Source of the DNA: Anadara kagoshimensis
Taxonomy: Eukaryota > Mollusca > Bivalvia > Arcoida > Arcidae
Assembly (NCBI GenBank): GCA_021292105.1
Contig: CM037867.1
Location: 16,630,928-16,694,927 of the forward strand
Reading direction: 5' to 3'
Length of the DNA stretch: 64,000 nucleotides
Both the position numbers and the translations under genes were made by a program. A model generated the notes under the pieces. It was not told where the DNA came from and searched no databases. It was given only the letters and a program-made list of their open reading frames with translations. Shown here piece by piece: positions 1 through 64,000 of the stretch. Each line of letters begins with the position of its first letter. The stretch's first letter is position 1.

Positions 1-779
1 CTGTAGTAGTGATTTCATTATTCTATTTTTATATTTGTCAATTCGGATATCCCAATTTTGTCACAAAGATTAGTCTGGCAAATGTACACTTTCAAGTGTG
101 CTATACCGCCAATGTTATATCATCAGTGTGGCGGTACAAAATTCTGTGTATTATACGTGTTCGATAAAACTTTGTCAATTCGTTTAAAATGTCTATTGTT
201 AAATAAAGGACAATATCACTGAACACAACAGAAACTTTAAACAATAGGCCAGTATTTAATAGATTTTGCAAGTATATTAATTCCATGTCAACGGCAAAAC
301 CTTAAAGGAGTCTACCTAGCAAAACAGAGGGAGGATAATCAGTTAAACGTATTTTATCAGGATATTATACACAAATATGTACACTTACACACTTGAGGAA
401 ACATCAATAGATATCAAATTTGAAATAAAACTTAAAGGTTTAGAGATTCTCAAAGATTGGCAATTTTATTGGTTGTTTAAACATTTCAAACATCTTCACT
501 GATTAAGGTATTACACTTGAATATGTATCGTGATGATTAAGGGATGATTAATTGTAAATTTAGTTTTAGGATAGGCAAATTAGTACTTAAGATAATATTT
601 TCTTCAAAAATGTTTAAATATCTTAATCTTTTTCAGGCCACATGTGATTGCAATTCACAACTAATGCTCGCCCCATTTTTGGATTTTCATGTTTTTCTGA
701 AGTACATATAAGAAACCACAATATTTCGAACCTCACATCTTATCTACACAAACGTTTTTAAAACAAAAAACCCGAAACA

Positions 780-1125
780 AAAAGCCGATTGTGCCTGATA
801 CGCTCACCTGATAAATAATGGCTAAATGACATATTTTAAGAAAACAGAAATACTGAAACCTCAATATATTAATAAAATCAGAAAGGTAAAATATAAGATC
901 ATGACTTTCACTCTATTTTAAAGGTTATTAAAAGAATATGTCAAAACTAAAAACCAGTGTCATTTCCAGATGAAATAGTCGAGTTTGAATCTATTTTACA
1001 GGTTTCTTTTTCAAAATTAAATGCAAAAACGCATAACTTATTTTTGTCGGATTTCCCGAAATGGACAAACTTAAGGCTTGAGCCTTTCTAGATAATATGC
1101 GATGATTTTCATTATACTGGTCGTT
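780..1125 (+). repeat. Dispersed repeat copy with a ctcacctgat start
   Basis: The stretch begins with a gctcacctgata motif and then parallels 29205-29260 and 30590-30790, including the phrases about kilobase-scale spaced 'gtcaaaact', 'aaacgcaaaaacgc' and 'tcacaaaatg'-like blocks. It is a diverged, internally shortened copy of the family best preserved at 29181-31088. It lies in the intron upstream of the first recognised receptor exon and shows no coding potential. Confidence 0.6.
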
Positions 1126-1237
1126 TTTGTATTCCTATTATATATATAAAACACACGTTTTCATGTTGCAGATCAAATAAAAAAAATGATTTCCATACGT
1201 AAATGAACTGGTTCATCTCAAATCAATAAACAAACAT

Positions 1238-1345
1238 TCTAATCCATGTCCGAATCACAATTTTAAAGGAAAGTAAAAACTTTTGAATTGACAAGTTAGG
1301 TTAGGCACTTGAACTACCACCAGAAAAGTGAGGCCTGGTGATCCT
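1238..1345 (+). repeat. Dispersed module of about 110 bp, copy 1 of 7
   Basis: The block holds 'ccatgtccgaatcacaat', an aagtaaaaact segment, 'gacaagttaggtta' and a gtgaggcctgg end. Related copies are at about 16200, 39735, 54612 and 57113 on this strand and at about 61210-61125 and 63890-63785 inverted. It is non-coding. It often lies next to retroelement debris, so it may be an end or untranslated segment of one retroelement family. Confidence 0.6.
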
Positions 1346-1349
1346 AAAG

Positions 1350-1520
1350 GGTTAGTTGTGTGTAATGGTGTTTAACATCCCAGTCAAGAATATTTCACTT
1401 ATATCGAGACATCGCTAGCTATAGGCGAAGGTGCAGAATTTTGCCTGTGCGCTGCGCTGATGGCATTATACAACAGGGTTCTTTAGCGTGCCAAGCCCAC
1501 AGAAAGTGGGGCCGATTGAT
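1350..1520 (-). repeat. SINE-like repeat, inverted tail
   Basis: The sequence 'aatggtgtttaacatccc' followed by a tatcgagac block is the reverse complement of the tail seen at about 8100-8155 and 20550-20620. In those copies the same tail sits downstream of tRNA-like boxes A and B. Here the tRNA-like head is not convincing, so this looks like a 5'-truncated SINE. Confidence 0.55.
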
Positions 1521-1646
1521 CCTGAATAGTAAGCACATCATGATTTGTAAGTTACACACACCACGTGTGTAATCAAATTGTGTGAAAGGTACATGGAACT
1601 ATGCGTCAAATATATCCAGGGAAATCATTGACACCAAGACATACAA

Positions 1647-2904
1647 TAGGAGGTCAAAAAATTCATAAAACGGGGTATATATTGCCGTAACAAATCATAC
1701 ATTTTATTATTTTTTTCAATATAGTCCCCATTAACCCTTATGCACTTAGCCCACTTTTCGTTCAAACTGTCTATACCTTCGGTTTGGTCCAGTGGCAGCC
1801 TAAAGTCCATCATCATCAAGAATATCTGATTCCCCTTAAATGGGATTTTAAATTTATAAATAGGAAATAATCACTCGGTGCCAAATCGGGACTGTAGGGT
1901 GGGTGATTAAGTTGTTCGAACCTGCATTCACGAATCGCTGCTAGTGCAATCCTTGACTTGTGCACAGGAGCATTGTCGTGAAAAAGTAATACCCCTCGAC
2001 TTAACTTTCTCCTTCTTTTGAATTTAATAGCAGCTTTCAACTGCTTCATTAGATCAGCATAGTTAGCCCCAGTGATAGAGATGCCAGCAGGTTTATAATT
2101 TATCAACAAAACACCCTTAGAATCCCAAAACACAATGACCATGACTTTGCCAGCTAAAGGTTGGGTTTTGAAATTTGTTGGTGGGGGTGAGCCAGGGTGC
2201 TTCCATTGCATGGACTCTTTTTCGGTTTCTGAGTCCCAATCATAAACCCATGTTTCATCACCAGATACAAAACGTAAATGGAAGCTCTCCGGCTTATCAT
2301 TATAAATGCCAAGAAGCTGCCGACTTGACTGGAGTCTTTGGAAGCGATCCTGCACATTAAGGTTTCTGGGGACCCATCTTGAGGATACTTTTGACATCCC
2401 AAGATGCTCGTGGCTAACCGTGTATACACTTCGATGTAAAATGACACATTCCCTAGCTATGTCATCAATCCTATTTTGACGATCATTCATGATGAGGGTC
2501 TCCACAGACGTTACAATTTTCTTTGTGATGGCATCAGCAGGGCGACCTGACCGTAGGTCATCCTTCAGTGAGCTGCGCCCACTTTTAATTCAGCTGACCA
2601 TTTTGCTACAGTGGAATAGGCAGGGCCATTGTCACCGTACACATTCGCCGGCGAATTTCTTTGGCATTTGATCCCTTTACTAATAGGAACTTTATTACTG
2701 TCCTAAGCTCAACATTTTGATTTTCCATCATTGCTTGATGGTCACCAACTTTGAATGCTTTTGAAAATTACACAAATATGTTGTGACAAATAAACTTGAT
2801 ATGTTTAAAATAGCGGCATGTTGTGTTGTCGAAATAAGTAAAGAAAATGTGTGTTACGCTTAGCTGAATACGCTGTTCTATGAACGTTCTGACTTCCCCT
2901 CGTA
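1647..2904 (-). mobile_element. mariner (DD34D) transposon, decayed
   Basis: The ends, read inwards, are similar: left aggaggtcaaaaaattcata (from about 1648) and right gaggggaagtcagaacgttc (minus strand from about 2902), each next to TA, the usual mariner target-site duplication. The length of about 1.26 kb fits an intact-length mariner. The transposase inside is broken (see the pseudogene entry), so any movement would need a transposase from elsewhere. Confidence 0.85.
1650..2733 (-). pseudogene. mariner transposase pseudogene
   Basis: Read on the minus strand from an ATG near 2733, the N-terminus (HTH region, GSNAKEIRRRM) is interrupted by in-frame stops around 2610-2570. The main open piece (2505-1816) has the three catalytic aspartates: GDETWVYDW, LLFHDNAPVH and SPDLAPSDYF, with exactly 34 residues between the second and third Asp, the hallmark of mariner DD34D enzymes. 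The C-terminal piece (1819-1625, KWAKCIRVNGDYIEKN) is in another frame, so there is a one-base frameshift near 1815. The product would be a cut-and-paste transposase; this copy is inactive. SETMAR-like domestication is not suggested, as no SET exon is joined to it. Confidence 0.92.
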
Positions 2905-3030
2905 GCGTATAAAATGGGACACACAATACACCATAAGCCGTAAAGGCAAAAGAAAAAATTAAATCTGTCATAAAAGTAGCCTTTCGTCAAAGTTATATAA
3001 AATTTAAACTTTTGATCACGTTTATTTTAG

Positions 3031-3305
3031 ATTCATTTACTACCACCGAGCAAATAAATTAGACATCAAAGACACTGGAATTTATAGAATTAATGTTGAA
3101 AACAAAGATGAGGAAGTTATAATACCACACATTACGGGCCCAGCAGACCTGCGGACGTTTGCTGTGGATAAAAAAGCAAGCATCATATACTGGACTAGCG
3201 GAATATATAAGAATATTATTAAAATGCATGCAATCCTAGGTACAAAAGGGAAGACCGTCGTGCCTGAGACTCAACTGATTGAATACACAAATTTATGCTT
3301 AGTTG
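3031..3305 (+). CDS. Receptor gene A, exon with YWTD-propeller blades (LDLRb)
   Basis: The exon follows a tttattttag acceptor and ends at a gtaagg donor, 275 nt, entering in phase 2 and leaving in phase 1. It encodes about 91 residues starting FIYYHRANKLDIKD and including GIYRINVENKDEEV and YWTSGIYKNIIKMH, the pattern of LDL-receptor class B (YWTD) blades: a Tyr-Trp-Thr motif, then an ILGTKGKTVV strand like the GTNR-R-VV strand of LDLR and LRP proteins. Such a six-bladed propeller is extracellular. Only the last blades are here; earlier exons must lie upstream of the window or be unrecognised. The phase-1 end joins exactly to 15284-15421 to give a CLVDDDLYVTG blade start. The intron is about 12 kb and repeat-filled. 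Assignment to the receptor downstream is inferred from phase, order and propeller continuity. Confidence 0.78.
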
Positions 3306-3936
3306 GTAAGGAATAAATGTTAGCATTCATGTGATCAAAGTATGTTTTTACTCTAATAATTATTTCAGCATTGGTCATTTATTTTAGAACTTCAGTCAAC
3401 CAGGTCCAAAATATAATAATAACTAAACTAATATTTAGTTTTCAAGTGTTTAGTGTTTAATTGATAAACGATATAAAAAATCAGCAAACATGTATTGTAA
3501 TAATCTAACTACAAACGCATTGATCAATGTGAAATCTTGCTTAAAATCAAATTGAACAGAACAAAGCCTCAATAAAAATCGCTCACGTTTTTAATTCGAG
3601 ATGTTCATTTGATGTGAAAACTATTATCAGATTCAATAGTGACTAATCCTTCCTATTCTTTAAACAAGATTTGGGTTATTTATTGTTGATAGTTGATTAT
3701 ATTTACATATAACAAGTAAGTATAACCAATCTTTCTGATAAAACTTTATTATGAAACATCCAAAGAAAATGCATATCCAATTTTCACGAAAACAAATGGA
3801 TTTTCTACATATGGCATTTTTTAAAATAATCGATTCGATGTTTATTTGTTGTGAAACCGCAGACAAGAGGTTATGCAAAATTTTAATAATTTTTGGAGTG
3901 GACTTTAATCTATTATATGACACACAAGATGAAAAA

Positions 3937-4110
3937 CTGTCTATAAGCCAGCTTATAGGTGGCTTATAGCGGGTTTATAGAGGACTTATAGACATCTATA
4001 AGCCGTTTATAGATGACCTATAAGCCTTCTATAAGCCGGCTATAAATGGCTTATTGGCATTCAGAATATAAGCCATCTATAAGCCACCTATAAGCCTTCT
4101 TTAAGTAGAA
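3937..4110 (+). repeat. TATAAGCC-rich foldback cluster, left copy
   Basis: About a dozen copies of (c)tataagcc in both orientations lie in 170 bp, so the single strand could fold on itself in many registers. It is followed by a TTTA-rich tract. A matching cluster in inverted orientation lies at 14136-14240 next to a TAAA tract, and both share a 'ggcttattggca' block. Confidence 0.75.
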
Positions 4111-4181
4111 GATTTAAATGCGCTTTTAAGGATCTTTAATGGTTTGTTTTACAAACAAATACAGGAAACACATTTCATTAT

Positions 4182-4475
4182 ATGTTATTTTTAATTTTAA
4201 ATTATATAAATATGATGTTAAAAATAATTATTACTATTCTAATTAAATTGTTACATTTTTTATTTTTCATTTGCAAAATATTTATTTTATTGTTATTAAT
4301 TTATTTGATTTTATTAATTTTGTTTTGTTATTTAGAAATATTTATTTTATTGTTATTAATTTATTTTATTTTATTTATTTAATCTTTTTTTAAAAAATAT
4401 TTATTTTATTGTTATTAAATAGTTTTACTTTGTTAATATTTCTTTTATTTATTTATTTATTTATTATTTCATATA
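4182..4475. repeat. TTTA/TTATT low-complexity tract
   Basis: The stretch is nearly all A and T, with repeated tatttattttattgttatt blocks. The open frame across it (mostly L, I, F) is a composition artefact. Confidence 0.8.
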
Positions 4476-5279
4476 TATAATTTTTAAATTTTATGTAATT
4501 TATCCTGAAATCACATATAATTAAGATCACATTACTGAACATTATTTATTACCAATTTACTAACTCAATTTTTTCCTCAGCGGGACTTGAACTCTACATT
4601 CTAATTCTAAATCTACATCCTTATCCATTAGGCCAACGGAGGACATGAACTCATATCTTTTATTTTAAATGTATATCAGTACCTAGTTACCTAAGATGTG
4701 ATCACGTGACTAGCTCTAAAACTTTCAGCTTTTAATAAAATATAAATAATAAATATAGATATTTTTACTAATTTTTTGAGATATTTATTATGATTCTCCA
4801 ACACCATAGGTGGGGAATCATATTGTTTTCGTTCAGTTTTTCTTATTATTATTCTTATTATTCCGCCTCTCTCAAGACCTACTATCATAGTATTATGCTG
4901 GAACAGATCTCGAACACGGCTTGATGGATTTAGATGAAATTTGGTACCAATAATCTGTTGTCTGTGTAGATATGCTAGACGTGATCATTTTTTCTTTATC
5001 TGGAAGGTAGGTGGGTGTAAATGACGTAACTAAATACGTCGCTGAGGGCCCGGGAAAACAAATTCTGAATGGACACAAGCTGGTTACGACACTTTAATAA
5101 TACCAAGACAATGCCTTCACCTATGAGTTAATCGGATTAGTGACCGTCAAAGTCCACTCGAGCATAACATCTTATAACTGAACAATTTAATTGAGTGATA
5201 AATCTGTACGGCAGCAGGACAAAACGTACCCATACCATAACGTACCCTACCAGAAGGTACCCATTTTTGACAAACCGAG

Positions 5280-5900
5280 TGTTTTGAAATAGATAGGCGC
5301 TATATACAGTCCGGTTTAAAGACCCTATCTATGAGGAAACATACTTTTTAACACGCAGAGGGTCTTTTTAGTCCAGACATTTATAAATGCGCATTTCTTT
5401 GCGTTTTAAAATACCAGAAAAATAAACATGCCCCTTTTGATATTATGTCTCTCCCATAAGAAAACCCTTTAAAACAATAAAATAAACTTAAAATCAACGG
5501 AATAAAAATCATTGAAAACATTAGAAATAAAATAGATCGACGCTATATATATATTATATTATATATATATAATTATTCCGGTTAAAAGATCCATCTATGG
5601 GAAAATTGGCATTTTAATGTGAAGCAGATCTTTTAACCGGACTTTATAAAGTGTGTTGAGATAGATCGGCGCTATATATACAGTCCGGTTAAATCCTAAC
5701 TATGGGAAATACATACTTTTTAACACGTAGAGGGTCTTGTTAGTTCAGGTGTATTATACAGAATATATCTCGTGTATGGAATTTATAGGATGAAAAGAGT
5801 AAAGCGTCTGAGTTATCAAGATTAACAACACTTATATTCTGGGACGGTTGATAACCCCGAAAAAGAAGTAAGACCCTAAAGTCTTTTAACCGGATATATG
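5280..5900. repeat. Palindromic repeat cluster with a small MITE-like hairpin
   Basis: The phrase 'gatcggcgctatatatacag' or close variants occurs near 5290, 5535 and 5665, each time followed by a ccggttaaa start and an agggtctt end. At 5578-5641, ccggttaaaagatc and gatcttttaaccgg face each other over about 36 bp, a near-perfect hairpin. A further half, 'cttttaaccgg', is at 5882-5892. It resembles nested copies of a small non-autonomous element; the family is not known to me. Confidence 0.6.
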
Positions 5901-6599
5901 CCATATATTATTTATGGACGGTGGGGAATCATACGTAACTGGTATCCCAGTTACAAACTCTAGTTATTATTATTATTATTATTATATTTTTTATTATTAT
6001 TATAGTTTGTCTTTCATTCGAGGAATAATTTTTAGGCTTACTGACCCAATATATCAAAGGAAGACAGGAAGTCAAATCTCACCTGTAATACACTTTTGTA
6101 TCTGGCTGACAGAGATCAATTATAAAGATCATTTATCGATCAGAGATTAATTTCCATTTGTATAGTCTTAATAGAGGCACATTTCTTTTTTAGTTAATAT
6201 ACATATAAATAATATACATTATTTATATATTCAATAACTCTTGAGATCAGCTTTAGTTTTAGGCAAATTTTATTAAAAATTGTCCATTGAAACATATTTT
6301 TTTAATGTAATACCGGTACTTATTTTCTTTATTGATGGATACACGAATAATTTTCAAAAGAACATTAAACATAGTACAAGTTAAAAGATGGAAAAACGAG
6401 TTTCAATGCTATTTTGTAATAATCTATCCTTATATCATAGAAAATAAGAAACGAATGACTGACACTGAACCACTTCATGTAATGGTTTCAGATTTCACAT
6501 TAAACTGTTATATGAGAGAAAAAGGAAGTGAAGTATTTTTACACCACATGGGAGAAAGTTGAATAAATAATTTTATTATGTAACAATTAATAAAATTCT

Positions 6600-6603
<4 letters not shown>

Positions 6604-6636
<33 letters not shown>
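6604..6636. repeat. (GA)n microsatellite
   Basis: About sixteen GA units lie between plain AT-rich flanks. Confidence 0.95.
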
Positions 6637-6641
<5 letters not shown>

Positions 6642-7493
6642 CACATTATAATAATGAGAGTCTTGACAAATTAAAAATCTAACATTTACACTGTGAAACT
6701 GTTTAAAAAACTAAATATTTATTATCATTGTCATTAAAAACATTTATTGAATGCATTTAATGGTTACTGGTATATATAATTTAAAAAAGTGTATGACACT
6801 CTGAACCCAAATCTTTCTCTCTCTCACTTCCTCTTTCTCATACATCCAATCGGTAATCAGAACAACGGAATATATTTATAACTTAAATCTGGCACATTTG
6901 ACATCTGATTAATTTTGTTAATTTTCAAGATATTTATGAATTTGATGAGTCGTTATGAAGATCTCTCTAAGCTTTATTACATCGATATTCTTATTTTGTC
7001 GATATTTCTTATTTGTGTTTCGAAACATGTTAGTCAAAATTTGCCAGTTTTAACTTCAGAAAAATCTTCAAATGATTGTAAAAATGGAGCATGAGCGAAC
7101 TGACGCATTTTTCTGACACTAGGACCTGTCACGATTTTATGCGAACGGCTTACCTTGAAAGATGTTCCGGGTACTTAGCTTCCTGGTACCTGAGCCTAAC
7201 CTACCCCAAATCCGTGTATAGAAAAAGCATATGGTATGACACTTAGGTTATGTGCTATTTTTTATTATCTTTTTAATATTTGAAAATACGGTATATATTC
7301 TAATATTATAAATAATTCATTAAAATACCTTGATTTTCTTTTTAATCAACGTTATACATATACTGATCGCATAGCATGAAATTCAGTGATACACCAATTT
7401 GTTTTTAAATTATAATAGTGTGGAAAGTTGGGCAACTGTGCTTTATGCATAATAACATTTTGTTTCAGTTTGTAAAAAAATGTGTAGTCTTTG

Positions 7494-7620
7494 TGTCTAG
7501 ACGTCAAGTTCAACAATGGTGGAGGAAACCGAAGTGCACTGAGAAAAGAAACAACATTCGGCAAGCGAATTTTCTCACACTAGGATTTGCCAGAACACAA
7601 TACGAACCAAGCTGGTGAGA
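7494..7620 (+). repeat. Dispersed repeat with a 'tctcacactaggat' block
   Basis: A 'ggtggaggaaacc' start, a ttcggcaagcgaa segment and a tctcacactaggat end match 37090-37170. There they directly adjoin a tRNA-like SINE head read on the minus strand. This is probably the tail of the same SINE family without a clear head. Confidence 0.55.
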
Positions 7621-7904
7621 TCAAGATTCTAGGATTAAACAGAAGGACACAGATGTACGCAAAAAACAACCATTTTTCGGCAAGCAAACACATCACAATT
7701 TTTCGTTCGGTAAATTATGAGGGTTATCTCGCACTCCTGTGTAGTCAGTAGACCATGGGTGTAACATATCTTCGGCCGTAACTCGTACTAATCGTTAAAA
7801 TTTAAAACAATAATTTACTTTAAATAAATTCGGGTCAAAATAAAAGTCCGGGTTTTGTTTTAATGTTTTAATCACAACATCAATCATATAACTTTATTAC
7901 TCCT

Positions 7905-8165
7905 CAGTTCGTTGCGGTTGCTCAGATTGTAGACTGCTGGCTTCGTAAATGGGAGGTCGTAGGTACAAACCCCGACCGGGTTTGACCCAAGACTTGAAAG
8001 TGGGTAGTTATTGTTCTTTCGTCAAATACTCGACATTACGGAATTTAATTCAGTGCAAGCATGGCAAAGGAAAATATATGTACTTTCGCTTATAGCCGGC
8101 GATATCTCGAAATAAGTGAATTATTCTTGACAGGGATGTTAAACACCATTCCTTAACTCAACTCA
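7905..8165 (+). repeat. tRNA-derived SINE
   Basis: The head 'ttgcggttgctcagattgt' and the box-B-like 'ggtacaaaccccgaccggg' resemble pol III internal promoter boxes. The body ends in 'gggatgttaaacaccatt', shared with 20285-20625 and, inverted, 1350-1520. It is not a functional tRNA: the acceptor arms do not pair. Confidence 0.65.
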
Positions 8166-8744
8166 CTCTAAGTTTGTTAATTTTTCATTCCATGTGTGAG
8201 GAAATATTTGTGTGCAGGTAGTTTCAGGTCACGTAATTATAAGATATTATGCTTTTAAAATTTGTCTTGTTTCTGCAATATAAACAAATGTAAATTGGTA
8301 GTAATGAAATTCTATTAACCATTTTAGCGTCCTTTTTGCGCAAGAATTTTACTCTCTCCAAAAACATTTTTAAAAAGAAACAAAGAAACCTTAGCCTATT
8401 TGCGCGAATATGGTACCCAACTATCCCATTTTATTGAGAGTGCGACAGTAGGATAGCCAAGTCCAAATTGTGCGTTGGTCATAAAATTTGAGACCTTCCG
8501 CGGTAAATAAAAAGGGATTACTTTTTGGCAAGTGTCTGAACCCGAAAAAAATTCGCCATTTTCAGAATCGTTTTTATACCATAAAATTAACATTTTAGCT
8601 ACGAATATGATGCAAGCGTGTGAAGAATTAACTAAACTTTCTACATGTATCAAAAAGTCCGAGATAAAACGCCACATTTACTTAAAATTACTGATATCCC
8701 GACGATAACCGATTTCTCTTAAAAAACAACAGAAATTTCTTCTC

Positions 8745-8865
8745 CATTTTTGAAACTGGTACGTTTTTTGTATAAAGAATACTTTTCCTAGAAATTTTAA
8801 TACAATGTCAGAAAATTATTATAGTATACGCCAGTAAATTATCGTACCTGGTGCATGAGGGTTTA
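8745..8865 (+). repeat. Direct-repeat partner of 12790-12915
   Basis: Both blocks share 'gaaactggtacgttttttgt' early and 'ggtgcatgagg' late, with a diverged middle. The role is unknown. They bracket about 4 kb containing the 9304-10250 array. Confidence 0.55.
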
Positions 8866-9303
8866 ATATGCGAAAATCGCCAAAATCCAACAGCATGATT
8901 TTAGTACGTCTTGTTGTCAATGAAAACAAATATGGCCGCGACCTTGATAAACATTGTTCTAACGTAATGACGTAAACAACGTTCCCCGTGTCAAATATAT
9001 AGGTCAACTGTCTACTGTATACACAGTACACGCAATGTACAGTACAGACCTGTCGAAAGTTTAACACTAAGCTAACCAAAAGAAGTCAAAGCTCGACTGC
9101 CGAGTGCCTAAGGTATGGAAAAGTAGCGGTCGAAAAGCTACCGAGAGATAGATGGCAACTGCTGTCGATATAAGCACCAAACGAGGAACCAATATGGGCT
9201 GTCGGCACTAATTCGTTCCAGCTGGATGCTAAACTTTGTACAGGTCTGTACTGTATTTATCGATTTTTTTTGCAACAGGCATTCTCATCTGGCACACATC
9301 ATA

Positions 9304-9470
9304 TGACATGTGTTTGTTGATGGAGATACTTTAGGACCCCAACAGGAATAAATAAATAGGGCCTACATTAAAAAAAAATAAATGATAAATAAATAAATAA
9401 ATAAGAAATTCTACAGAGACATAAGTTAGAGCTGGGACACAGTAAATGTCTAGCAGGTTAGAGATGATAA

Positions 9471-9529
<59 letters not shown>

Positions 9530-9946
9530 ATCAGAAATTGTTCAGAGAAATAAGTTAGAACTGGGACACAATATGTCAGCAGTTAATAAATAAATAAATA
9601 AGAAATTCTACAGAGAAATAAGTTAGAGCTGGGACACAATATGCCAGCAGTTAATAAATAAATAAATAAATAAATAAATAAATCAGAAATTCTACAGAGA
9701 AATAAGTTAGAGCTGGGACACAGTACGTTGAGCAGGTTACAAAATGTCTAGCAGGTTAGATGACATGTGTTTGTTGATGGAGATACTTTAGGACCCCAAC
9801 AGGAATAAATAAATAGGGCCTACATTAAAAAAAAATAAATGATAAATAAATAAATAAATAAGAAATTCTACAGAGACATAAGTTAGAGCTGGGACACAGT
9901 ATGTTGAGCAGGTGATGATAAATGTTTAGCAGGTTAGAGATGATAA

Positions 9947-9994
<48 letters not shown>

Positions 9995-10250
9995 AAATAA
10001 TAAATAAATAAATCAGAAATTGTTCAGAGAAATAAGTTAGAACTGGGACACAATATGTCAGCAGTTAATAAATAAATAAATAAGAAATTCTACAGAGAAA
10101 TAAGTTAGAGCTGGGACACAATATGCCAGCAGTTAATAAATAAAAATAAATAAATAAATAAATCAGACATTCTACTGAGATACAAGTTAGAGCTGGGACA
10201 CAGTATGTTGAGCAGGTTAGTGATGATAAAGACAATAAATAAATAAAAAG
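9304..10250 (+). repeat. Nested tandem array (duplicated block of about 455 bp)
   Basis: The start 'gacatgtgtttgttgatgga' recurs at about 9760, followed by the same series of subunits. Each subunit is an agaaattctacagagaaata block, a 'gttagagctgggacaca' block and a (TAAA)n run of variable length. So there are two levels: short subunits inside a longer duplicated block. It is non-coding. Confidence 0.85.
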
Positions 10251-12785
10251 AGATCAAAATTAGTTGCATTTTGTCTTTCCTCAAGGTACTAACATGAAAT
10301 GTGGCATGGGTACCATGGAAAGTAACCTCAGATATTTTTTGGAAAAATAAAACAAATATTCTTATATGAACAAAATTAACATTTAAAAAATAAAAGATAT
10401 TGAATTACTAAAAAGTTAAAAAAATTATGAACAGGCAGATAGTTAGACATTTTGTCATATTGTTGTTTGTTAAATGAATGACAAGTGGGCCATAATAGCA
10501 TTTAAAAGGACTACAATTGTCTAAATTATCAAATTTAATTTAGAAACTACACAAACAAGTGATTTCATGGGGGACAGGTACTTTCTAGTTGTTCTGGCTG
10601 TGATAAATAGATAAATGATTTACAAATAAATCAAAAACTATGTGATCATATGGCAGTGTTCATTCTAGAAAGGGGCTGTTGATCCTTTATTTTGCCAAAT
10701 GGCACCATTGAAAAGGCCATAGTCAGATAGTGGGCCACATTTGAAATTAGATTTCAAATGCAAGTTCAAAATATTTGATATCATTGTCATATATAAAAGC
10801 TACATTATATGAAACTTTTAAATACTTCATTACAAAAGCTTTTACATCAGCCTAAAAGACTACAAGTCACATCAAACATTAGATGTATGCAAAATTATTG
10901 ATGTTATTCAACTTGTTATTAGAGGAATTTTATTAGAAATGAACCCATCTGAAAAAATCCTAGAATGAACACTCATGGTTATTACTGTTTACACATAATG
11001 GAACATTTTACAAAGAAAAATGCATTATGTCTGACTAAACCAACTTTGTAAATTGTAATAATGTTGAATGTCTCATTTCATGTAAAATTAAAAAATAACA
11101 ATATCTTTAATACACTAGGAATTAGATATCATCAGACATTTATGAATGTTTCATTTTATATAGAATTAAAAAATCAACACATATCAATATCCTTAACATA
11201 CTGAGAATTATATACCATTACACATTTATGAATTGAATGCTACTCTTGATACTGAATACCCCTTTTTTCACACATGAAATGCTTTTCATGCACCCTTGTC
11301 TGAAGTGTAGCATACAGATAACAGCATAGGTTAAAATCTTACTATGTCAGAAAGTTTGCCAGTTCTCTTGTTGAGGGGTGTGTTTTACCTCAGGGATGAA
11401 GCCTAACTACTTTGAGTTTGGGGCCAGCTCACTTCATAAAAGAATTTGTAACAGTAATAAATGGCTTAAATGTGTAAACATTAAGTGACCCACACTCGAT
11501 TTTAGAAGCCATTGGCTACTGGGCCCCTGCAAATCTTTATCCCTGTGCCTAGTTTCCTCCTTAATCTCATTTACCTGATTAAACATTGAAATAATCTTGA
11601 ATGGAGTGTGTATACCAACCAATCAATTCTAAATTTAACTAATAAATTAATAAATCTGGAATAGGCCTGTGTGTTACAATTATTTTGAATTCTTTTAAAC
11701 TAATAATGCCCATTTGGATACACTGTGTCATGAATTTCACTGCATTTGCATCAACTTATTTCTTAATGCTATTATCAAACCAGTTCCCATGAATTTTCCT
11801 GAAAGAAGGTGATATTTATTTATCAGACTTTTACAATTTTACAGAAATTACTGAAATTCCTAAATATTTTACAGATCTGTATTTAATCATTATAATATGG
11901 AGTTAAATTTTTAACCAAGTCAAATGAAATCCACATGATTGGTATTCACTTTTCCTATTTCCTACTTCCACATAGTCTATTTTAAATGTTATGTGTGCTA
12001 TGTCAAGTTGACTTAAAACTTTAATGAAGCAAAATAATCAAATTTATGTCTAAATTGTACTGAAATAATAATGCCGGGGTTATTGGCATCAGAACAGAAC
12101 CAAAATTTAAATAATAAAGACCAATGTTGTGTTGACTGTGGCTAAACTAACATGGGAGATGTTTCCTCATTTTGGGTAATATTTCATTAAGAAAAGTCCA
12201 GTCTAACCCTCTTTAATGATGTTAACTGATTTATTCAATGATATGTAGTGATATGACAGACAGGTCCTGTTTATATTTTGCCAGCAAAGCAAAATCAGTT
12301 GGTAATTTTCAGTAATTCTGAGTCCCTAACTAGCCCTACATGATCAGGTTGCACTGTACACTGTATTGGTACAGATGCCGAGTCCATATGGGTAAAATTA
12401 GAACACATGCGCATCTAATGTGTTCGATAGCCATGCAGATCGATTATACATGACAAATAAGGCAAAAAAGCTTGACTATTTTGTCCAAAATACACGATGA
12501 CATTTTCTGCATGCTAAAATTGTGATCGAAGCGGGACGAATGCTAATCAAATATGTCCGACTGGAAGCAGTTCCAAAAAATCGGCAGGTTAGACGAGAGA
12601 TGTAGAGAAAATACAATATTTTTAAGGAAAAACTTACTTTATTTCAACAAAGATATCTCCACAGCGTCTCTCGATTATCAAATGTATACATTACATACAA
12701 TAAGGAAGCTGTCTTAGCATTTTTTCTGTGTCAAATTAGCCGGAAAGGGGGCGGCCCATGATCGAGAATCCGGCAATGTCATCGA

Positions 12786-12915
12786 TTTTTTCGACATTTG
12801 AAACTGGTACGTTTTTTGTGTAAAGAAAATTATTTGACAAATTATACATCAAAATAACCGTAAGAAAAAGTTCTTTCCGTTCATGTAAAAACATCTTTGG
12901 TGCATGAGGAACTGC
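12786..12915 (+). repeat. Direct-repeat partner of 8745-8865
   Basis: See the partner entry. The shared segments are 'gaaactggtacgttttttgt' and 'ggtgcatgagg'. Confidence 0.55.
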
Positions 12916-13759
12916 GTACACAGAATGATATTTTTTAAAGTTTCAATTATCAATTTTTCGCCGGTGCCTAACATTCAATTACAATTTAAATTGTTAAATT
13001 CTCACCGACTTTGATAAAAATCGTCTTTAATGACTTACTTTTGTCCTCAAGACGATAAAATACTACAAATAGTATTAAAAACTCGCAGTGAAATAAATAT
13101 TATGTAATTTTACCGCCTCGAGTGAATTCAAATTTTTGACAATTTTTTTACTTTGTCTGCGTGTGAAATGTTGTTTATGAATCAATGCGCTGGCCGGGTT
13201 GGCTATCCTACTGCGATGGAAATATGAATATCAATTTTGACTTCCTTTGTGCTTTATCCTAGATGAAATATTCAAATAATTTTAAATCACTCCATATATT
13301 TTAGATAGTTATTAAAATTTTTAATAATAAATATTAATTGATTCATTAATCTACACGCGAATAACAATTGGTAAAAAGTAATTAATACTCCTTACATTAC
13401 TAATCACTAAGATTACATTATTAAAATTCCAGTTCATCCAAATTATTTAAAGTTTATTAGATTAACACCACACAGGTAAATTTTTAACGTAGAATATGCT
13501 ATCGACTGATTTAATGAGTTTGAATTTGCTTCCGTTATCAATTAGTTACGTAAGTTGTTGAGGAGGTGTGACGATGGTCATTAATTAGTAATCGTGATGT
13601 GTTTATTATCTATAGACATAAATATGTAGTTTACACCTTCAAACTGATAAATAGTCGAAACTATTACTTTTTTAAATTTTAAAAAGATAAATACAGGTAA
13701 ATACATCGATAAGAAGCTGTAAAAAGAGCCAATATAGAGCTAGAGATTATAATTAAAAA

Positions 13760-13800
13760 ATATAATAACAAATAAATAAATACATCAATAAAAACATGAA

Positions 13801-13881
<81 letters not shown>

Positions 13882-14075
13882 GTTGAACAGTAATAATCAT
13901 GAAATTTTATACTTGGTCATTATATTTTAAAGTGCGTGTTTTCTCCTATGATTTTTTGTCATATATACAAACTGAATAAATAAAAAAAAAATAAATAAAT
14001 AAAAAAATAAAATAAATAAATATATAAATAAATAAATAAATAATAAATAAATAATAAATAATTAATTAATTAATC
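13760..14075. repeat. (TAAA)n low-complexity tract
   Basis: Long AAAT/TAAA runs are broken by one 120-bp unique piece. The open frame read from the other strand is an artefact. Confidence 0.85.
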
Positions 14076-14135
14076 AATAAATAAAAAGACTACCATAATG
14101 TAAGTACATGATAATGATTTTATTTAGAAACAGAA

Positions 14136-14240
14136 ACAGTCTATAAGCCACCTATAAGCATGGCTTATAGGTGGCTGATATTTTTACTGCCAATAAGCCA
14201 GGTTATAAATGGCTTATAGGGCTTATAGATAGTATTTCAT
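14136..14240 (-). repeat. TATAAGCC foldback cluster, right (inverted) copy
   Basis: This contains ctataagccacctataagc facing gcttataggtggc, plus a 'gccaataagcc' block that is the inverse of the 'ggcttattggc' block in the left copy. Together with its AT-rich neighbour tract it mirrors 3937-4475. Confidence 0.7.
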
Positions 14241-14644
14241 CCTGTGACATCGAAAAGAACAACTAGTCGCACTTGCTACAAAAATCGTTTAACACCATTG
14301 ATACACATATTAAGCTACCATAACTCGGTTTCTTGTTTTCTGCAATGTAGTTATTTGTCACAAGAATACTGTAATATTTTGCATGAGTTCATCGGCACTG
14401 AGTGGTTAAATTGCTTTTACACTTGAAACGTATCGTGTATTTATATCACTTTTAACACACACTCTCTCTATATCTATCCCCCTCTCTCTGTCTCTTTCAC
14501 TCTCTCTCTCTCTCCTTTTGACGCAATGTCGTTTTACATCATTATTATAAATAGGCTCTTCTGCACCTCATCACATGTATTTTAAACTTATTATCAGCGA
14601 TCGATGGTTTCTATAACTTTTAATTTTTTTCTCGCATTTTATTC

Positions 14645-14835
14645 CCCCAGCAAACTAGTTTGTGAGGGGTATATAGGAATCACCGTGTTTGTTTGCCTGT
14701 TCGACTGTACTTCCGTGTAAAATTGTGTCCGAGCCATATTACTTTATGGTCCAAATGTGTCTTGACCTTGAAATATTTTATAAAGGTCAAGGTTGCAAGA
14801 AAACATTAAATGCTAGGGTGGGGGTATTTGGCTCT
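14645..14835 (+). repeat. Dispersed repeat starting with 'cccccagcaaactagtttg'
   Basis: It has a stem-like gcaaactagtttgtgagggg start followed by 'tatataggaatcaccgtg' and a 'cttgaccttgaa' stretch. The same kind of start is at 35150-35180 (ccccgccaactttgttgg, facing the other way). This type is frequent in bivalve genomes; I cannot name the family. Confidence 0.5.
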
Positions 14836-15283
14836 CAAAAGACAGTATTAGTTTATTTATTATTAAGTTGTTTCTATTATTATTTCTTTTTCTCTTTTCA
14901 TCTACACATTTTTTCTTTAAAATATTATTATTAATCGGGAGGGTTTTTTAATCTTATTTTGTTAATTCCTTTTTCGCCTCTTGAGGAAATTAATTTAATT
15001 CATGTAGCTTAAAATGGATATATTAGTTTTCAAGTCATAGCGTCAAGGCAAGTCAAGAACGAATAATTAAGACATAGCAAGAAAAACGATAGTTTGTATT
15101 GCCTTTGTACATTTGTATAAGGTCAAAATTTAAGCTCAAATTGGATAAAACCTTAATGACATGAAAATAAAATTTTCTCAATCCACCCATTGTCAAGAAA
15201 CTAACAAGTACATATATACACCTACTTTATGATAAAAATATGTTTTGAAATAACACTGTATATGATATTCCATAAAATGTTAG

Positions 15284-15421
15284 ATGACGACTTATACGTT
15301 ACGGGAAACAAAGGCGAATTTGGTAGAATTAATGTTGCAGAAGGAGATGGGCACATCTTTTCAAGGAGCACCAGCCAGATGATTAATGTAATGGCTAAAG
15401 GGACTTTTAAAATGAAAACAC
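15284..15421 (+). CDS. Receptor gene A, last YWTD-propeller exon
   Basis: The exon follows a weak acceptor (aaaatgttag) and ends at a strong donor (c|gtaagt). It enters and leaves in phase 1, matching both neighbours. It encodes DLYVTGNKGEFGRI, then a GDGHIFSRSTSQMINVMAKG segment and FKMKT. This fits the sixth blade of an LDLR-type propeller: the Y-x-T position, the R-I strand, a hydrophobic strand, the 'MIN/MDI' turn and a closing strand just before the next cysteine module. With the following exon it reads KTPKGIQNVSC, like the propeller-to-EGF link of LDLR proteins. The frame is open upstream to an ATG at 15229, but homology and phase favour the splice start. Confidence 0.72.
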
Positions 15422-16199
15422 GTAAGTACATATATTTTTCTATATCATATACTCGTATTTGCAAATTATTAATCAATTTTTGTATTGCTTTGTTTTGTAT
15501 TGCTATCTTTGTTTTACTATATAATTGTCTTTATATTCAGGTCATAGTGACATGTTAAATGCAAATAAATCAAACGTTAAAGTAAAAAAAATGCATGGTA
15601 ATAAACTTTGCAATTAAAAAGCAAACATATATTTAAATGATGTCTTTGAAAGGTATGAAAGTATTTTAAAGAATTTAAAAATATCTTTCACAAAACGAGG
15701 ACGAGAAAAATAAAACCTGCCTAACTTATTAGAATTTGAGATCCACCTCAGTTACTGTACAAATACAGCTACCTGATCACAGCACGGTACTGTTTTTTTA
15801 GATGAAAAGCATGTTGTTCACCACAAGCCATGTTTGAAATTCAATATGGTAATAAAGAATGACTCGATATAAGTCATATAAAAGTTTTTACTATTGTGTT
15901 GAAGATGTTTACGTAAACTTATTTAATTTAAATAAAAATTAAAATACTATCATTTATTTTCAACCTTTTTTCTAATTTAGTAGCCTGTACTTAGCCATTG
16001 TATTATCTGATTAAAGTCGTAATATGTTATGAGTGTCATATATTGCATTGTGCAATCTATTGAACGTTTTTTAAGCATTTTCCCTCGTTTCGACTATGCT
16101 TCATTATTTTAAAAACATACACAAGCATACCAATATTATGGCATAATATATACTTTAGGATAAAATTAAAAGGTAACACATATTCAAAACACACATAAT

Positions 16200-16340
16200 G
16201 TTCCATGTCCAAGTCACAATTCTAAAGAAAGTAAACAAAATGAAACCTGAAACCGACAAGTCAATTTGGCAAGGGAAATGAGGTCGGATGTTTCGTCAAA
16301 GTAAGCACCTACTGTTAACCTAACAACACGTATGTAATCA
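16200..16340 (+). repeat. Dispersed module of about 110 bp, copy 2
   Basis: The phrases 'ccatgtccaagtcacaatt', aaagaaagtaaac, gaccgacaagtcaa-like and 'atgaggtcgga' match copy 1 with more mismatches. It is followed by an acacgtatgtaatcaaaatt block, also present after the copy at 57113. Confidence 0.6.
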
Positions 16341-16429
16341 AAATTGAGAGTGAAATGAACAACAAACTATTGGGCGTCAAATAAATACAGGGTAATTTTG
16401 GACAAGGAGATATAAAAGATATTGTGATG

Positions 16430-16830
16430 ACTGCCATAAAACTTTAAATGTTCTGATAAGCCTAGACTTGCAATATTCATGGGTCAAAAATTTATTTATT
16501 AGCAGCTAGCTTCAATGTATAAAGTTGCCAAAGTCGGATCAAATACTACCATCTCGTATTTATGTTAGAAACTAATACTTCGAAGGCAGGACAGTAGTTA
16601 TGTTGTTGCATGGAACCGAAAGTTTGCAATAGGAACATTTAAGTCATCATGTTTGTCATACAGCTTCAAATTTAGCGCTTCCTTGGCGTCATGATTGAGT
16701 AAAAATATGAAGCAGAACTTACTGAAGTAATTAATCATATCATTTATTTTAAGGTCATAGGGATAGATGATTACACATTTAAGATTTTTATAAGATAGAA
16801 CGTCACCTTTATACTGTATCTGCATGTATG
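16430..16830 (-). pseudogene. Retroelement reverse-transcriptase-like remnant
   Basis: The minus-strand frame includes NLKLYDKHDDLNVPIANF. The same motif occurs at 56180-56260 (LKLYDKRDDFNFYIVNF), downstream of a YLDDVLSLNN box that looks like the RT Y-x-DD site. Here only the segment after the active site remains, with several breaks. It lies in a receptor intron. The family (Penelope-like or another RT element) cannot be fixed without a search. Confidence 0.7.
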
Positions 16831-17218
16831 CATGGTTTGGAGACAGTCCTTGCTCCAGATTTAACTAGAGTCATATATTCTGCTCCATCCAAATAAAGAA
16901 AACAAATCAACAGGCAATGGTGCACAGCTTGTGCTCACACGGATACCGTTTATATTTGACAAAAAAAATATGTAAAAAAATACAAAAATGTATGTGTTGT
17001 CTATCTAAAACTTCACTCATAAAATTGACGAACTGATCAAAAATGTTGTACATACGATTAAAAGATTGTAATATATGCATGCAAATCCACATTTTCGTTT
17101 AAAAAGTCAGTAATTTAGTTACATTCAATAACTGATTTAAAATGCTGATCCTTGAATGATCAGATAGATTATTATCTCATAACCCTGTGACGAAATGCAT
17201 TTTTATGCTTTATTTCAG

Positions 17219-18916
17219 CAAAGGGTATACAGAATGTATCTTGTATTGGTATTTCAAAATGTCTAGATGCCAGTATGGAGTGGATTTGTTTATCATCCGA
17301 ACATATATGTGATGGAGTGGATCAGTGTTACGACAGTTACGATGAAATGCATTGCGAATATAAAGAGCATCAGAATCAATACATCAGTATTATTCTATCG
17401 TGTCAGAAAAATATACATAACCAGTATTTTTACGAAATACAGGATTTGGTATATGTTAAATGGGAAACACATCTTTTTTCACGGTTTATCAATTATACAC
17501 AATTACCAGAGTTACAATGTAGTGTAGAGTATGAAATATTCAATTTAATAGATTCATCTACACAACATTTTAAGATCATATCATTCAACTCATATCACAG
17601 GTTTAGACAGATTATCAAATCAAATGTTTTACGTGGACGTCACAAATATCTCAGAAAACTAGTTTTATCAGGGAAAGGTATTTCTCGAATCTGGTCTGAT
17701 AAAACTTTTGAGAAATTTCTAGACCTTGATACTCTGGAGTTAACAGACGTTCAACAACCAATACTGCCAAATAAAGTCTTCATAAATTTATCACAGTTGA
17801 AAACACTTTGGATGCGTTGCCATTCGCTAGAAAGAATAGAAGCGGGGGCTTTTATTGGAATACATAATTGTGTGAATCTTACCATAACTGGATCTCAAAT
17901 ACAAGAACTATATCCACAAGTATTTAACAATCTAACGCATTTGGTAAACTTAGATATATCACAAAATAGGATCAACATTTTAGAAACAGAATTATTTTCT
18001 AGTATGATATCTCTCCAGGTTTTGGATACTCGCGGAAATGATATCTATATATCGGGGAAAATTTTTCAGAACAATTTGAACCTGAAGCTGATTTATAGCG
18101 GCACCTTCGCATTATGCTGTGTGAAACCCAAACAAATGTCAGATGACCGCTGCATAGCTCCCCAATTTGACCTATCAAGTTGCGAAGATTTAATTGAAAA
18201 TATTGTTCTCCGTATTTTTCTTTGGGTAATTGGTATAGTAGCTGTAATTGGTAATATAATGGTTTTGATTTATAGAATTAGAAGCAAAGGAGGACTTTAT
18301 CAAGATACATTTTCTGTTTTGGTCGGGAATCTAACTCTAGCAGACACTTTAATAGGAGTATATCTAATATCGATAGGAACTAGTGATGCAGTATTTCGAG
18401 GCGAATATATCTGGAGGGAGTACAAATGGCGAAATAGCAAACTTTGTGCAGTGCTTGGTATAATATCAGTTCTTTCATCAGAGGTGTCAGTTTTAACAAT
18501 ATCACTTATAACGTTTGCTCGATATTTAGCTGTGAAATTTCCGTTTAAAGAACATAAAATATCCAGAAAAGACGCTGTTATTGGAAGCGTTATTTCTTGG
18601 ATTGTTTCGCTTTCTATTGCATTGATTCCGCATTTCATTTTTGAGAAGTATTACTCTGCTTCTGGTGTTTGTGTATCTCTTCCGTTGAGGAAAGAAAGAA
18701 CGGATGGATGGATTTATTCATTTTTAATCTTCGTAGTTTTCAATTTTCTAACTTTTCTTTTTGTTGCACTCGCACAGATCCCGATAGTATACGAAGTGAA
18801 AAAAATATCGTCTAAAGTAGCAAGAACAGGACAATTGAAGCACATTGAAGTAGCAAAGAGACTTTCATTAGTGGTAGCAACATATTGTTTGTGCTGGATT
18901 CCTATTGGAACAATGG
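17219..18916 (+). CDS. Receptor gene A: LDLa, LRRs and TM1-TM6 of a GRL101/relaxin-receptor-like GPCR
   Basis: This 1698-nt exon follows a tttatttcag acceptor and ends at g|gtatgt, phase 1 at both ends. Residues 7-45 form an LDLa module (CIGISKC, ICDGVDQCYDSYDEMHC, with the calcium-binding acidic residues). About 180 residues later come four to five leucine-rich repeats (LRKLVLSGKGISRI, LDTLELTD, LVNLDISQNRINIL, LQVLDTRGNDI). A cysteine hinge follows (FALCCVKPKQ, SSCEDL), as in LGR and relaxin receptors. Then come TM1 (IGIVAVIGNIMVLIY), TM2 (LTLADTLIGVYL), TM3 with SSEVSVLTISLITF, TM4, TM5 and TM6 (YCLCWIP). The DRY position reads ARY. The product would sit in the plasma membrane and signal through a G protein; the ligand is unknown (peptide hormone by family). 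An internal ATG at 17275 is not the true start, because it would cut the LDLa module. Confidence 0.95.
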
Positions 18917-19532
18917 GTATGTCGAAAGTAATTGGTTGCTTCTTCGATTAAAACCTAAAACATATTATGGTCTATCCATCTCTTTAGAAAATTTTGAATT
19001 ACAATGAAATAATTAAACAATATCTGGTCTCCGAGTTCTTATAATTGGAAATTTTTCACACATCAAATTTAAAATAAAATTATCTTTAATATACGCTCAT
19101 ACTTGCAAATAAAAATAAATTGTCCACTAACACCACTAACACAGACATTAACACTAATCAATACAAGTTAATGAAAAACCAGAAAGAAACACATATATCG
19201 ACCAATAATTCAAAATTTCTTTTGACTGGTCTGGGGTATTTTTTTTCTACTTTTTTATCATAATTAAAATTACTATTAATACTTAAAAATTGAGTTAGGT
19301 TCATTTTCTTGTTACTTTCATATATCGAGTAGTACATATGTTTTGGCTTGAAGAATAAATACATGCTTTAATTCACTTCAACATTATTTAAACATCATCT
19401 TAGAGGTTTTATTTTTAAAAAATCTTTTTTACCTCATTATTCTTGTTTTGATTATTTATTATTAATAAAGTTTATGTTAGGTTATGTTTCCCGCCTCTTA
19501 ACCATCTATATTGTTAATATTTACATTTGTAG
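18917..19532 (+). other. Intron between the TM6 and TM7 exons of gene A
   Basis: AT-rich sequence with a GT start and an 'acatttgtag' end. If retained, the frame stops at 18949-18951 after about 11 extra residues, giving a receptor without TM7. Nothing else was recognised. Confidence 0.8.
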
Positions 19533-19651
19533 GTGTAATGGCTATGTTTGGATATGATATGAAAAGGACAGTTTATGCTTGGACAGTTGTATTTGTTCTT
19601 CCAATCAATTCTGCAATCAACCCATTTTTATACACTTTTATAGACTTACAG
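19533..19651 (+). CDS. Receptor gene A, TM7 exon
   Basis: This 119-nt exon enters in phase 1 and ends in phase 0 at cag|gtttgt. It reads VMAMFGYDMKRTVYAW then VVFVLPINSAINPFLYTFI. It supplies TM7 with the NPxxY motif (NPFLY) that class-A receptors use in activation. The join to the previous exon rebuilds a GVMAMFG loop without a frame change. It is too short to stand out as an open frame. Confidence 0.93.
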
Positions 19652-20181
19652 GTTTGTTATACAAATACGACTTAATCTATCTATAAAAGCAATGAAAACA
19701 ATCCAGTTAAAGTATTTAATAATAGGTTGTACTTATATACAAGTTAAAATTATATTTCATTGAATAAAAGTTCATAACGATATAATATTTCTGGTCATTT
19801 GAAAAGGCGGTAAATATATAGAGTTGAGCTTTAAGGCAGACTCAAAATTTGCTTGAGGCTGTTTTATTCATACTTTAAATTGATCCTGCACTGCACAATT
19901 TGCTCAAACACTGTCTTAATGGTTACTAGTATTATGTTGTTCTACCATTAGACTTTTTTGACATTTCTATCTTAATGAAGATTTTTAATTCTGTTTATTA
20001 AAGTAAATAAAAAAAAGTAACATAAGAACAGATGTAATTTTATCAATTAGGTACGAAGTAAATTCCCAGATTATTTAGTCTGGGTCGAAACAGCGCTTTG
20101 AGAGATAAGAGGCTTTATCCACATCTGTATAATGATAAAGTTAAGATATTGTTCAAAAATGATATTGTTTAACTGTTTTAG

Positions 20182-20232
20182 GTTCTGGAAAAGGTTTTAA
20201 ACAACTTGAAAACGAACTCCAAAAGTACGTAA
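20182..20232 (+). CDS. Receptor gene A, helix-8 exon (terminal, or spliced on at 20224)
   Basis: After a 'aactgttttag' acceptor the exon reads VLEKVLNNLKTNSK, an amphipathic basic stretch right after TM7, as expected for helix 8. Two fates are visible. If the a|gtacgt donor at 20225 is unused, the frame ends at TAA 20230-20232 after two more residues (ST), a short but reasonable C-terminus. If the donor is used, phase 1 joins to the hydrophobic exon 20909-21007. No clear polyadenylation signal lies close; the nearest AATAAA noticed is around 20448, in the SINE. Confidence 0.75.
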   Translation, partial: VLEKVLNNLKTNSKST

Positions 20233-20284
20233 TTATAATTGATAAACCCAACAAATGATAAAATAACACAACCCAGGGTAAATA

Positions 20285-20625
20285 TCACTGTAGCTCTGTT
20301 GGTAGGGTGCTCACTCTCAAAGTGGCAGACCGGGGGTTCGAATCTCGACTGGTTCTGAGCAAAGACTTAATAAGTTGGTAGTAGTTCAACCGCGAAGCAC
20401 TTGAAAATTACGAAATGAAAGTCACGGTTCTTTCGGATTGGAACTTAAAATAAACGAGATCCCCTGTCACGGTAGGCTTAGCACGGTAAAGAATCCCGCT
20501 GTAAGTCATCAGCGCAACGAACAGGCAAACTTTCAACAACTTTGCTGATAGCTGGTGATGTCTTGATATAAGTAAAATATCCTTGCCTGGGGCGTAAAAC
20601 ATCATTACTCAATTCAACTTCGGTA
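20285..20625 (+). repeat. tRNA-derived SINE
   Basis: The box-A-like gttggtagggtgc and box-B-like 'gggggttcgaatctc' are well spaced for a tRNA-derived pol III promoter. The tail from 20540 (ctggtgatgtcttgatataa, then a gtaaaacatc end) resembles the body shared with 7905-8165. It lies in the intron, or just 3', of the helix-8 exon. Confidence 0.75.
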
Positions 20626-20908
20626 TAATACCAAACACAGTATGGCAACTATTAATGTTAGCTATTACTAACTACAAAAAATCGATTCAGTAAAACCTTG
20701 TATTGTTTGAAAAAAATATTCACTATAACATACATATGTTATTGTTTTTTTACATTCTTCAACTTGTATATGTAAAGTAAAAATAACTGAAGATGGCATA
20801 TAATACCCCCGGGGTAGTTATTAATTAGTTGAAATATCATAAATCAAACATATCATCATAAGATCAATACCACATTTGGACATTAACAAATAAAATAATT
20901 TTTTTCAG

Positions 20909-21007
20909 ACAAATCAAAAAAGCTTTGGAAAATGGCAGGATTGATAACATTTGTCAGCGTTTTTCTGATGGTAGCTAATATTTTAACTAACATCGTCGAA
21001 TCGGAAG
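20909..21007 (+). CDS. Hydrophobic-segment exon: gene B start, or eighth TM of a receptor-lectin fusion
   Basis: After a strong attttttttcag-type acceptor the exon reads NKSKKLWKMAG, then LITFVSVFLMVANILTNIV, then ESE, and ends at g|gtacga in phase 1. The 19-residue hydrophobic run, preceded by five basic residues and followed by acidic ones, fits a membrane segment with its N-side in the cytoplasm. Starting at the ATG at 20935, the same peptide (MAGLITFVSVFLMVANILT) also looks like a signal peptide or type II anchor of an independent lectin. The acceptor and the matching phase with 20224 support splicing from the receptor; neither reading can be proved here. Confidence 0.65.
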
Positions 21008-21687
21008 GTACGATATTTCTAACATAGAGTAGAATTTCAAAAAATGCTATTTCATATTATGCCTGTGGTAACTTTACAACATTAGACGGCTGTTTCGCAA
21101 TACAATTCCTCATCAGTAGCTTTTAGACCAAAATTGTGAAATTACATATTATACCAGTTTTAATTTTACAGCACTAGACGGCCTTGTAGTGCTTGGACCA
21201 AAATTATGAAACCAAAATTATTTTGAAGATGCTGAAAAGCTACCCAAAGGTACCCAAATTAAGCCAAGGAAATACTTTGCATGAGAGAGTATACCTTAGT
21301 TTTTGAGAAATTTCAAATTTTAACTTGTAGGAAATTTAGACAATTATAGTATATTTCTAAATTTTTTTAAGATGTTGAAAAGGTACTTGAAGAGCTAAAT
21401 ATATTTTACCAAATTTAGCTAAAGAAAAACTTTTCATAAGGGGGTTTAACTAGCAGCAAATTTAGACAATAGTAAATATGAAGTCATTACACAATAAATT
21501 AAGCAATTTATATTGCTTTAAGAGAAATTGCGACTTGGTTTATACTTCGGTTAGAAAACAGAACACGATACTTTTATCATTTTATCAATCATCTATGTTT
21601 ACTATTTTTGATTTACAAATAATGTTACACAAAAATGTTGCTTACATATACACAAAATATTTGTAAAGTAAATGACGTTTTGTGTCA

Positions 21688-21712
21688 CACACACACACAC
21701 ACACACATACAT
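21688..21712. repeat. (CA)n microsatellite
   Basis: About eleven CA units. The flanks share a 'caaatgcagac' theme with the minisatellite that follows. Confidence 0.9.
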
Positions 21713-21884
21713 GTTGAAGGTGTCAAATGCAGACCCGTGATATTTCCACCCAAATTGCAGACCTGCCTTTAAAATGATGCTACAGTATTGATCTCACATA
21801 TATGCCATTTATTTTGTTCTGCAATTATGAAAAGCGCTTTTTTATCAATGTAAATCCATTGCTTAACGGTAAGATTTTTACCAT

Positions 21885-22100
21885 GGAAATGCAGTCTCAT
21901 CATACACATGGGAAATGCAGACTTTGAACACACCATGGAAAATGCAGACCTGGTATACACCATGGAAAATGCAGACCTTGCATACACCATGGAAAATGCA
22001 GACCTAGCATACACCATGGAAAAGGCAGACCTTGCATACACCATGGAAAATGCAGTCCGTGTTTACACAAAGGAAAATGCAGACCTCTCATATACACAAG
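21885..22100 (+). repeat. 27-bp minisatellite (caccatggaaaatgcagacc)
   Basis: Seven or eight units of about 27 bp, each with an accatggaaaatgcagac core. Because 27 is a multiple of three, all frames stay open on both strands and give repetitive peptides (MENADLAYT on plus). There is no splice or promoter context, so I treat the frames as spurious. Confidence 0.85.
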
Positions 22101-22699
22101 GTCAATTGAGGACACAGAATGTAAATCTAGATGTTCTTTCCTAGGAGATAGTTACAGCCTAGTTACCTGAAGGACTTTATAGTCAAAAGTCCAATAATCT
22201 AAAAACCCGATAGTTCAAAGTTCTTCTCAATAGACAGCTCTGCTCATGCATCTGCTAGAGGTGTTTGGTTACTCATTAAAGAGTCTACTACTTTGTCTAT
22301 AGAACATTTTGACAAGAACATCTCCAATAAAACTGGATAGGGTAAGCCGTGGCTTCAGATTAAAAGTTACAGATGCTACATCTATTTTTCAGAATTCGCA
22401 AGCATTCGGCTCCCCACTTTTATTACATTTTTTTTCACATTTATCATAGAAATGTAGAAATATTAATTTTCACCTGTTGACCTAGTGACTATCTCTGTTA
22501 ACTATTAACTTCTGTCGACTTGGTCAACCTGTTAACCTGTCAAACTAATGACTCAGTTAAATAAAATGTCGTTGCCCTAGGGACTGCATGTCCTTTTATA
22601 ACAGTTGAACCTTTTTCTTTTCAAATTGAAAGAGTAAAACTCAGTTTTATTTGAGATGTTCAACCAGTCATTCGCAAAAGATAAAAATGCAGATTTCTA

Positions 22700-22860
22700 C
22701 GAGAAAATGATGTGCCGGAGCCGACCAGTAAGGGACCGCAGAAAGTAACATTAACTTTCTCACTTGCAATAGCTGGGAAACGAACCCGGGGCACCTTGGT
22801 GAGAGGCGAGTTTCTTATCTTCTGGGCCAACGCAGCTCCTCCAAAATCTGCCAACATGCA
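22700..22860 (-). repeat. tRNA-like SINE remnant
   Basis: Read on the minus strand, 'gctgcgttggcccagaagat' then a cccgggttcgtttccc box-B-like stretch resemble a tRNA head. The plus strand starts with 'gaccagtaagggaccgcaga', parallel to 23270-23290, so the two are related copies. Confidence 0.55.
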
Positions 22861-23254
22861 ATTCAATAAAAAAAAATTCCATTTTATGTGGCACATGCAA
22901 GCAAACCTATCAAAAAGGTGAATCGTGATCATTTTGTAAAGAAATTGGTGTTTGATTAATATTAGATTGATAAAAACAATCTTTTCTTTGGACAACACAA
23001 CTTTAAATTAGAACTGTCTACATAGTTTTTTTTCATATTGCTTAACGTCGCATTGACAATATTTCAGTCATTCGCGACGAGAACAAGGTTATTAAACTCT
23101 ATTATTAATCTATTCACAATTTCGTGAGGTGAGTGCATGCATGCGGGTGTATTTATGGTCTGCATTGTACTAGTGCGCACTGATGGAGACTTTTAAAGTG
23201 CTAGTTCACTGAAATATTGTGACGCAAACGACACAACACACAACCCGGTCACAT

Positions 23255-23420
23255 TATACTGACACCGGTCCAACCAGTAAGGGCCAACGACAAGGAAAAT
23301 TCGCCTTTCCAAATACAAGGTCCGAACGGGATTCGAACCCCAGAGGTGAAAGACCTTGGATTTGTAGACCAATGTCTTAATGCTCTGCCAATCGTGGCCC
23401 TTGTCCACAAAGTGAGCCCA
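23255..23420 (-). repeat. tRNA-derived SINE
   Basis: On the minus strand, 'gccacgattggcagagcatt' (box A region) is followed by 'ggggttcgaatcccgttcgg' (box B). The downstream part resembles 22700-22860. The tRNA acceptor stem is not conserved, so this is not a tRNA gene. Confidence 0.7.
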
Positions 23421-24148
23421 ATACCAATACATGGCAAATTCTTATGAAAGTGACCAATTAGAATGCAAACAGATCTATCTAGATAGAAACTAGAAGTTTC
23501 TTTTCAAACAAAGACAGATGTCTTCCAATCCTTCCAACATGGCTGAAAATTGCACAATACACATTGTCTGAGGATGATGAACATTTGTGTCATTTAGAAA
23601 CTTCCTTTCATGCAATCAAACTTTATGGAACAGACACAAAATACTGTCATTTTAATTCGGTTCTTGACCTTGCACCCACATGGCAGGAGATTGCACTCTG
23701 ACATGACGAGATTTAGCGCTCAGAACATCGTCTCAGTATGGTGAGCATTTGTGCCAAGTATTTTCAAAATCCCTCTATGGAAAAGATATGTGGTGAACAT
23801 GATATGTGATGGACAGTTGAACAGACCTACATCCAGACTAAAAACAATATATCTCCCTGAAAAAAAATAATTATCCTCTTTAAGAGAACAAACTACTCCT
23901 AATGTTTCATCAACATAGTGCCTTTAGTTTTAGAATCATCACTCAGATAATAAATATCCACAAAATGATGGACAAACACAGCGAAAGCAATATAGAACAT
24001 TTGTTATGGAAAGTATAATGAATAAATAAATAATTTCTAGCAAAATTAATTCTGAATACTTTTTATTTAGGCTATATGCATGACAAACTAACATTTTATA
24101 ATCTATGTTGCTTAACTATATGACTATAATAAATTTATATATAAAAAC

Positions 24149-26012
24149 AAGAGGCCCATGGGCCTTAACACTCACCTGAAGATATGTCCAAATATTGTTT
24201 GCAAAGTGGAATAGATAATATATTACATACAGAAACTTTTAAAGTTTTCTCAAGTTAAGAACTCCCACAAAACTTAATCAGAAATATATTCACTCACATT
24301 TCATTTATAAGTAGCTTATATAATAGGCATGAAGTAACTGTAGTGCAATGAATAATTTCCAGCAACTATGTCCTTGACTTTCGAACATATATGACCCTGA
24401 ACCATATATGACTGTCATGTCAATACCTAAAATATTCTAACTCACATGCCTATGCATGAAATTAATAGCTTTCAAGATAATTAATAATTTTTGTATTCCT
24501 ATGTTGATATGACCTTGACCTTTAAACATATAACCTTTAACCATATATCAAAATGATTGTCGTGTCAATACCTACAATATTCTAATATACCTGCCTATAC
24601 AAAAAGTTAATAGTTTTCAAGATAATTAGCAATTTATGTCTTCTTTTGCAGCTGTGACATTCACCTTTCAACATATGACCTTGACTCATATATAAAAATG
24701 ATTGTCATGTCAATACCTAAAGTATTCCAATATACATGTCTATACAACAAGTTAAAGCTGCATTAAGTTCTCCAAAGAAAAAAATTAAACAGTACTAATC
24801 TAACAAATGATGTTCCTAAAGAACAATGTTACATTTGGTTCAACCATAAAAGCTCAAATAAATGCAAATTTACAGTATTTACCATGCGAGATGCAGCATT
24901 TAGGATCTAATATTTGAACATGCTTACGTCATCAAAACCTGGGTCATTTAAACACAACTTTCAAAACGGTAAATACGATAAATTAAACACAGAACTTCGT
25001 TGAATTTGTCATTTGTCATTAAGTAAGGGATAAATAACACCATTTCAAATACATCTGAATATTAATGAAGGATAATTAATGCAATCTGTCATGTTTCACT
25101 TTCGATTCTAGGCTTTTTGTACATCCGTGCGCATGCTCCAAGCTCATAATTTCCATCGTAAAACACCGACCAATCGGTCAGAGGATTCCATTTATTTACA
25201 GCTAAAAGAAATTAAATTTTAGAAAATGAACGTCACGGATCGTGATTAGAAGATATCTATTTTTAAAAAATCAAAAAAAAAAAAAAAAAAAAAAAAAAAT
25301 TCAGAAAATTGATAAACTTAATGCAGCTTTAATACTTTTCAAGATAATTAGCAATTTAAGTCTGTGACCTTGACCTTTCAATATATGACCTTGAACCATA
25401 TATCAAAATGATTGTTGTCAAATACCTACAATATTCTACTATACATGCTTATACAAAAAGTTAATAGTTTTCAAAGATAATTAGCAATTTAAGTCTTCTT
25501 TTGCAGCTGTGACCTTGACCTTTCAACATATAACCTTGTACCTTATATCAAAATGATGGTTGTCACAATACCTACAATATTCTCATATATACATGCCTTC
25601 ACAAAAAGTTGATAGTTTTCAAGATATAGTGACAAATATATAATTTATAGCAATTTCCCCACTCAGTGCCTTATAATTTCCCCATTTTGAGCCCCATGGC
25701 TTCCATTTGTGCAAACAATATAAAAAAGATGACCTAAGGATGTTATAAATGAAATGACTAAGGTATATCTCTTGTAGATTCAGAGGAGAAGATTTTAAAA
25801 ATTTTCACTATTTCCCCCCTCATGGGTCCCCAAAGGGACATAACTCCTTCATTTGTGCAAATCTGAATGGGCTTCATCTGGCATGATGGTTACCAAGTTT
25901 CATTAAATTTGGCCCAGTGGTTTTGGAGGAGAAGATTAAAATGTAAAAAGTTTACCCATGTCGGACGAAGATGGATAGCAATTGCTCATCTGAGCTTTCA
26001 GCTCAGGTAATC
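24149..26012 (+). repeat. Long dispersed repeat (agaggcccatgggcct ... ctcaggtaatctaaaa)
   Basis: It starts with 'caagaggcccatgggcct' then 'ctcacctga', and ends with 'gctcatctgagc', 'ttcagctcaggtaatcta'. Start and end are partly complementary (ctcacctga against tcaggt). Inside are two to three units of the roughly 145-bp block that forms the array at 29301-30520, split by a MITE at 24756-25328. The 3' part has 'ttcattaaatttggccc' and 'ggaggagaagatt' phrases. No coding frame was seen. Confidence 0.75.
24756..25328. mobile_element. piggyBac-type MITE with TTAA target duplication
   Basis: The 573-bp insert has inverted ends agctgcattaagtt and aacttaatgcagct, and TTAA on both sides (24752-24755 and 25329-25332). 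It interrupts a repeat unit whose undisturbed neighbours read 'aaaaagttaatagttttcaa' (about 24601-24620), so the empty site is visible and contains a single TTAA. TTAA duplication is the signature of piggyBac transposases. No transposase is encoded. A 30-bp A-run lies near the right end. Confidence 0.85.
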
Positions 26013-26504
26013 TAAAAAGATTTGCTGATGTTTTTGCCCTACATTCTTGCAAACAAAGAATTCTTTTAACAAAACTTGTATTTTTAAAATGATGAATTCC
26101 ACATATAACTGTAAAAGGTTAAAGGAATGGTTTTAAAAAAAATTGTTTAAATTAGCCGAGTCTATTAGACAGATGGATGGACAGAAGGACTGATGCCTAT
26201 GTCATGCCATAAGCTAAGCTGGCTTTAGCCAGTTGATCTAAAAATGGAATAGGATACTCTTGTGTCCAAGTCTGATTTGACTTTAAAAAGATAAAAACTG
26301 ATGATAAATTTTTTTTTCATATCAAAAAATGTGAGAAATTGTACCCCAAACAGACACTGCACTGGTGCCTAAGAAAACCGTTTTCTGTTTGATGTAATTA
26401 AAGAGACCATAAATATTAAATATAAAGTCAGTATTGCAAGAATACATGTCCCCTGTCATTGAAAATTAAAAATTAAAAGAACAGCTGGACAGACTGACGA
26501 TGAG

Positions 26505-27118
26505 AAACACTACAGTAACCTAGGGACTTTCCACATCAAATTTGGTTTCATATAGCTTCGTTGTTTTGGAGAAGACTTTCAAGAAATCATGTAAATTAAG
26601 CAACCAATGATTTTAAAAATAATTGTGTAATGGTCATTCATAGCTTTGTGCTATTTATAATAATAGTGGCCATCTTGGATGCTGCTGGAAGTTTGCATAA
26701 AATTTAATCTAGGGACTGTCCACATCACATTTGGTTTCATATAGCTTTGTAGTTTTGGAGAAGATTTTCAAATAAGTCTAAATTTAGCAACTAATTTGCA
26801 TGATTACTAATAATGACCAAACAGAAAAAGTTATGGAAAAACCTGTTACATATATTAAATGGCTAGACATCTGCTTTCTTTATGTCAAATTTGAACCAAA
26901 TTGCTTTATATATAAATGTGTAATGGTCATTTTTATCTTGACCAATCAGATCGCAGAATCTGATCACATGACCAATCAACGGCAAACAACTTTGAATAAG
27001 CAACACAGCATGCCTACTAATCATTTCTGCTTATTTTCAATCAAATCCATTCAGTAGGTTAGGAGACAGATGGACAACCACTATAGTCCCCTCTGGTTTC
27101 ACCAGCAGGGGACTAATA
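26505..27118 (+). repeat. Dispersed repeat with internal duplication of about 190 bp
   Basis: The phrases 'ctagggactttccacatcaa', 'ggtttcatatagctt' and 'ttttggagaaga' occur at about 26518 and again at about 26709. The element ends in 'ccctctggtttcaccagcag' and 'gggactaataa'. The open frame at 26800-27057 is part of it and is not convincing as a gene. Confidence 0.6.
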
Positions 27119-28199
27119 ATTCAAAAATAAAGTTTTCTTTGCTTCAACCATTATTTAATCCAAACTTAAACCAACGTCTAAATTTTAATTGATTTACATA
27201 ACTCCAAAACTTAATCATGTTATAAAGAAAATTCACTACATTTTGGGCAAAAAGTATTTTCATCATCATCATCACTTCTGACCAACATTTATTTGCCTTA
27301 TCAAGCATATTTATTTAATTTATCAAGCATAAGTGCAGCTACTATAACGTGATAGAACAGTTGTGAGTAGACCCCAATGAAAGCTCATCAGACCAAGATA
27401 TCTGCTTCATGATCTTGATTTTCAACCCCCCCTCCCCCTATCCCATGAAAACCTTTGTTGATCCATTTGTGCCAAGTGACACAGAAAGTCCGAACAGGAC
27501 AAAACATTGAGACCGTCATTGCTACAATGTAAGTCAATGTGACCTACTTTTGTTTTGGAAAGGAAGTGCACTATAACACCAGGGTTCTATTGAATGACAT
27601 GTATTGCTGTCCCCACTTTGTTAGTAAAAGGGTCATCATTACTTTTCATAATTTTTCATCATCATCTATTTAATCATTAAAAATACTAAAAAAATTATAA
27701 TAAAAATTTAAAGTAATATTTTGATAATGAACTAGAAAGTAACTGAACATAAAATATAGGTCAACTTCCACATCAGCAGCATCCATGTTTCATCATCTTT
27801 ATCACATTTTAAATCCTAAATTTATGACTTTAGTTGTCATGCTGTATGTATAATGATATACAAAAACTTAACATTTGAGTCCAAAGTAAAACTTTAACAC
27901 TGATGTAGAAAATCACTGAACATACATTATATAGGTCAACATCCACATAAGCTACATCAATCTTACAATCAACCTGATCATGTATCAAATGCTACTAAAA
28001 TTAATTCATGACTCTATTTGTTAAGGCATTCATATGTACAATACAATAAAAAAAATAATAATACAAAACTTTACATTGAAGTTTAAGGAAAAACTTTAAC
28101 CTAGATTTACAAAGTATACTGCAGATTGAACACATATTAACTGAATCTAAGACTGTTGGGGACTGGATTGTGGCAAGTAACATTGATTTTCTCATTTTC

Positions 28200-28560
28200 G
28201 TGAGCCAGGATTCAACTTGTTTTTAACATATTTGGTCATTGTGACCTTGAGCCAAGGACAAGGTCATTTCTTTGAACAAACTTGGTAACCCTTGATGTGT
28301 AGTTGATATATACCAAGTTTCATGCTTCTAGGCCTTATTGTTCATGAGAAGAAGTCATTTAAAGGTTTTACTATATAAGATCACTGTGACCTTGAACAAA
28401 GGTCAAGGTCAATAATTTAAACAAACTTGAAAGCCCTTGACCTAAACAAGCTTCCTGTCAAGTTTGGTGAAATTCTGATTATTGGTTTCAAAGAAGAAGT
28501 CATTTAAGTGAAAAGTTAACGGACGACAGATGGCGGCTTTCAGCTCTTGGTGAGCTAGTA
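28200..28560 (+). repeat. Dispersed repeat rich in tgaccttga motifs
   Basis: The stretch contains gtgaccttgagccaaggaca, 'gtgaccttgaacaaaggtca' and 'aggtcaaggtcaa', so TGACCT/AGGTCA half-sites in both orientations. It ends in 'cagctcttggtgagctagta', close to the ending of the 24149 and 29181 repeats. Confidence 0.6.
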
Positions 28561-29180
28561 AAATACAAAAACTTAACACTGAAGGTGAAAGTAAAAATTT
28601 AACATTAGATTTCCAGTCACTAAACCATGAAATATGTCACTTTAGCATCAGCAGCATGTACAATGTTTTATCTGTCATAATTAAATGTTCATTACAGTTT
28701 AGCATTCAAAGTGCCAGTACATTCTGAGAAAAAGATTAAAATACAAAATTTTTACAATGACGACGGAATAGTATCACCTATGTTTTGCCTGTGCACCTTC
28801 ATCATGTTGAGAAAATAAAACTATATTTCAAGTCCTATGGTCTTGCAAATCATGTGGAAAATCTTCTTTACAGAGACCTACTTTTTCTATTGAGTAATGA
28901 ACCCTAACATGATCCTATATGTCATGAAACTGATACCTACAGAAAGGGGACATATAAATAAGTCCAACCAAAGTGCGACAAACAGAGATGAACAGATGCC
29001 CAAACAACTTTTTTAAGGTAAACATATAGATATTGTGCAGATCGTTATTGCAACAAGTGGTCAGACATTCAGCAATGCAAAAACTAAATACAGGAAAAAT
29101 ATACATCTCTTATCCTAAACACAAAATTATTGCTAAATACATACATGTATTTTGTGTTTTGAGTCAAACATACTTTCAAC

Positions 29181-31088
29181 AAACAAGAGGCCCATGGGCC
29201 TGATATGCTCACCTGATAACTAATGGTTAGCTGATATATTTAAAGAACACATAAATACTAAACCCCAATGACTTTTTTCTTTACATCATGATAACCATTG
29301 TATCAATACCTACAACATTCTAATATACATGCCTATACAAAAAGTTTATAGTTTTCGAGATAATTAACCATTTTGGTATTGTTTTGCATCAGTGACCTTG
29401 ACCTTTGAACCCATGACCTTTTTCTATACATCAAAATGATCGTTGTATCAATACCTACAACATTCTAATATACAAGCCTATACAAAAAGTTTATAGTTTT
29501 CGAGATAACTAACCATTTCGGTATTGTTTTGCATCTGTGACCTTAACCCTTGAACCCATGACCTTTTTCTATACATCAAAATGATCGTTGTATCAATACC
29601 TACAACATTCTAATATATAAGCCTATACAAAAAGTTTATAGTTTTTGAGATAATTAACCATTTTGGTATTGTTTTGCATCTGTGACCTTGACCTTTGAAC
29701 CCATGACCTTTTTCTATACATCAAAATGACCGTTGTATCAATACCTACAACATTCTAATATATATGCCTATACAAAAAGTTTATAGTTTTCGAGATAATT
29801 AACCATTTCAGTATTGTTTCACATCTGTGACCTTGACCTTTGAACCCATGACCTTTTTCTATACATCAAAATGATTGTTGTATCAATACCTACAACATTC
29901 TAATATACATGCCTATACAAAATGTTTATAGTTTTCGAGATAATTAACCATTTTGGTTTTGTTTCGCATCTGTGACCTTGACATTTGAACCCATGACCTT
30001 TTTCTATACATCAAAATGATCGTTGCATCGATACCTACAACATTCTAATATATATGCCTATACAAAATGTTTATAGTTTTTGAGATTATTAACCATTTCG
30101 GTATTGTTTCGCATCTGTGACCTTGACCTTTGAACCCATGACCTTTTTCTATACATCAAAATGATTATTGTATTAATACCTACAACATTCTAATATACAT
30201 GCCTATACAAAAAGTTTATAGTTTTCGAGATAATTAACCATTTCAGTATTGTTTCACATCTGTGACCTTGACCTTTGAACCCATGACCTTTTTCTATACA
30301 TAAAAATGATCGTTTTATCAATACCTACAACATTCTAATATACATGCCTATACAAAATGTTTATAGTTTTCGAGATAATTAACCATTTCGGTATTGTTTC
30401 GCATCTGTGACCTTGACCTTTGAACCCATGACCTTTTTCTATACATCAAAATGATCGTTGTATCGATACCTTCAACATTCTAATATACATGCCAATACAA
30501 AAAGTTTATAGTTTTCGAGTTAATAATTATAATCAGAGGTAAAAAAAAATAGGTCACGACCTTCACAATCGACCTTGACCTCATTTTGAAGATACTAACA
30601 AGAAGATGTCAAAACTGAAAACCCCATGTCATTATCTGGTCAAATAGTCAAGTTATAACAATTTGAAGCTATTTTACGATTTTTTCAAATTAAACGCAAA
30701 AACGCGTAACCTATTTTTTATCCGAATTTCACAAAATGAACAAACTATAGGCTTAAGACCCTAGAGAAGCCAAATATCACATCAGATTTTTTCTCCAATC
30801 ATTGGTTTCGGAGAAGAAGATTTTTTAAGATTTTTGCACCCCTAGGTCACCTTGACCTAGTTATGGTAGCCATAGCAACGCCACGAACAAATCTGAATTG
30901 CACTGACCCATATATACTTCTGACAAAGTTTCATTAAAAACTGTCCAGTAGTTTCAGAGGAGAAGTCGAAAATAGGTGTTAACGACGCACACACGCACGC
31001 ACGCACGCACGCACGCACACACGCACGCACATACACACGCTGCGCTATGCCATAAGCTCACATGACCTTCGGTCAGGTGAGCTAAAAA
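29181..31088 (+). repeat. Long dispersed repeat carrying the 145-bp array
   Basis: It starts 'caagaggcccatgggcctga', 'gctcacctgata' and ends 'cggtcaggtgagctaaaaa', so the two ends can pair (gctcacctga with tcaggtgagc). The 3' half (30540-31088) matches 780-1125 in part and includes 'ccttgacctagttatggtag' and an (ACGC)n run at 30987-31035. No protein-coding frame was seen. Confidence 0.75.
29301..30520 (+). repeat. 145-bp tandem array, eight units plus a partial
   Basis: The marker (g/t)atc(a/g)atacctacaaca starts at 29301, 29446, 29591, 29736, 29881, 30026, 30171, 30316 and 30461: every step is exactly 145 bp. Each unit carries 'tgaccttgacctttgaaccc' followed by 'atgacctttt', that is, four TGACCT/TGAACC half-site sequences in one direction. 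Units differ by substitutions only, with no indels visible. Diverged units lie in the repeat at 24149-26012. Confidence 0.93.
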
Positions 31089-31834
31089 ATGTTATCATTA
31101 ATTTCATATAATGAAATGTAATATATCAATAAATGTGTAAATTTAAAAACATGAATATATCTTAACATTGAAATTTAACTCAACAATAAGTACAAAGTTT
31201 CATGTAACAAATTAACAAAAAATTCTTTTATACAAAATATATCGGATAAAAGGTAGACAGGTAATGCTTTGATGGGATTAGATTTACACTTTTTATCCTT
31301 ATTTCAGGTTTTTTTAAGCTCTATAACAATCTTTTTCAGACTATAATTAATACTTAAATTACTTCACACTGTGTGAAAATAACTTAAGTAAGGAAAACTC
31401 ATCTATTCTTTGAGACACTGCTTATTAAACTTGACTTCGGATTTCAGTGCCAGTGTTTTAAACATCTAAGAAGTTATTAGCAGTTTATAATATACACTTA
31501 TAGCAAGGGGTACCTTTAAAAGTTTTACATAAAATTCATTTAATTGTTTTAATATTATACAAAATATCCATTAGCATAAAGAGTTACACAAACTGAAAAA
31601 CTCTCTCCAATTTCACAAAACTGAAAAGAGCACAAAGGAGCCTTCACATCTTCATTATTATTTCTAAAACCTTGTCCTATAAGAATGACCTTGCTTTTTA
31701 ATAGGCTTTGTCTATACTAGGTTTGATAAAACAAGAGACCAACTAGGGCCTGTGTAGCTCAGCTGTCTAAAATGCCTTCATGCTAGAGCTGTATACCTTA
31801 AACTTTCAAAGAAGATTTTTACACAATTTTCCAC

Positions 31835-31957
31835 AAAAGATTTTCAAGGATGATTTGCAAATGTATGCAAATATAAAACCATGACTCTCCAGTATGCAGC
31901 AAAGGATGATTTGCAAATGTATGCAAATATAAAACTATGACTCTCTAGTATGCAACC
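31835..31957 (+). repeat. Tandem duplication of about 58 bp
   Basis: The block aggatgatttgcaaatgtat + gcaaatataaaac + tatgactctc occurs twice in a row (about 31846 and 31904). Each copy holds a gatttgcaaat/gtatgcaaat pair, that is, octamer-like ATGCAAAT sites. Confidence 0.8.
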
Positions 31958-32543
31958 AAAAATGGCACCATGGGAGCCCTTCGTAAAGTTAGAGGCCCAA
32001 TTGGCCTGAACAGCTCACCTGGCACACATCTATTGTAAAACATGTCAATTTGAAGCAAAAATACTGAGATGTTGACAAATCAATCACCAGATAAAAAGTA
32101 GACATGACCTGAATTTTGACCTTGACCTATAATTGTTGCAAATGTTAAAACTGATAATCCCATGTTATTTTATGCAATTACAACCACAAAATTGTCAAAA
32201 CATCATCAATATTATTACGTTTATCTTTCATATGCCCCTGTGCCAAGTTTCAGCTTTGCGGGAATGAGTTAATAACTTGAACATCTATGGCCTGTGGATT
32301 AGTATTCCACAAAATATAAATGTTAAGCTTTAAAACTGTAGGAGCATGCATCACAACTGTTCATGAATAGATGGATACATACATATATACATATATACCT
32401 TTATCAAAATAAATTCCACTTATTCTGTATCATACTTCAACCACTTTTTTCAGAATTTTTACCCATACGTTCTTAACTACTTAAATCTAACTGATAGATC
32501 GTTAAGTATGTCACTCTAACTGAACATACATTTACATTTAAAC

Positions 32544-32761
32544 TCAGCTAAACATCTCTGATGTACGTAAATTTCTATTTCGGCAGTAATGTTTAATTTG
32601 ATGCCATGTTCTGCTTTTTAGGGAAACCTCTCTGGCTTTTGCAGATTCACATTCTCTCTTTCCAGGAATTTGCCTCAGTTTTAGAAATTTCCAAAGCTGT
32701 CGTTCAACTGCTTCAATTTCTAATTTAGTCCACTTTCTCCTTCCATCTGCTTGATTGAAAT
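32544..32761 (-). CDS. SET gene, last exon with SANT/Myb-like segment
   Basis: On the minus strand the exon follows a 'cttctgcag' acceptor at 32762, enters in phase 1 and ends at a TGA (32546-32544). The segment starts ADGRRKWTKLEIEAVERQLW, continues FLKLRQIPGKRECESA and SLKSRTWHQIKHYCRNRN. The W-x2-E-x3-(I/V)-x3-L start and the W-x2-(I/V)K end are typical of SANT/Myb-like three-helix folds. I recall similar segments (PGK-x-(E/D)C ... W-x2-(I/V)K) in animal proteins near KMT5A-like SET domains, but cannot verify this. The phase fits exon 33926-34039. Confidence 0.75.
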
Positions 32762-33216
32762 CTGCAGAAGATAATTTTTAATGCCAAGAGTGAAATGCAA
32801 AGAAATATGGCTCTTAAAACAAAGAGTTTATCATGCAGTAATTTAAGTAGCCAAATTTATTAGCCGTGCTCTGCTTTACAACTTAAGTGTTATGCTTCTA
32901 TTAGATTGTCAGAGCACAAAAACACTGCATGCTACTATATATACACTAATAAAAGCCAGCCAAAAACTAGTTTAGACAAGTGTGTGCTTATAATTGACAT
33001 AATATTCCTTCAGAACTTCATCTGATCTTCCAGCAAAATTGGTAACATCTATATGAAATAAATTACACTCTGAGTCTGATCTTAAAACTTAAAATGGATT
33101 TTGCTTTGCTATTTTTAACATCATTAAGTGCTTCACGTAGTTACTGACTGAAGTGTTTGAAGCAAACAAGCAAAACAAACGATTCCTCATTGCAACAAAT
33201 GGAATAAAAACAAATA

Positions 33217-33830
33217 CAGTTGTCTCGTTAATTCGAAATTGAAGGGGTCAGATGAAAAATTTCGATTTATCTGAATTTCAATCAACTGTTTTGATCACTG
33301 ACGTTGAGAACGGGAGATAACTTAATAGTAAAGCGCTCCTCTATTGAAGTCACGTGTTTGTTTTTATGTATTAAAGCGCATCGCTGACAATTAACATTGA
33401 AAATTTAAGATTATGTTTAAATGAAACATTTGAAATTAAAAATAATTTTTTATTTTTCAATGTTTATGTAAAGCTCAACAAACTCAAGTTTTTTAAACAA
33501 TAAAATAAGTAAATTGGAAACTTCACCGAGAGCTACAAGGTTCCCTTGAAATTTCCCGTAAAACATTGACTATGGTGAGGCTTACATGTAGTTAAAATTT
33601 CAATTATTCATAATCATAACTTCTTCACCTGTAATCCTTAGCATCCAACTTATGTGATTATTAAAATCTGGACTGAAAATTCACTTCGATTTAAGCAAAA
33701 TTTCGGTATTTCAATTTAAACACATTTCGATTTGCATAGAAATACATTGCGATCTGACAGGACCGTTTGTATCATTTCCATTTAAGCGAAATTTTGATTC
33801 AACTGATTTCGAATTAATGAGAGTCGACTG
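33217..33830. mobile_element. TA-flanked MITE of pogo/Tc1 type
   Basis: The ends are imperfect inverted repeats: left cagttgtctcgttaattcga, right (inverted) cagtcgactctcattaattc, each flanked by TA (33215-33216 and 33831-33832). The 614-bp interior has repeated 'atttcgatt' phrases and no transposase. TA duplication with CAGT ends is usual for Tc1/mariner-pogo elements. It sits just beside the acidic exon of the minus-strand SET gene. Confidence 0.75.
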
Positions 33831-33925
33831 TAGTTCTAAAGAAATGATAACTGACAGGCACTGTCAGCTATTAACAACATTAGCAAACAAGCTGTATTGT
33901 GAAATGACAAGTAGGATAATTATAC

Positions 33926-34039
33926 CCTTTGCTGTTGTTGAAGTTACTGTTTTAGTTACTGCTTTTGCTTCAACTTCATTTTTATCTCTGAATTCCTGGT
34001 CTTCATCATCAGTCTCATCATCTTCTTCTTCCAATACAT
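33926..34039 (-). CDS. SET gene, acidic exon
   Basis: On the minus strand the exon lies between an 'ctaattttag' acceptor and a g|gtataa donor, 114 nt, phase 1 at both ends. It encodes VLEEEDDETDDEDQEF, then a lysine/threonine-rich stretch KAVTKTVTSTTAK: a disordered acidic linker. It joins in phase to the SANT-like last exon. It does not join in phase to the SET exon at 35280-35487 (which ends in phase 0), so either a small exon is missed or the donor there differs. Confidence 0.6.
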
Positions 34040-34540
34040 CTAAAATTAGTTGATATCATTTTTTCAAAACATTGTTTAAAATAATCATAGCCTGATCTTA
34101 GAGAGAAGATAAACATCAGTGTTTTACAGTATGGATTAAAGTCAAATTGCCAAAAGCATGTAGAAGTTGTCAGCAAACTATGTAAATCATATCAAACCCA
34201 AACTAAAGTTAATTTGAATTCTGTAATCAAATCACAACAAGGATAAAGTGGTATTTACTGCTTTATACAACATTAAAGATAAAAATTTATGAAGCATCTG
34301 TCTTTGTATGATTTTGTTACAAAAAGGAATTCCAGCTTTAGAGTTGGTCTATCCATCTAAGTGAAATTCATTTACATGAATATGCCTCATTAAGATTTCA
34401 GAGACTAAAAAGATGCACAAGTCCAATCATTTGGTTCTGATTGGTTAAACAATTTTCAGAACCTTATGTCTTGCCTATTGCTGTAATATGGTCTTAAAAA
34501 GAAAAAAAATTTGGACAAACAAATATTAACACTATTCAAA

Positions 34541-34565
34541 GCTGCATTAAGTTTTCTAATGTATA
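34541..34565. repeat. Single end of the piggyBac-type MITE
   Basis: 'aaagctgcattaagttttct' repeats the left terminus of the MITE at 24756. A second end was not found, so this is a truncated or strongly diverged copy. Confidence 0.5.
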
Positions 34566-35279
34566 AAATAAAAAGGCGCAGCTTTCCTTAACTGTGCCTC
34601 TCATGAACAATGCAATACTTGGTTCCTTAATTAAACCTTTACTCACATTGAATTCGTGGGGAAACCTCTTGCTAGTTTATCTACCAAAGATCTTTTTAGA
34701 ACAATTACGAGATTCTTTATTGAAAATAAGGCATCGTAAACATACACAGCAAAGAAGCATGATTTGTGATTCTGACAACTGAAGCAGCGATATGGTTAAA
34801 GAAACACATAAGTTAATTAAATATGTTTATGATTGCATGAAGGAATAAATAACATTATCATAAATTAATTCAGCTTTTTTTTTCTCATGTGGCCATTCTT
34901 TATTTACATGTAGGACTTCTCGCTCCAAGCTAATAATTTGCATATTATCGAGTTGGCCCAAACTTTTAGAATTTTAGATTGAGTCCTGACTTTCTGTCTC
35001 CCTGAAAATTAATTTAGAATAAAAATTTCTTTAAATCAGAATGAAAAATTCTGAAGAATTTTAACTGTTTGAAAAACTTTAACAGAAAAATTTAACATTG
35101 TACTTGTGACAGACAAACAGACAAACACAAACGGACGGAATCCATTTCTAAATCCCCGCCAACTTTGTTGGAGCGGGGGATAAAAAGCCATGACTGACAC
35201 TAATGTAACAGTGTTACAACATATATGTAAATTAATTTGATAAATATTATACTATGGTTATTTATAATGATTTTGTTAC

Positions 35280-35487
35280 CTGTTTTCTCCACTCCAAATT
35301 ATCTTCATTATCACCATAGTCGTAACATATTTCTTCACCTTCAGAAATATCACGTATCGCATACAAACATAATCTAGGATAGTTGTTAAATATCTTCAAC
35401 TTCATTTTGGCATTGCATCTATGACTTTTTGGATGTGCATCATTTACAAAGTGACAAAATCTGTCAACTGTTTTTGTAGCGTCAACA
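35280..35487 (-). CDS. SET gene, C-terminal SET-domain exon
   Basis: Minus strand; acceptor 'cattttatag', donor cag|gtaaca, 208 nt, entering in phase 2. It encodes VDATKTVDRFCHFVNDAHPK, then LCLYAIRDISEGEEICYDYG. In KMT5A/SETD8 the matching stretch begins with a C-V-D-A-T motif and contains an N-H-S motif and an E-x2-YDYG motif. Here the catalytic-pocket Tyr (YDYG) and the Asn are present, but NHS reads NDA. The product should be a nuclear lysine methyltransferase, or a divergent relative with altered activity. The phase-2 join with 39127-39263 rebuilds IHCVDAT exactly. Confidence 0.85.
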
Positions 35488-35894
35488 CTATAAAATGAGA
35501 AATTGGGAATAAGAAATTAAAACTTGCTTCTACACAATCATGTCATTCTAAATCAAAAGTCTCGTTTTTAGAAATTTCATTTTTTTTATTCCCCCTGTGA
35601 AACGGGCAATCTACCCAGTATAAATTGCTTTTTGAAATAACTGACTGCCATCCTCAAACTACATCTCATCAGTCATGATAATGCATTTTTTTTCCGCTTC
35701 AAGGATGAAACTTCTCTAGTAGGTGGACAATGAATATGAAAATTATTACAGACCTGAAGAAAAATAATGTTGTTTGTATTGAGTGAAGGGATAGACAGCA
35801 GGGCTGCCACACCTCTTTTTGGTACTGGGGCCAGGGCCCTTGGAATTGGGAAATCAGCGGCATTTCAAATGCAATTTCAATTTTAAAAATCAAT

Positions 35895-36590
35895 TTCTCT
35901 ATTTTTCATGGTTTAGAATTTATCAACAGCTTTTTTAATTCTTCATCTGTGAGATGAATTTGTCCCTCCTGAAATAATTCTGATAATGCAGTCAACATTG
36001 GTCTAGCTATGGGTAGAACGCAGCTTGGTTACAACAGGGTTCATCAGTGAAAACAGCCTCTCAGGACTCAGAGATGATTTTGGTGTCTGACAGAGGAATT
36101 CACAATATTTACAGAAATATTTTCTTCTTGTTGCACTGAAATTAAGCCAGGGAAGATTTATCTTGTGTCTCCGACTACTGAACATTCTGCTATCATGCAC
36201 AAAAACTTTAGACTGAGGTTCATCAGATTCAAAGTCCAAATTAGAGTCACAATTGGCATAAGGCTCAACAATAAGAGAAACATTTTCAGTCGCAACCTGA
36301 ATGACTTTGTTCACCACATGTTCATCACCATTGTTTTCTTGGACTTCAGTTAACAGCTGGGACTGAATGGGTATTGTCAACAGATGTAGATGCTGTTTCA
36401 CTACATGGACAGTGTTGATTGTGACCAGCAATGAAAAAAAAACTGAAAATAAAGCCGGGTCTGGGGGCTGCAGGTCCCCAGTGGGGTTCAGGGGCAGCAC
36501 CCCGATGGGGGGACCAGGGTGCGAAGCCGAAAATGGTTTTAAGCATTTTAGAGGGCCCCCAGGATGCTCAAAAATGCAAGGATTTTTCAC
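35895..36590 (-). pseudogene. hAT-family transposase remnant
   Basis: The minus-strand frame (36590-36003) has a proline/glycine-rich start from a GC-rich tract. A zinc-finger-like WLNFSATRRKYFCKYCEFLC follows, as in the TTF-type finger of hAT transposases. Then, without the central catalytic region, comes SPERLFSLMNPVVTKLRS, which resembles the C-terminal dimerisation motif. After a frame change the reading goes on to about 35910 (MLTALSELFQEGQIHLTDEE). So N- and C-terminal pieces are fused by a large internal deletion. It has no transposase activity. Confidence 0.72.
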
Positions 36591-36963
36591 ATAAAAATAC
36601 AGATCTTTCTAACCATTCCCATACATTTTTTATACCTTTATCAACGAATCCCAGTCAATGACCCGGGACACCATTTTTTTAAATGCTGATAGCATGGGTT
36701 TTCATCCGTTAAATAAAACCAAGTTGGTGATTGGACAGCTGGAAACACTTTATCCAATGAAATTTATGCTTAGAATGTGGGACCGTTGTGGAAACAGATG
36801 GACTCGAAAATGTTCCGGAATTAAATCTCGTGAAAATGACACAAAAAATCGGATCTTCAACACACAATCGGAAATCCGTTTTAAAACGGAAAGAAATCAT
36901 CACTGCATGGAATATAACTTGACATATTTTCAGACAGACTCGCACCTACCGACTGAGACTTTT

Positions 36964-37028
36964 TGGAGTGGAGTGGAGTGGAGTGGAGTGGAGTGGAGTG
37001 GAGTGGAGTGGAGTGGAGTGGAGTGGAG
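36964..37028. repeat. (GGAGT)n 5-bp satellite-like run
   Basis: About thirteen perfect GGAGT units. They encode a WSGVE repeat in one open frame, which I consider non-coding. Confidence 0.95.
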
Positions 37029-37084
37029 TAATGGTATTTTACCCCCCAATCAAGATTTTTCACTTATTTTGAGGCGGTCAGTTC

Positions 37085-37260
37085 TGAGATGGTGGAGGAA
37101 ACCAGAGTGCCCGAAGAAAACCACCGACCTTCGGCAAGTGAACTGACAATCTTTCTCACACTAGGATCTGTCCCGAGTGGGATTCAAACCCAGGCGATGA
37201 GAGGCACTGTGATCCGTAAGCGCGCACTTTAGACCACTCGGCCACCAAAGCCCCTGAGAC
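37085..37260 (-). repeat. tRNA-derived SINE (Ser/Leu-like head)
   Basis: Minus strand: 'ggtggccgagtggtctaaag' (box A of type II tRNAs), then 'gggtttgaatcccactcggg' (box B). The tail to the left shares 'tctcacactaggat' and 'ggtggaggaaacc' with 7494-7620. There is no full acceptor pairing, so it is a SINE and not a tRNA gene. Confidence 0.75.
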
Positions 37261-38849
37261 TTTTGGAGAAAACAGTATTGATTTTCAAACAGCCTTAAGC
37301 TGTTTTCTTGCTTATTTTTCGTCTGAAGTACACCGAATTGTCCGACATTTCCTACTTTCGATTTTGACAAGACAGGTTCACAACTGTGACAACTAACTTG
37401 TGAGTACTATCGGAAACATGTCAGATATGGTACATTCAGTTAAAGAAAGATAGCTCCAAGAGGACTAAATGACTATAATACGTTATCGATATAATTATGT
37501 AAAGTAGGGCAATCATTATTTACTTTAGATTGACTACTGACGCAAGTTTTTTTTTTTTCATTTAATGTATCGGAATTATTCATGCATTTTACCAGTTGAT
37601 CGAAACTGAGAAAAAATAGCAAGCATTTTTGGGAAAGAACATAAATTTTTGCCATTGTGATTGGAGACAAATTGCGGCCCCAAATTAAGCAGATCGACAG
37701 CCATGGACAGTTGTTCGAAACACTGCTGCACCATAAATGCATACAGATCATTCATATTATAAAAGCCTGCACCATAAAATACTGCCCAACTACTATTTCT
37801 ATCAAGAATTTATATTGGAAAAATAATTGTGGATAAAGCTGAATAACCACTAAATAAAGTCCAAAACTAACTACATTCAACTTAAATCAAGTCCTCTTAG
37901 TTAGTCGCTGTAGACAACAATGTAAATTTTGATGGTGGTCACCATGATTCAAGTTTTTCATTCAGGTTGCCAGGGTGATGACCCTCTCCCATAATTTCTA
38001 GGATTTATCAACACAGAAACTTTATGAGTTTTTGTTTACAATGGATGTTGTGCTGATTTATTGTGATTACAAATATTTGAATATTTAAATTTTTCTGTTC
38101 TTGTTTTCAAGATTCTATCTCCATCTTATCAAGGTGTTTTGAAGTTACATGTATGTTGTATAAATTTATGAACACATCAGCCCATTAAAAAAATTTATTC
38201 AACACTCGTTCTTATAAAAATGGGTCAAAGACTCAATGGCCATGGGCTGGGTTGTTTTTTAAATTTCTATTGAATGGGTGTAAAGTGTAGAAGGAATTTT
38301 AAATAATTGCACAAAGCAAGGTGCACAAGTTGTTTTTGTTTTTTTTTAATACTTCACAGAAAGTTATAAAATGGGAATATGTCCAACAATGACAATATAT
38401 ATGAAAGAGTAATGAAACAAGTATATATATGTAATAGGAAAATCTCAATCATTTTAACATTTTCTAAAGCTACAGTAAGTTGAAAAAATGTGCACCAGAA
38501 ACTTTACATTGAAATGGACTGGATGATATGGACAGTACAGGACAGAAAGGCAAAAGGGTAACAGCACTAGCTTTCCAGACTTTCATCCAGTAGCTAATAA
38601 ACCAATGATTTTTAGAACATAAACATTTTTGTAGTTTTCTTTCATATATGTATAATAATCCTATTTTTTAAAGATTTGAAATTTAAAACCTGTCACAGTA
38701 GGATTTAATGGCATAAAGGTTTTATTACATCATTTGAAGTCAGGTGCACATCTTTGATAATCTTTTGATAAATACAGTACAAAGTTTCAAATTCTGGAAA
38801 AATGGGGAAAAAAATACTGAAATATTTCCATAAAGTCAGGTTCACATCT

Positions 38850-38858
38850 TATATATAT

Positions 38859-38903
<45 letters not shown>
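38850..38903. repeat. (TA)n microsatellite
   Basis: About 25 TA units, with one break near the start. Confidence 0.95.
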
Positions 38904-38905
<2 letters not shown>

Positions 38906-39126
38906 AGAAGTTGAGTTCACAAAGTAGGTACCCTATTTTCCCCGCTCACCAGCCCGCCCGTCATTGCACTATGTGCAACCCCATTTTTACAAAATTTTTT
39001 CCTCTAGTCCCTTTTTACCTAGTCCCTTGAAGTAGCTTCAACCCAATTGCATTACTGGCAGCGTACAAATTATTAACTATTTCAGTGAATAGTGCAAAAC
39101 TGATTTACTCAGTAAACAACACTTAC

Positions 39127-39263
39127 CAATGTATTTTCTCCAAATATTTGAAATAATAGATGTAGCACCTTCCATTCTTCATTCTGTTTGTTCTATCTAT
39201 TGCTTCTTCTTCGGATATTCTCTCTCCAACATACTCTAGGAGGAAATCTCCTTTGTCAAATTT
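39127..39263 (-). CDS. SET gene, N-terminal SET-domain exon (KMT5A/SETD8-like)
   Basis: Minus strand; acceptor 'gtctttacaaccag', donor tg|gtaagt, 137 nt. It encodes KFDKGDFLLEYVGERISEEE, then MKNGRCYIYYFKYLEKIH. The KGD-F-x-x-EY-x-G start and the C-Y-x-YYF-x-YL end match the KMT5A/SETD8 SET domain, which monomethylates histone H4 lysine 20. The frame stays open upstream to about 39390 (including RGLKFFTQRL), so a longer first exon is possible. Earlier exons of this gene were not found to the right. Confidence 0.85.
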
Positions 39264-39544
39264 CTGGTTGTAAAGACACCATTTCCGGTCCCATTTCCGG
39301 TCATGCGCAACCAATCTTTGTGTGAAGAACTTCAAACCGCGGTAAATGGCGAAGCACGATCCACATACACGGATGTCTTGAATTCGGTGTCAAATGCGAC
39401 ATCAATAAATTTTACCTTTTTTCACATAAGAAGGGTTTAAATTTTTGAAAAAAATGAAAATCGAAATGCGGACCTGTCTGAAGTCCGCACTTAGTTTTAG
39501 AGTCTGCACTTGGAAGGTGTGTATTCATACCGAAGTCTGCATTT

Positions 39545-39554
39545 GACACAACTT

Positions 39555-39600
<46 letters not shown>
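39545..39600. repeat. (CA)n microsatellite
   Basis: About 25 CA units, preceded by gtctgcatttgacacaactt, similar in theme to 21688-21740. Confidence 0.95.
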
Positions 39601-39602
<2 letters not shown>

Positions 39603-39734
39603 GACAACCCAAATACACACTTAATGGCTAAATTGATTCACATTGAGAAAACAACCAATCCCGACTGTAGATATAAATATATGTTCATACAGTACGTAAT
39701 TAATTCCGTTGTTATGAAAAACAAATATACTAAT

Positions 39735-39840
39735 CCATGTCCGAATTAAAACCCAAAAGCAAAAGAAAAAACTTTAGAACCGACAAGTTAGGTTTGACAC
39801 GCGAGACCATGTGCTACGGAAGAGAAAACAACGTTTGTCT
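39735..39840 (+). repeat. Dispersed module of about 110 bp, copy 3
   Basis: 'aatccatgtccgaattaaaa', gaaccgacaagttaggtttg and 'acacgcgagacc' align with the other copies. Confidence 0.6.
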
Positions 39841-40121
39841 AGCTAGCTACACCATCTTGTTATATGTTTAATGATTTTGAAATCATTGCTTAGTGCCTTG
39901 TACCTTGATAAAAAAATATCCAGGATATATTTAATGCTAAAGTTTCATGTTCCTTTTAATCCAATAATTGATTTCACAAATAGCATTTAGATTGGGTATG
40001 CTTAGTCTTCCGGATCACATGACCTCACTTCCTTAATTATTTTGATTTGAAAAGGATTGGACTGTTTATGTTCGATATGTTTAAAAATCTTAATTATGAA
40101 TATTATGAAATGTGTTTTCAG

Positions 40122-40175
40122 ATTTTTTTAAACTTCATCGACAGTTACAAAAAGAATCACTAAAGAATAAACAAG
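40122..40175 (+). CDS. Gene B stalk exon 1
   Basis: 54 nt between a 'tgtgttttcag' acceptor and a g|gtacag donor, phase 1 at both ends. It encodes FFKLHRQLQKESLKNKQ after a split Asp. The residues are hydrophilic and helix-prone, as in the neck between a membrane anchor and lectin heads. Small symmetric phase-1 exons like this can be added or skipped without shifting the frame. Confidence 0.6.
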
Positions 40176-40676
40176 GTACAGTAAATTGTCGTGTTCATGG
40201 AAATAGATAGACAGTAGCAAAAATAACAAAAACGGTTTTTTCTATTCGAAATACCATTCAGATTGTTTCAGTACTCAAAGCATACAATTGCATTTAGATA
40301 ATCGGACTATGATGCCTACATTGATTTTACTTCATTTTAATAAGTAACAAACGAAGATAAAGCTATTATTTTATCAAAACGTCCTGCACAAATAATGCGT
40401 TTCATAACGTGAAGCATCGTTGATCTCCATTGTATGCAACAATATTGTTCATTTTTTTAAAAACCTTTGCTATTTGTCAATTTGTAAATGTTTACCGAAA
40501 ATGACAGATTAACACTTTGTTTTACATCTAGAACTTTTAGCGTATTATAATGTATCCTAGGTTTCTTTTGTCATTTTTATATCTGAAGTTTTCACTACAA
40601 AAATAAATTTTAATTAAATAAATTATTTAATGAAGAATTTTTTTTATCATATTTATTTCTTGATATCTATTTTTAG

Positions 40677-40751
40677 AAGTAGCACAAGCAAGATTTCAGA
40701 CGACGCTTTTAAATAAGAAAGTGATGGCTTTTAAGGAAAAAATGGAAAATG
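40677..40751 (+). CDS. Gene B stalk exon 2
   Basis: 75 nt between a 'tctatttttag' acceptor and a g|gtaata donor, phase 1 at both ends. It encodes VAQARFQTTLLNKKVMAFKE and KMEN. The spacing of hydrophobic residues (V, F, L-L, V, F, M) suggests a short coiled coil. Confidence 0.62.
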
Positions 40752-41375
40752 GTAATAATAAAGATTTACATTAATTTCATTAAAAATGCATATATGTTCA
40801 AATCACAATTAACAAACAAAGCGAAAACCTTTAAAAGTGGTAAATGAAGGAGCACAAATGCGGTTGCATCACGTCACTTTGATTTTGGTTTAAGTATTTT
40901 TTTCCGAAACAGACGTCTAAGTGATGTAACATTATTGTAGGTATAATCTGTAATTTGTTCAACCCCTTGAATAAAATTTAATTCACAATATTGGTTCGAG
41001 CACTATTACGAAATATTCGTCTAGTGCCGCGACATCAATACGGGTATTATATTATTTTTAGGTCTCTGAGAACTCAAATTACATTGGACAAAGTTTTTGT
41101 GTATATTTACGCATGTGATGTTACTAAGACTCTTAAACAAGAAAATAATCAAATATAGTGGTAGATTTTTTAAATAAAATTGACATTTTAGATTTATGTG
41201 AGAATATTTATGTTATAGTGAATATTTTATTATAATTAAATCATTTTAAAATCTGCCATTACATAAGTATTCAAAATAAGTAAAATATAAATAAGATATG
41301 AAATGTTGGCACAGTATTCTGAGTGTAAGAATACGTCAAGTTTTAATTTCACTTCATTATATTTTTCTGTTTCAG

Positions 41376-41405
41376 ATTATTGTTACAAAGGTTTAAAAGA
41401 AACAG
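41376..41405 (+). CDS. Gene B stalk exon 3 (30 nt, contains Cys)
   Basis: A 30-nt exon between 'ttctgtttcag' and g|gtttgt, phase 1 at both ends, reading DYCYKGLKET with its split codons. The single Cys just before the lectin heads could make an interchain disulfide. It rests on splice signals and matching phase only, hence the lower confidence. Confidence 0.5.
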
Positions 41406-42210
41406 GTTTGTTTTAATACAGTCACTCTCTTAAAAGATACATCTACATAAGAGTCACCAGATTGTAAAGGCCAATAAAGTCGTCTCTGAGCTGTGCATTA
41501 AACATGTTTTTAATCCCGTATATAAAAGGACACGAGCTTAAAAAGGTCACTTTTACAGATTCCCGCATAAGGTTTTTATAGGCAAGGTCTATTATAAAAT
41601 TATTGTATATCAACTAAGAATGATAGATTGTGTTAGTTAATTCCAAAATTATTCCTTATTGCTCAATTGCACTAAATGGACATGATGGAATCCAAATCTT
41701 TGTGAATAGTTTCGGATACAAAATCCTGATAAAATAAAGACATTGCATATTGGTCAAATCCACAGTCATTGAATATTTACTGAATGTGTAAAACGTGGGA
41801 TGGTTGTGTCTCTACAAAAATGCTATACCGGAGATTGTCTGTCTTAATTCCGTATAGCCAACGTTTCCAATATGTATTTGCATTTTGTTGTCTTGAATCT
41901 ACTATCAGTTTAGACTGTGGTTTGTTCTCATTTGTAACCAACTACATGTTTTAAAGTTTCAGTTGATAATTAATTGGAAAAAAAACACCGGTTATAATAT
42001 CTACATGGACTCGTGTGACCTTCTAGTCATTGAATGTTACATTTATGCAATATAAAAATAAAGACAAAGGAATGTTATTTTCATGCTTAAACTCCAGACC
42101 TTCGGTTTAAAAATTAAAAACGCAATTTGATCTTGAGATTTAACTGTTAATATTTAACAGAACTTTCAATTAATAAAATTTAAAAGTAAATTTATTCTTT
42201 ATATATTAAG

Positions 42211-42299
42211 GCATTGGGTACTGCTGCATAGATTGGAGCGACTTAAATAAAGGGTGTTTTAAAATAAGCATGGAACCTAAGAACTGGTATGAAGCAGAG
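42211..42299 (+). CDS. Gene B, CTLD1 exon 1
   Basis: After 'atatattaag' the phase-1 exon reads GYCCIDWSDLNKGCFKISME, then PKNWYEAE, ending in phase 0 at gag|gtaata. This is the start of a C-type lectin domain: the C-x-x-x-W-x3-...-C-F strand and the W-x-x-A first helix. Confidence 0.82.
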
Positions 42300-42906
42300 G
42301 TAATATTTCATGAGTTTTGTACATAACATTAAAATAAGATTAGTCATGATTAACAAACTGCGAATGTGACAGCATGATAGATCTACAGGAGCAAGAAAAT
42401 CCCTTTTACATATCGAATGACACAATTTTGCGATTATACGTTTGATGTCATAATGATTGTTGCCAATGTAAACTATATCAATCATACACAAGTTTAAAAA
42501 TAAAATTATGGGAAAAGCCACTTCTATAAAGAGACTATCTGTTTATACTGACCAGTAGAATTGTCTCCCAATTGTTTATTATTCATATTATTTGAACCTT
42601 TGTAAAAAGGCCACCTGTATATTAAGGTTACTTTTACCCGATCCTTGGGTGGCCTTTATAGACAGGTTTGATTGTATATAATTACAGGTAACCACTATGT
42701 TAAGCAACGTTTGTATGTTATCTACTCACATAATCTGATATAGGATATATGCGGCGATAAATTTGGAAGGCATCGTTTTCTCTTAAACCTGTAGTAAAAT
42801 ATTTATTACAGGATTAATGAAGCAAAAGTATGTTTGTTGATGGACTTTGTCATAAAAATATTTATCATTTAAAAAGTTGTATGGATATGTATTAACCTTT
42901 TCTCAG

Positions 42907-42997
42907 GTTGGCTGTCGTGAAATAGGGAACCTGGCTACTGTAGATGATTCTAAACCCTACAAATATCTGACATCAATATTCGACAATTTTGAAATGC
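42907..42997 (+). CDS. Gene B, CTLD1 exon 2
   Basis: Phase-0 entry after 'ccttttctcag', phase-1 exit at c|gtaagt. It reads VGCREIGNLATVDDSKPYKY, LTSIFDNFEM. This is the classic C-x3-G-x-LATV strand of C-type lectins, followed by the second helix. Confidence 0.87.
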
Positions 42998-43580
42998 GTA
43001 AGTAAACTAAATAAGACGCATTATGTCATAATAAATTATCTTTTGGAAAACCAAGTCTCGCTTGCCTAGTGGAGTCCCACTTCATTTGCTAGTTTCTTTT
43101 TTGTTTTGGGATTGTGAGTTGAACATTGACCATTTTGCTTCTAATGTGTCGGACGAATTGGATAAATAGTTTACGAATAAATACTAAAACAAATTATATT
43201 AAACAAATGCTTCTTTGCGGAGGAAGGTTTAAAGCCTTCTGCTGCTTTCAAAGAGTTAAAATAGATAACGTATCTGTGTGTTTTAGTATTTTATTAGTAA
43301 AATAGTCACTTTAAATTTTTTGAAAATGTGACACACACACTATATATATATATAGTTTAAATAATAAGTCTTGCACATGGTAGTACATAATCCAAAATAA
43401 TGATAAGACTTAAATGGAATTAAAAAAATGTATTACTACATTTTACTCAACTAGTTTTCTTGATATTAGTTTAAATTTATAAAGTATACAGGAGTATACA
43501 GTTGATTATTGTAGCTATGTTAAAGTCACATGACGTGATTTTGACGTCATAATGGGAAATGAGTGTAATTGTCCTACTGC

Positions 43581-44024
43581 TTAACTTGCATTTAATTTGG
43601 CTCTCAATTTCGTTTTAAAAAAGGACTCTGATTTCTCTTTTCCTCTTAGTGATTTTTTCATGAATAAGTACATGGGGAAATGGTAAATGTTTGGTTTTTT
43701 CCCGAGCACATTGTCTAATATGTGCACTAAGATGTATTTGATCATATTCTGGTTGATGTATTTGTTGCCTATAGACTGTGATTCTAAGTCGCAACTTGTT
43801 TCTGTTTGACCCACATAATGTTCTCCACGACACTGACATCTGATGATATAAATCAAATTATCACTCCTGCAGTCCATGTTTGCATTGACGTTGAAAAGAA
43901 AACCATCAATAAGGCGTTTTGATTGACCTTCTTCTAAGTTTATACTTGTTCCACAATTTGATCTTCCACATCTTTTGATTTCATAGAATTCTTCGTTAGA
44001 ACAGAATCTTGCTTTTGTCAGCAT
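43581..44024 (-). pseudogene. GIY-YIG endonuclease part of the Penelope-like element
   Basis: An intact 147-residue frame with a CCH-type linker (CGRSNCGTS), the IYII/HYVGQT GIY-YIG core and a basic tail. In Penelope elements this domain nicks the target for reverse transcription. The catalytic Arg that normally follows (T-x-L-R-x-R) reads TSCDLESQ here, so this copy is probably inactive. Confidence 0.88.
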
Positions 44025-44521
44025 TTTTCGAATACGTTTGTTATGAACATTGGAATGCTGTTGTAGATGTGCTTAAACAATTTAGGGTTCTTTGGATAGA
44101 ATGTAGACACAAACGAGATGTTTTTTATTATTTCTTATTTGAATCCTTCGTAGTTATTTTCAAGTAGATCTAGCTTTTGAAATACCATGACTGATTAATT
44201 GTTCAGGATAAATTGCTTCTAAAAAGAATCCATTTAATCCCTGTAATCTAGTGTTAAGTGTATGGTTCTTTGATATTAATATGCAAAGTCTCCCAGCTAA
44301 AGTATAAGGTATACTCTGTGTCGCAGGTGCCAAGATTCACATTCCAGACATTGTTTTGTATCCGTAGTTTTGTAGAACATATCCGGTTGGATATTTTGTT
44401 TACGATCTATTTTCACTAGAACGGCTAAGAACGGTAATTGAATGGGGTCAGATTCCATTGTGAAAGTGATTGAAGGATGAAGAAAGAATGAAATAAGTTA
44501 AGTGAATCTCTGTCTTTTTTT

Positions 44522-45131
44522 TCAAATGATAAAACAGTCATCTAGGAATCTTTTGCAGTTTGATTCAATATAAGTTCGTTCTTCTTGACAGATTATTGAT
44601 TGTATTTGTTCATACATATTTTCTTCTAAATATCCGAAGGCATATAGGAGCAACTTTTGTTCCCATGGCTGTTCCCATCTTTTGCTTGTAACGATTATTA
44701 TCAAAATGTATATAATTGTTTTCAAGAATGAATTGTAGACCATTGATGATGAAGTATTTCTGTATTCGTTCAGGCAAGAGTTCTGTGTGTTTGTTTAACC
44801 AATATTTTTTTTACTTTTTCCGAAATCAATGCGGAATATTTAAATAATGATTTGTTACATCCAATGAAAGTGAAATAGAATTTTCTACAGTGTCTGATGG
44901 TAAATTATTTAAGAAATCAACTATATGCCGTATATAACTTTGGATTTTATTGTCATATGGTTTTAGGAGAATATCGATAAAGTTACTGAGACTACGTGCT
45001 TCACCAACGGGTCCTGCTACAATCGGTCGTAGTTTAAGATCATTTAGTCGAGAAATTTCAATATAGTTTGATTTACCATTCGAACATGCATTATTATTTA
45101 TATTGCTTTTATGGAATTTAAAAAAAACCAT
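44522..45131 (-). pseudogene. Reverse transcriptase part of the Penelope-like element
   Basis: Two open pieces (45131-44826 and 44743-44522) carry the RT fingers and palm: RPIVAGP, DVTNHYLNIPH, then the MGTAMGTK box in a shifted frame and the FLDD active-site pair. At least one frameshift lies between 44826 and 44680. Confidence 0.88.
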
Positions 45132-47436
45132 AAAAGATGTTTTCCTTGCAATGAAAATAGACTAGATAATTTTTTTCCCTTATCTTCTTATCGTTTTTGT
45201 GGATCATATACAATTTTGCCGAGTTTAGGTGACCTTATATCGTTGTTATCTTTATTATCGTTTTAATTCATAATTTACGGTAATATTCTTTACCCATGAT
45301 TACAACAGCATTTTTGTCAGCTTCTTTGATAATTATATTTTTATCATCATAAATGATTTCCATCGCTTTTTGGTGAAGTTGCAACTTTTTGATAATAAAC
45401 TGAGGTCAATCAATTTTTTTTTAAATGTTCAATATATTGATCTAATTCCTGGACTCTTCCTTTTTCTAGAGTTAAGGTTCCTTTGTTCCTGGCTATGCAT
45501 GACTCTTTTGTTTTATTGTCTTAATAAAACTAAGTTTATCTTAATCTTCTAAAAACAGTTTAAATATCGTTTTCTATTACTTGAATTTTGTGAGATTTTG
45601 GTGTTGGTCTTGATTTTAGTCCTTTTTTGAAATTTTAATTTCGTATACATATAATTTGCGGCTTGATAAATTGATAATGTTTGATTGATTTCGTTTTATC
45701 ACCTAAGGGATGGATGGTTGGGCGTCTCCCTAAAAAGGACTAGAAGATTAATAAGTGTTTAGATGTTGGTTCTCATAGATATCCTCTTCCCCGTAATGGC
45801 AGGAATAATCATATGTTGGTTCAAAGTAGTTTTGATTATCCCCTGGATATCTTCTCCGATAATAGTTTGGCTGATGAACTGTCCAATATTGACTACGTGT
45901 GAGATTTGATTGAGAATAACGGTTGTGGTAGCTTTTATTACATTTCCACCTTTACCATGTTTCGGAACAGTTTTCTTTTGTTAAACTAATTGTTACTTGT
46001 TTTTTGTGTACTAGGTTTTCTTCCAATTATCACTGTTGGCATTTGCTACATTTTATATTTAGTTTTTTTTTCTTTGTAAATGGACTTTTGTCATTAGGTT
46101 TTACTAAAATTTGTTTCATATTGACAGAACACATTTTTTCATTTTTTTAACCAACGCTGAATTGAAATTTTTCCTGCTTAAAGACACTCATTTTTATACG
46201 TATCTTGGATATGTATATGTATTAATTCGTTAGTTTAATTTTTTTAAGTATCTTCCAAAATTATGTTTTCTATTTACGTTCTTGATAATTCGTACAGGAT
46301 AGTTCAATTGAGAAACAACGGTGTGTAATATCAACAATAAAGATTAATCTATTTCGCCCAACCGATTTTGTCATTTTTTTTTCAAAACAGTCGTAGTTCG
46401 TTTATAAATTGGTGTAAAATGATTTATATTTGTCTTTTCTTTTGATCATGGGTGACATCACTTGTTTCTCTGAACAAACAGTACATAACACATATGTTTT
46501 GTGTAAAATTACGTTTAAAAATATCTATCACACATTTTTCTAACTATAGATACTTACAGGATTGAGATACTGATACCTGTCGACGTTTAGGTTTATTTGA
46601 TAATAAAAAGTAGCCTCACTTCTTTGTACATAAAATTTAAATAGTCTTGAATTACCATCAAAGATCTAGAATGGAACGATATAATGCTACATTCTCAAAT
46701 ATGCATCTACCAGTCACTGAATTCCTTTCAATGTTTATAACAACAACAAATATTTTATGTTTCAATTTGAAAAACTTTTTTTCATACTTATCTACCCTTC
46801 AGCTTTTAAACCTGGTATAATTTGGCAATCTTCCCAAAGGGGTCATGAAAAAACGCTGCCAATTCGGAACTAACAAAGTATTAAAAAAAGAAAATAAGAA
46901 GAGGCATTTATAGACATGTAATTGCTATCATTAAAAGTAACTATTATCATCTGATCCCAGATTTTATCAGAGAGAAACTTGCATTCACTTACGTTCACGT
47001 TATACTAATAAATCTTAAGATTGTAAGTTTGTTATGGGTATAATTTTAACAATGAAAATATATACTAGTATAACCCGTACATTCTATGAATCTACAACAC
47101 ATGTAATAAGGTTTAGATACAGACACAAAAACAAAAATGCCGATTATATAGCTATGTTTGAAATAATTAAAATAGAAGCAGCAAAGCAACAGCATGTGAA
47201 CAAATTGCGGCGGCAGCGATACTTTGGCTTTATTAAGTTCGCAATTGCCAGGATTGCGATGACCCTTTTTCATGCGCCGCCTTATTACTAAATTATTCGA
47301 TACTGTATGTACGTGACACACCACAAAAAGAGTATCAATTCAATATTTCTTTAAATATATGTTGCTAGACATCGTCAGGTATAGGCATATCTGTATTTTA
47401 TGATTTTGCATTTTATGATCAACCATTTTTTTCCAG

Positions 47437-47662
47437 ATATAGCATTCTGGATTGGACTTTATAGTTATGCTTACAAAAATGAATTCAAATGGATAGAAAC
47501 AGATTCTGCTTTGGAATTGAAAGACACTTACGGATATTTTCTCAGAGAATCAAATGATCTAGCTGTTAACGGTTGTGTTAAAATAGGTTTTGTGAATGGT
47601 CATACGTACAGATTAGTTGATGCTCTTTGTTATACCCACTCAGGATCAGTATGTCAAATTGA
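47437..47662 (+). CDS. Gene B, CTLD1 exon 3
   Basis: After 'ttttttccag' it continues in phase 1: AFWIGLYSYAYKNEFKWIET, then NGCVKIGF and ALCYTHSGSVCQI. The WIGL motif, the W of the core and the last two disulfide cysteines of a C-type lectin fold are all here. The calcium/sugar motif (EPN or QPD) is absent, so this head probably does not bind sugar in the usual way. The donor is ga|gtaagt: if not spliced, the same bases read GAG TAA and end the protein, giving a one-lectin form. Confidence 0.88.
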
Positions 47663-47938
47663 GTAAGTCAAATATTTTTCTTCGATTGAGATTAAGTTAA
47701 CAATAAAAATCATCATGTGTGATAATAATGAACATAAGCAAAAAAATTATTTTTAAGATACTCCACTTTCCGGGTGCAGCTGACTGAAGAGTAAGTGCTA
47801 CCCTTAAGGAGTACCCCACTCAAAAACAAAGTTTTCATAGTACTCGTGATGTAATTTACAAAATGATTGCAGCCCTATATTTATTAAGTGGTACATTTTA
47901 AAAGGTTTAATGAGATACTGTTTATTTGTTTTAATCAG

Positions 47939-48053
47939 ATTCCACAGAAGCAAAAAATATATTCCTGTCTCGCTTTGTCCGTATGGATGGACTGAAGTAG
48001 GGAAATCGTGTATACTGTTCTCTAGAAAGAAGGAACTTTTTTGGAGAGCTAAG
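47939..48053 (+). CDS. Gene B, CTLD2 exon 1
   Basis: Acceptor 'gttttaatcag', phase 2; donor aag|gtatgt, phase 0. It reads FHRSKKYIPVSLCPYGWTEV, then GKSCILFSRKKELFWRAK. The CP-x-GW-x-x-x-x-x-SC start is that of a second C-type lectin domain, linked to the first by about ten basic residues. Confidence 0.88.
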
Positions 48054-48762
48054 GTATGTAATTGTAAAACCTTATACTTAGATCAGTTCCTTAAATTTGA
48101 ACGAGATTCAGGGTGTAGCTAGTTAAACAGACGGTATCCTTTCAGAGTACATGATATAGCTTTCCGTGTGAGGAACGTGTAATTTATCAATTCTGAAACT
48201 TGTTTTTTCCTTTTGATATCATGTTAGGGACATGTATCGGTGTGTTTCTGTTTGATTTAATAGAGGAAAATATTTGAGAAACACCGAAAAAACAAATGCC
48301 GTCTTTTTTCATCATTTATTAGACTGTCGAATTGTTTTATTTATACTTTTATTTATTTTGTTAGCATCAAGTTTTCGCCTCATTTTTCTAAAATGATTCC
48401 TAGCAATCTTAGTATTATTTCCTTATGTTGCCATTGTTTTATTATATCTGCTTATTTTGAGATAAATGTTGAAACTAAATTCTTGCTTTCCTATTGGAGT
48501 TGTGGTTTGGACATGGAACGGTATGTGTGTGTTTGATTTGGTCAGAAAAGTTATAAAATAAGCCAAAATAACAAAATATGTACTAATATTTTTGTCAAAA
48601 ATGACTGCAAGAAACCAATGTTTGGAAACAGTCGCATGGAAAATCGCCGAAACAAACATACTATTTTTCATAAATTGAATTTTATTACTGTTTTTTGAAC
48701 AAAATTAATTGATTAATATGTCCTTGACAGTAAGATATTTAATTTTTCTTGTATATGTTTAG

Positions 48763-48853
48763 GAAATAAGTGAGATATATGGAAATCTTCTTACAATAGA
48801 TACACCAGAAATTCATGAAAATTTACTGCCGATACTAAGACAACGAGCAAGAG
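48763..48853 (+). CDS. Gene B, CTLD2 exon 2
   Basis: Acceptor 'tatatgtttag', donor g|gtagag. It reads EISEIYGNLLTIDTPEIHEN, then LLPILRQRAR. It is the counterpart of CTLD1 exon 2 (same length and same exon phases), so the two domains arose by duplication of a three-exon unit. The usual Cys before G-x-L reads Ser/Ile here (EISEIYGNLL). Confidence 0.82.
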
Positions 48854-48979
48854 GTAGAGTTTCTTTATATCTAATTGTGTCATAGGAATACATCGTAAAG
48901 ATGACTTTTTCTTACAATTTCCAGTCTTATAAAGCTTTCAATTTCTATTCAATCTCTGCATGCATATTGGAAAACAACA

Positions 48980-50590
48980 CTGCGTGTCCGTTTGATCTTC
49001 TGTTGGGAAAATATACATATAAGGAAGGCCCATCCAATACATCGACACTGATATATCCGTTTGACCATCTGTTGGGAATATATACATATAAGGAAGACCT
49101 ATCCGATACATCGGCACTGACATATCCGTTTGACCTTCTGTTGGGAAGATATACATTCAAGGAAGGCCCATCCAATACATAGGCACTGACATATCCGTTT
49201 GACCATCTGCTGGGAATATAAACATATAAAGAAGGCCCATCCAATACATCGGCACTGACATATCCGTTTGACCTTCTGTTGGAAAGATATACATATAAGG
49301 AAGGCCAGCCAATACATCGGCACTGACATGTCCGTTTGACCTTCCGTTAGGAATATTCATATAAGGGAGGCTTAGTCCGTTTGACCTTCCGTCAAAATAT
49401 ATGCATAAAAAAGAAGACTCAGCCAATTCATCGACACTGACATGTCCGTTTAAGCTTTGATTAGGGATATTCATATATGGGAGGACAACCAATACATCGG
49501 TACTGACATATGTGTTTGACCCTCCGTTGGGAATATACTTATAAGGGAGGTCCAGCCAATACATCGACACTAACATGTCCGTTTGACATTTTTTTTAGAA
49601 ATATTAATATAAGGGAGGCACAGCCAATACATCGTCACTAACATGTCCGTTTGACTTTTTCAGGAATATTCATAGAAGCGAGGCACAGCAAATATATCGT
49701 CACTGACATGTCCGTTTGACATTTCGTCAAAATATACATAAAAAAGACTTAGCCAATACATCGGCACTGACATGTCCGTTTGACCTTTCATTAGGAATAT
49801 TCATATAAGGGAGGCTTAGTCAGTCCATTAGCACTGACATGTCTGTTTGACCTTCCGTCAAAATATATACATAAAAAAGACTTAGCCAATACATTGTCAC
49901 TGACATGTCCGTTTGACCTTTCATTAGGGATATTCATATAAGGGAGGCCAACCAATACACCGGTACTGACATATCTGTTTGACCTCCGTTTGGGAATATA
50001 TACATTTAAGGGAGGCCCGTCCAATACATCGGCACTAACATGTCCGTTTGACTTTTCATTAGGAATATTCATATAAAGGAGGCCAACTTATATATCGGTA
50101 TTGCCATAACCGTTTAAACTTTTGTTGAGAATATACATGTAAGGGAGGCCAACCAATACATCGGTACTGGCATATCTTTTTAAACCTCCGTTGGGAATAT
50201 ACATATAAGCATATAAGGGAGGCACAACCAATACATCGACACTAACATGTCCGTTTGACCTACCGTTAGGAATAAACATTTAGGGGAGGTCCAGTCAATA
50301 CATCGGCACTTACATGTCCGTTTGATCTTTCTTTAGGAATATATTTATATAAGAGAGGCCTAGTCAATACATCGGTACTGACACGTCCGTTTGACCTCCC
50401 ATGAGGAAAATTCTTGTAAGAGAGGCACAGCTATTACATTGTCACTGACATGTCCGTTGGCCGTCCGTTAGGAAGATATACATATAATGGAGTCTCAGTC
50501 AATACATCGGCACTGACATATCCCTTTGACCTTTCATTAGAAATTTACATATCAGGGAGGCCCAGCCAAAACATCGGCACTGTTAAGATT
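48980..50590. repeat. Minisatellite of about 60-70 bp units in a lectin intron
   Basis: About two dozen units built on catgtccgtttgaccttc, 'aggaatattcatataaggga' and 'ccaatacatcggcactgac'. The first five units are about 68 bp and regular; later ones vary in length and sequence. Many open frames cross it on both strands; they are by-products of the repeat. Confidence 0.9.
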
Positions 50591-52001
50591 TGCAGTAAGT
50601 AGATACTTCACCTTCAACCTATAACAGCTGTCTTTATTTTAATGTGTTCCTTAGTTTCTTAACCTCTCGGTTATTTATTGAAGATACTGGTATGTTTCTA
50701 AAATTAGTGTTCCCATGTGAACATAATAAAGCTTTGTAAAGTATTTGCATCAATGTACTTGTCTATAATAATTATTCAATTTAAAGTTCAAGCAAATTGG
50801 TCAGTTGTTTGCTAGGTTATTTAACGTTGACCTTATACACAATACACGTAATCGGTTTTTTATATTTCCAATACATCAATATGATGTTTAAGCATCTTCT
50901 TATTTATTTTAAATTGAAAAGTATACGTAATACATTTAAAAGAAAGATATTGTTCCATTATATCAAAACATAGTTACTTACACGTGGTATTGCTTTACAA
51001 AAACACACTGTACTCGGTAAAAAGAATAAAAGTATGCAATATGAATGATAATAAGAAATTTTCTTTACTCATTTGCGTTCAAAAAGATAAGGGATGGCAG
51101 TGCTAAACCCAAACAATTATTATTATACATTTATTGTCTTTTGTCTTTGAAAGAGGGAAGTATGAACGTTTACCCGCAGCAAGTTATATTATCCGACATT
51201 GAACCACGAGAGAAATGTGACATGTTAGGGGGTGTTCATATTGGTCAAAAGTCATGACCGATTCTCTATCGATGACCTCATATCATTGTGACGTATAGGT
51301 GTGTTCCGAATAAGGGATGTATTACAGTGAAACTTTATCGCATGAAGGAAATATGATATTTCAATCCTCACCATGTGATTGCTCTCATCGAATCAAATTT
51401 AGTATTTATGAGTGATGTATAATGAATGATATGATATATAAAAACACACCGCACTCCATTCAATGAAAACAAATATGCAATATAAATGGTAATTTAGAAA
51501 TGCTCTTAACTCATGGAAGTTCAAATAGTTAAGGAGTAGCAGTGGTTATCCCAAGTTATTACTAAATTGTTTTGAAGATGTAAACAGAACCATAATGTTA
51601 TATGTCTAAACATATCCTTGTTAAAATCATAAACAGTTTGCCACCACTGCTATTTATGTTCAGACAATAGGTAATATTCCGACCAGTCCAAATTGTTCGA
51701 CTTTTTATGTTATATTCAGATGAAGCTCAATTATTGAATGTGAATTTATATTCCCTCTTGTATCTAATAGGTGAGAAAGTTTAAACTGAAACATTTAATG
51801 ATTTCACATTCCTCAACCATTAATGGATACAGTGTTTTAGTATAATTGTTGTACATGACTTTGAAATTATTATAACAATGTTATTTGTCTTTTAGATTTT
51901 ATAGGGTATTTCATTCTATTGAATTGTTTTGGAATATAAACAAAACGTTTTTTTTTTTATTTCTATAAATATTAATAACATTGTAATTTGTTTTTCTTTA
52001 G
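50591..52001 (+). other. Rest of the last lectin intron
   Basis: AT-rich intron. A loose duplication is visible: 'gataataagaaattt' with 'ctcatttgcgttcaaaaag' near 51045-51085, and a similar stretch near 51490-51530. No exon was recognised. Confidence 0.6.
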
Positions 52002-52249
52002 AATCAAAAGGGTATTCTTACTGGATTGGTTTAGTAAAGGAAAATGATATTTGGATTTGGTTAAGTACACAGAAACCAGCTACATATACTAACTGGATTG
52101 AAGGTCAACCGGATCATTCGGACATTTGTGGTTATTATGATTCTACGATAAGTAATTTTAGATGGGATGCGTATGGTAGAGATGAATGCGCTGATCTTGT
52201 ATCTAAAAATTACATTTCTGAAAAACTAATTTATAAATGGTATAATTAG
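52002..52249 (+). CDS. Gene B, CTLD2 last exon with QPD motif, stop codon
   Basis: After 'tttttctttag' the exon reads SYWIGLVKENDIWIWLSTQK, TYTNWIEGQPDHSDICGYY, RWDAYGRDECADL and ends in TAG at 52247-52249. The WIGL core, QPD (52106-52114; in C-type lectins QPD usually favours galactose-type sugars) and the C-x(n)-RWD-x(n)-C stretch are present. The last Cys-x-CE strand of the standard fold is missing or changed, and the chain ends KLIYKWYN. Calcium-dependent sugar binding is plausible, not proven. Confidence 0.92.
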
Positions 52250-54490
52250 ATGTAAAACTTTGCATTATTGAAGTCTAATATCACCAAAAGATTTGTGTTG
52301 TATGGTATATTAACGTGTAACGTATTTATAAATCGATATATTGTTGTCATTGCCAATTCAATATTACATTTATGTTACCGAAACAACAAATTACTATGCA
52401 TTTCTACTGATTTAGTATATATATATATAGAATGAAAACTATGTTTTATATATACACTGATATTTATACATTGAAGGTAATGATTTGCGGACATTTTTCA
52501 TAATTTTATGAATTTCATGTATTCAAACGTCAAGGACATATGCAAAAGAATAACATTATAAGTGTCTGGAAAACCGTATTCTTTTTGTTTCTGTGTACTC
52601 AAGTGTATTGTAATTACAAAAAATATTTGTATAACTACGATTTTCATATCAGACAAAGAATTTAAAGGTCATCATTCAAAACTGAGAGAAATTTAAAATG
52701 GTTAATGATTGTGTAATAGACCCCATTTCACATGCTATGCCTACACACAACAGCGATATTTCTTGACTAAGTCTGGCGCGAATTTACAAAACTTTTTGTT
52801 CCAAGCGGACAGTGCGCGACTGATACCGTGGTACAAAAAGGACTGTCGGACAAAGAGGATGCAAAAACGTAGTTCCATGCAAATCGGATTTAATCGGTCT
52901 TTATTTTTTCAAATACTACTAGATGGTAATTTTATTAAAAACCAAGGTAATGACATCATTTACATCTTACTATTTGGACCACAGGTAATTTAAACATTGA
53001 ATATTATTACTGAATTTGCATGATATGGTATTGAAAAGGGACTAAATGAAAACCTTCATGGTCATGACCAACCTTTTCCCGTTATACGTTTGCGATAATT
53101 AAAGCATTTAATAAATATACAGTACCTGAACATTTAGTTGTAGTATTTTGGGGACAAATATGTCGATCTTTGCAGTCAATTGTGATTGTTTTGACTATAA
53201 GTTTGACTATTTACCCTTCATAAGATATATTTAATAACCCCTCAGGTGAGACTTAATCAATAATGACGGTGGTATATTTATAAAAAGAAAAAGTAGATCG
53301 TCGGTAGATGTAACTTCATTGTTCTAATTAACATCTATTTCATAGTTGAATTGATAAAGAAGTTAAGAGTACAAATGTTATATTTTAGAATCATGTATTG
53401 CTTACTGACTTAGAAGCATTGTTCTGGTATTATGTTAATGTGTTGTTATATATCTTTCTTTTAAAATTTCGTGTCATAACAAAAATATTAAAAACGATAC
53501 ACAAAACATTATTTTTGTAATTAAATGCTGAATTTTTCCTTTATTCTAGATCAAAACCTGTAGACATATCAATCAATTTAACATACATATATATATAGAT
53601 GGCTTTATTTAAATTAATACTAAAAGATTCTGAATATGTGAATGTCATCTATTTTAGTGAGCTTAAACAGTAACTGTTACGAAAATGATTGAATTCGTGT
53701 TTCTTATTTGTATTTGTACGTCAGAATGATGCCCACTAAAAACTGTCTTTAAAGTCGAATATGGTACAGGCAATGACATAAGTTTTGTATTAATGTTATG
53801 AATACTTGCTTATCCTGCTTATAGTGTGTTTATTAGGAGATTATAGAGTGCTATGTAAAAGAGATCATGTCTGCTACGGGATGTTTATACGGAAGCTGCA
53901 TACAAATACATTGACGGTGATGAGATATTACTGGGATTTTAAGGCACTTAAAACAAAATAATAACCTTTTATCACAAAAGTGTTGGTAAAAACGATGTCA
54001 CTGCATCCAAAATTATCATTAATATATTTTCTATTACATAGTACCATGTTCGTTCTCATCCTTCATTGTTTTGATGCATTTTCTTACCTTACCAGAGCAA
54101 CTGGTCACACTTATAGGACGAAAAACGTGTTTTATGCTAATTTTGTTAATTTTCAAAGTTTATAAGTTGCTTTTGGAATTTTGATTGATACATAGGACGA
54201 AAAACGTGTTTTATGTTAATTTTGTTAATTTTCAAAGTTTATAAATTGCTTTTGGGATTTTGATTTATACATTGATTCAATACATCATCAATAATTGTAA
54301 ATATGTTACAACAAAGTTTTATTTTAATGAAGATATTTTTTCTTAAAAGCTCTAACATGAGTAAAGTAAAAAAATTAACAATTCGACGTTATTCTTCAAT
54401 TTATAAATAGATAAACAAAATTAATATGCTGTGGTTGGCATTGTATGAAGGTTGATTGATATGCTGGAAGGCATGTTTTGATCACAAGTA
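52250..54490 (+). other. 3' flank of gene B, nothing firm
   Basis: It should hold the 3' UTR. An AATAAA is at about 53110, too far to be sure. An open frame at 52709-52993 (CGAN-like, no known motif) shows no splice or domain evidence. A tandem 78-bp duplication lies at 54116-54270. Confidence 0.5.
54116..54270 (+). repeat. 78-bp tandem duplication
   Basis: 'aggacgaaaaacgtgtttta' through 'ttttgattgatacat' occurs twice head to tail, with few differences. Confidence 0.9.
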
Positions 54491-54496
54491 GATAAG

Positions 54497-56015
54497 CAAC
54501 GAGATCCTTTTTCAGTCCTAATAGAACCTGACCATTTTAATTCCAATATTCAAACATTATTGAACCGTTTTATATTGACGAAATAACACTTTATCAAAAC
54601 AGACATACTTGTCCATGTCCGAATCACAATCCAGAAGCAAAGTAAAAACTTTAGAACTGACAAGTAAGTTAGAAACGTGAATTTAACCACGGAAGTGAGG
54701 CCGGATGGTCCGGAAGGTAAAGCACCCCCAGTTTAACTAACTACATCGACCTTACACTACACCATAGTCTTTTGCAAAATGAAGAAAAATTGATTATATA
54801 AGTGTTACTTAATATTGACATCAGACAAAATAATACATATTGATATCAATACGGATATGTTAGCAACATTGGGGACATGTTCCTTTATATGATACAATAT
54901 ATGGTTGATTTTCAACGCGACAAGCAAGACTTTGAATGAGGTATCAATCTATGAAGGCTTTCACTGTTGCAACCGTAGAAATGGTCATTGATGTAACGGC
55001 CAAAAATCATTTAGACCCGCCACATGTATATGGATAGCCAAACAAGTACCTGCTTGGCTATCCATATCCGTGTGGCGGTTCAACAGAATTATCACTCAGT
55101 TCTATCTGATTAATCTGGAAACTTTAAAGACGCATCTGGAAAAATTGCAACACGGTTTAAAACTGCAACTTACAGTTTAACAATCAACAAGCTAAGAAAT
55201 TTGAACGCTTAATCATTAACTTTAAAGAAAACGTCATTGTTGCAACCGTACTCATATATTGTATGTAAAATACTGATTTCACAAAAATGTACCCATACTA
55301 TTGCTAACAAAGGGATAGTAAAGCCTTTATAAAAATTAAAAATTACTAAAGCAATGATCTTTCCGAAAACTATCAAAAAAATTATCTTAACTTTATCACA
55401 ATACTGATAAAATCTGTTATCAGAATCAAAATCAAGATAAAATACACTACTTTATTTCTACTTTTGTGTAAAAACATTTTTTCATCTCGTCTATTTTAAT
55501 TATGGTGAAGGCTAAATTGGAACCTCGCAGAGTTGCACTGAAATTATTATTAAAAAACACTGGCAACAGGAAGTGATGCACAAAAATCTAATTTTATTGC
55601 TTGTTTAGATATTTTGTCATAATTGGAAAACTTTCAAAACGTATTGCATTTTGTATCATGTGTTCACAATAAAAGATAGAATTAAAATTTAAGTGTTCTT
55701 TTTTGACACAGAATACTCCAAAATCTGATTTGTATATATATTTTCGAAAAATTAAAAATTGCATGGACTTTTCTACAAGAAAACAAAATGTCTCGCCAGA
55801 ATTTAGTGCTTGGTCTCTTAGATTAGACTTGTATGTTTAAAAAACAAGGCAATATCAGAACCTACACGGTATTGCTAACAGATTAAATAAGATCATTTCC
55901 TATAATATTTGCAACTTATATGTTAGATAGAAAACTCGGAGAAAATATCAACAAAACTCATATTTATTGTTAATAAAATTAACAAACCTCTATCCATGAA
56001 TATTTTCGACTTGAC
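54497..56015 (+). repeat. Left arm of a large inverted repeat
   Basis: It begins caacgagatcctttttcagt and runs to about 56015 ('gaatattttcgacttg'). The reverse complement, with scattered differences and small indels, is 62470-64000. The match covers 'accattttaattc', 'acaaagggatagtaaagcc', 'ttatcacaatactgataaaa', 'cttggtctcttagatt' and 'aaaatatcaacaaaactca'. The arm includes the 110-bp module (54612-54725). Confidence 0.93.
55017..55083. repeat. Hairpin of about 25-bp arms inside the left arm
   Basis: ccgccacatgtatatggata + gccaa and ttggctatccatatccgtgt + ggcgg face each other over a 12-base loop. The right arm has only one half (63455-63478). Confidence 0.88.
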
Positions 56016-56420
56016 TGTCGCTAAATCATTCAACTCAACATACAGATATTTAGATGACGTTCTGTCTCTTAACAATCCTAAATTTTGAGACTATGTAAAT
56101 GGCATCTATCCTAATGAGCTTGAAATAAAAGACACGGCTGATTTCTCAAGTTCTGCTTCATATTTAGACTTATACCTGAATTATGACTCACACGAAAGGC
56201 TACATTTGAAACTTTATGACAAACGTGATGACTTCAATTTTTATATTGTCAATTTTCTTTTGTATGCATCAATATACCTGCTTTTCCTGCTTATGGTGTA
56301 TTTGCTTCACAATAAATAGGCTATGGTAGAGTTTGTTCCCACTTTACATACTTAAGCAATATGTTTATAAATAAATTGTTGATCCAGGGATGTTGCAAGC
56401 CTAGGCTCATAAAGGCTCTC
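56016..56420 (+). pseudogene. Reverse-transcriptase-like remnant, plus copy
   Basis: The frame reads FNSTYRYLDDVLSLNNPKF, a stop, then YPNELEIKDTADFSSSASYL and LKLYDKRDDFNFYIVNFLL. YLDD is the RT active-site box. The copy is broken by stops. Minus-strand copies lie at 57400-57880 and 16430-16830. Confidence 0.82.
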
Positions 56421-56469
56421 AAAGTGTTTTATGGCGGTATTGCTGATAAGTAGGGTGTTACTGTGTCCA

Positions 56470-56650
56470 GGATTGCCCATGTCATAAATTTAGTCTCCAA
56501 ATTTAGGATTGATAAGAGTTGTGTAAAGTTGAATGATTTGGCGACTGTCTTCTCTCCAGATTTGACATTTTTTCAGAGCTGGTATCTGATGTAATTTTTT
56601 ACGAATAGCTTCCATATTTCGGCGATTCGGCAGCCGGACTTCAACTCAGT
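56470..56650 (-). pseudogene. RT-element fragment, minus copy
   Basis: 'tctccaaatttaggattgat' and 'agctggtatctgatg' repeat 57670-57810, so this is another minus-strand piece of the same element, upstream of the YLDD box. Confidence 0.65.
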
Positions 56651-56744
56651 CATTTGTATAATGCTTTATTTTTCACAATAAATTGTCCCATTGTACCATG
56701 ACCGCGATAACATTTTTTTAAAATAAATTATTAAAATATTTTCA

Positions 56745-57020
56745 AAAGATACACTGCTGTTATATACTTCCCCCTCTCCTAATAAAACTGACATCAGAGA
56801 TGTTAACTAGTGAGTATGAGGCTGATAACGTTGAAAGGAGTATTGGTTTTATGTTTCAGTCAAGACTATTGGGACTATATGGAGATATCAGCTGTAGTAT
56901 GGTGGAAGGAACCGGATTACATCGATACAACTGAATACTTCTCACACTGAGATATGGCCGAATTAAATTTATAGCCAGGTTACCTCAGATTCCTAAACCT
57001 GATTTTAAATCATTTGTTCT
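56745..57020 (+). repeat. Direct-repeat block 1 (partner 57928-58195)
   Basis: 'gatacactgctgttatatac', 'gagatgttaactagtgagt', 'tatggagatatcagctgt' and 'gccaggttacctcagattcc' occur in order in both blocks. Each follows a minus-strand RT fragment, so a unit of about 1.2 kb seems duplicated. Confidence 0.9.
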
Positions 57021-57112
57021 CGATCTGTATCTATATAGTAATGTATTGACATAGAAACGCCATAAGTATATAAGTATCAAACTCAAAAACAAAGTTAACA
57101 TACTAATATATG

Positions 57113-57260
57113 TCTAAATCATAATCCAGAAGCAAAGTAAAAACTTTGGAACTGACAAGTTAAGTTAGACACGTGAACTTCCATCATGGAAGTGAGGGCG
57201 GGTGTTCCGGAAGTGTAAGCATCTCATGTGTAGCAAGTAACACCTACCACGTATGTAATC
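57113..57260 (+). repeat. Dispersed module of about 110 bp, copy 5
   Basis: 'gtctaaatcataatccagaa', aaagtaaaaactttggaact, 'gacacgtgaacttcca' and the acgtatgtaatcaaaatt tail. Confidence 0.75.
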
Positions 57261-57399
57261 AAAATTGTGAAATTATGGGACGTCAAATATATCGAGCGAA
57301 ATCCTGGACCCAGAGACATCAAAGTTATCAACAATACTGTGATGTTGGCCATAAAACTTTTTGAGAGCCTTAATAAGCCTAGGCTTGCAATATTCCTGA

Positions 57400-57882
57400 G
57401 TCAACACATTTTTTGCAAGAAACCCGCTTCGTTGTACAAAGTTCCTCTAGTGGCTCTATCATAGCGGATTAATTGGGAAACAAATACACCATAAGCAGGA
57501 GAAGCAGGTATACTGCTGCATAGAAAAGGAAAGTTGACAACAATAAAACAATAAGTCATACCATTTATCATACATTAGGCGCCATAATTAAGGTATAATT
57601 CTCAATATTAAGCAGAAGTTGGAAAAACAGTCGCATCTTTTATTCCAAGCTCCCTAAGAAACATGTCATTAAGTCTCCAAATTTAGGATTGATAAGAGAC
57701 AGAATTTCATTTATATATCTGTGTGTGGAGTTGAATGATTTCTCTCCAAATTTAATATGGCTGTGCATGAATTCTGCTCTTACATTTTTTACAGCTGGTA
57801 TCTGATGTGATTTTCGACGAATAATTTCCATATTTTTGCCGTTCAACAGCCGAACTTCAACTAAATTGTACCATGGTACCAT
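57400..57882 (-). pseudogene. RT-element fragment, minus copy with FNSTHRYIN box
   Basis: Minus strand: FNSTHRYINEILSLINPKFG (the YLDD box has become YINE) within an open piece 57882-57640. Continuing to 57400 are broken pieces parallel to 16430-16620. The altered active site shows decay. Confidence 0.8.
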
Positions 57883-57927
57883 GACCGCAATAACTATTTT
57901 TTGGAAATAAATTATTTAGATATTTCC

Positions 57928-58195
57928 AAAAGATACACTGCTGTTATATACCCCCCTCTCCTAATCAAATTGACATCAGAGATGTTAACTAGTGAGTGTG
58001 AGTGGTCACGTTGAATGGTGCATTGGTTTAATGCTTCAGTCAAAACTATTGGGGCTATATGGAGATATCAGCTGTGGTATGGTGGAAGGAACGGAATTAC
58101 ATCAATACAACTGAATATTTCTCACACTGAGATTTGGCCCAATTAAATTTAAAGCCAGGTTACCTCAGATTCCTAAACCTTATTTTAGATCATTA
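57928..58195 (+). repeat. Direct-repeat block 2 (partner 56745-57020)
   Basis: See the partner block; the same ordered phrases recur here. Confidence 0.9.
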
Positions 58196-58439
58196 TTATT
58201 ATATCTAATAACGTCTTGACATCGAAACGTCCATAAGTATATAAGTTTATAATGATTAATCTTAATATACCAATGGAAAAAAAACAAATCGGTAAATGTC
58301 CACATCACAACCTACAAAGTTGAAAGATTTGAAAGAATAAACACAGAAATGAGACTGGGATTTCTAGAAGTTTGAGAACCTACTATCTATTTAGTTACAC
58401 CTTTCATGTGTATCATTGAATTGGAAAAGAACTGAATAT

Positions 58440-58612
58440 GACACTAATAAAAATTATTCTCAATAATAAGATTTATGTAAACTGATTTCTAGGTAATACC
58501 TGGGATTGAGGTTGTAAGTGGTCTTCTCTTTTACAAAATAATCCTGTTATATGCCCCATTGTTTACAACCTTTTGACCTAGATCATCACAGTTTTTGCAG
58601 TTAGCTTTTTAC
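58440..58612 (+). repeat. Direct-repeat block (partner 61285-61440)
   Basis: 'aaaattattctcaataataa', 'gatttatgtaaactgatttc', 'gggattgaggttgtaagtgg' and 'cacagtttttgcagttagct' are shared by both. Confidence 0.9.
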
Positions 58613-58869
58613 GCCAAATATGCATAGTTTGTAATTCTCTTTTGACGTTTTGCATTATTGCATGGGTGAGTTAAGACCTTTTTCAGGAAATGTTAAATTT
58701 TACACCTCCATTTACTTTCGTTTTGATGGATTTACAATTTATCTGAGAAAATCTTAGTTTGGAGTTGTGACGTCACGCCATCGGAATGTTTTATGACCAT
58801 TATTAAAGTACATCTTTGTTTACAAACTTATTGGGTGTGAATTTATTAGAGACGCCTTCCGATGATCAA

Positions 58870-59460
58870 CCATTGAAAGTGGTGCTTTTGAGACATAGTT
58901 TAATTCGACGTTTGGAGTCTCACATGGATAATTGTCCCGCAGATGCAAATCTTAGACTGCACAGTACCCACTACACAGTAACAACGCGATGAAGGGTCGG
59001 TCTCAAAGTTCGGACACTCGCCAATGACCCTTTCTTGACCCGATTTTCATCTCCATCGGGCATTGTTTTCCTACAGATCAGTGGTAATGACTTGTGTGAT
59101 TCACGCCTTGGAGTAGACACTCTGTGCCAACAGATCACATCGTTTGCACAATTCTAGCGAAACGGTGTTGGGATTCATCGCGTTATTATACGATAATTAC
59201 TTCGTCTCATCCATGGGCTGCTGACAGTCGCTAAAACGATCGTGTTGTGAGTTTGAACAATTTATTGGCTGCATGGACAAAAGACAATCCGGATTCTTCC
59301 ATTTACTTCTGGCATCACCGTGGTTTCTTGGATGTGACACTTTCATTTTTGGATCCACACGATGGTGTACATTTATTCTACAGTCCGACAAACACGACTA
59401 TCATGACGAAATACCTGCGTAGTGTCCGTTGCGCAGTTCTGCACAGAGTCCGCAATGTAT
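58870..59460 (+). pseudogene. Retroelement ORF remnant with SGNH-hydrolase-like piece
   Basis: Plus frame: LKVVLLRHSLIRRLESHMDN, a stop, RVGLKVRTLANDPFL, then GIVFLQISGNDLCDSRLGVD (a G-x-N-D block like the SGNH/GDSL esterase core), another stop, and after frame changes AAWTKDNPDSSIYFWHHRGF with DGVHLF and KYLRSVRCAVLHRV (DGVH is the usual last catalytic block). Such esterase-like modules occur in ORF1 of several retroelements. At least three stops or shifts make it inactive. Confidence 0.7.
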
Positions 59461-59904
59461 GAACAGTTCCTTCTTTTTTACTCATATATGTGTATACATG
59501 TTACATCTTGTACCGGCTATTTTCTACATCAAACAACCATTTATATTTTATATATACCAGCAGTTCACAATTTTAATTATGTTTCAATCTCATTCCTCAT
59601 CTCTACAATTGCAGTAACCACATAGCGAGGAAGCACAAATTGTGTTTGTTCCCATGCTTTTTGTTTCCTGTTTTATTTATACTTTTATTACATCATCTCC
59701 ACAACAACCCATTCACAATTCCCATACTACATCACACTACATTATTTCTTTCTGTTTATTCTAATATTTTTTATTAATTTCAGGCCAGGGTTCTTACATA
59801 CAACGGATCGGACCTGATTTTAACTTCCAAATTCATATATATATAGTAAGTACTCAGATGTGGTACATGATATTTTACCTTATTCCACCATTGTGGTGGG
59901 GAAT

Positions 59905-60150
59905 TTGTAGATATTTCAAAGGCTGAGTTAGTACCCGATAACTTTAACTGGTACACAGTCGTGGTGCCTTAATATTACCCGGTATTTATTTATTGGTACA
60001 AAGTCGTGGTACCTCAGTATTAACCTGGTATTTATTTATTGGTACACAGTTGTGGTACCCAAGTATTAACACAGTATTATTTTCTTGGTACATAGTTTTG
60101 GTACCCAAATAAACACTGTATTTATTGATTTATTGGTACACAGTCGCGTT
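59905..60150 (+). repeat. Tandem repeat of about 60-bp units (ttggtacacagtcgtggtac)
   Basis: Four to five units, each with a ttggtacacagt, a gtggtacc and a 'cggtatttatttatt' part, directly upstream of the gag-like frame. Confidence 0.85.
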
Positions 60151-60960
60151 GCCGGTGGGACCTCGGTCCCTAGCACCGTCACTCCAGTAGCAACTACAGA
60201 ACCACTTGTAGCGCCTTGTACGGATTCACCTACCTCGATACCACATCTAATTACCCGTATCTTTTCAGGTGAGTCGCCTGTTGCTACACCAGCTCCCTCA
60301 ATACCTCTCCCACTTAGTTTGGCTGATGGTGTTCTTATTGGGGCCACCAAATATTAAACAAAAAAATTGGGATGAAGAATATATCCACTTAAGATGTCTG
60401 TTGTCCTCTTATTCCGAGGATCATTTGTCTATGAATATAAATCCTGTCATCATTAATATGAAACAGAATTCTAAATTTCGACACCAACTTTCAATAAATC
60501 AATGGACAACTTGATTTTTCACCTTCATGGCAATTTATATCAAGAAATATCTCAATGAGACACCCAATCGTATTAAATATTCCCTGACCGCGCGTGAGCT
60601 TCACCAGAATCTTGGTGATACAGCCAGAAGGATTTATGACGAACACTTCCGTAAGCTCCGCCAAAGCCACAGGGTACCTTGTCAAAGACTGCCAAATGCA
60701 GCCGACCTGACACTCCATCTTTGTCCAGCAAGAAGCTGCAGCCCTTTCGAATTAGAGTTTGCTGTGCCTACAATAGGGACGAGCAGTGTAAAAAACACCC
60801 TTGCAGTTTTAAACACCTCTGCCAGGTTTGCCAAGACAATCATCTCAAAATCCGATGCAACATGAACCTTGGCGGTCAACCCTCGGGTACCCCCACACAC
60901 ACCAGTAATGTCAGAAATCAAACTGAGTGGCTTGTCTGTGGCAAATTTTTTTGTACGCCA
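60130..60960 (+). pseudogene. Retroelement gag-like ORF remnant (CCHC/CCCH-like finger)
   Basis: Spread over shifted frames are LADGVLIGATKY, KQKNWDEEYIHLRCLLSSYS, LSINQWTT, YIKKYLNETPN, LGDTARRIYDEHFRKLRQSH and a Cys/His cluster CCAYNRDEQCKKHPCSFKHL + CQVCQDNHLKIRC. The order (helical WDEEY part, YDE-x-FR-x-LR, zinc-binding Cys/His) resembles gag-like proteins of DIRS-type or tyrosine-recombinase retroelements of aquatic animals. No recombinase was found nearby. There are frameshifts near 60360 and 60530-60700. Confidence 0.68.
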
Positions 60961-61275
60961 CCTTTTTATTGTAGTGTATTTTAATGTATTTTTCATAATG
61001 TATTTATGTTTTTGCATTTCATGGTATAACTGCTTATACCATTCATATTTTAAATATTGTTTTTAATTCGTCATTAATGAATGACAATTTCAATTTCATT
61101 CATTGTTTTGGTTATAACTTCCCTGGTGGAAGTTCACGTGTCTAACCTAACTTGTCAGTTCCAAAGTTTTTACTTTGCTTCTGGATTGTGATTCGAACAT
61201 GGATTAGTATGTTTGCTATTGATTATTCATTTCATCAAAAACTAGCTTCTTTGCTGCCTTGTTGTCATCACAATC
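60940..61275 (+). repeat. Direct-repeat block (partner 61745-62085), with inverted module copy
   Basis: 'ttttttgtacgccacctttt', 'tcatattttaaatattg' and 'aaaaactagcttctttg' are shared with 61745-62085. Copy 6 of the 110-bp module lies inside, inverted, at 61125-61210. Confidence 0.85.
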
Positions 61276-61284
61276 TGTTTTACA

Positions 61285-61440
61285 TAAATAAAAATTATTC
61301 TCAATAATAAGATTTATGTAAACTGATTTCTAGGTGGTACTTGGGATTGAGGTTGTAAGTGGTCTCCTCTTTTACAAAATAATTTTGTTTACAACCTTTT
61401 AAACAAGATCATCACAGTTTTTGCAGTTAGCTTCTTAAAC
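61285..61440 (+). repeat. Direct-repeat block (partner 58440-58612)
   Basis: See the partner block. The order of shared phrases is the same, with a 16-bp deletion. Confidence 0.9.
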
Positions 61441-61744
61441 CAAGCCGCCTCCACCCCAGTCGCATCCTTCTGTAGTTTAATTTTACGCCCTATTGTCAAC
61501 TATAATTCATGTGTTTCTCTAGTTTTAATTACCACAGTCGAACCTTTATTGTCATATTGTCATTTTTATTATATGTGTTTTGTTTTGAACGACACTTATT
61601 TCGTGTTATGTACTCATATAGCATTATCAATTGTAGTGCATACGTTTTATAATACTTACTACGCAGTTTTATAGCATTGTTACTTTTGTGTATATGTGGC
61701 AGTAGTATCAAGTGTATTACTTACGTTTTATATTCTATAGCACG

Positions 61745-62085
61745 CCGTTTTATAGTATGGTAATTTTTTGTACGCCACCTTTTTGATGTAATTTTTTAAA
61801 TGTATTATCAAGTTTATTACATATGCTTTATAATATGTAATTTTATTTTTGTTACACGTATTTTCAATTATGTAATTTTTCATAATGTAAATATGTTTTT
61901 TTTAAATTTCATAGTATAACTGCTTATATCATTCATATTTTAAATATTGTGTTTTAATTACGATTATTAATAAATGAAATTTCAATATCATACATTGTTT
62001 TGGAATTACTTATTCATTTCATAAAAAACTAGCTTCTTTGGTGCCTTGTTGTCCTCACAATCTGTTTTACATAAAAGAGTATCAA
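61745..62085 (+). repeat. Direct-repeat block (partner 60940-61275)
   Basis: See the partner block. This copy lacks the module insertion found in the partner. Confidence 0.85.
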
Positions 62086-62469
62086 ATGTATTGATATAGA
62101 AACATAAATGAATATACGAAATATGCTTTTAGAAGGCTGATACGTCTTATTTCAATATTTTGTGTCTTATTAGTATCTTTGTGCGAGTGTTTCGTTTAAA
62201 CTACTCCAATATGAAAATGTCATTACGGGACCTTTCAAAACCCGTATTTAACTGGTTTGGGTTGTTAAATAAAGACAATTCTCATGCTTAATTTATTTTT
62301 TTTATCAAAAACATATTGAACATGTTGATTATAAGATTAATCTATGGCAAATATGAATTTGTACAGTTATTTAAAGATAACAGTGTATATGTCGTAAATA
62401 TTAATTGATAGATGCTTAATAATTTTGTTAACAATACCGTTCTGATATTTTTCCCTGACTCTTTTTTTG

Positions 62470-64000
62470 TAGCATACAAGTCGAAAATATTTATGCATGA
62501 AAGCTTTTTTATTTCATTAACAATAAATGTGAGTTTTGTAGATATTTTCTCTGTGTTTTCTTTCTAACATATACGTTGGAAATGTTAAAGGAAATAATCT
62601 TATCAAATTTGTTAACAATACCGTGTAAGTTATGATATTTGCTTTGTTTTTTAAACATACAAGTCTAATCTAAGAGACCAAGCAATAAAATCTGGAGAGA
62701 CAAAAAAGACTTAAGGTTGATTCCTTTTATGTAAATGTCTTTTGTTATTGAAAAAAAAATTCTTACAAGTCATCTCATTTTCGATTTCTTGTAGAAAAGT
62801 CCATGGAAATTTTGATTTTTCGAAAAAATATATACAAATCAGATTTTAGGGTATTGTGTGTAAAACAAACAACACTTAAATGTTAATTCTATCTACAAAA
62901 TACAAAACGTTTTTGAAGTTTTTTAATTATATGACAAAATATCCAAATAAGCGATGAAATGCGATTTTTGTGCATCACTTCGTATCGCCAGTGTTTTATT
63001 TATTAATAATTTCTTTGCAACTCTGCGAGTTTCCAATTAAGCTTTGCCATAATCAAAATAGATAAGATGAAATAATGTTTTTACAGAAAAGTAGACATGA
63101 AGAAGTGTATTTTATTTTGATTTTGATAACAGATTTTATCAGTATTGTGATAAAGTTAAGATAAGTTTTTTGATAGTTTTCGGAAGGAGCATTGCTTTAG
63201 TAATTTTGTTTTTATAAAGGCTTTACTACCCCTTTGTTAGCAATAGTATGGGTACTTTTTTGTGTAATCAGTATTTTGCATACAAGTTATGAGGAAGTTC
63301 TTTAAAGTTAATGATTAAGCGTTCAAATTTCCTAGCTTGTTGATTGTTAAACTGTAAGTTGCAGTTTTAAACGGTGTTGTAATTTTTCCAGTTGCGTCTT
63401 TAAAGCTTCCAGATTATTCAGATAGAACTGAGTGATAATTCTGTAATGATTTGCTTGGCTATCCATATTCATGTGGCGGAACTTAACGATCACTTGGCCG
63501 TTACATCATTGACCATTTCTACGGTTGCAACAGTGAAAGCCTTTATTGATTGGTACCTCATTCAAAGGCTTGCTTGTCGCGTTGAAAATTAACCATTTAC
63601 TGTATCATATGAAGGTCCCTAATGTTGCTAACATATCCGTATTGATACCAATATGTATCATTTTGTCTGATGTAAATATTAAATAACACTTAAATCATTA
63701 ATTTTTGTTCATTATGCAAAATACTAGGTGTAGTGTAAGGTGGGTGTAGCTAGCTAAACTGTAGGTGCTTACCCTTCTGGAGCACTCGGCCTCACTTCCG
63801 TGGTTAAATTCACGTTTCTAACTTACTTGTCAGTTCCAAAGTTTTTACTTTCCTTCTGAGTTGTGATTCGAACATGAATAAGTGCGATTGCTTTTGATAA
63901 AGTGTTATGTCGTCAATTTAAAACTGTCCAATGACAAGAGTGTTTGGATATTCGAATTAAAATGGCCAGATTCTATTTGGGCTGAAGAAGGATCTCGTTG
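62470..64000 (-). repeat. Right arm of the large inverted repeat (runs off the window)
   Basis: The reverse complement of 54497-56015, including copy 7 of the 110-bp module (63785-63890). It ends 'gaaggatctcgttg' at the window edge, so the outer border and any target-site duplication are not visible. Confidence 0.93.

Follow-up and report, generated by a model that had tools for sequence, protein, structure and literature searches.

The window analysed here is a 64,000-nt stretch of the Anadara kagoshimensis genome (contig CM037867.1); coordinates are positions in it throughout, and all exons lie on the plus strand. A receptor is encoded by exons 17219-18916, 19533-19651 and 20182-20232, whose translation contains no internal stop. 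The first of these carries an LDLa-like module, leucine-rich repeats and TM1 to TM6, the second carries TM7 (PINSAINPFLY) and the third encodes helix 8. As initially annotated, the helix-8 exon can end in phase 1 at 20224, giving a 43-nt exon (20182-20224) with the donor AAAA/GTACGT; reading through this donor leads directly to a TAA stop at 20230-20232. The 17219-18916 exon matched Pfam 7tm_1 (91.6 bits), the profile of rhodopsin-class 7TM proteins, and the repeats preceding the 7TM matched LRR_8 (44.9 bits). Its best solved relative was relaxin receptor 1 (RXFP1), at 215 bits over the LRR and 7TM, with the next at 119 bits. Judged by sequence, the receptor is a relaxin-receptor/GRL101-like GPCR.

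Two more ectodomain exons lie upstream, at 3031-3305 (open frame, YWTSG motif, ending in phase 1) and 15284-15421 (open frame DDLYVTGNKGEFGRINV, phase 1 in and out, acceptor gttag, donor CAC/GTAAGT), and the former joins in frame to 15284 and 17219. Both are tentatively labelled YWTD-like; the two exons joined gave no Pfam Ldl_recept_b match, and most of such a domain would lie outside the window. The LDLa-like module displays the CDGVDQCYDSYDEMHC pattern and scored 10.9 bits, below the Pfam cut-off of 24.1. The initial annotation had described a YWTD-LDLa-LRR receptor, of which the LRR part is borne out by Pfam, whilst the YWTD and LDLa labels are pattern-based.

Downstream of the receptor, a membrane exon (20909-21007), which is a candidate eighth TM or internal signal, is followed by stalk exons E2 (40122-40175) and E3 (40677-40751) and a short exon E4 (41376-41405). 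The length and splice sites of E2 are identical in the C7_19, C14 and C4 copies of the locus, E3 is heptad-like (coiled-coil by inspection) and E4 was present in C7_19 and C4 and not found in C14. CTLD1 is then encoded by E5 (42211-42299, with GYCCIDW), E6 (42907-42997) and E7 (47437-47662; 14 genome-wide matches, spread over 13 loci), and CTLD2 by E8 (47939-48053), E9 (48763-48853) and E10 (52002-52249), which ends in the stop TAG at 52247-52249. The two lectin heads predicted from the first reading were recovered by Pfam Lectin_C at 35.3 bits for E5-E7 and 26.4 bits for E8-E10, both above the cut-off of 22.6. EPN and QPD are the sugar motifs of C-type lectins; by reading of the translation, CTLD2 contains QPD (in E10) together with a WD pair, and CTLD1 has neither. 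Among PDB structures, the downstream part scored highest against the yolk sac IgY receptor (63 bits) and CLEC6A (35 bits). When a protein database was searched with the lectin, none of 559 candidates gave a match, so outside orthologues could not be used for comparison. The 19.1-kb intron after the membrane exon (21008-40121) contains a 17.84-kb insertion (21712-39555) near (CA)n tracts, which was absent from all four paralogous copies compared. tRNA and Rfam scans gave no match.

A joined reading frame from receptor to lectin

The helix-8 donor leaves phase 1, and the membrane exon and exons E2 to E5 are all entered in phase 1; the introns after E5 have phases 0, 1, 2, 0 and 1. The frame joined from the receptor through the lectin exons is open to the TAG at 52247-52249, in agreement with the earlier exon model. 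The scoring matrix for splice sites was derived from the window's other exons. The 20909 acceptor, already noted as strong, ranked among the top 0.7 % of AGs in the window, and no other AG in 20225-21900 was that strong. The donor at 20224 was moderate (best 5.4 % of GTs), which counts against a fusion.

The helix-8 exon of 43 nt with its GT donor was present in all 13 close copies examined, as well as at nine of 15 wider-family loci, counts that leave out the C8 copy; among the other six wider-family loci, L043, L048, L053 and L058 offered too little sequence, L054 was disrupted and L046 showed none. The stop behind the donor was not kept in C14 and C4, although the donor itself was conserved. 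When 12 loci were read through the donor, a stop appeared two codons on in the window, C7_19 and the wider-family locus L044; in the remaining nine the distance was 5 to 28 codons.

The gap between helix 8 and the membrane exon measures 448-450 bp in C4, 684 bp in the window, 942 bp in C14 and 1.66-1.74 kb in C7. Pairwise blastn from helix 8 to E5 among the window, C7_19, C7_23, C14 and C4 copies revealed extra blocks in single pairs, and no alternative tail exon or lectin first exon common to all lineages; between the TM7 exon and the stalk, only the helix-8 and membrane exons were common to the window, C7, C14 and C4. Open AG-to-stop tails in the helix 8-membrane exon gap, compared by eye, had no peptide in common. 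The block search is weak for short exons: one run missed the 43-nt helix-8 exon between the window and C14, which another run found, and it may thus have overlooked a tail exon that is short or changes rapidly.

The membrane exon

All 14 loci retain the membrane-exon acceptor, and at 10 of them the 99-nt frame is open from there. The translation of this exon contains the membrane segment described earlier, a hydrophobic run of 19 residues with basic residues before it and acidic residues after it. An ATG with A at -3 was present at 11 of the 14 loci; in the window this codon is at 20932, correcting the earlier position of 20935, and an in-frame TAA lies upstream of it at 20896. At the other three loci (both C7 copies and C11_17.38), GTG replaces ATG. 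All three copies bear lesions: E5 is frameshifted in C7_19, the membrane exon of C11_17.38 carries a +2 shift, and the receptor exon of C7_23 contains seven stops. We had considered the change to GTG in C7 as strong proof of a fusion, an argument weakened by the E5 frameshift in C7_19.

Upstream of the ATG, L-W-K is kept in C11, C14, C4 and C8, with the Leu written by four codons (CTT, CTA, TTA and CTG). Apart from LWK the codons before the ATG vary freely, which counts against a fusion, and no third-position excess was apparent there when codon-position bias was judged by eye. A lysine shortens the hydrophobic core in C7, C4 and C8 to around 13 residues, fewer than in a usual TM. The segment (MAGLITFVSVFLMVA...) is also compatible with a signal peptide, in which V-E-S would by eye occupy positions -3 to -1, and signal peptidase might therefore free the lectin. 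A search with the membrane exon gave matches at close loci and none in the wider family.

Receptor-lectin linkage across the genome

The receptor search yielded 85 matches, of which 12 were second pieces of the same loci and were dropped, leaving 73. A downstream lectin exon on the same strand (E5- or E10-like) accompanied 40 of the 41 listed receptor loci at least 55 % identical to the window receptor, with one lacking any lectin match, and none of the 32 listed loci below 55 %; this line was drawn after seeing the table, in which the next lower identity was 45 %. Receptor and lectin are thus inherited together at 40 of 41 loci, and their order and strand recur on 15 contigs. E5-like exons lay downstream of 38 of the 41 receptors and E10-like exons downstream of 27. 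In the opposite direction, the E5 query (the E5-E6 peptide of the C14 copy) gave 77 matches, 46 with E<=1e-3, of which six E6-type second pieces were left out; of the resulting 40 loci, 38 had a listed receptor upstream and two did not. For E10, 46 of 47 matches were used, and 19 of the 46 were without a listed receptor upstream.

Outside the window, 32 kb before the 7TM exon and on its strand, there is a separate CTLD exon, and such an exon was found upstream of 34 of the 41 receptors; the receptor and upstream-CTLD totals are lower bounds, as 77 of 586 and 150 of 868 candidates, respectively, were scored. The receptor may have an additional N-terminal lectin domain, as its sequence context suggests. 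We also considered whether the window's lectin might be the 5' half of the next receptor gene, and rejected this, as the C11 receptor listed next after it lies on the opposite strand and the CTLD exon preceding the window's receptor is distinct from the downstream lectin.

Synonymous divergence of receptor and lectin, estimated from up to six of the ten lectin exons, was 0.64 and 0.79 against C14, 0.68 and 0.68 against C4, and 0.20 and 0.17 against C7; lectin dN/dS against C14 was 0.37. Counting against a fusion, the lectin part is broken whilst the receptor exon is open in C11_16.78, C11_17.38 and C7_19.

Discussion

The linkage at 40 of 41 loci, together with conservation of the helix-8 donor and of the membrane-exon acceptor and frame, makes one fused gene likelier than two neighbours, and we put the probability that receptor and lectin form a single gene at about 0.6. 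The fusion proposed in the initial annotation gains from this linkage, from a donor kept where its stop is not and from the finding of no other exon common to the lineages compared; it loses from the ATG retained at 11 of 14 loci and the signal-like character of the segment. Duplication of blocks that each contain two genes is another possible source of the linkage, and two same-strand neighbours copied as a pair are a less probable account, though one to be taken seriously. In that case the end of the receptor would be TAA 20230 or lie in some tail exon not seen here, and the lectin, preceded by an intron in its 5' UTR, would begin at ATG 20932 with a signal peptide and be a secreted or type II protein. 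The A at -3 of that ATG, the in-frame stop at 20896, the signal-like MAGLITFVSVFLMVA... and the short core in C7, C4 and C8 all fit such a start, as does the phase-1 intron, which is common after signal peptides. Against two genes stand the donor conserved though the stop is not, the loss of the ATG at three of 14 loci, the linkage itself and the 0.45-1.7 kb between the parts, in which no lineage-common tail or 5' exon was found.

Both arrangements might coexist, with separate promoters yielding mainly a short receptor plus an independent lectin, and optional read-through producing the fused mRNA as a minor conjoined transcript. All three products can be read in the window, given the in-frame stop behind the donor and the ATG in the membrane exon; however, the 43-nt exon and its donor are conserved into the wider family, which is more than minor read-through needs, and we consider this improbable. 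Least credible by far is a chance match in phase between unrelated exons, the downstream lectin being an unrelated gene: a phase match alone is expected about one time in three, but not the same order and strand at 40 of 41 loci spread over 15 contigs.

If the locus is one fused gene, a GRL101/relaxin-receptor-like GPCR family would have gained a C-terminal lectin module. Splicing of the helix-8 exon in phase 1 to the 20909 exon (20224/20909) would give a chain of ectodomain, 7TM, helix 8, basic linker, hydrophobic segment, stalk, CTLD1 and CTLD2. With its basic residues before and acidic residues after, the hydrophobic segment may serve for in-to-out start transfer, which would bring the stalk, CTLD1 and CTLD2 to the cell exterior. 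The lectins would then either be tethered by an eighth TM or, should signal peptidase cut after the short core, one mRNA would yield a receptor and a soluble lectin; where the donor is unused, a short receptor ending KST would result. The predicted function is glycan recognition coupled to G-protein signalling. More tentatively, and at somewhat less than even odds, the exon content of around 40 loci in this genome may describe GPCRs that bear lectins at both ends, with an N-terminal CTLD, 7TM, an in-to-out eighth segment, a coiled-coil stalk and two CTLDs that are outside the cell or released by signal peptidase.

RXFP1 and the type C LGRs resemble the receptor in the 215-bit LRR and 7TM match to RXFP1 and, by pattern, in an LDLa-like module before the LRRs, but to our knowledge have no lectin and no eighth membrane segment. 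Multi-CTLD and CLEC-type lectins share the CTLD fold with the downstream module; they are single-pass or secreted, and we know of none on a GPCR C terminus. Polycystin-1 carries a C-type lectin in its N-terminal ectodomain and has 11 TMs, and its membrane part is unrelated to the receptor here. Polycystin-1 is described as an animal membrane protein with GPCR-like properties (PMC9672506). The SudRes2 cluster of Biomphalaria sudanica, as presented in PMC12297450, comprises GRL101-like receptors with a C-type lectin domain: clustered, mutually paralogous mollusc GPCRs with LRR, LDL-A and C-type-lectin ectodomains and with truncated or missing copies. At 34 of the 41 receptors here a CTLD exon likewise lies upstream; the lectin there is described as N-terminal, whereas here an additional double CTLD module follows the 7TM. 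The terms C-terminal and YWTD are absent from the main text of PMC12297450, as are GPCR, 7tm, G protein and LDL from that of PMC10140915. No C-terminal double-lectin GPCR form was found in the open-licence literature searched.

In known GPCRs the C-terminal tail lies in the cytosol and contacts arrestins and kinases there. If the fused reading is true, an extra membrane crossing that exposes lectins on the cell surface would represent a receptor topology of a new type; alternatively, a single mRNA would encode a natural precursor of both a signalling receptor and the soluble lectin that goes with it. An association with schistosome resistance is described for the related snail cluster (PMC12297450), and the expanded set with extra lectins would thus be a candidate invertebrate recognition system in which glycan binding may be coupled straight to G proteins.

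Exon chains and domains in the window

The receptor and lectin chains were both reassembled exon by exon in the window (C11:16630928-16694927; assembly of 1.115 Gb in 36 contigs). Plus-strand receptor exons 17219-18916, 19533-19651 and 20182-20232 are open as far as a TAA at 20230, and two more exons on the 5' side (3031-3305 and 15284-15421) give an in-frame junction to 17219. With the donor after 20224, which ends the helix-8 exon, the receptor chain exits in phase 1. The lectin side, also on the plus strand, begins with the membrane exon (20909-21007), a candidate eighth transmembrane segment or internal signal, and continues through E2 to E10 (40122-40175, 40677-40751, 41376-41405, 42211-42299, 42907-42997, 47437-47662, 47939-48053, 48763-48853 and 52002-52249) as one chain to the TAG at 52247. 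Rebuilding both chains confirmed the exons and phases of the initial annotation, except that the ATG of the membrane exon, placed there at 20935, lies at 20932.

Pfam identified 7tm_1 and LRR in the receptor; of the other parts of the YWTD-LDLa-LRR architecture first proposed, YWTD had no Pfam support and LDLa fell under the cut-off. Relaxin receptor 1 was the top solved relative by a wide margin (215 bits; next 119). Both lectin domains, CTLD1 (E5-E7) and CTLD2 (E8-E10), scored above the Pfam cut-off. The translation contains QPD and a WD pair in CTLD2 and neither in CTLD1; as such motifs bear on sugar binding, CTLD2 is the likelier candidate sugar binder of the two.

Several other elements were noted by eye: a mariner-like transposase fragment (1816-2700, minus strand) adjoining the first window receptor exon on its left, Penelope-like frames with reverse transcriptase and GIY-YIG pieces in the intron preceding E7 (43581-45161, minus strand), and, in the final intron of the lectin part (48950-50590), repeat units with a TGTCCGTTTGAC core. 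The long intron after the membrane exon contains a 17.84 kb insertion (21712-39555) with (CA)n tracts near both ends, absent from all four other C11 copies compared, which are otherwise colinear with the window from membrane exon to E2; the intron is about 1.3 kb without it. Two minus-strand open frames inside the insertion (35262-35516 and 39123-39389) match a SET domain, KMT5A-like by eye, one over the Pfam cut-off (38.3 bits) and one below it (14.5).

Copies and linkage of receptor and lectin

The membrane exon was found at 14 loci (eight on C11, two on C7, one on C14, and C4:44.02 Mb, C4:45.15 Mb and C8:52.64 Mb), all with a receptor upstream and a lectin exon downstream. Lengths and splice sites of E2, E3, E5 and E6 were kept in the C7_19, C14 and C4 copies, the one exception being C7_19, whose E5 carries one inserted base. 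The same comparison detected no E4 in C14; length differences in E7 and E8, seen in C14 or C7_19, were all divisible by three. Synonymous divergence from the window, estimated with at most six of ten lectin exons usable, was alike for receptor and lectin within each pair compared (0.64/0.79 for C14, 0.68/0.68 for C4 and 0.20/0.17 for C7_19). Between window and C14, dN/dS was 0.37 for the lectin and 0.19 for the receptor. The C11 units lie at 16.5-17.4 Mb with spacings of 104-133 kb; six run on the minus strand and the remaining two on the plus strand, and frames are broken in several of them. Another tandem cluster, of five related receptors spaced about 96-136 kb, occupies C17:25.98-26.43 Mb.

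Genome-wide, the receptor exon gave at least 85 matches, merging to at least 73 loci once second pieces were joined, and lectin exons were sought with window E10 and E5-E6 of the C14 copy. In counts covering receptor and lectin exons alone, with a 55 % identity line chosen after inspection of the table (next receptor down, 45 %), same-strand downstream exons were E5-like at 38 of 41 receptors on or above the line, E10-like at 27 and either at 40; below it, a downstream lectin exon occurred at 0 of 32 among the matches listed. Conversely, 38 of 40 E5 loci (E<=1e-3) had a listed receptor upstream. The E10 query also matched other lectins, 19 of its 46 loci having no listed receptor upstream.

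A further CTLD exon was present 12-47 kb upstream of the receptor at 34 or more of the 41 loci on or above the line and, among the matches listed, at 0 of the 32 below it; that of the window receptor lies beyond the window's left edge. Its position is consistent with the N-terminal lectin domain that PMC12297450 describes for Biomphalaria GRL101-like receptors, and fits a putative N-terminal lectin domain of the receptor here.

One gene or two

Judged from sequence, receptor and lectin probably belong to a single gene whose reading frame runs through both (roughly 60 %), as opposed to two adjacent genes. The helix-8 exon is 43 nt followed by GT in all 13 close copies examined (a set without C8) and at nine of the 15 loci scanned in the wider family. 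Of the other six, four offered too little sequence, one was disrupted and one yielded no helix-8 exon. Reading through this donor at 12 loci met a stop after two codons in the window, C7_19 and the wider-family locus L044, and after 5 to 28 codons in the other nine, with tails resembling each other between close relatives only. The donor is thus conserved more than the stop. The membrane exon acceptor is retained at 14 of 14 loci, and at ten of them the exon reads open from the acceptor over its full 99 nt; C11_16.78, C11_17.27 and C4_44.02 are one base short and C11_17.38 has two extra. Between TM7 and stalk, a block search found the helix-8 and membrane exons alone common to window, C7, C14 and C4, though such a search can miss short exons and missed helix 8 itself once (window versus C14). 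These exons are 448-450 bp apart at both C4 loci, a short gap with little room for one gene's end and another's start. A peptide search of the genome for a wider-family equivalent of the membrane exon returned close loci only. In the window the gap between helix-8 and membrane exons holds a tRNA-derived SINE-like stretch by eye (20280-20460, GGTTCGAATCTC box), in which ARAGORN and Rfam called nothing.

Against a joined gene, an ATG with A at -3 stands at the expected signal-peptide start at 11 of 14 loci, and the three copies with GTG instead bear other lesions too. In the window, a TAA lies in frame at 20896 and the helix-8 donor is of only moderate strength. At C11_16.78, C11_17.38 and C7_19 the receptor exon is open and the lectin part broken. 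A lysine in C7, C4 and C8 leaves a shortened hydrophobic core of about 13 residues, which would suit a signal sequence better than a tether.

Were receptor and lectin one gene, the hydrophobic segment would act as a start-transfer sequence, oriented in-to-out, and the lectins would either remain tethered or be released by signal peptidase, outcomes to which we give about equal weight. Domain content, the expanded set of copies, some of them broken, and the snail relatives together suggest that the receptor may function in recognition.
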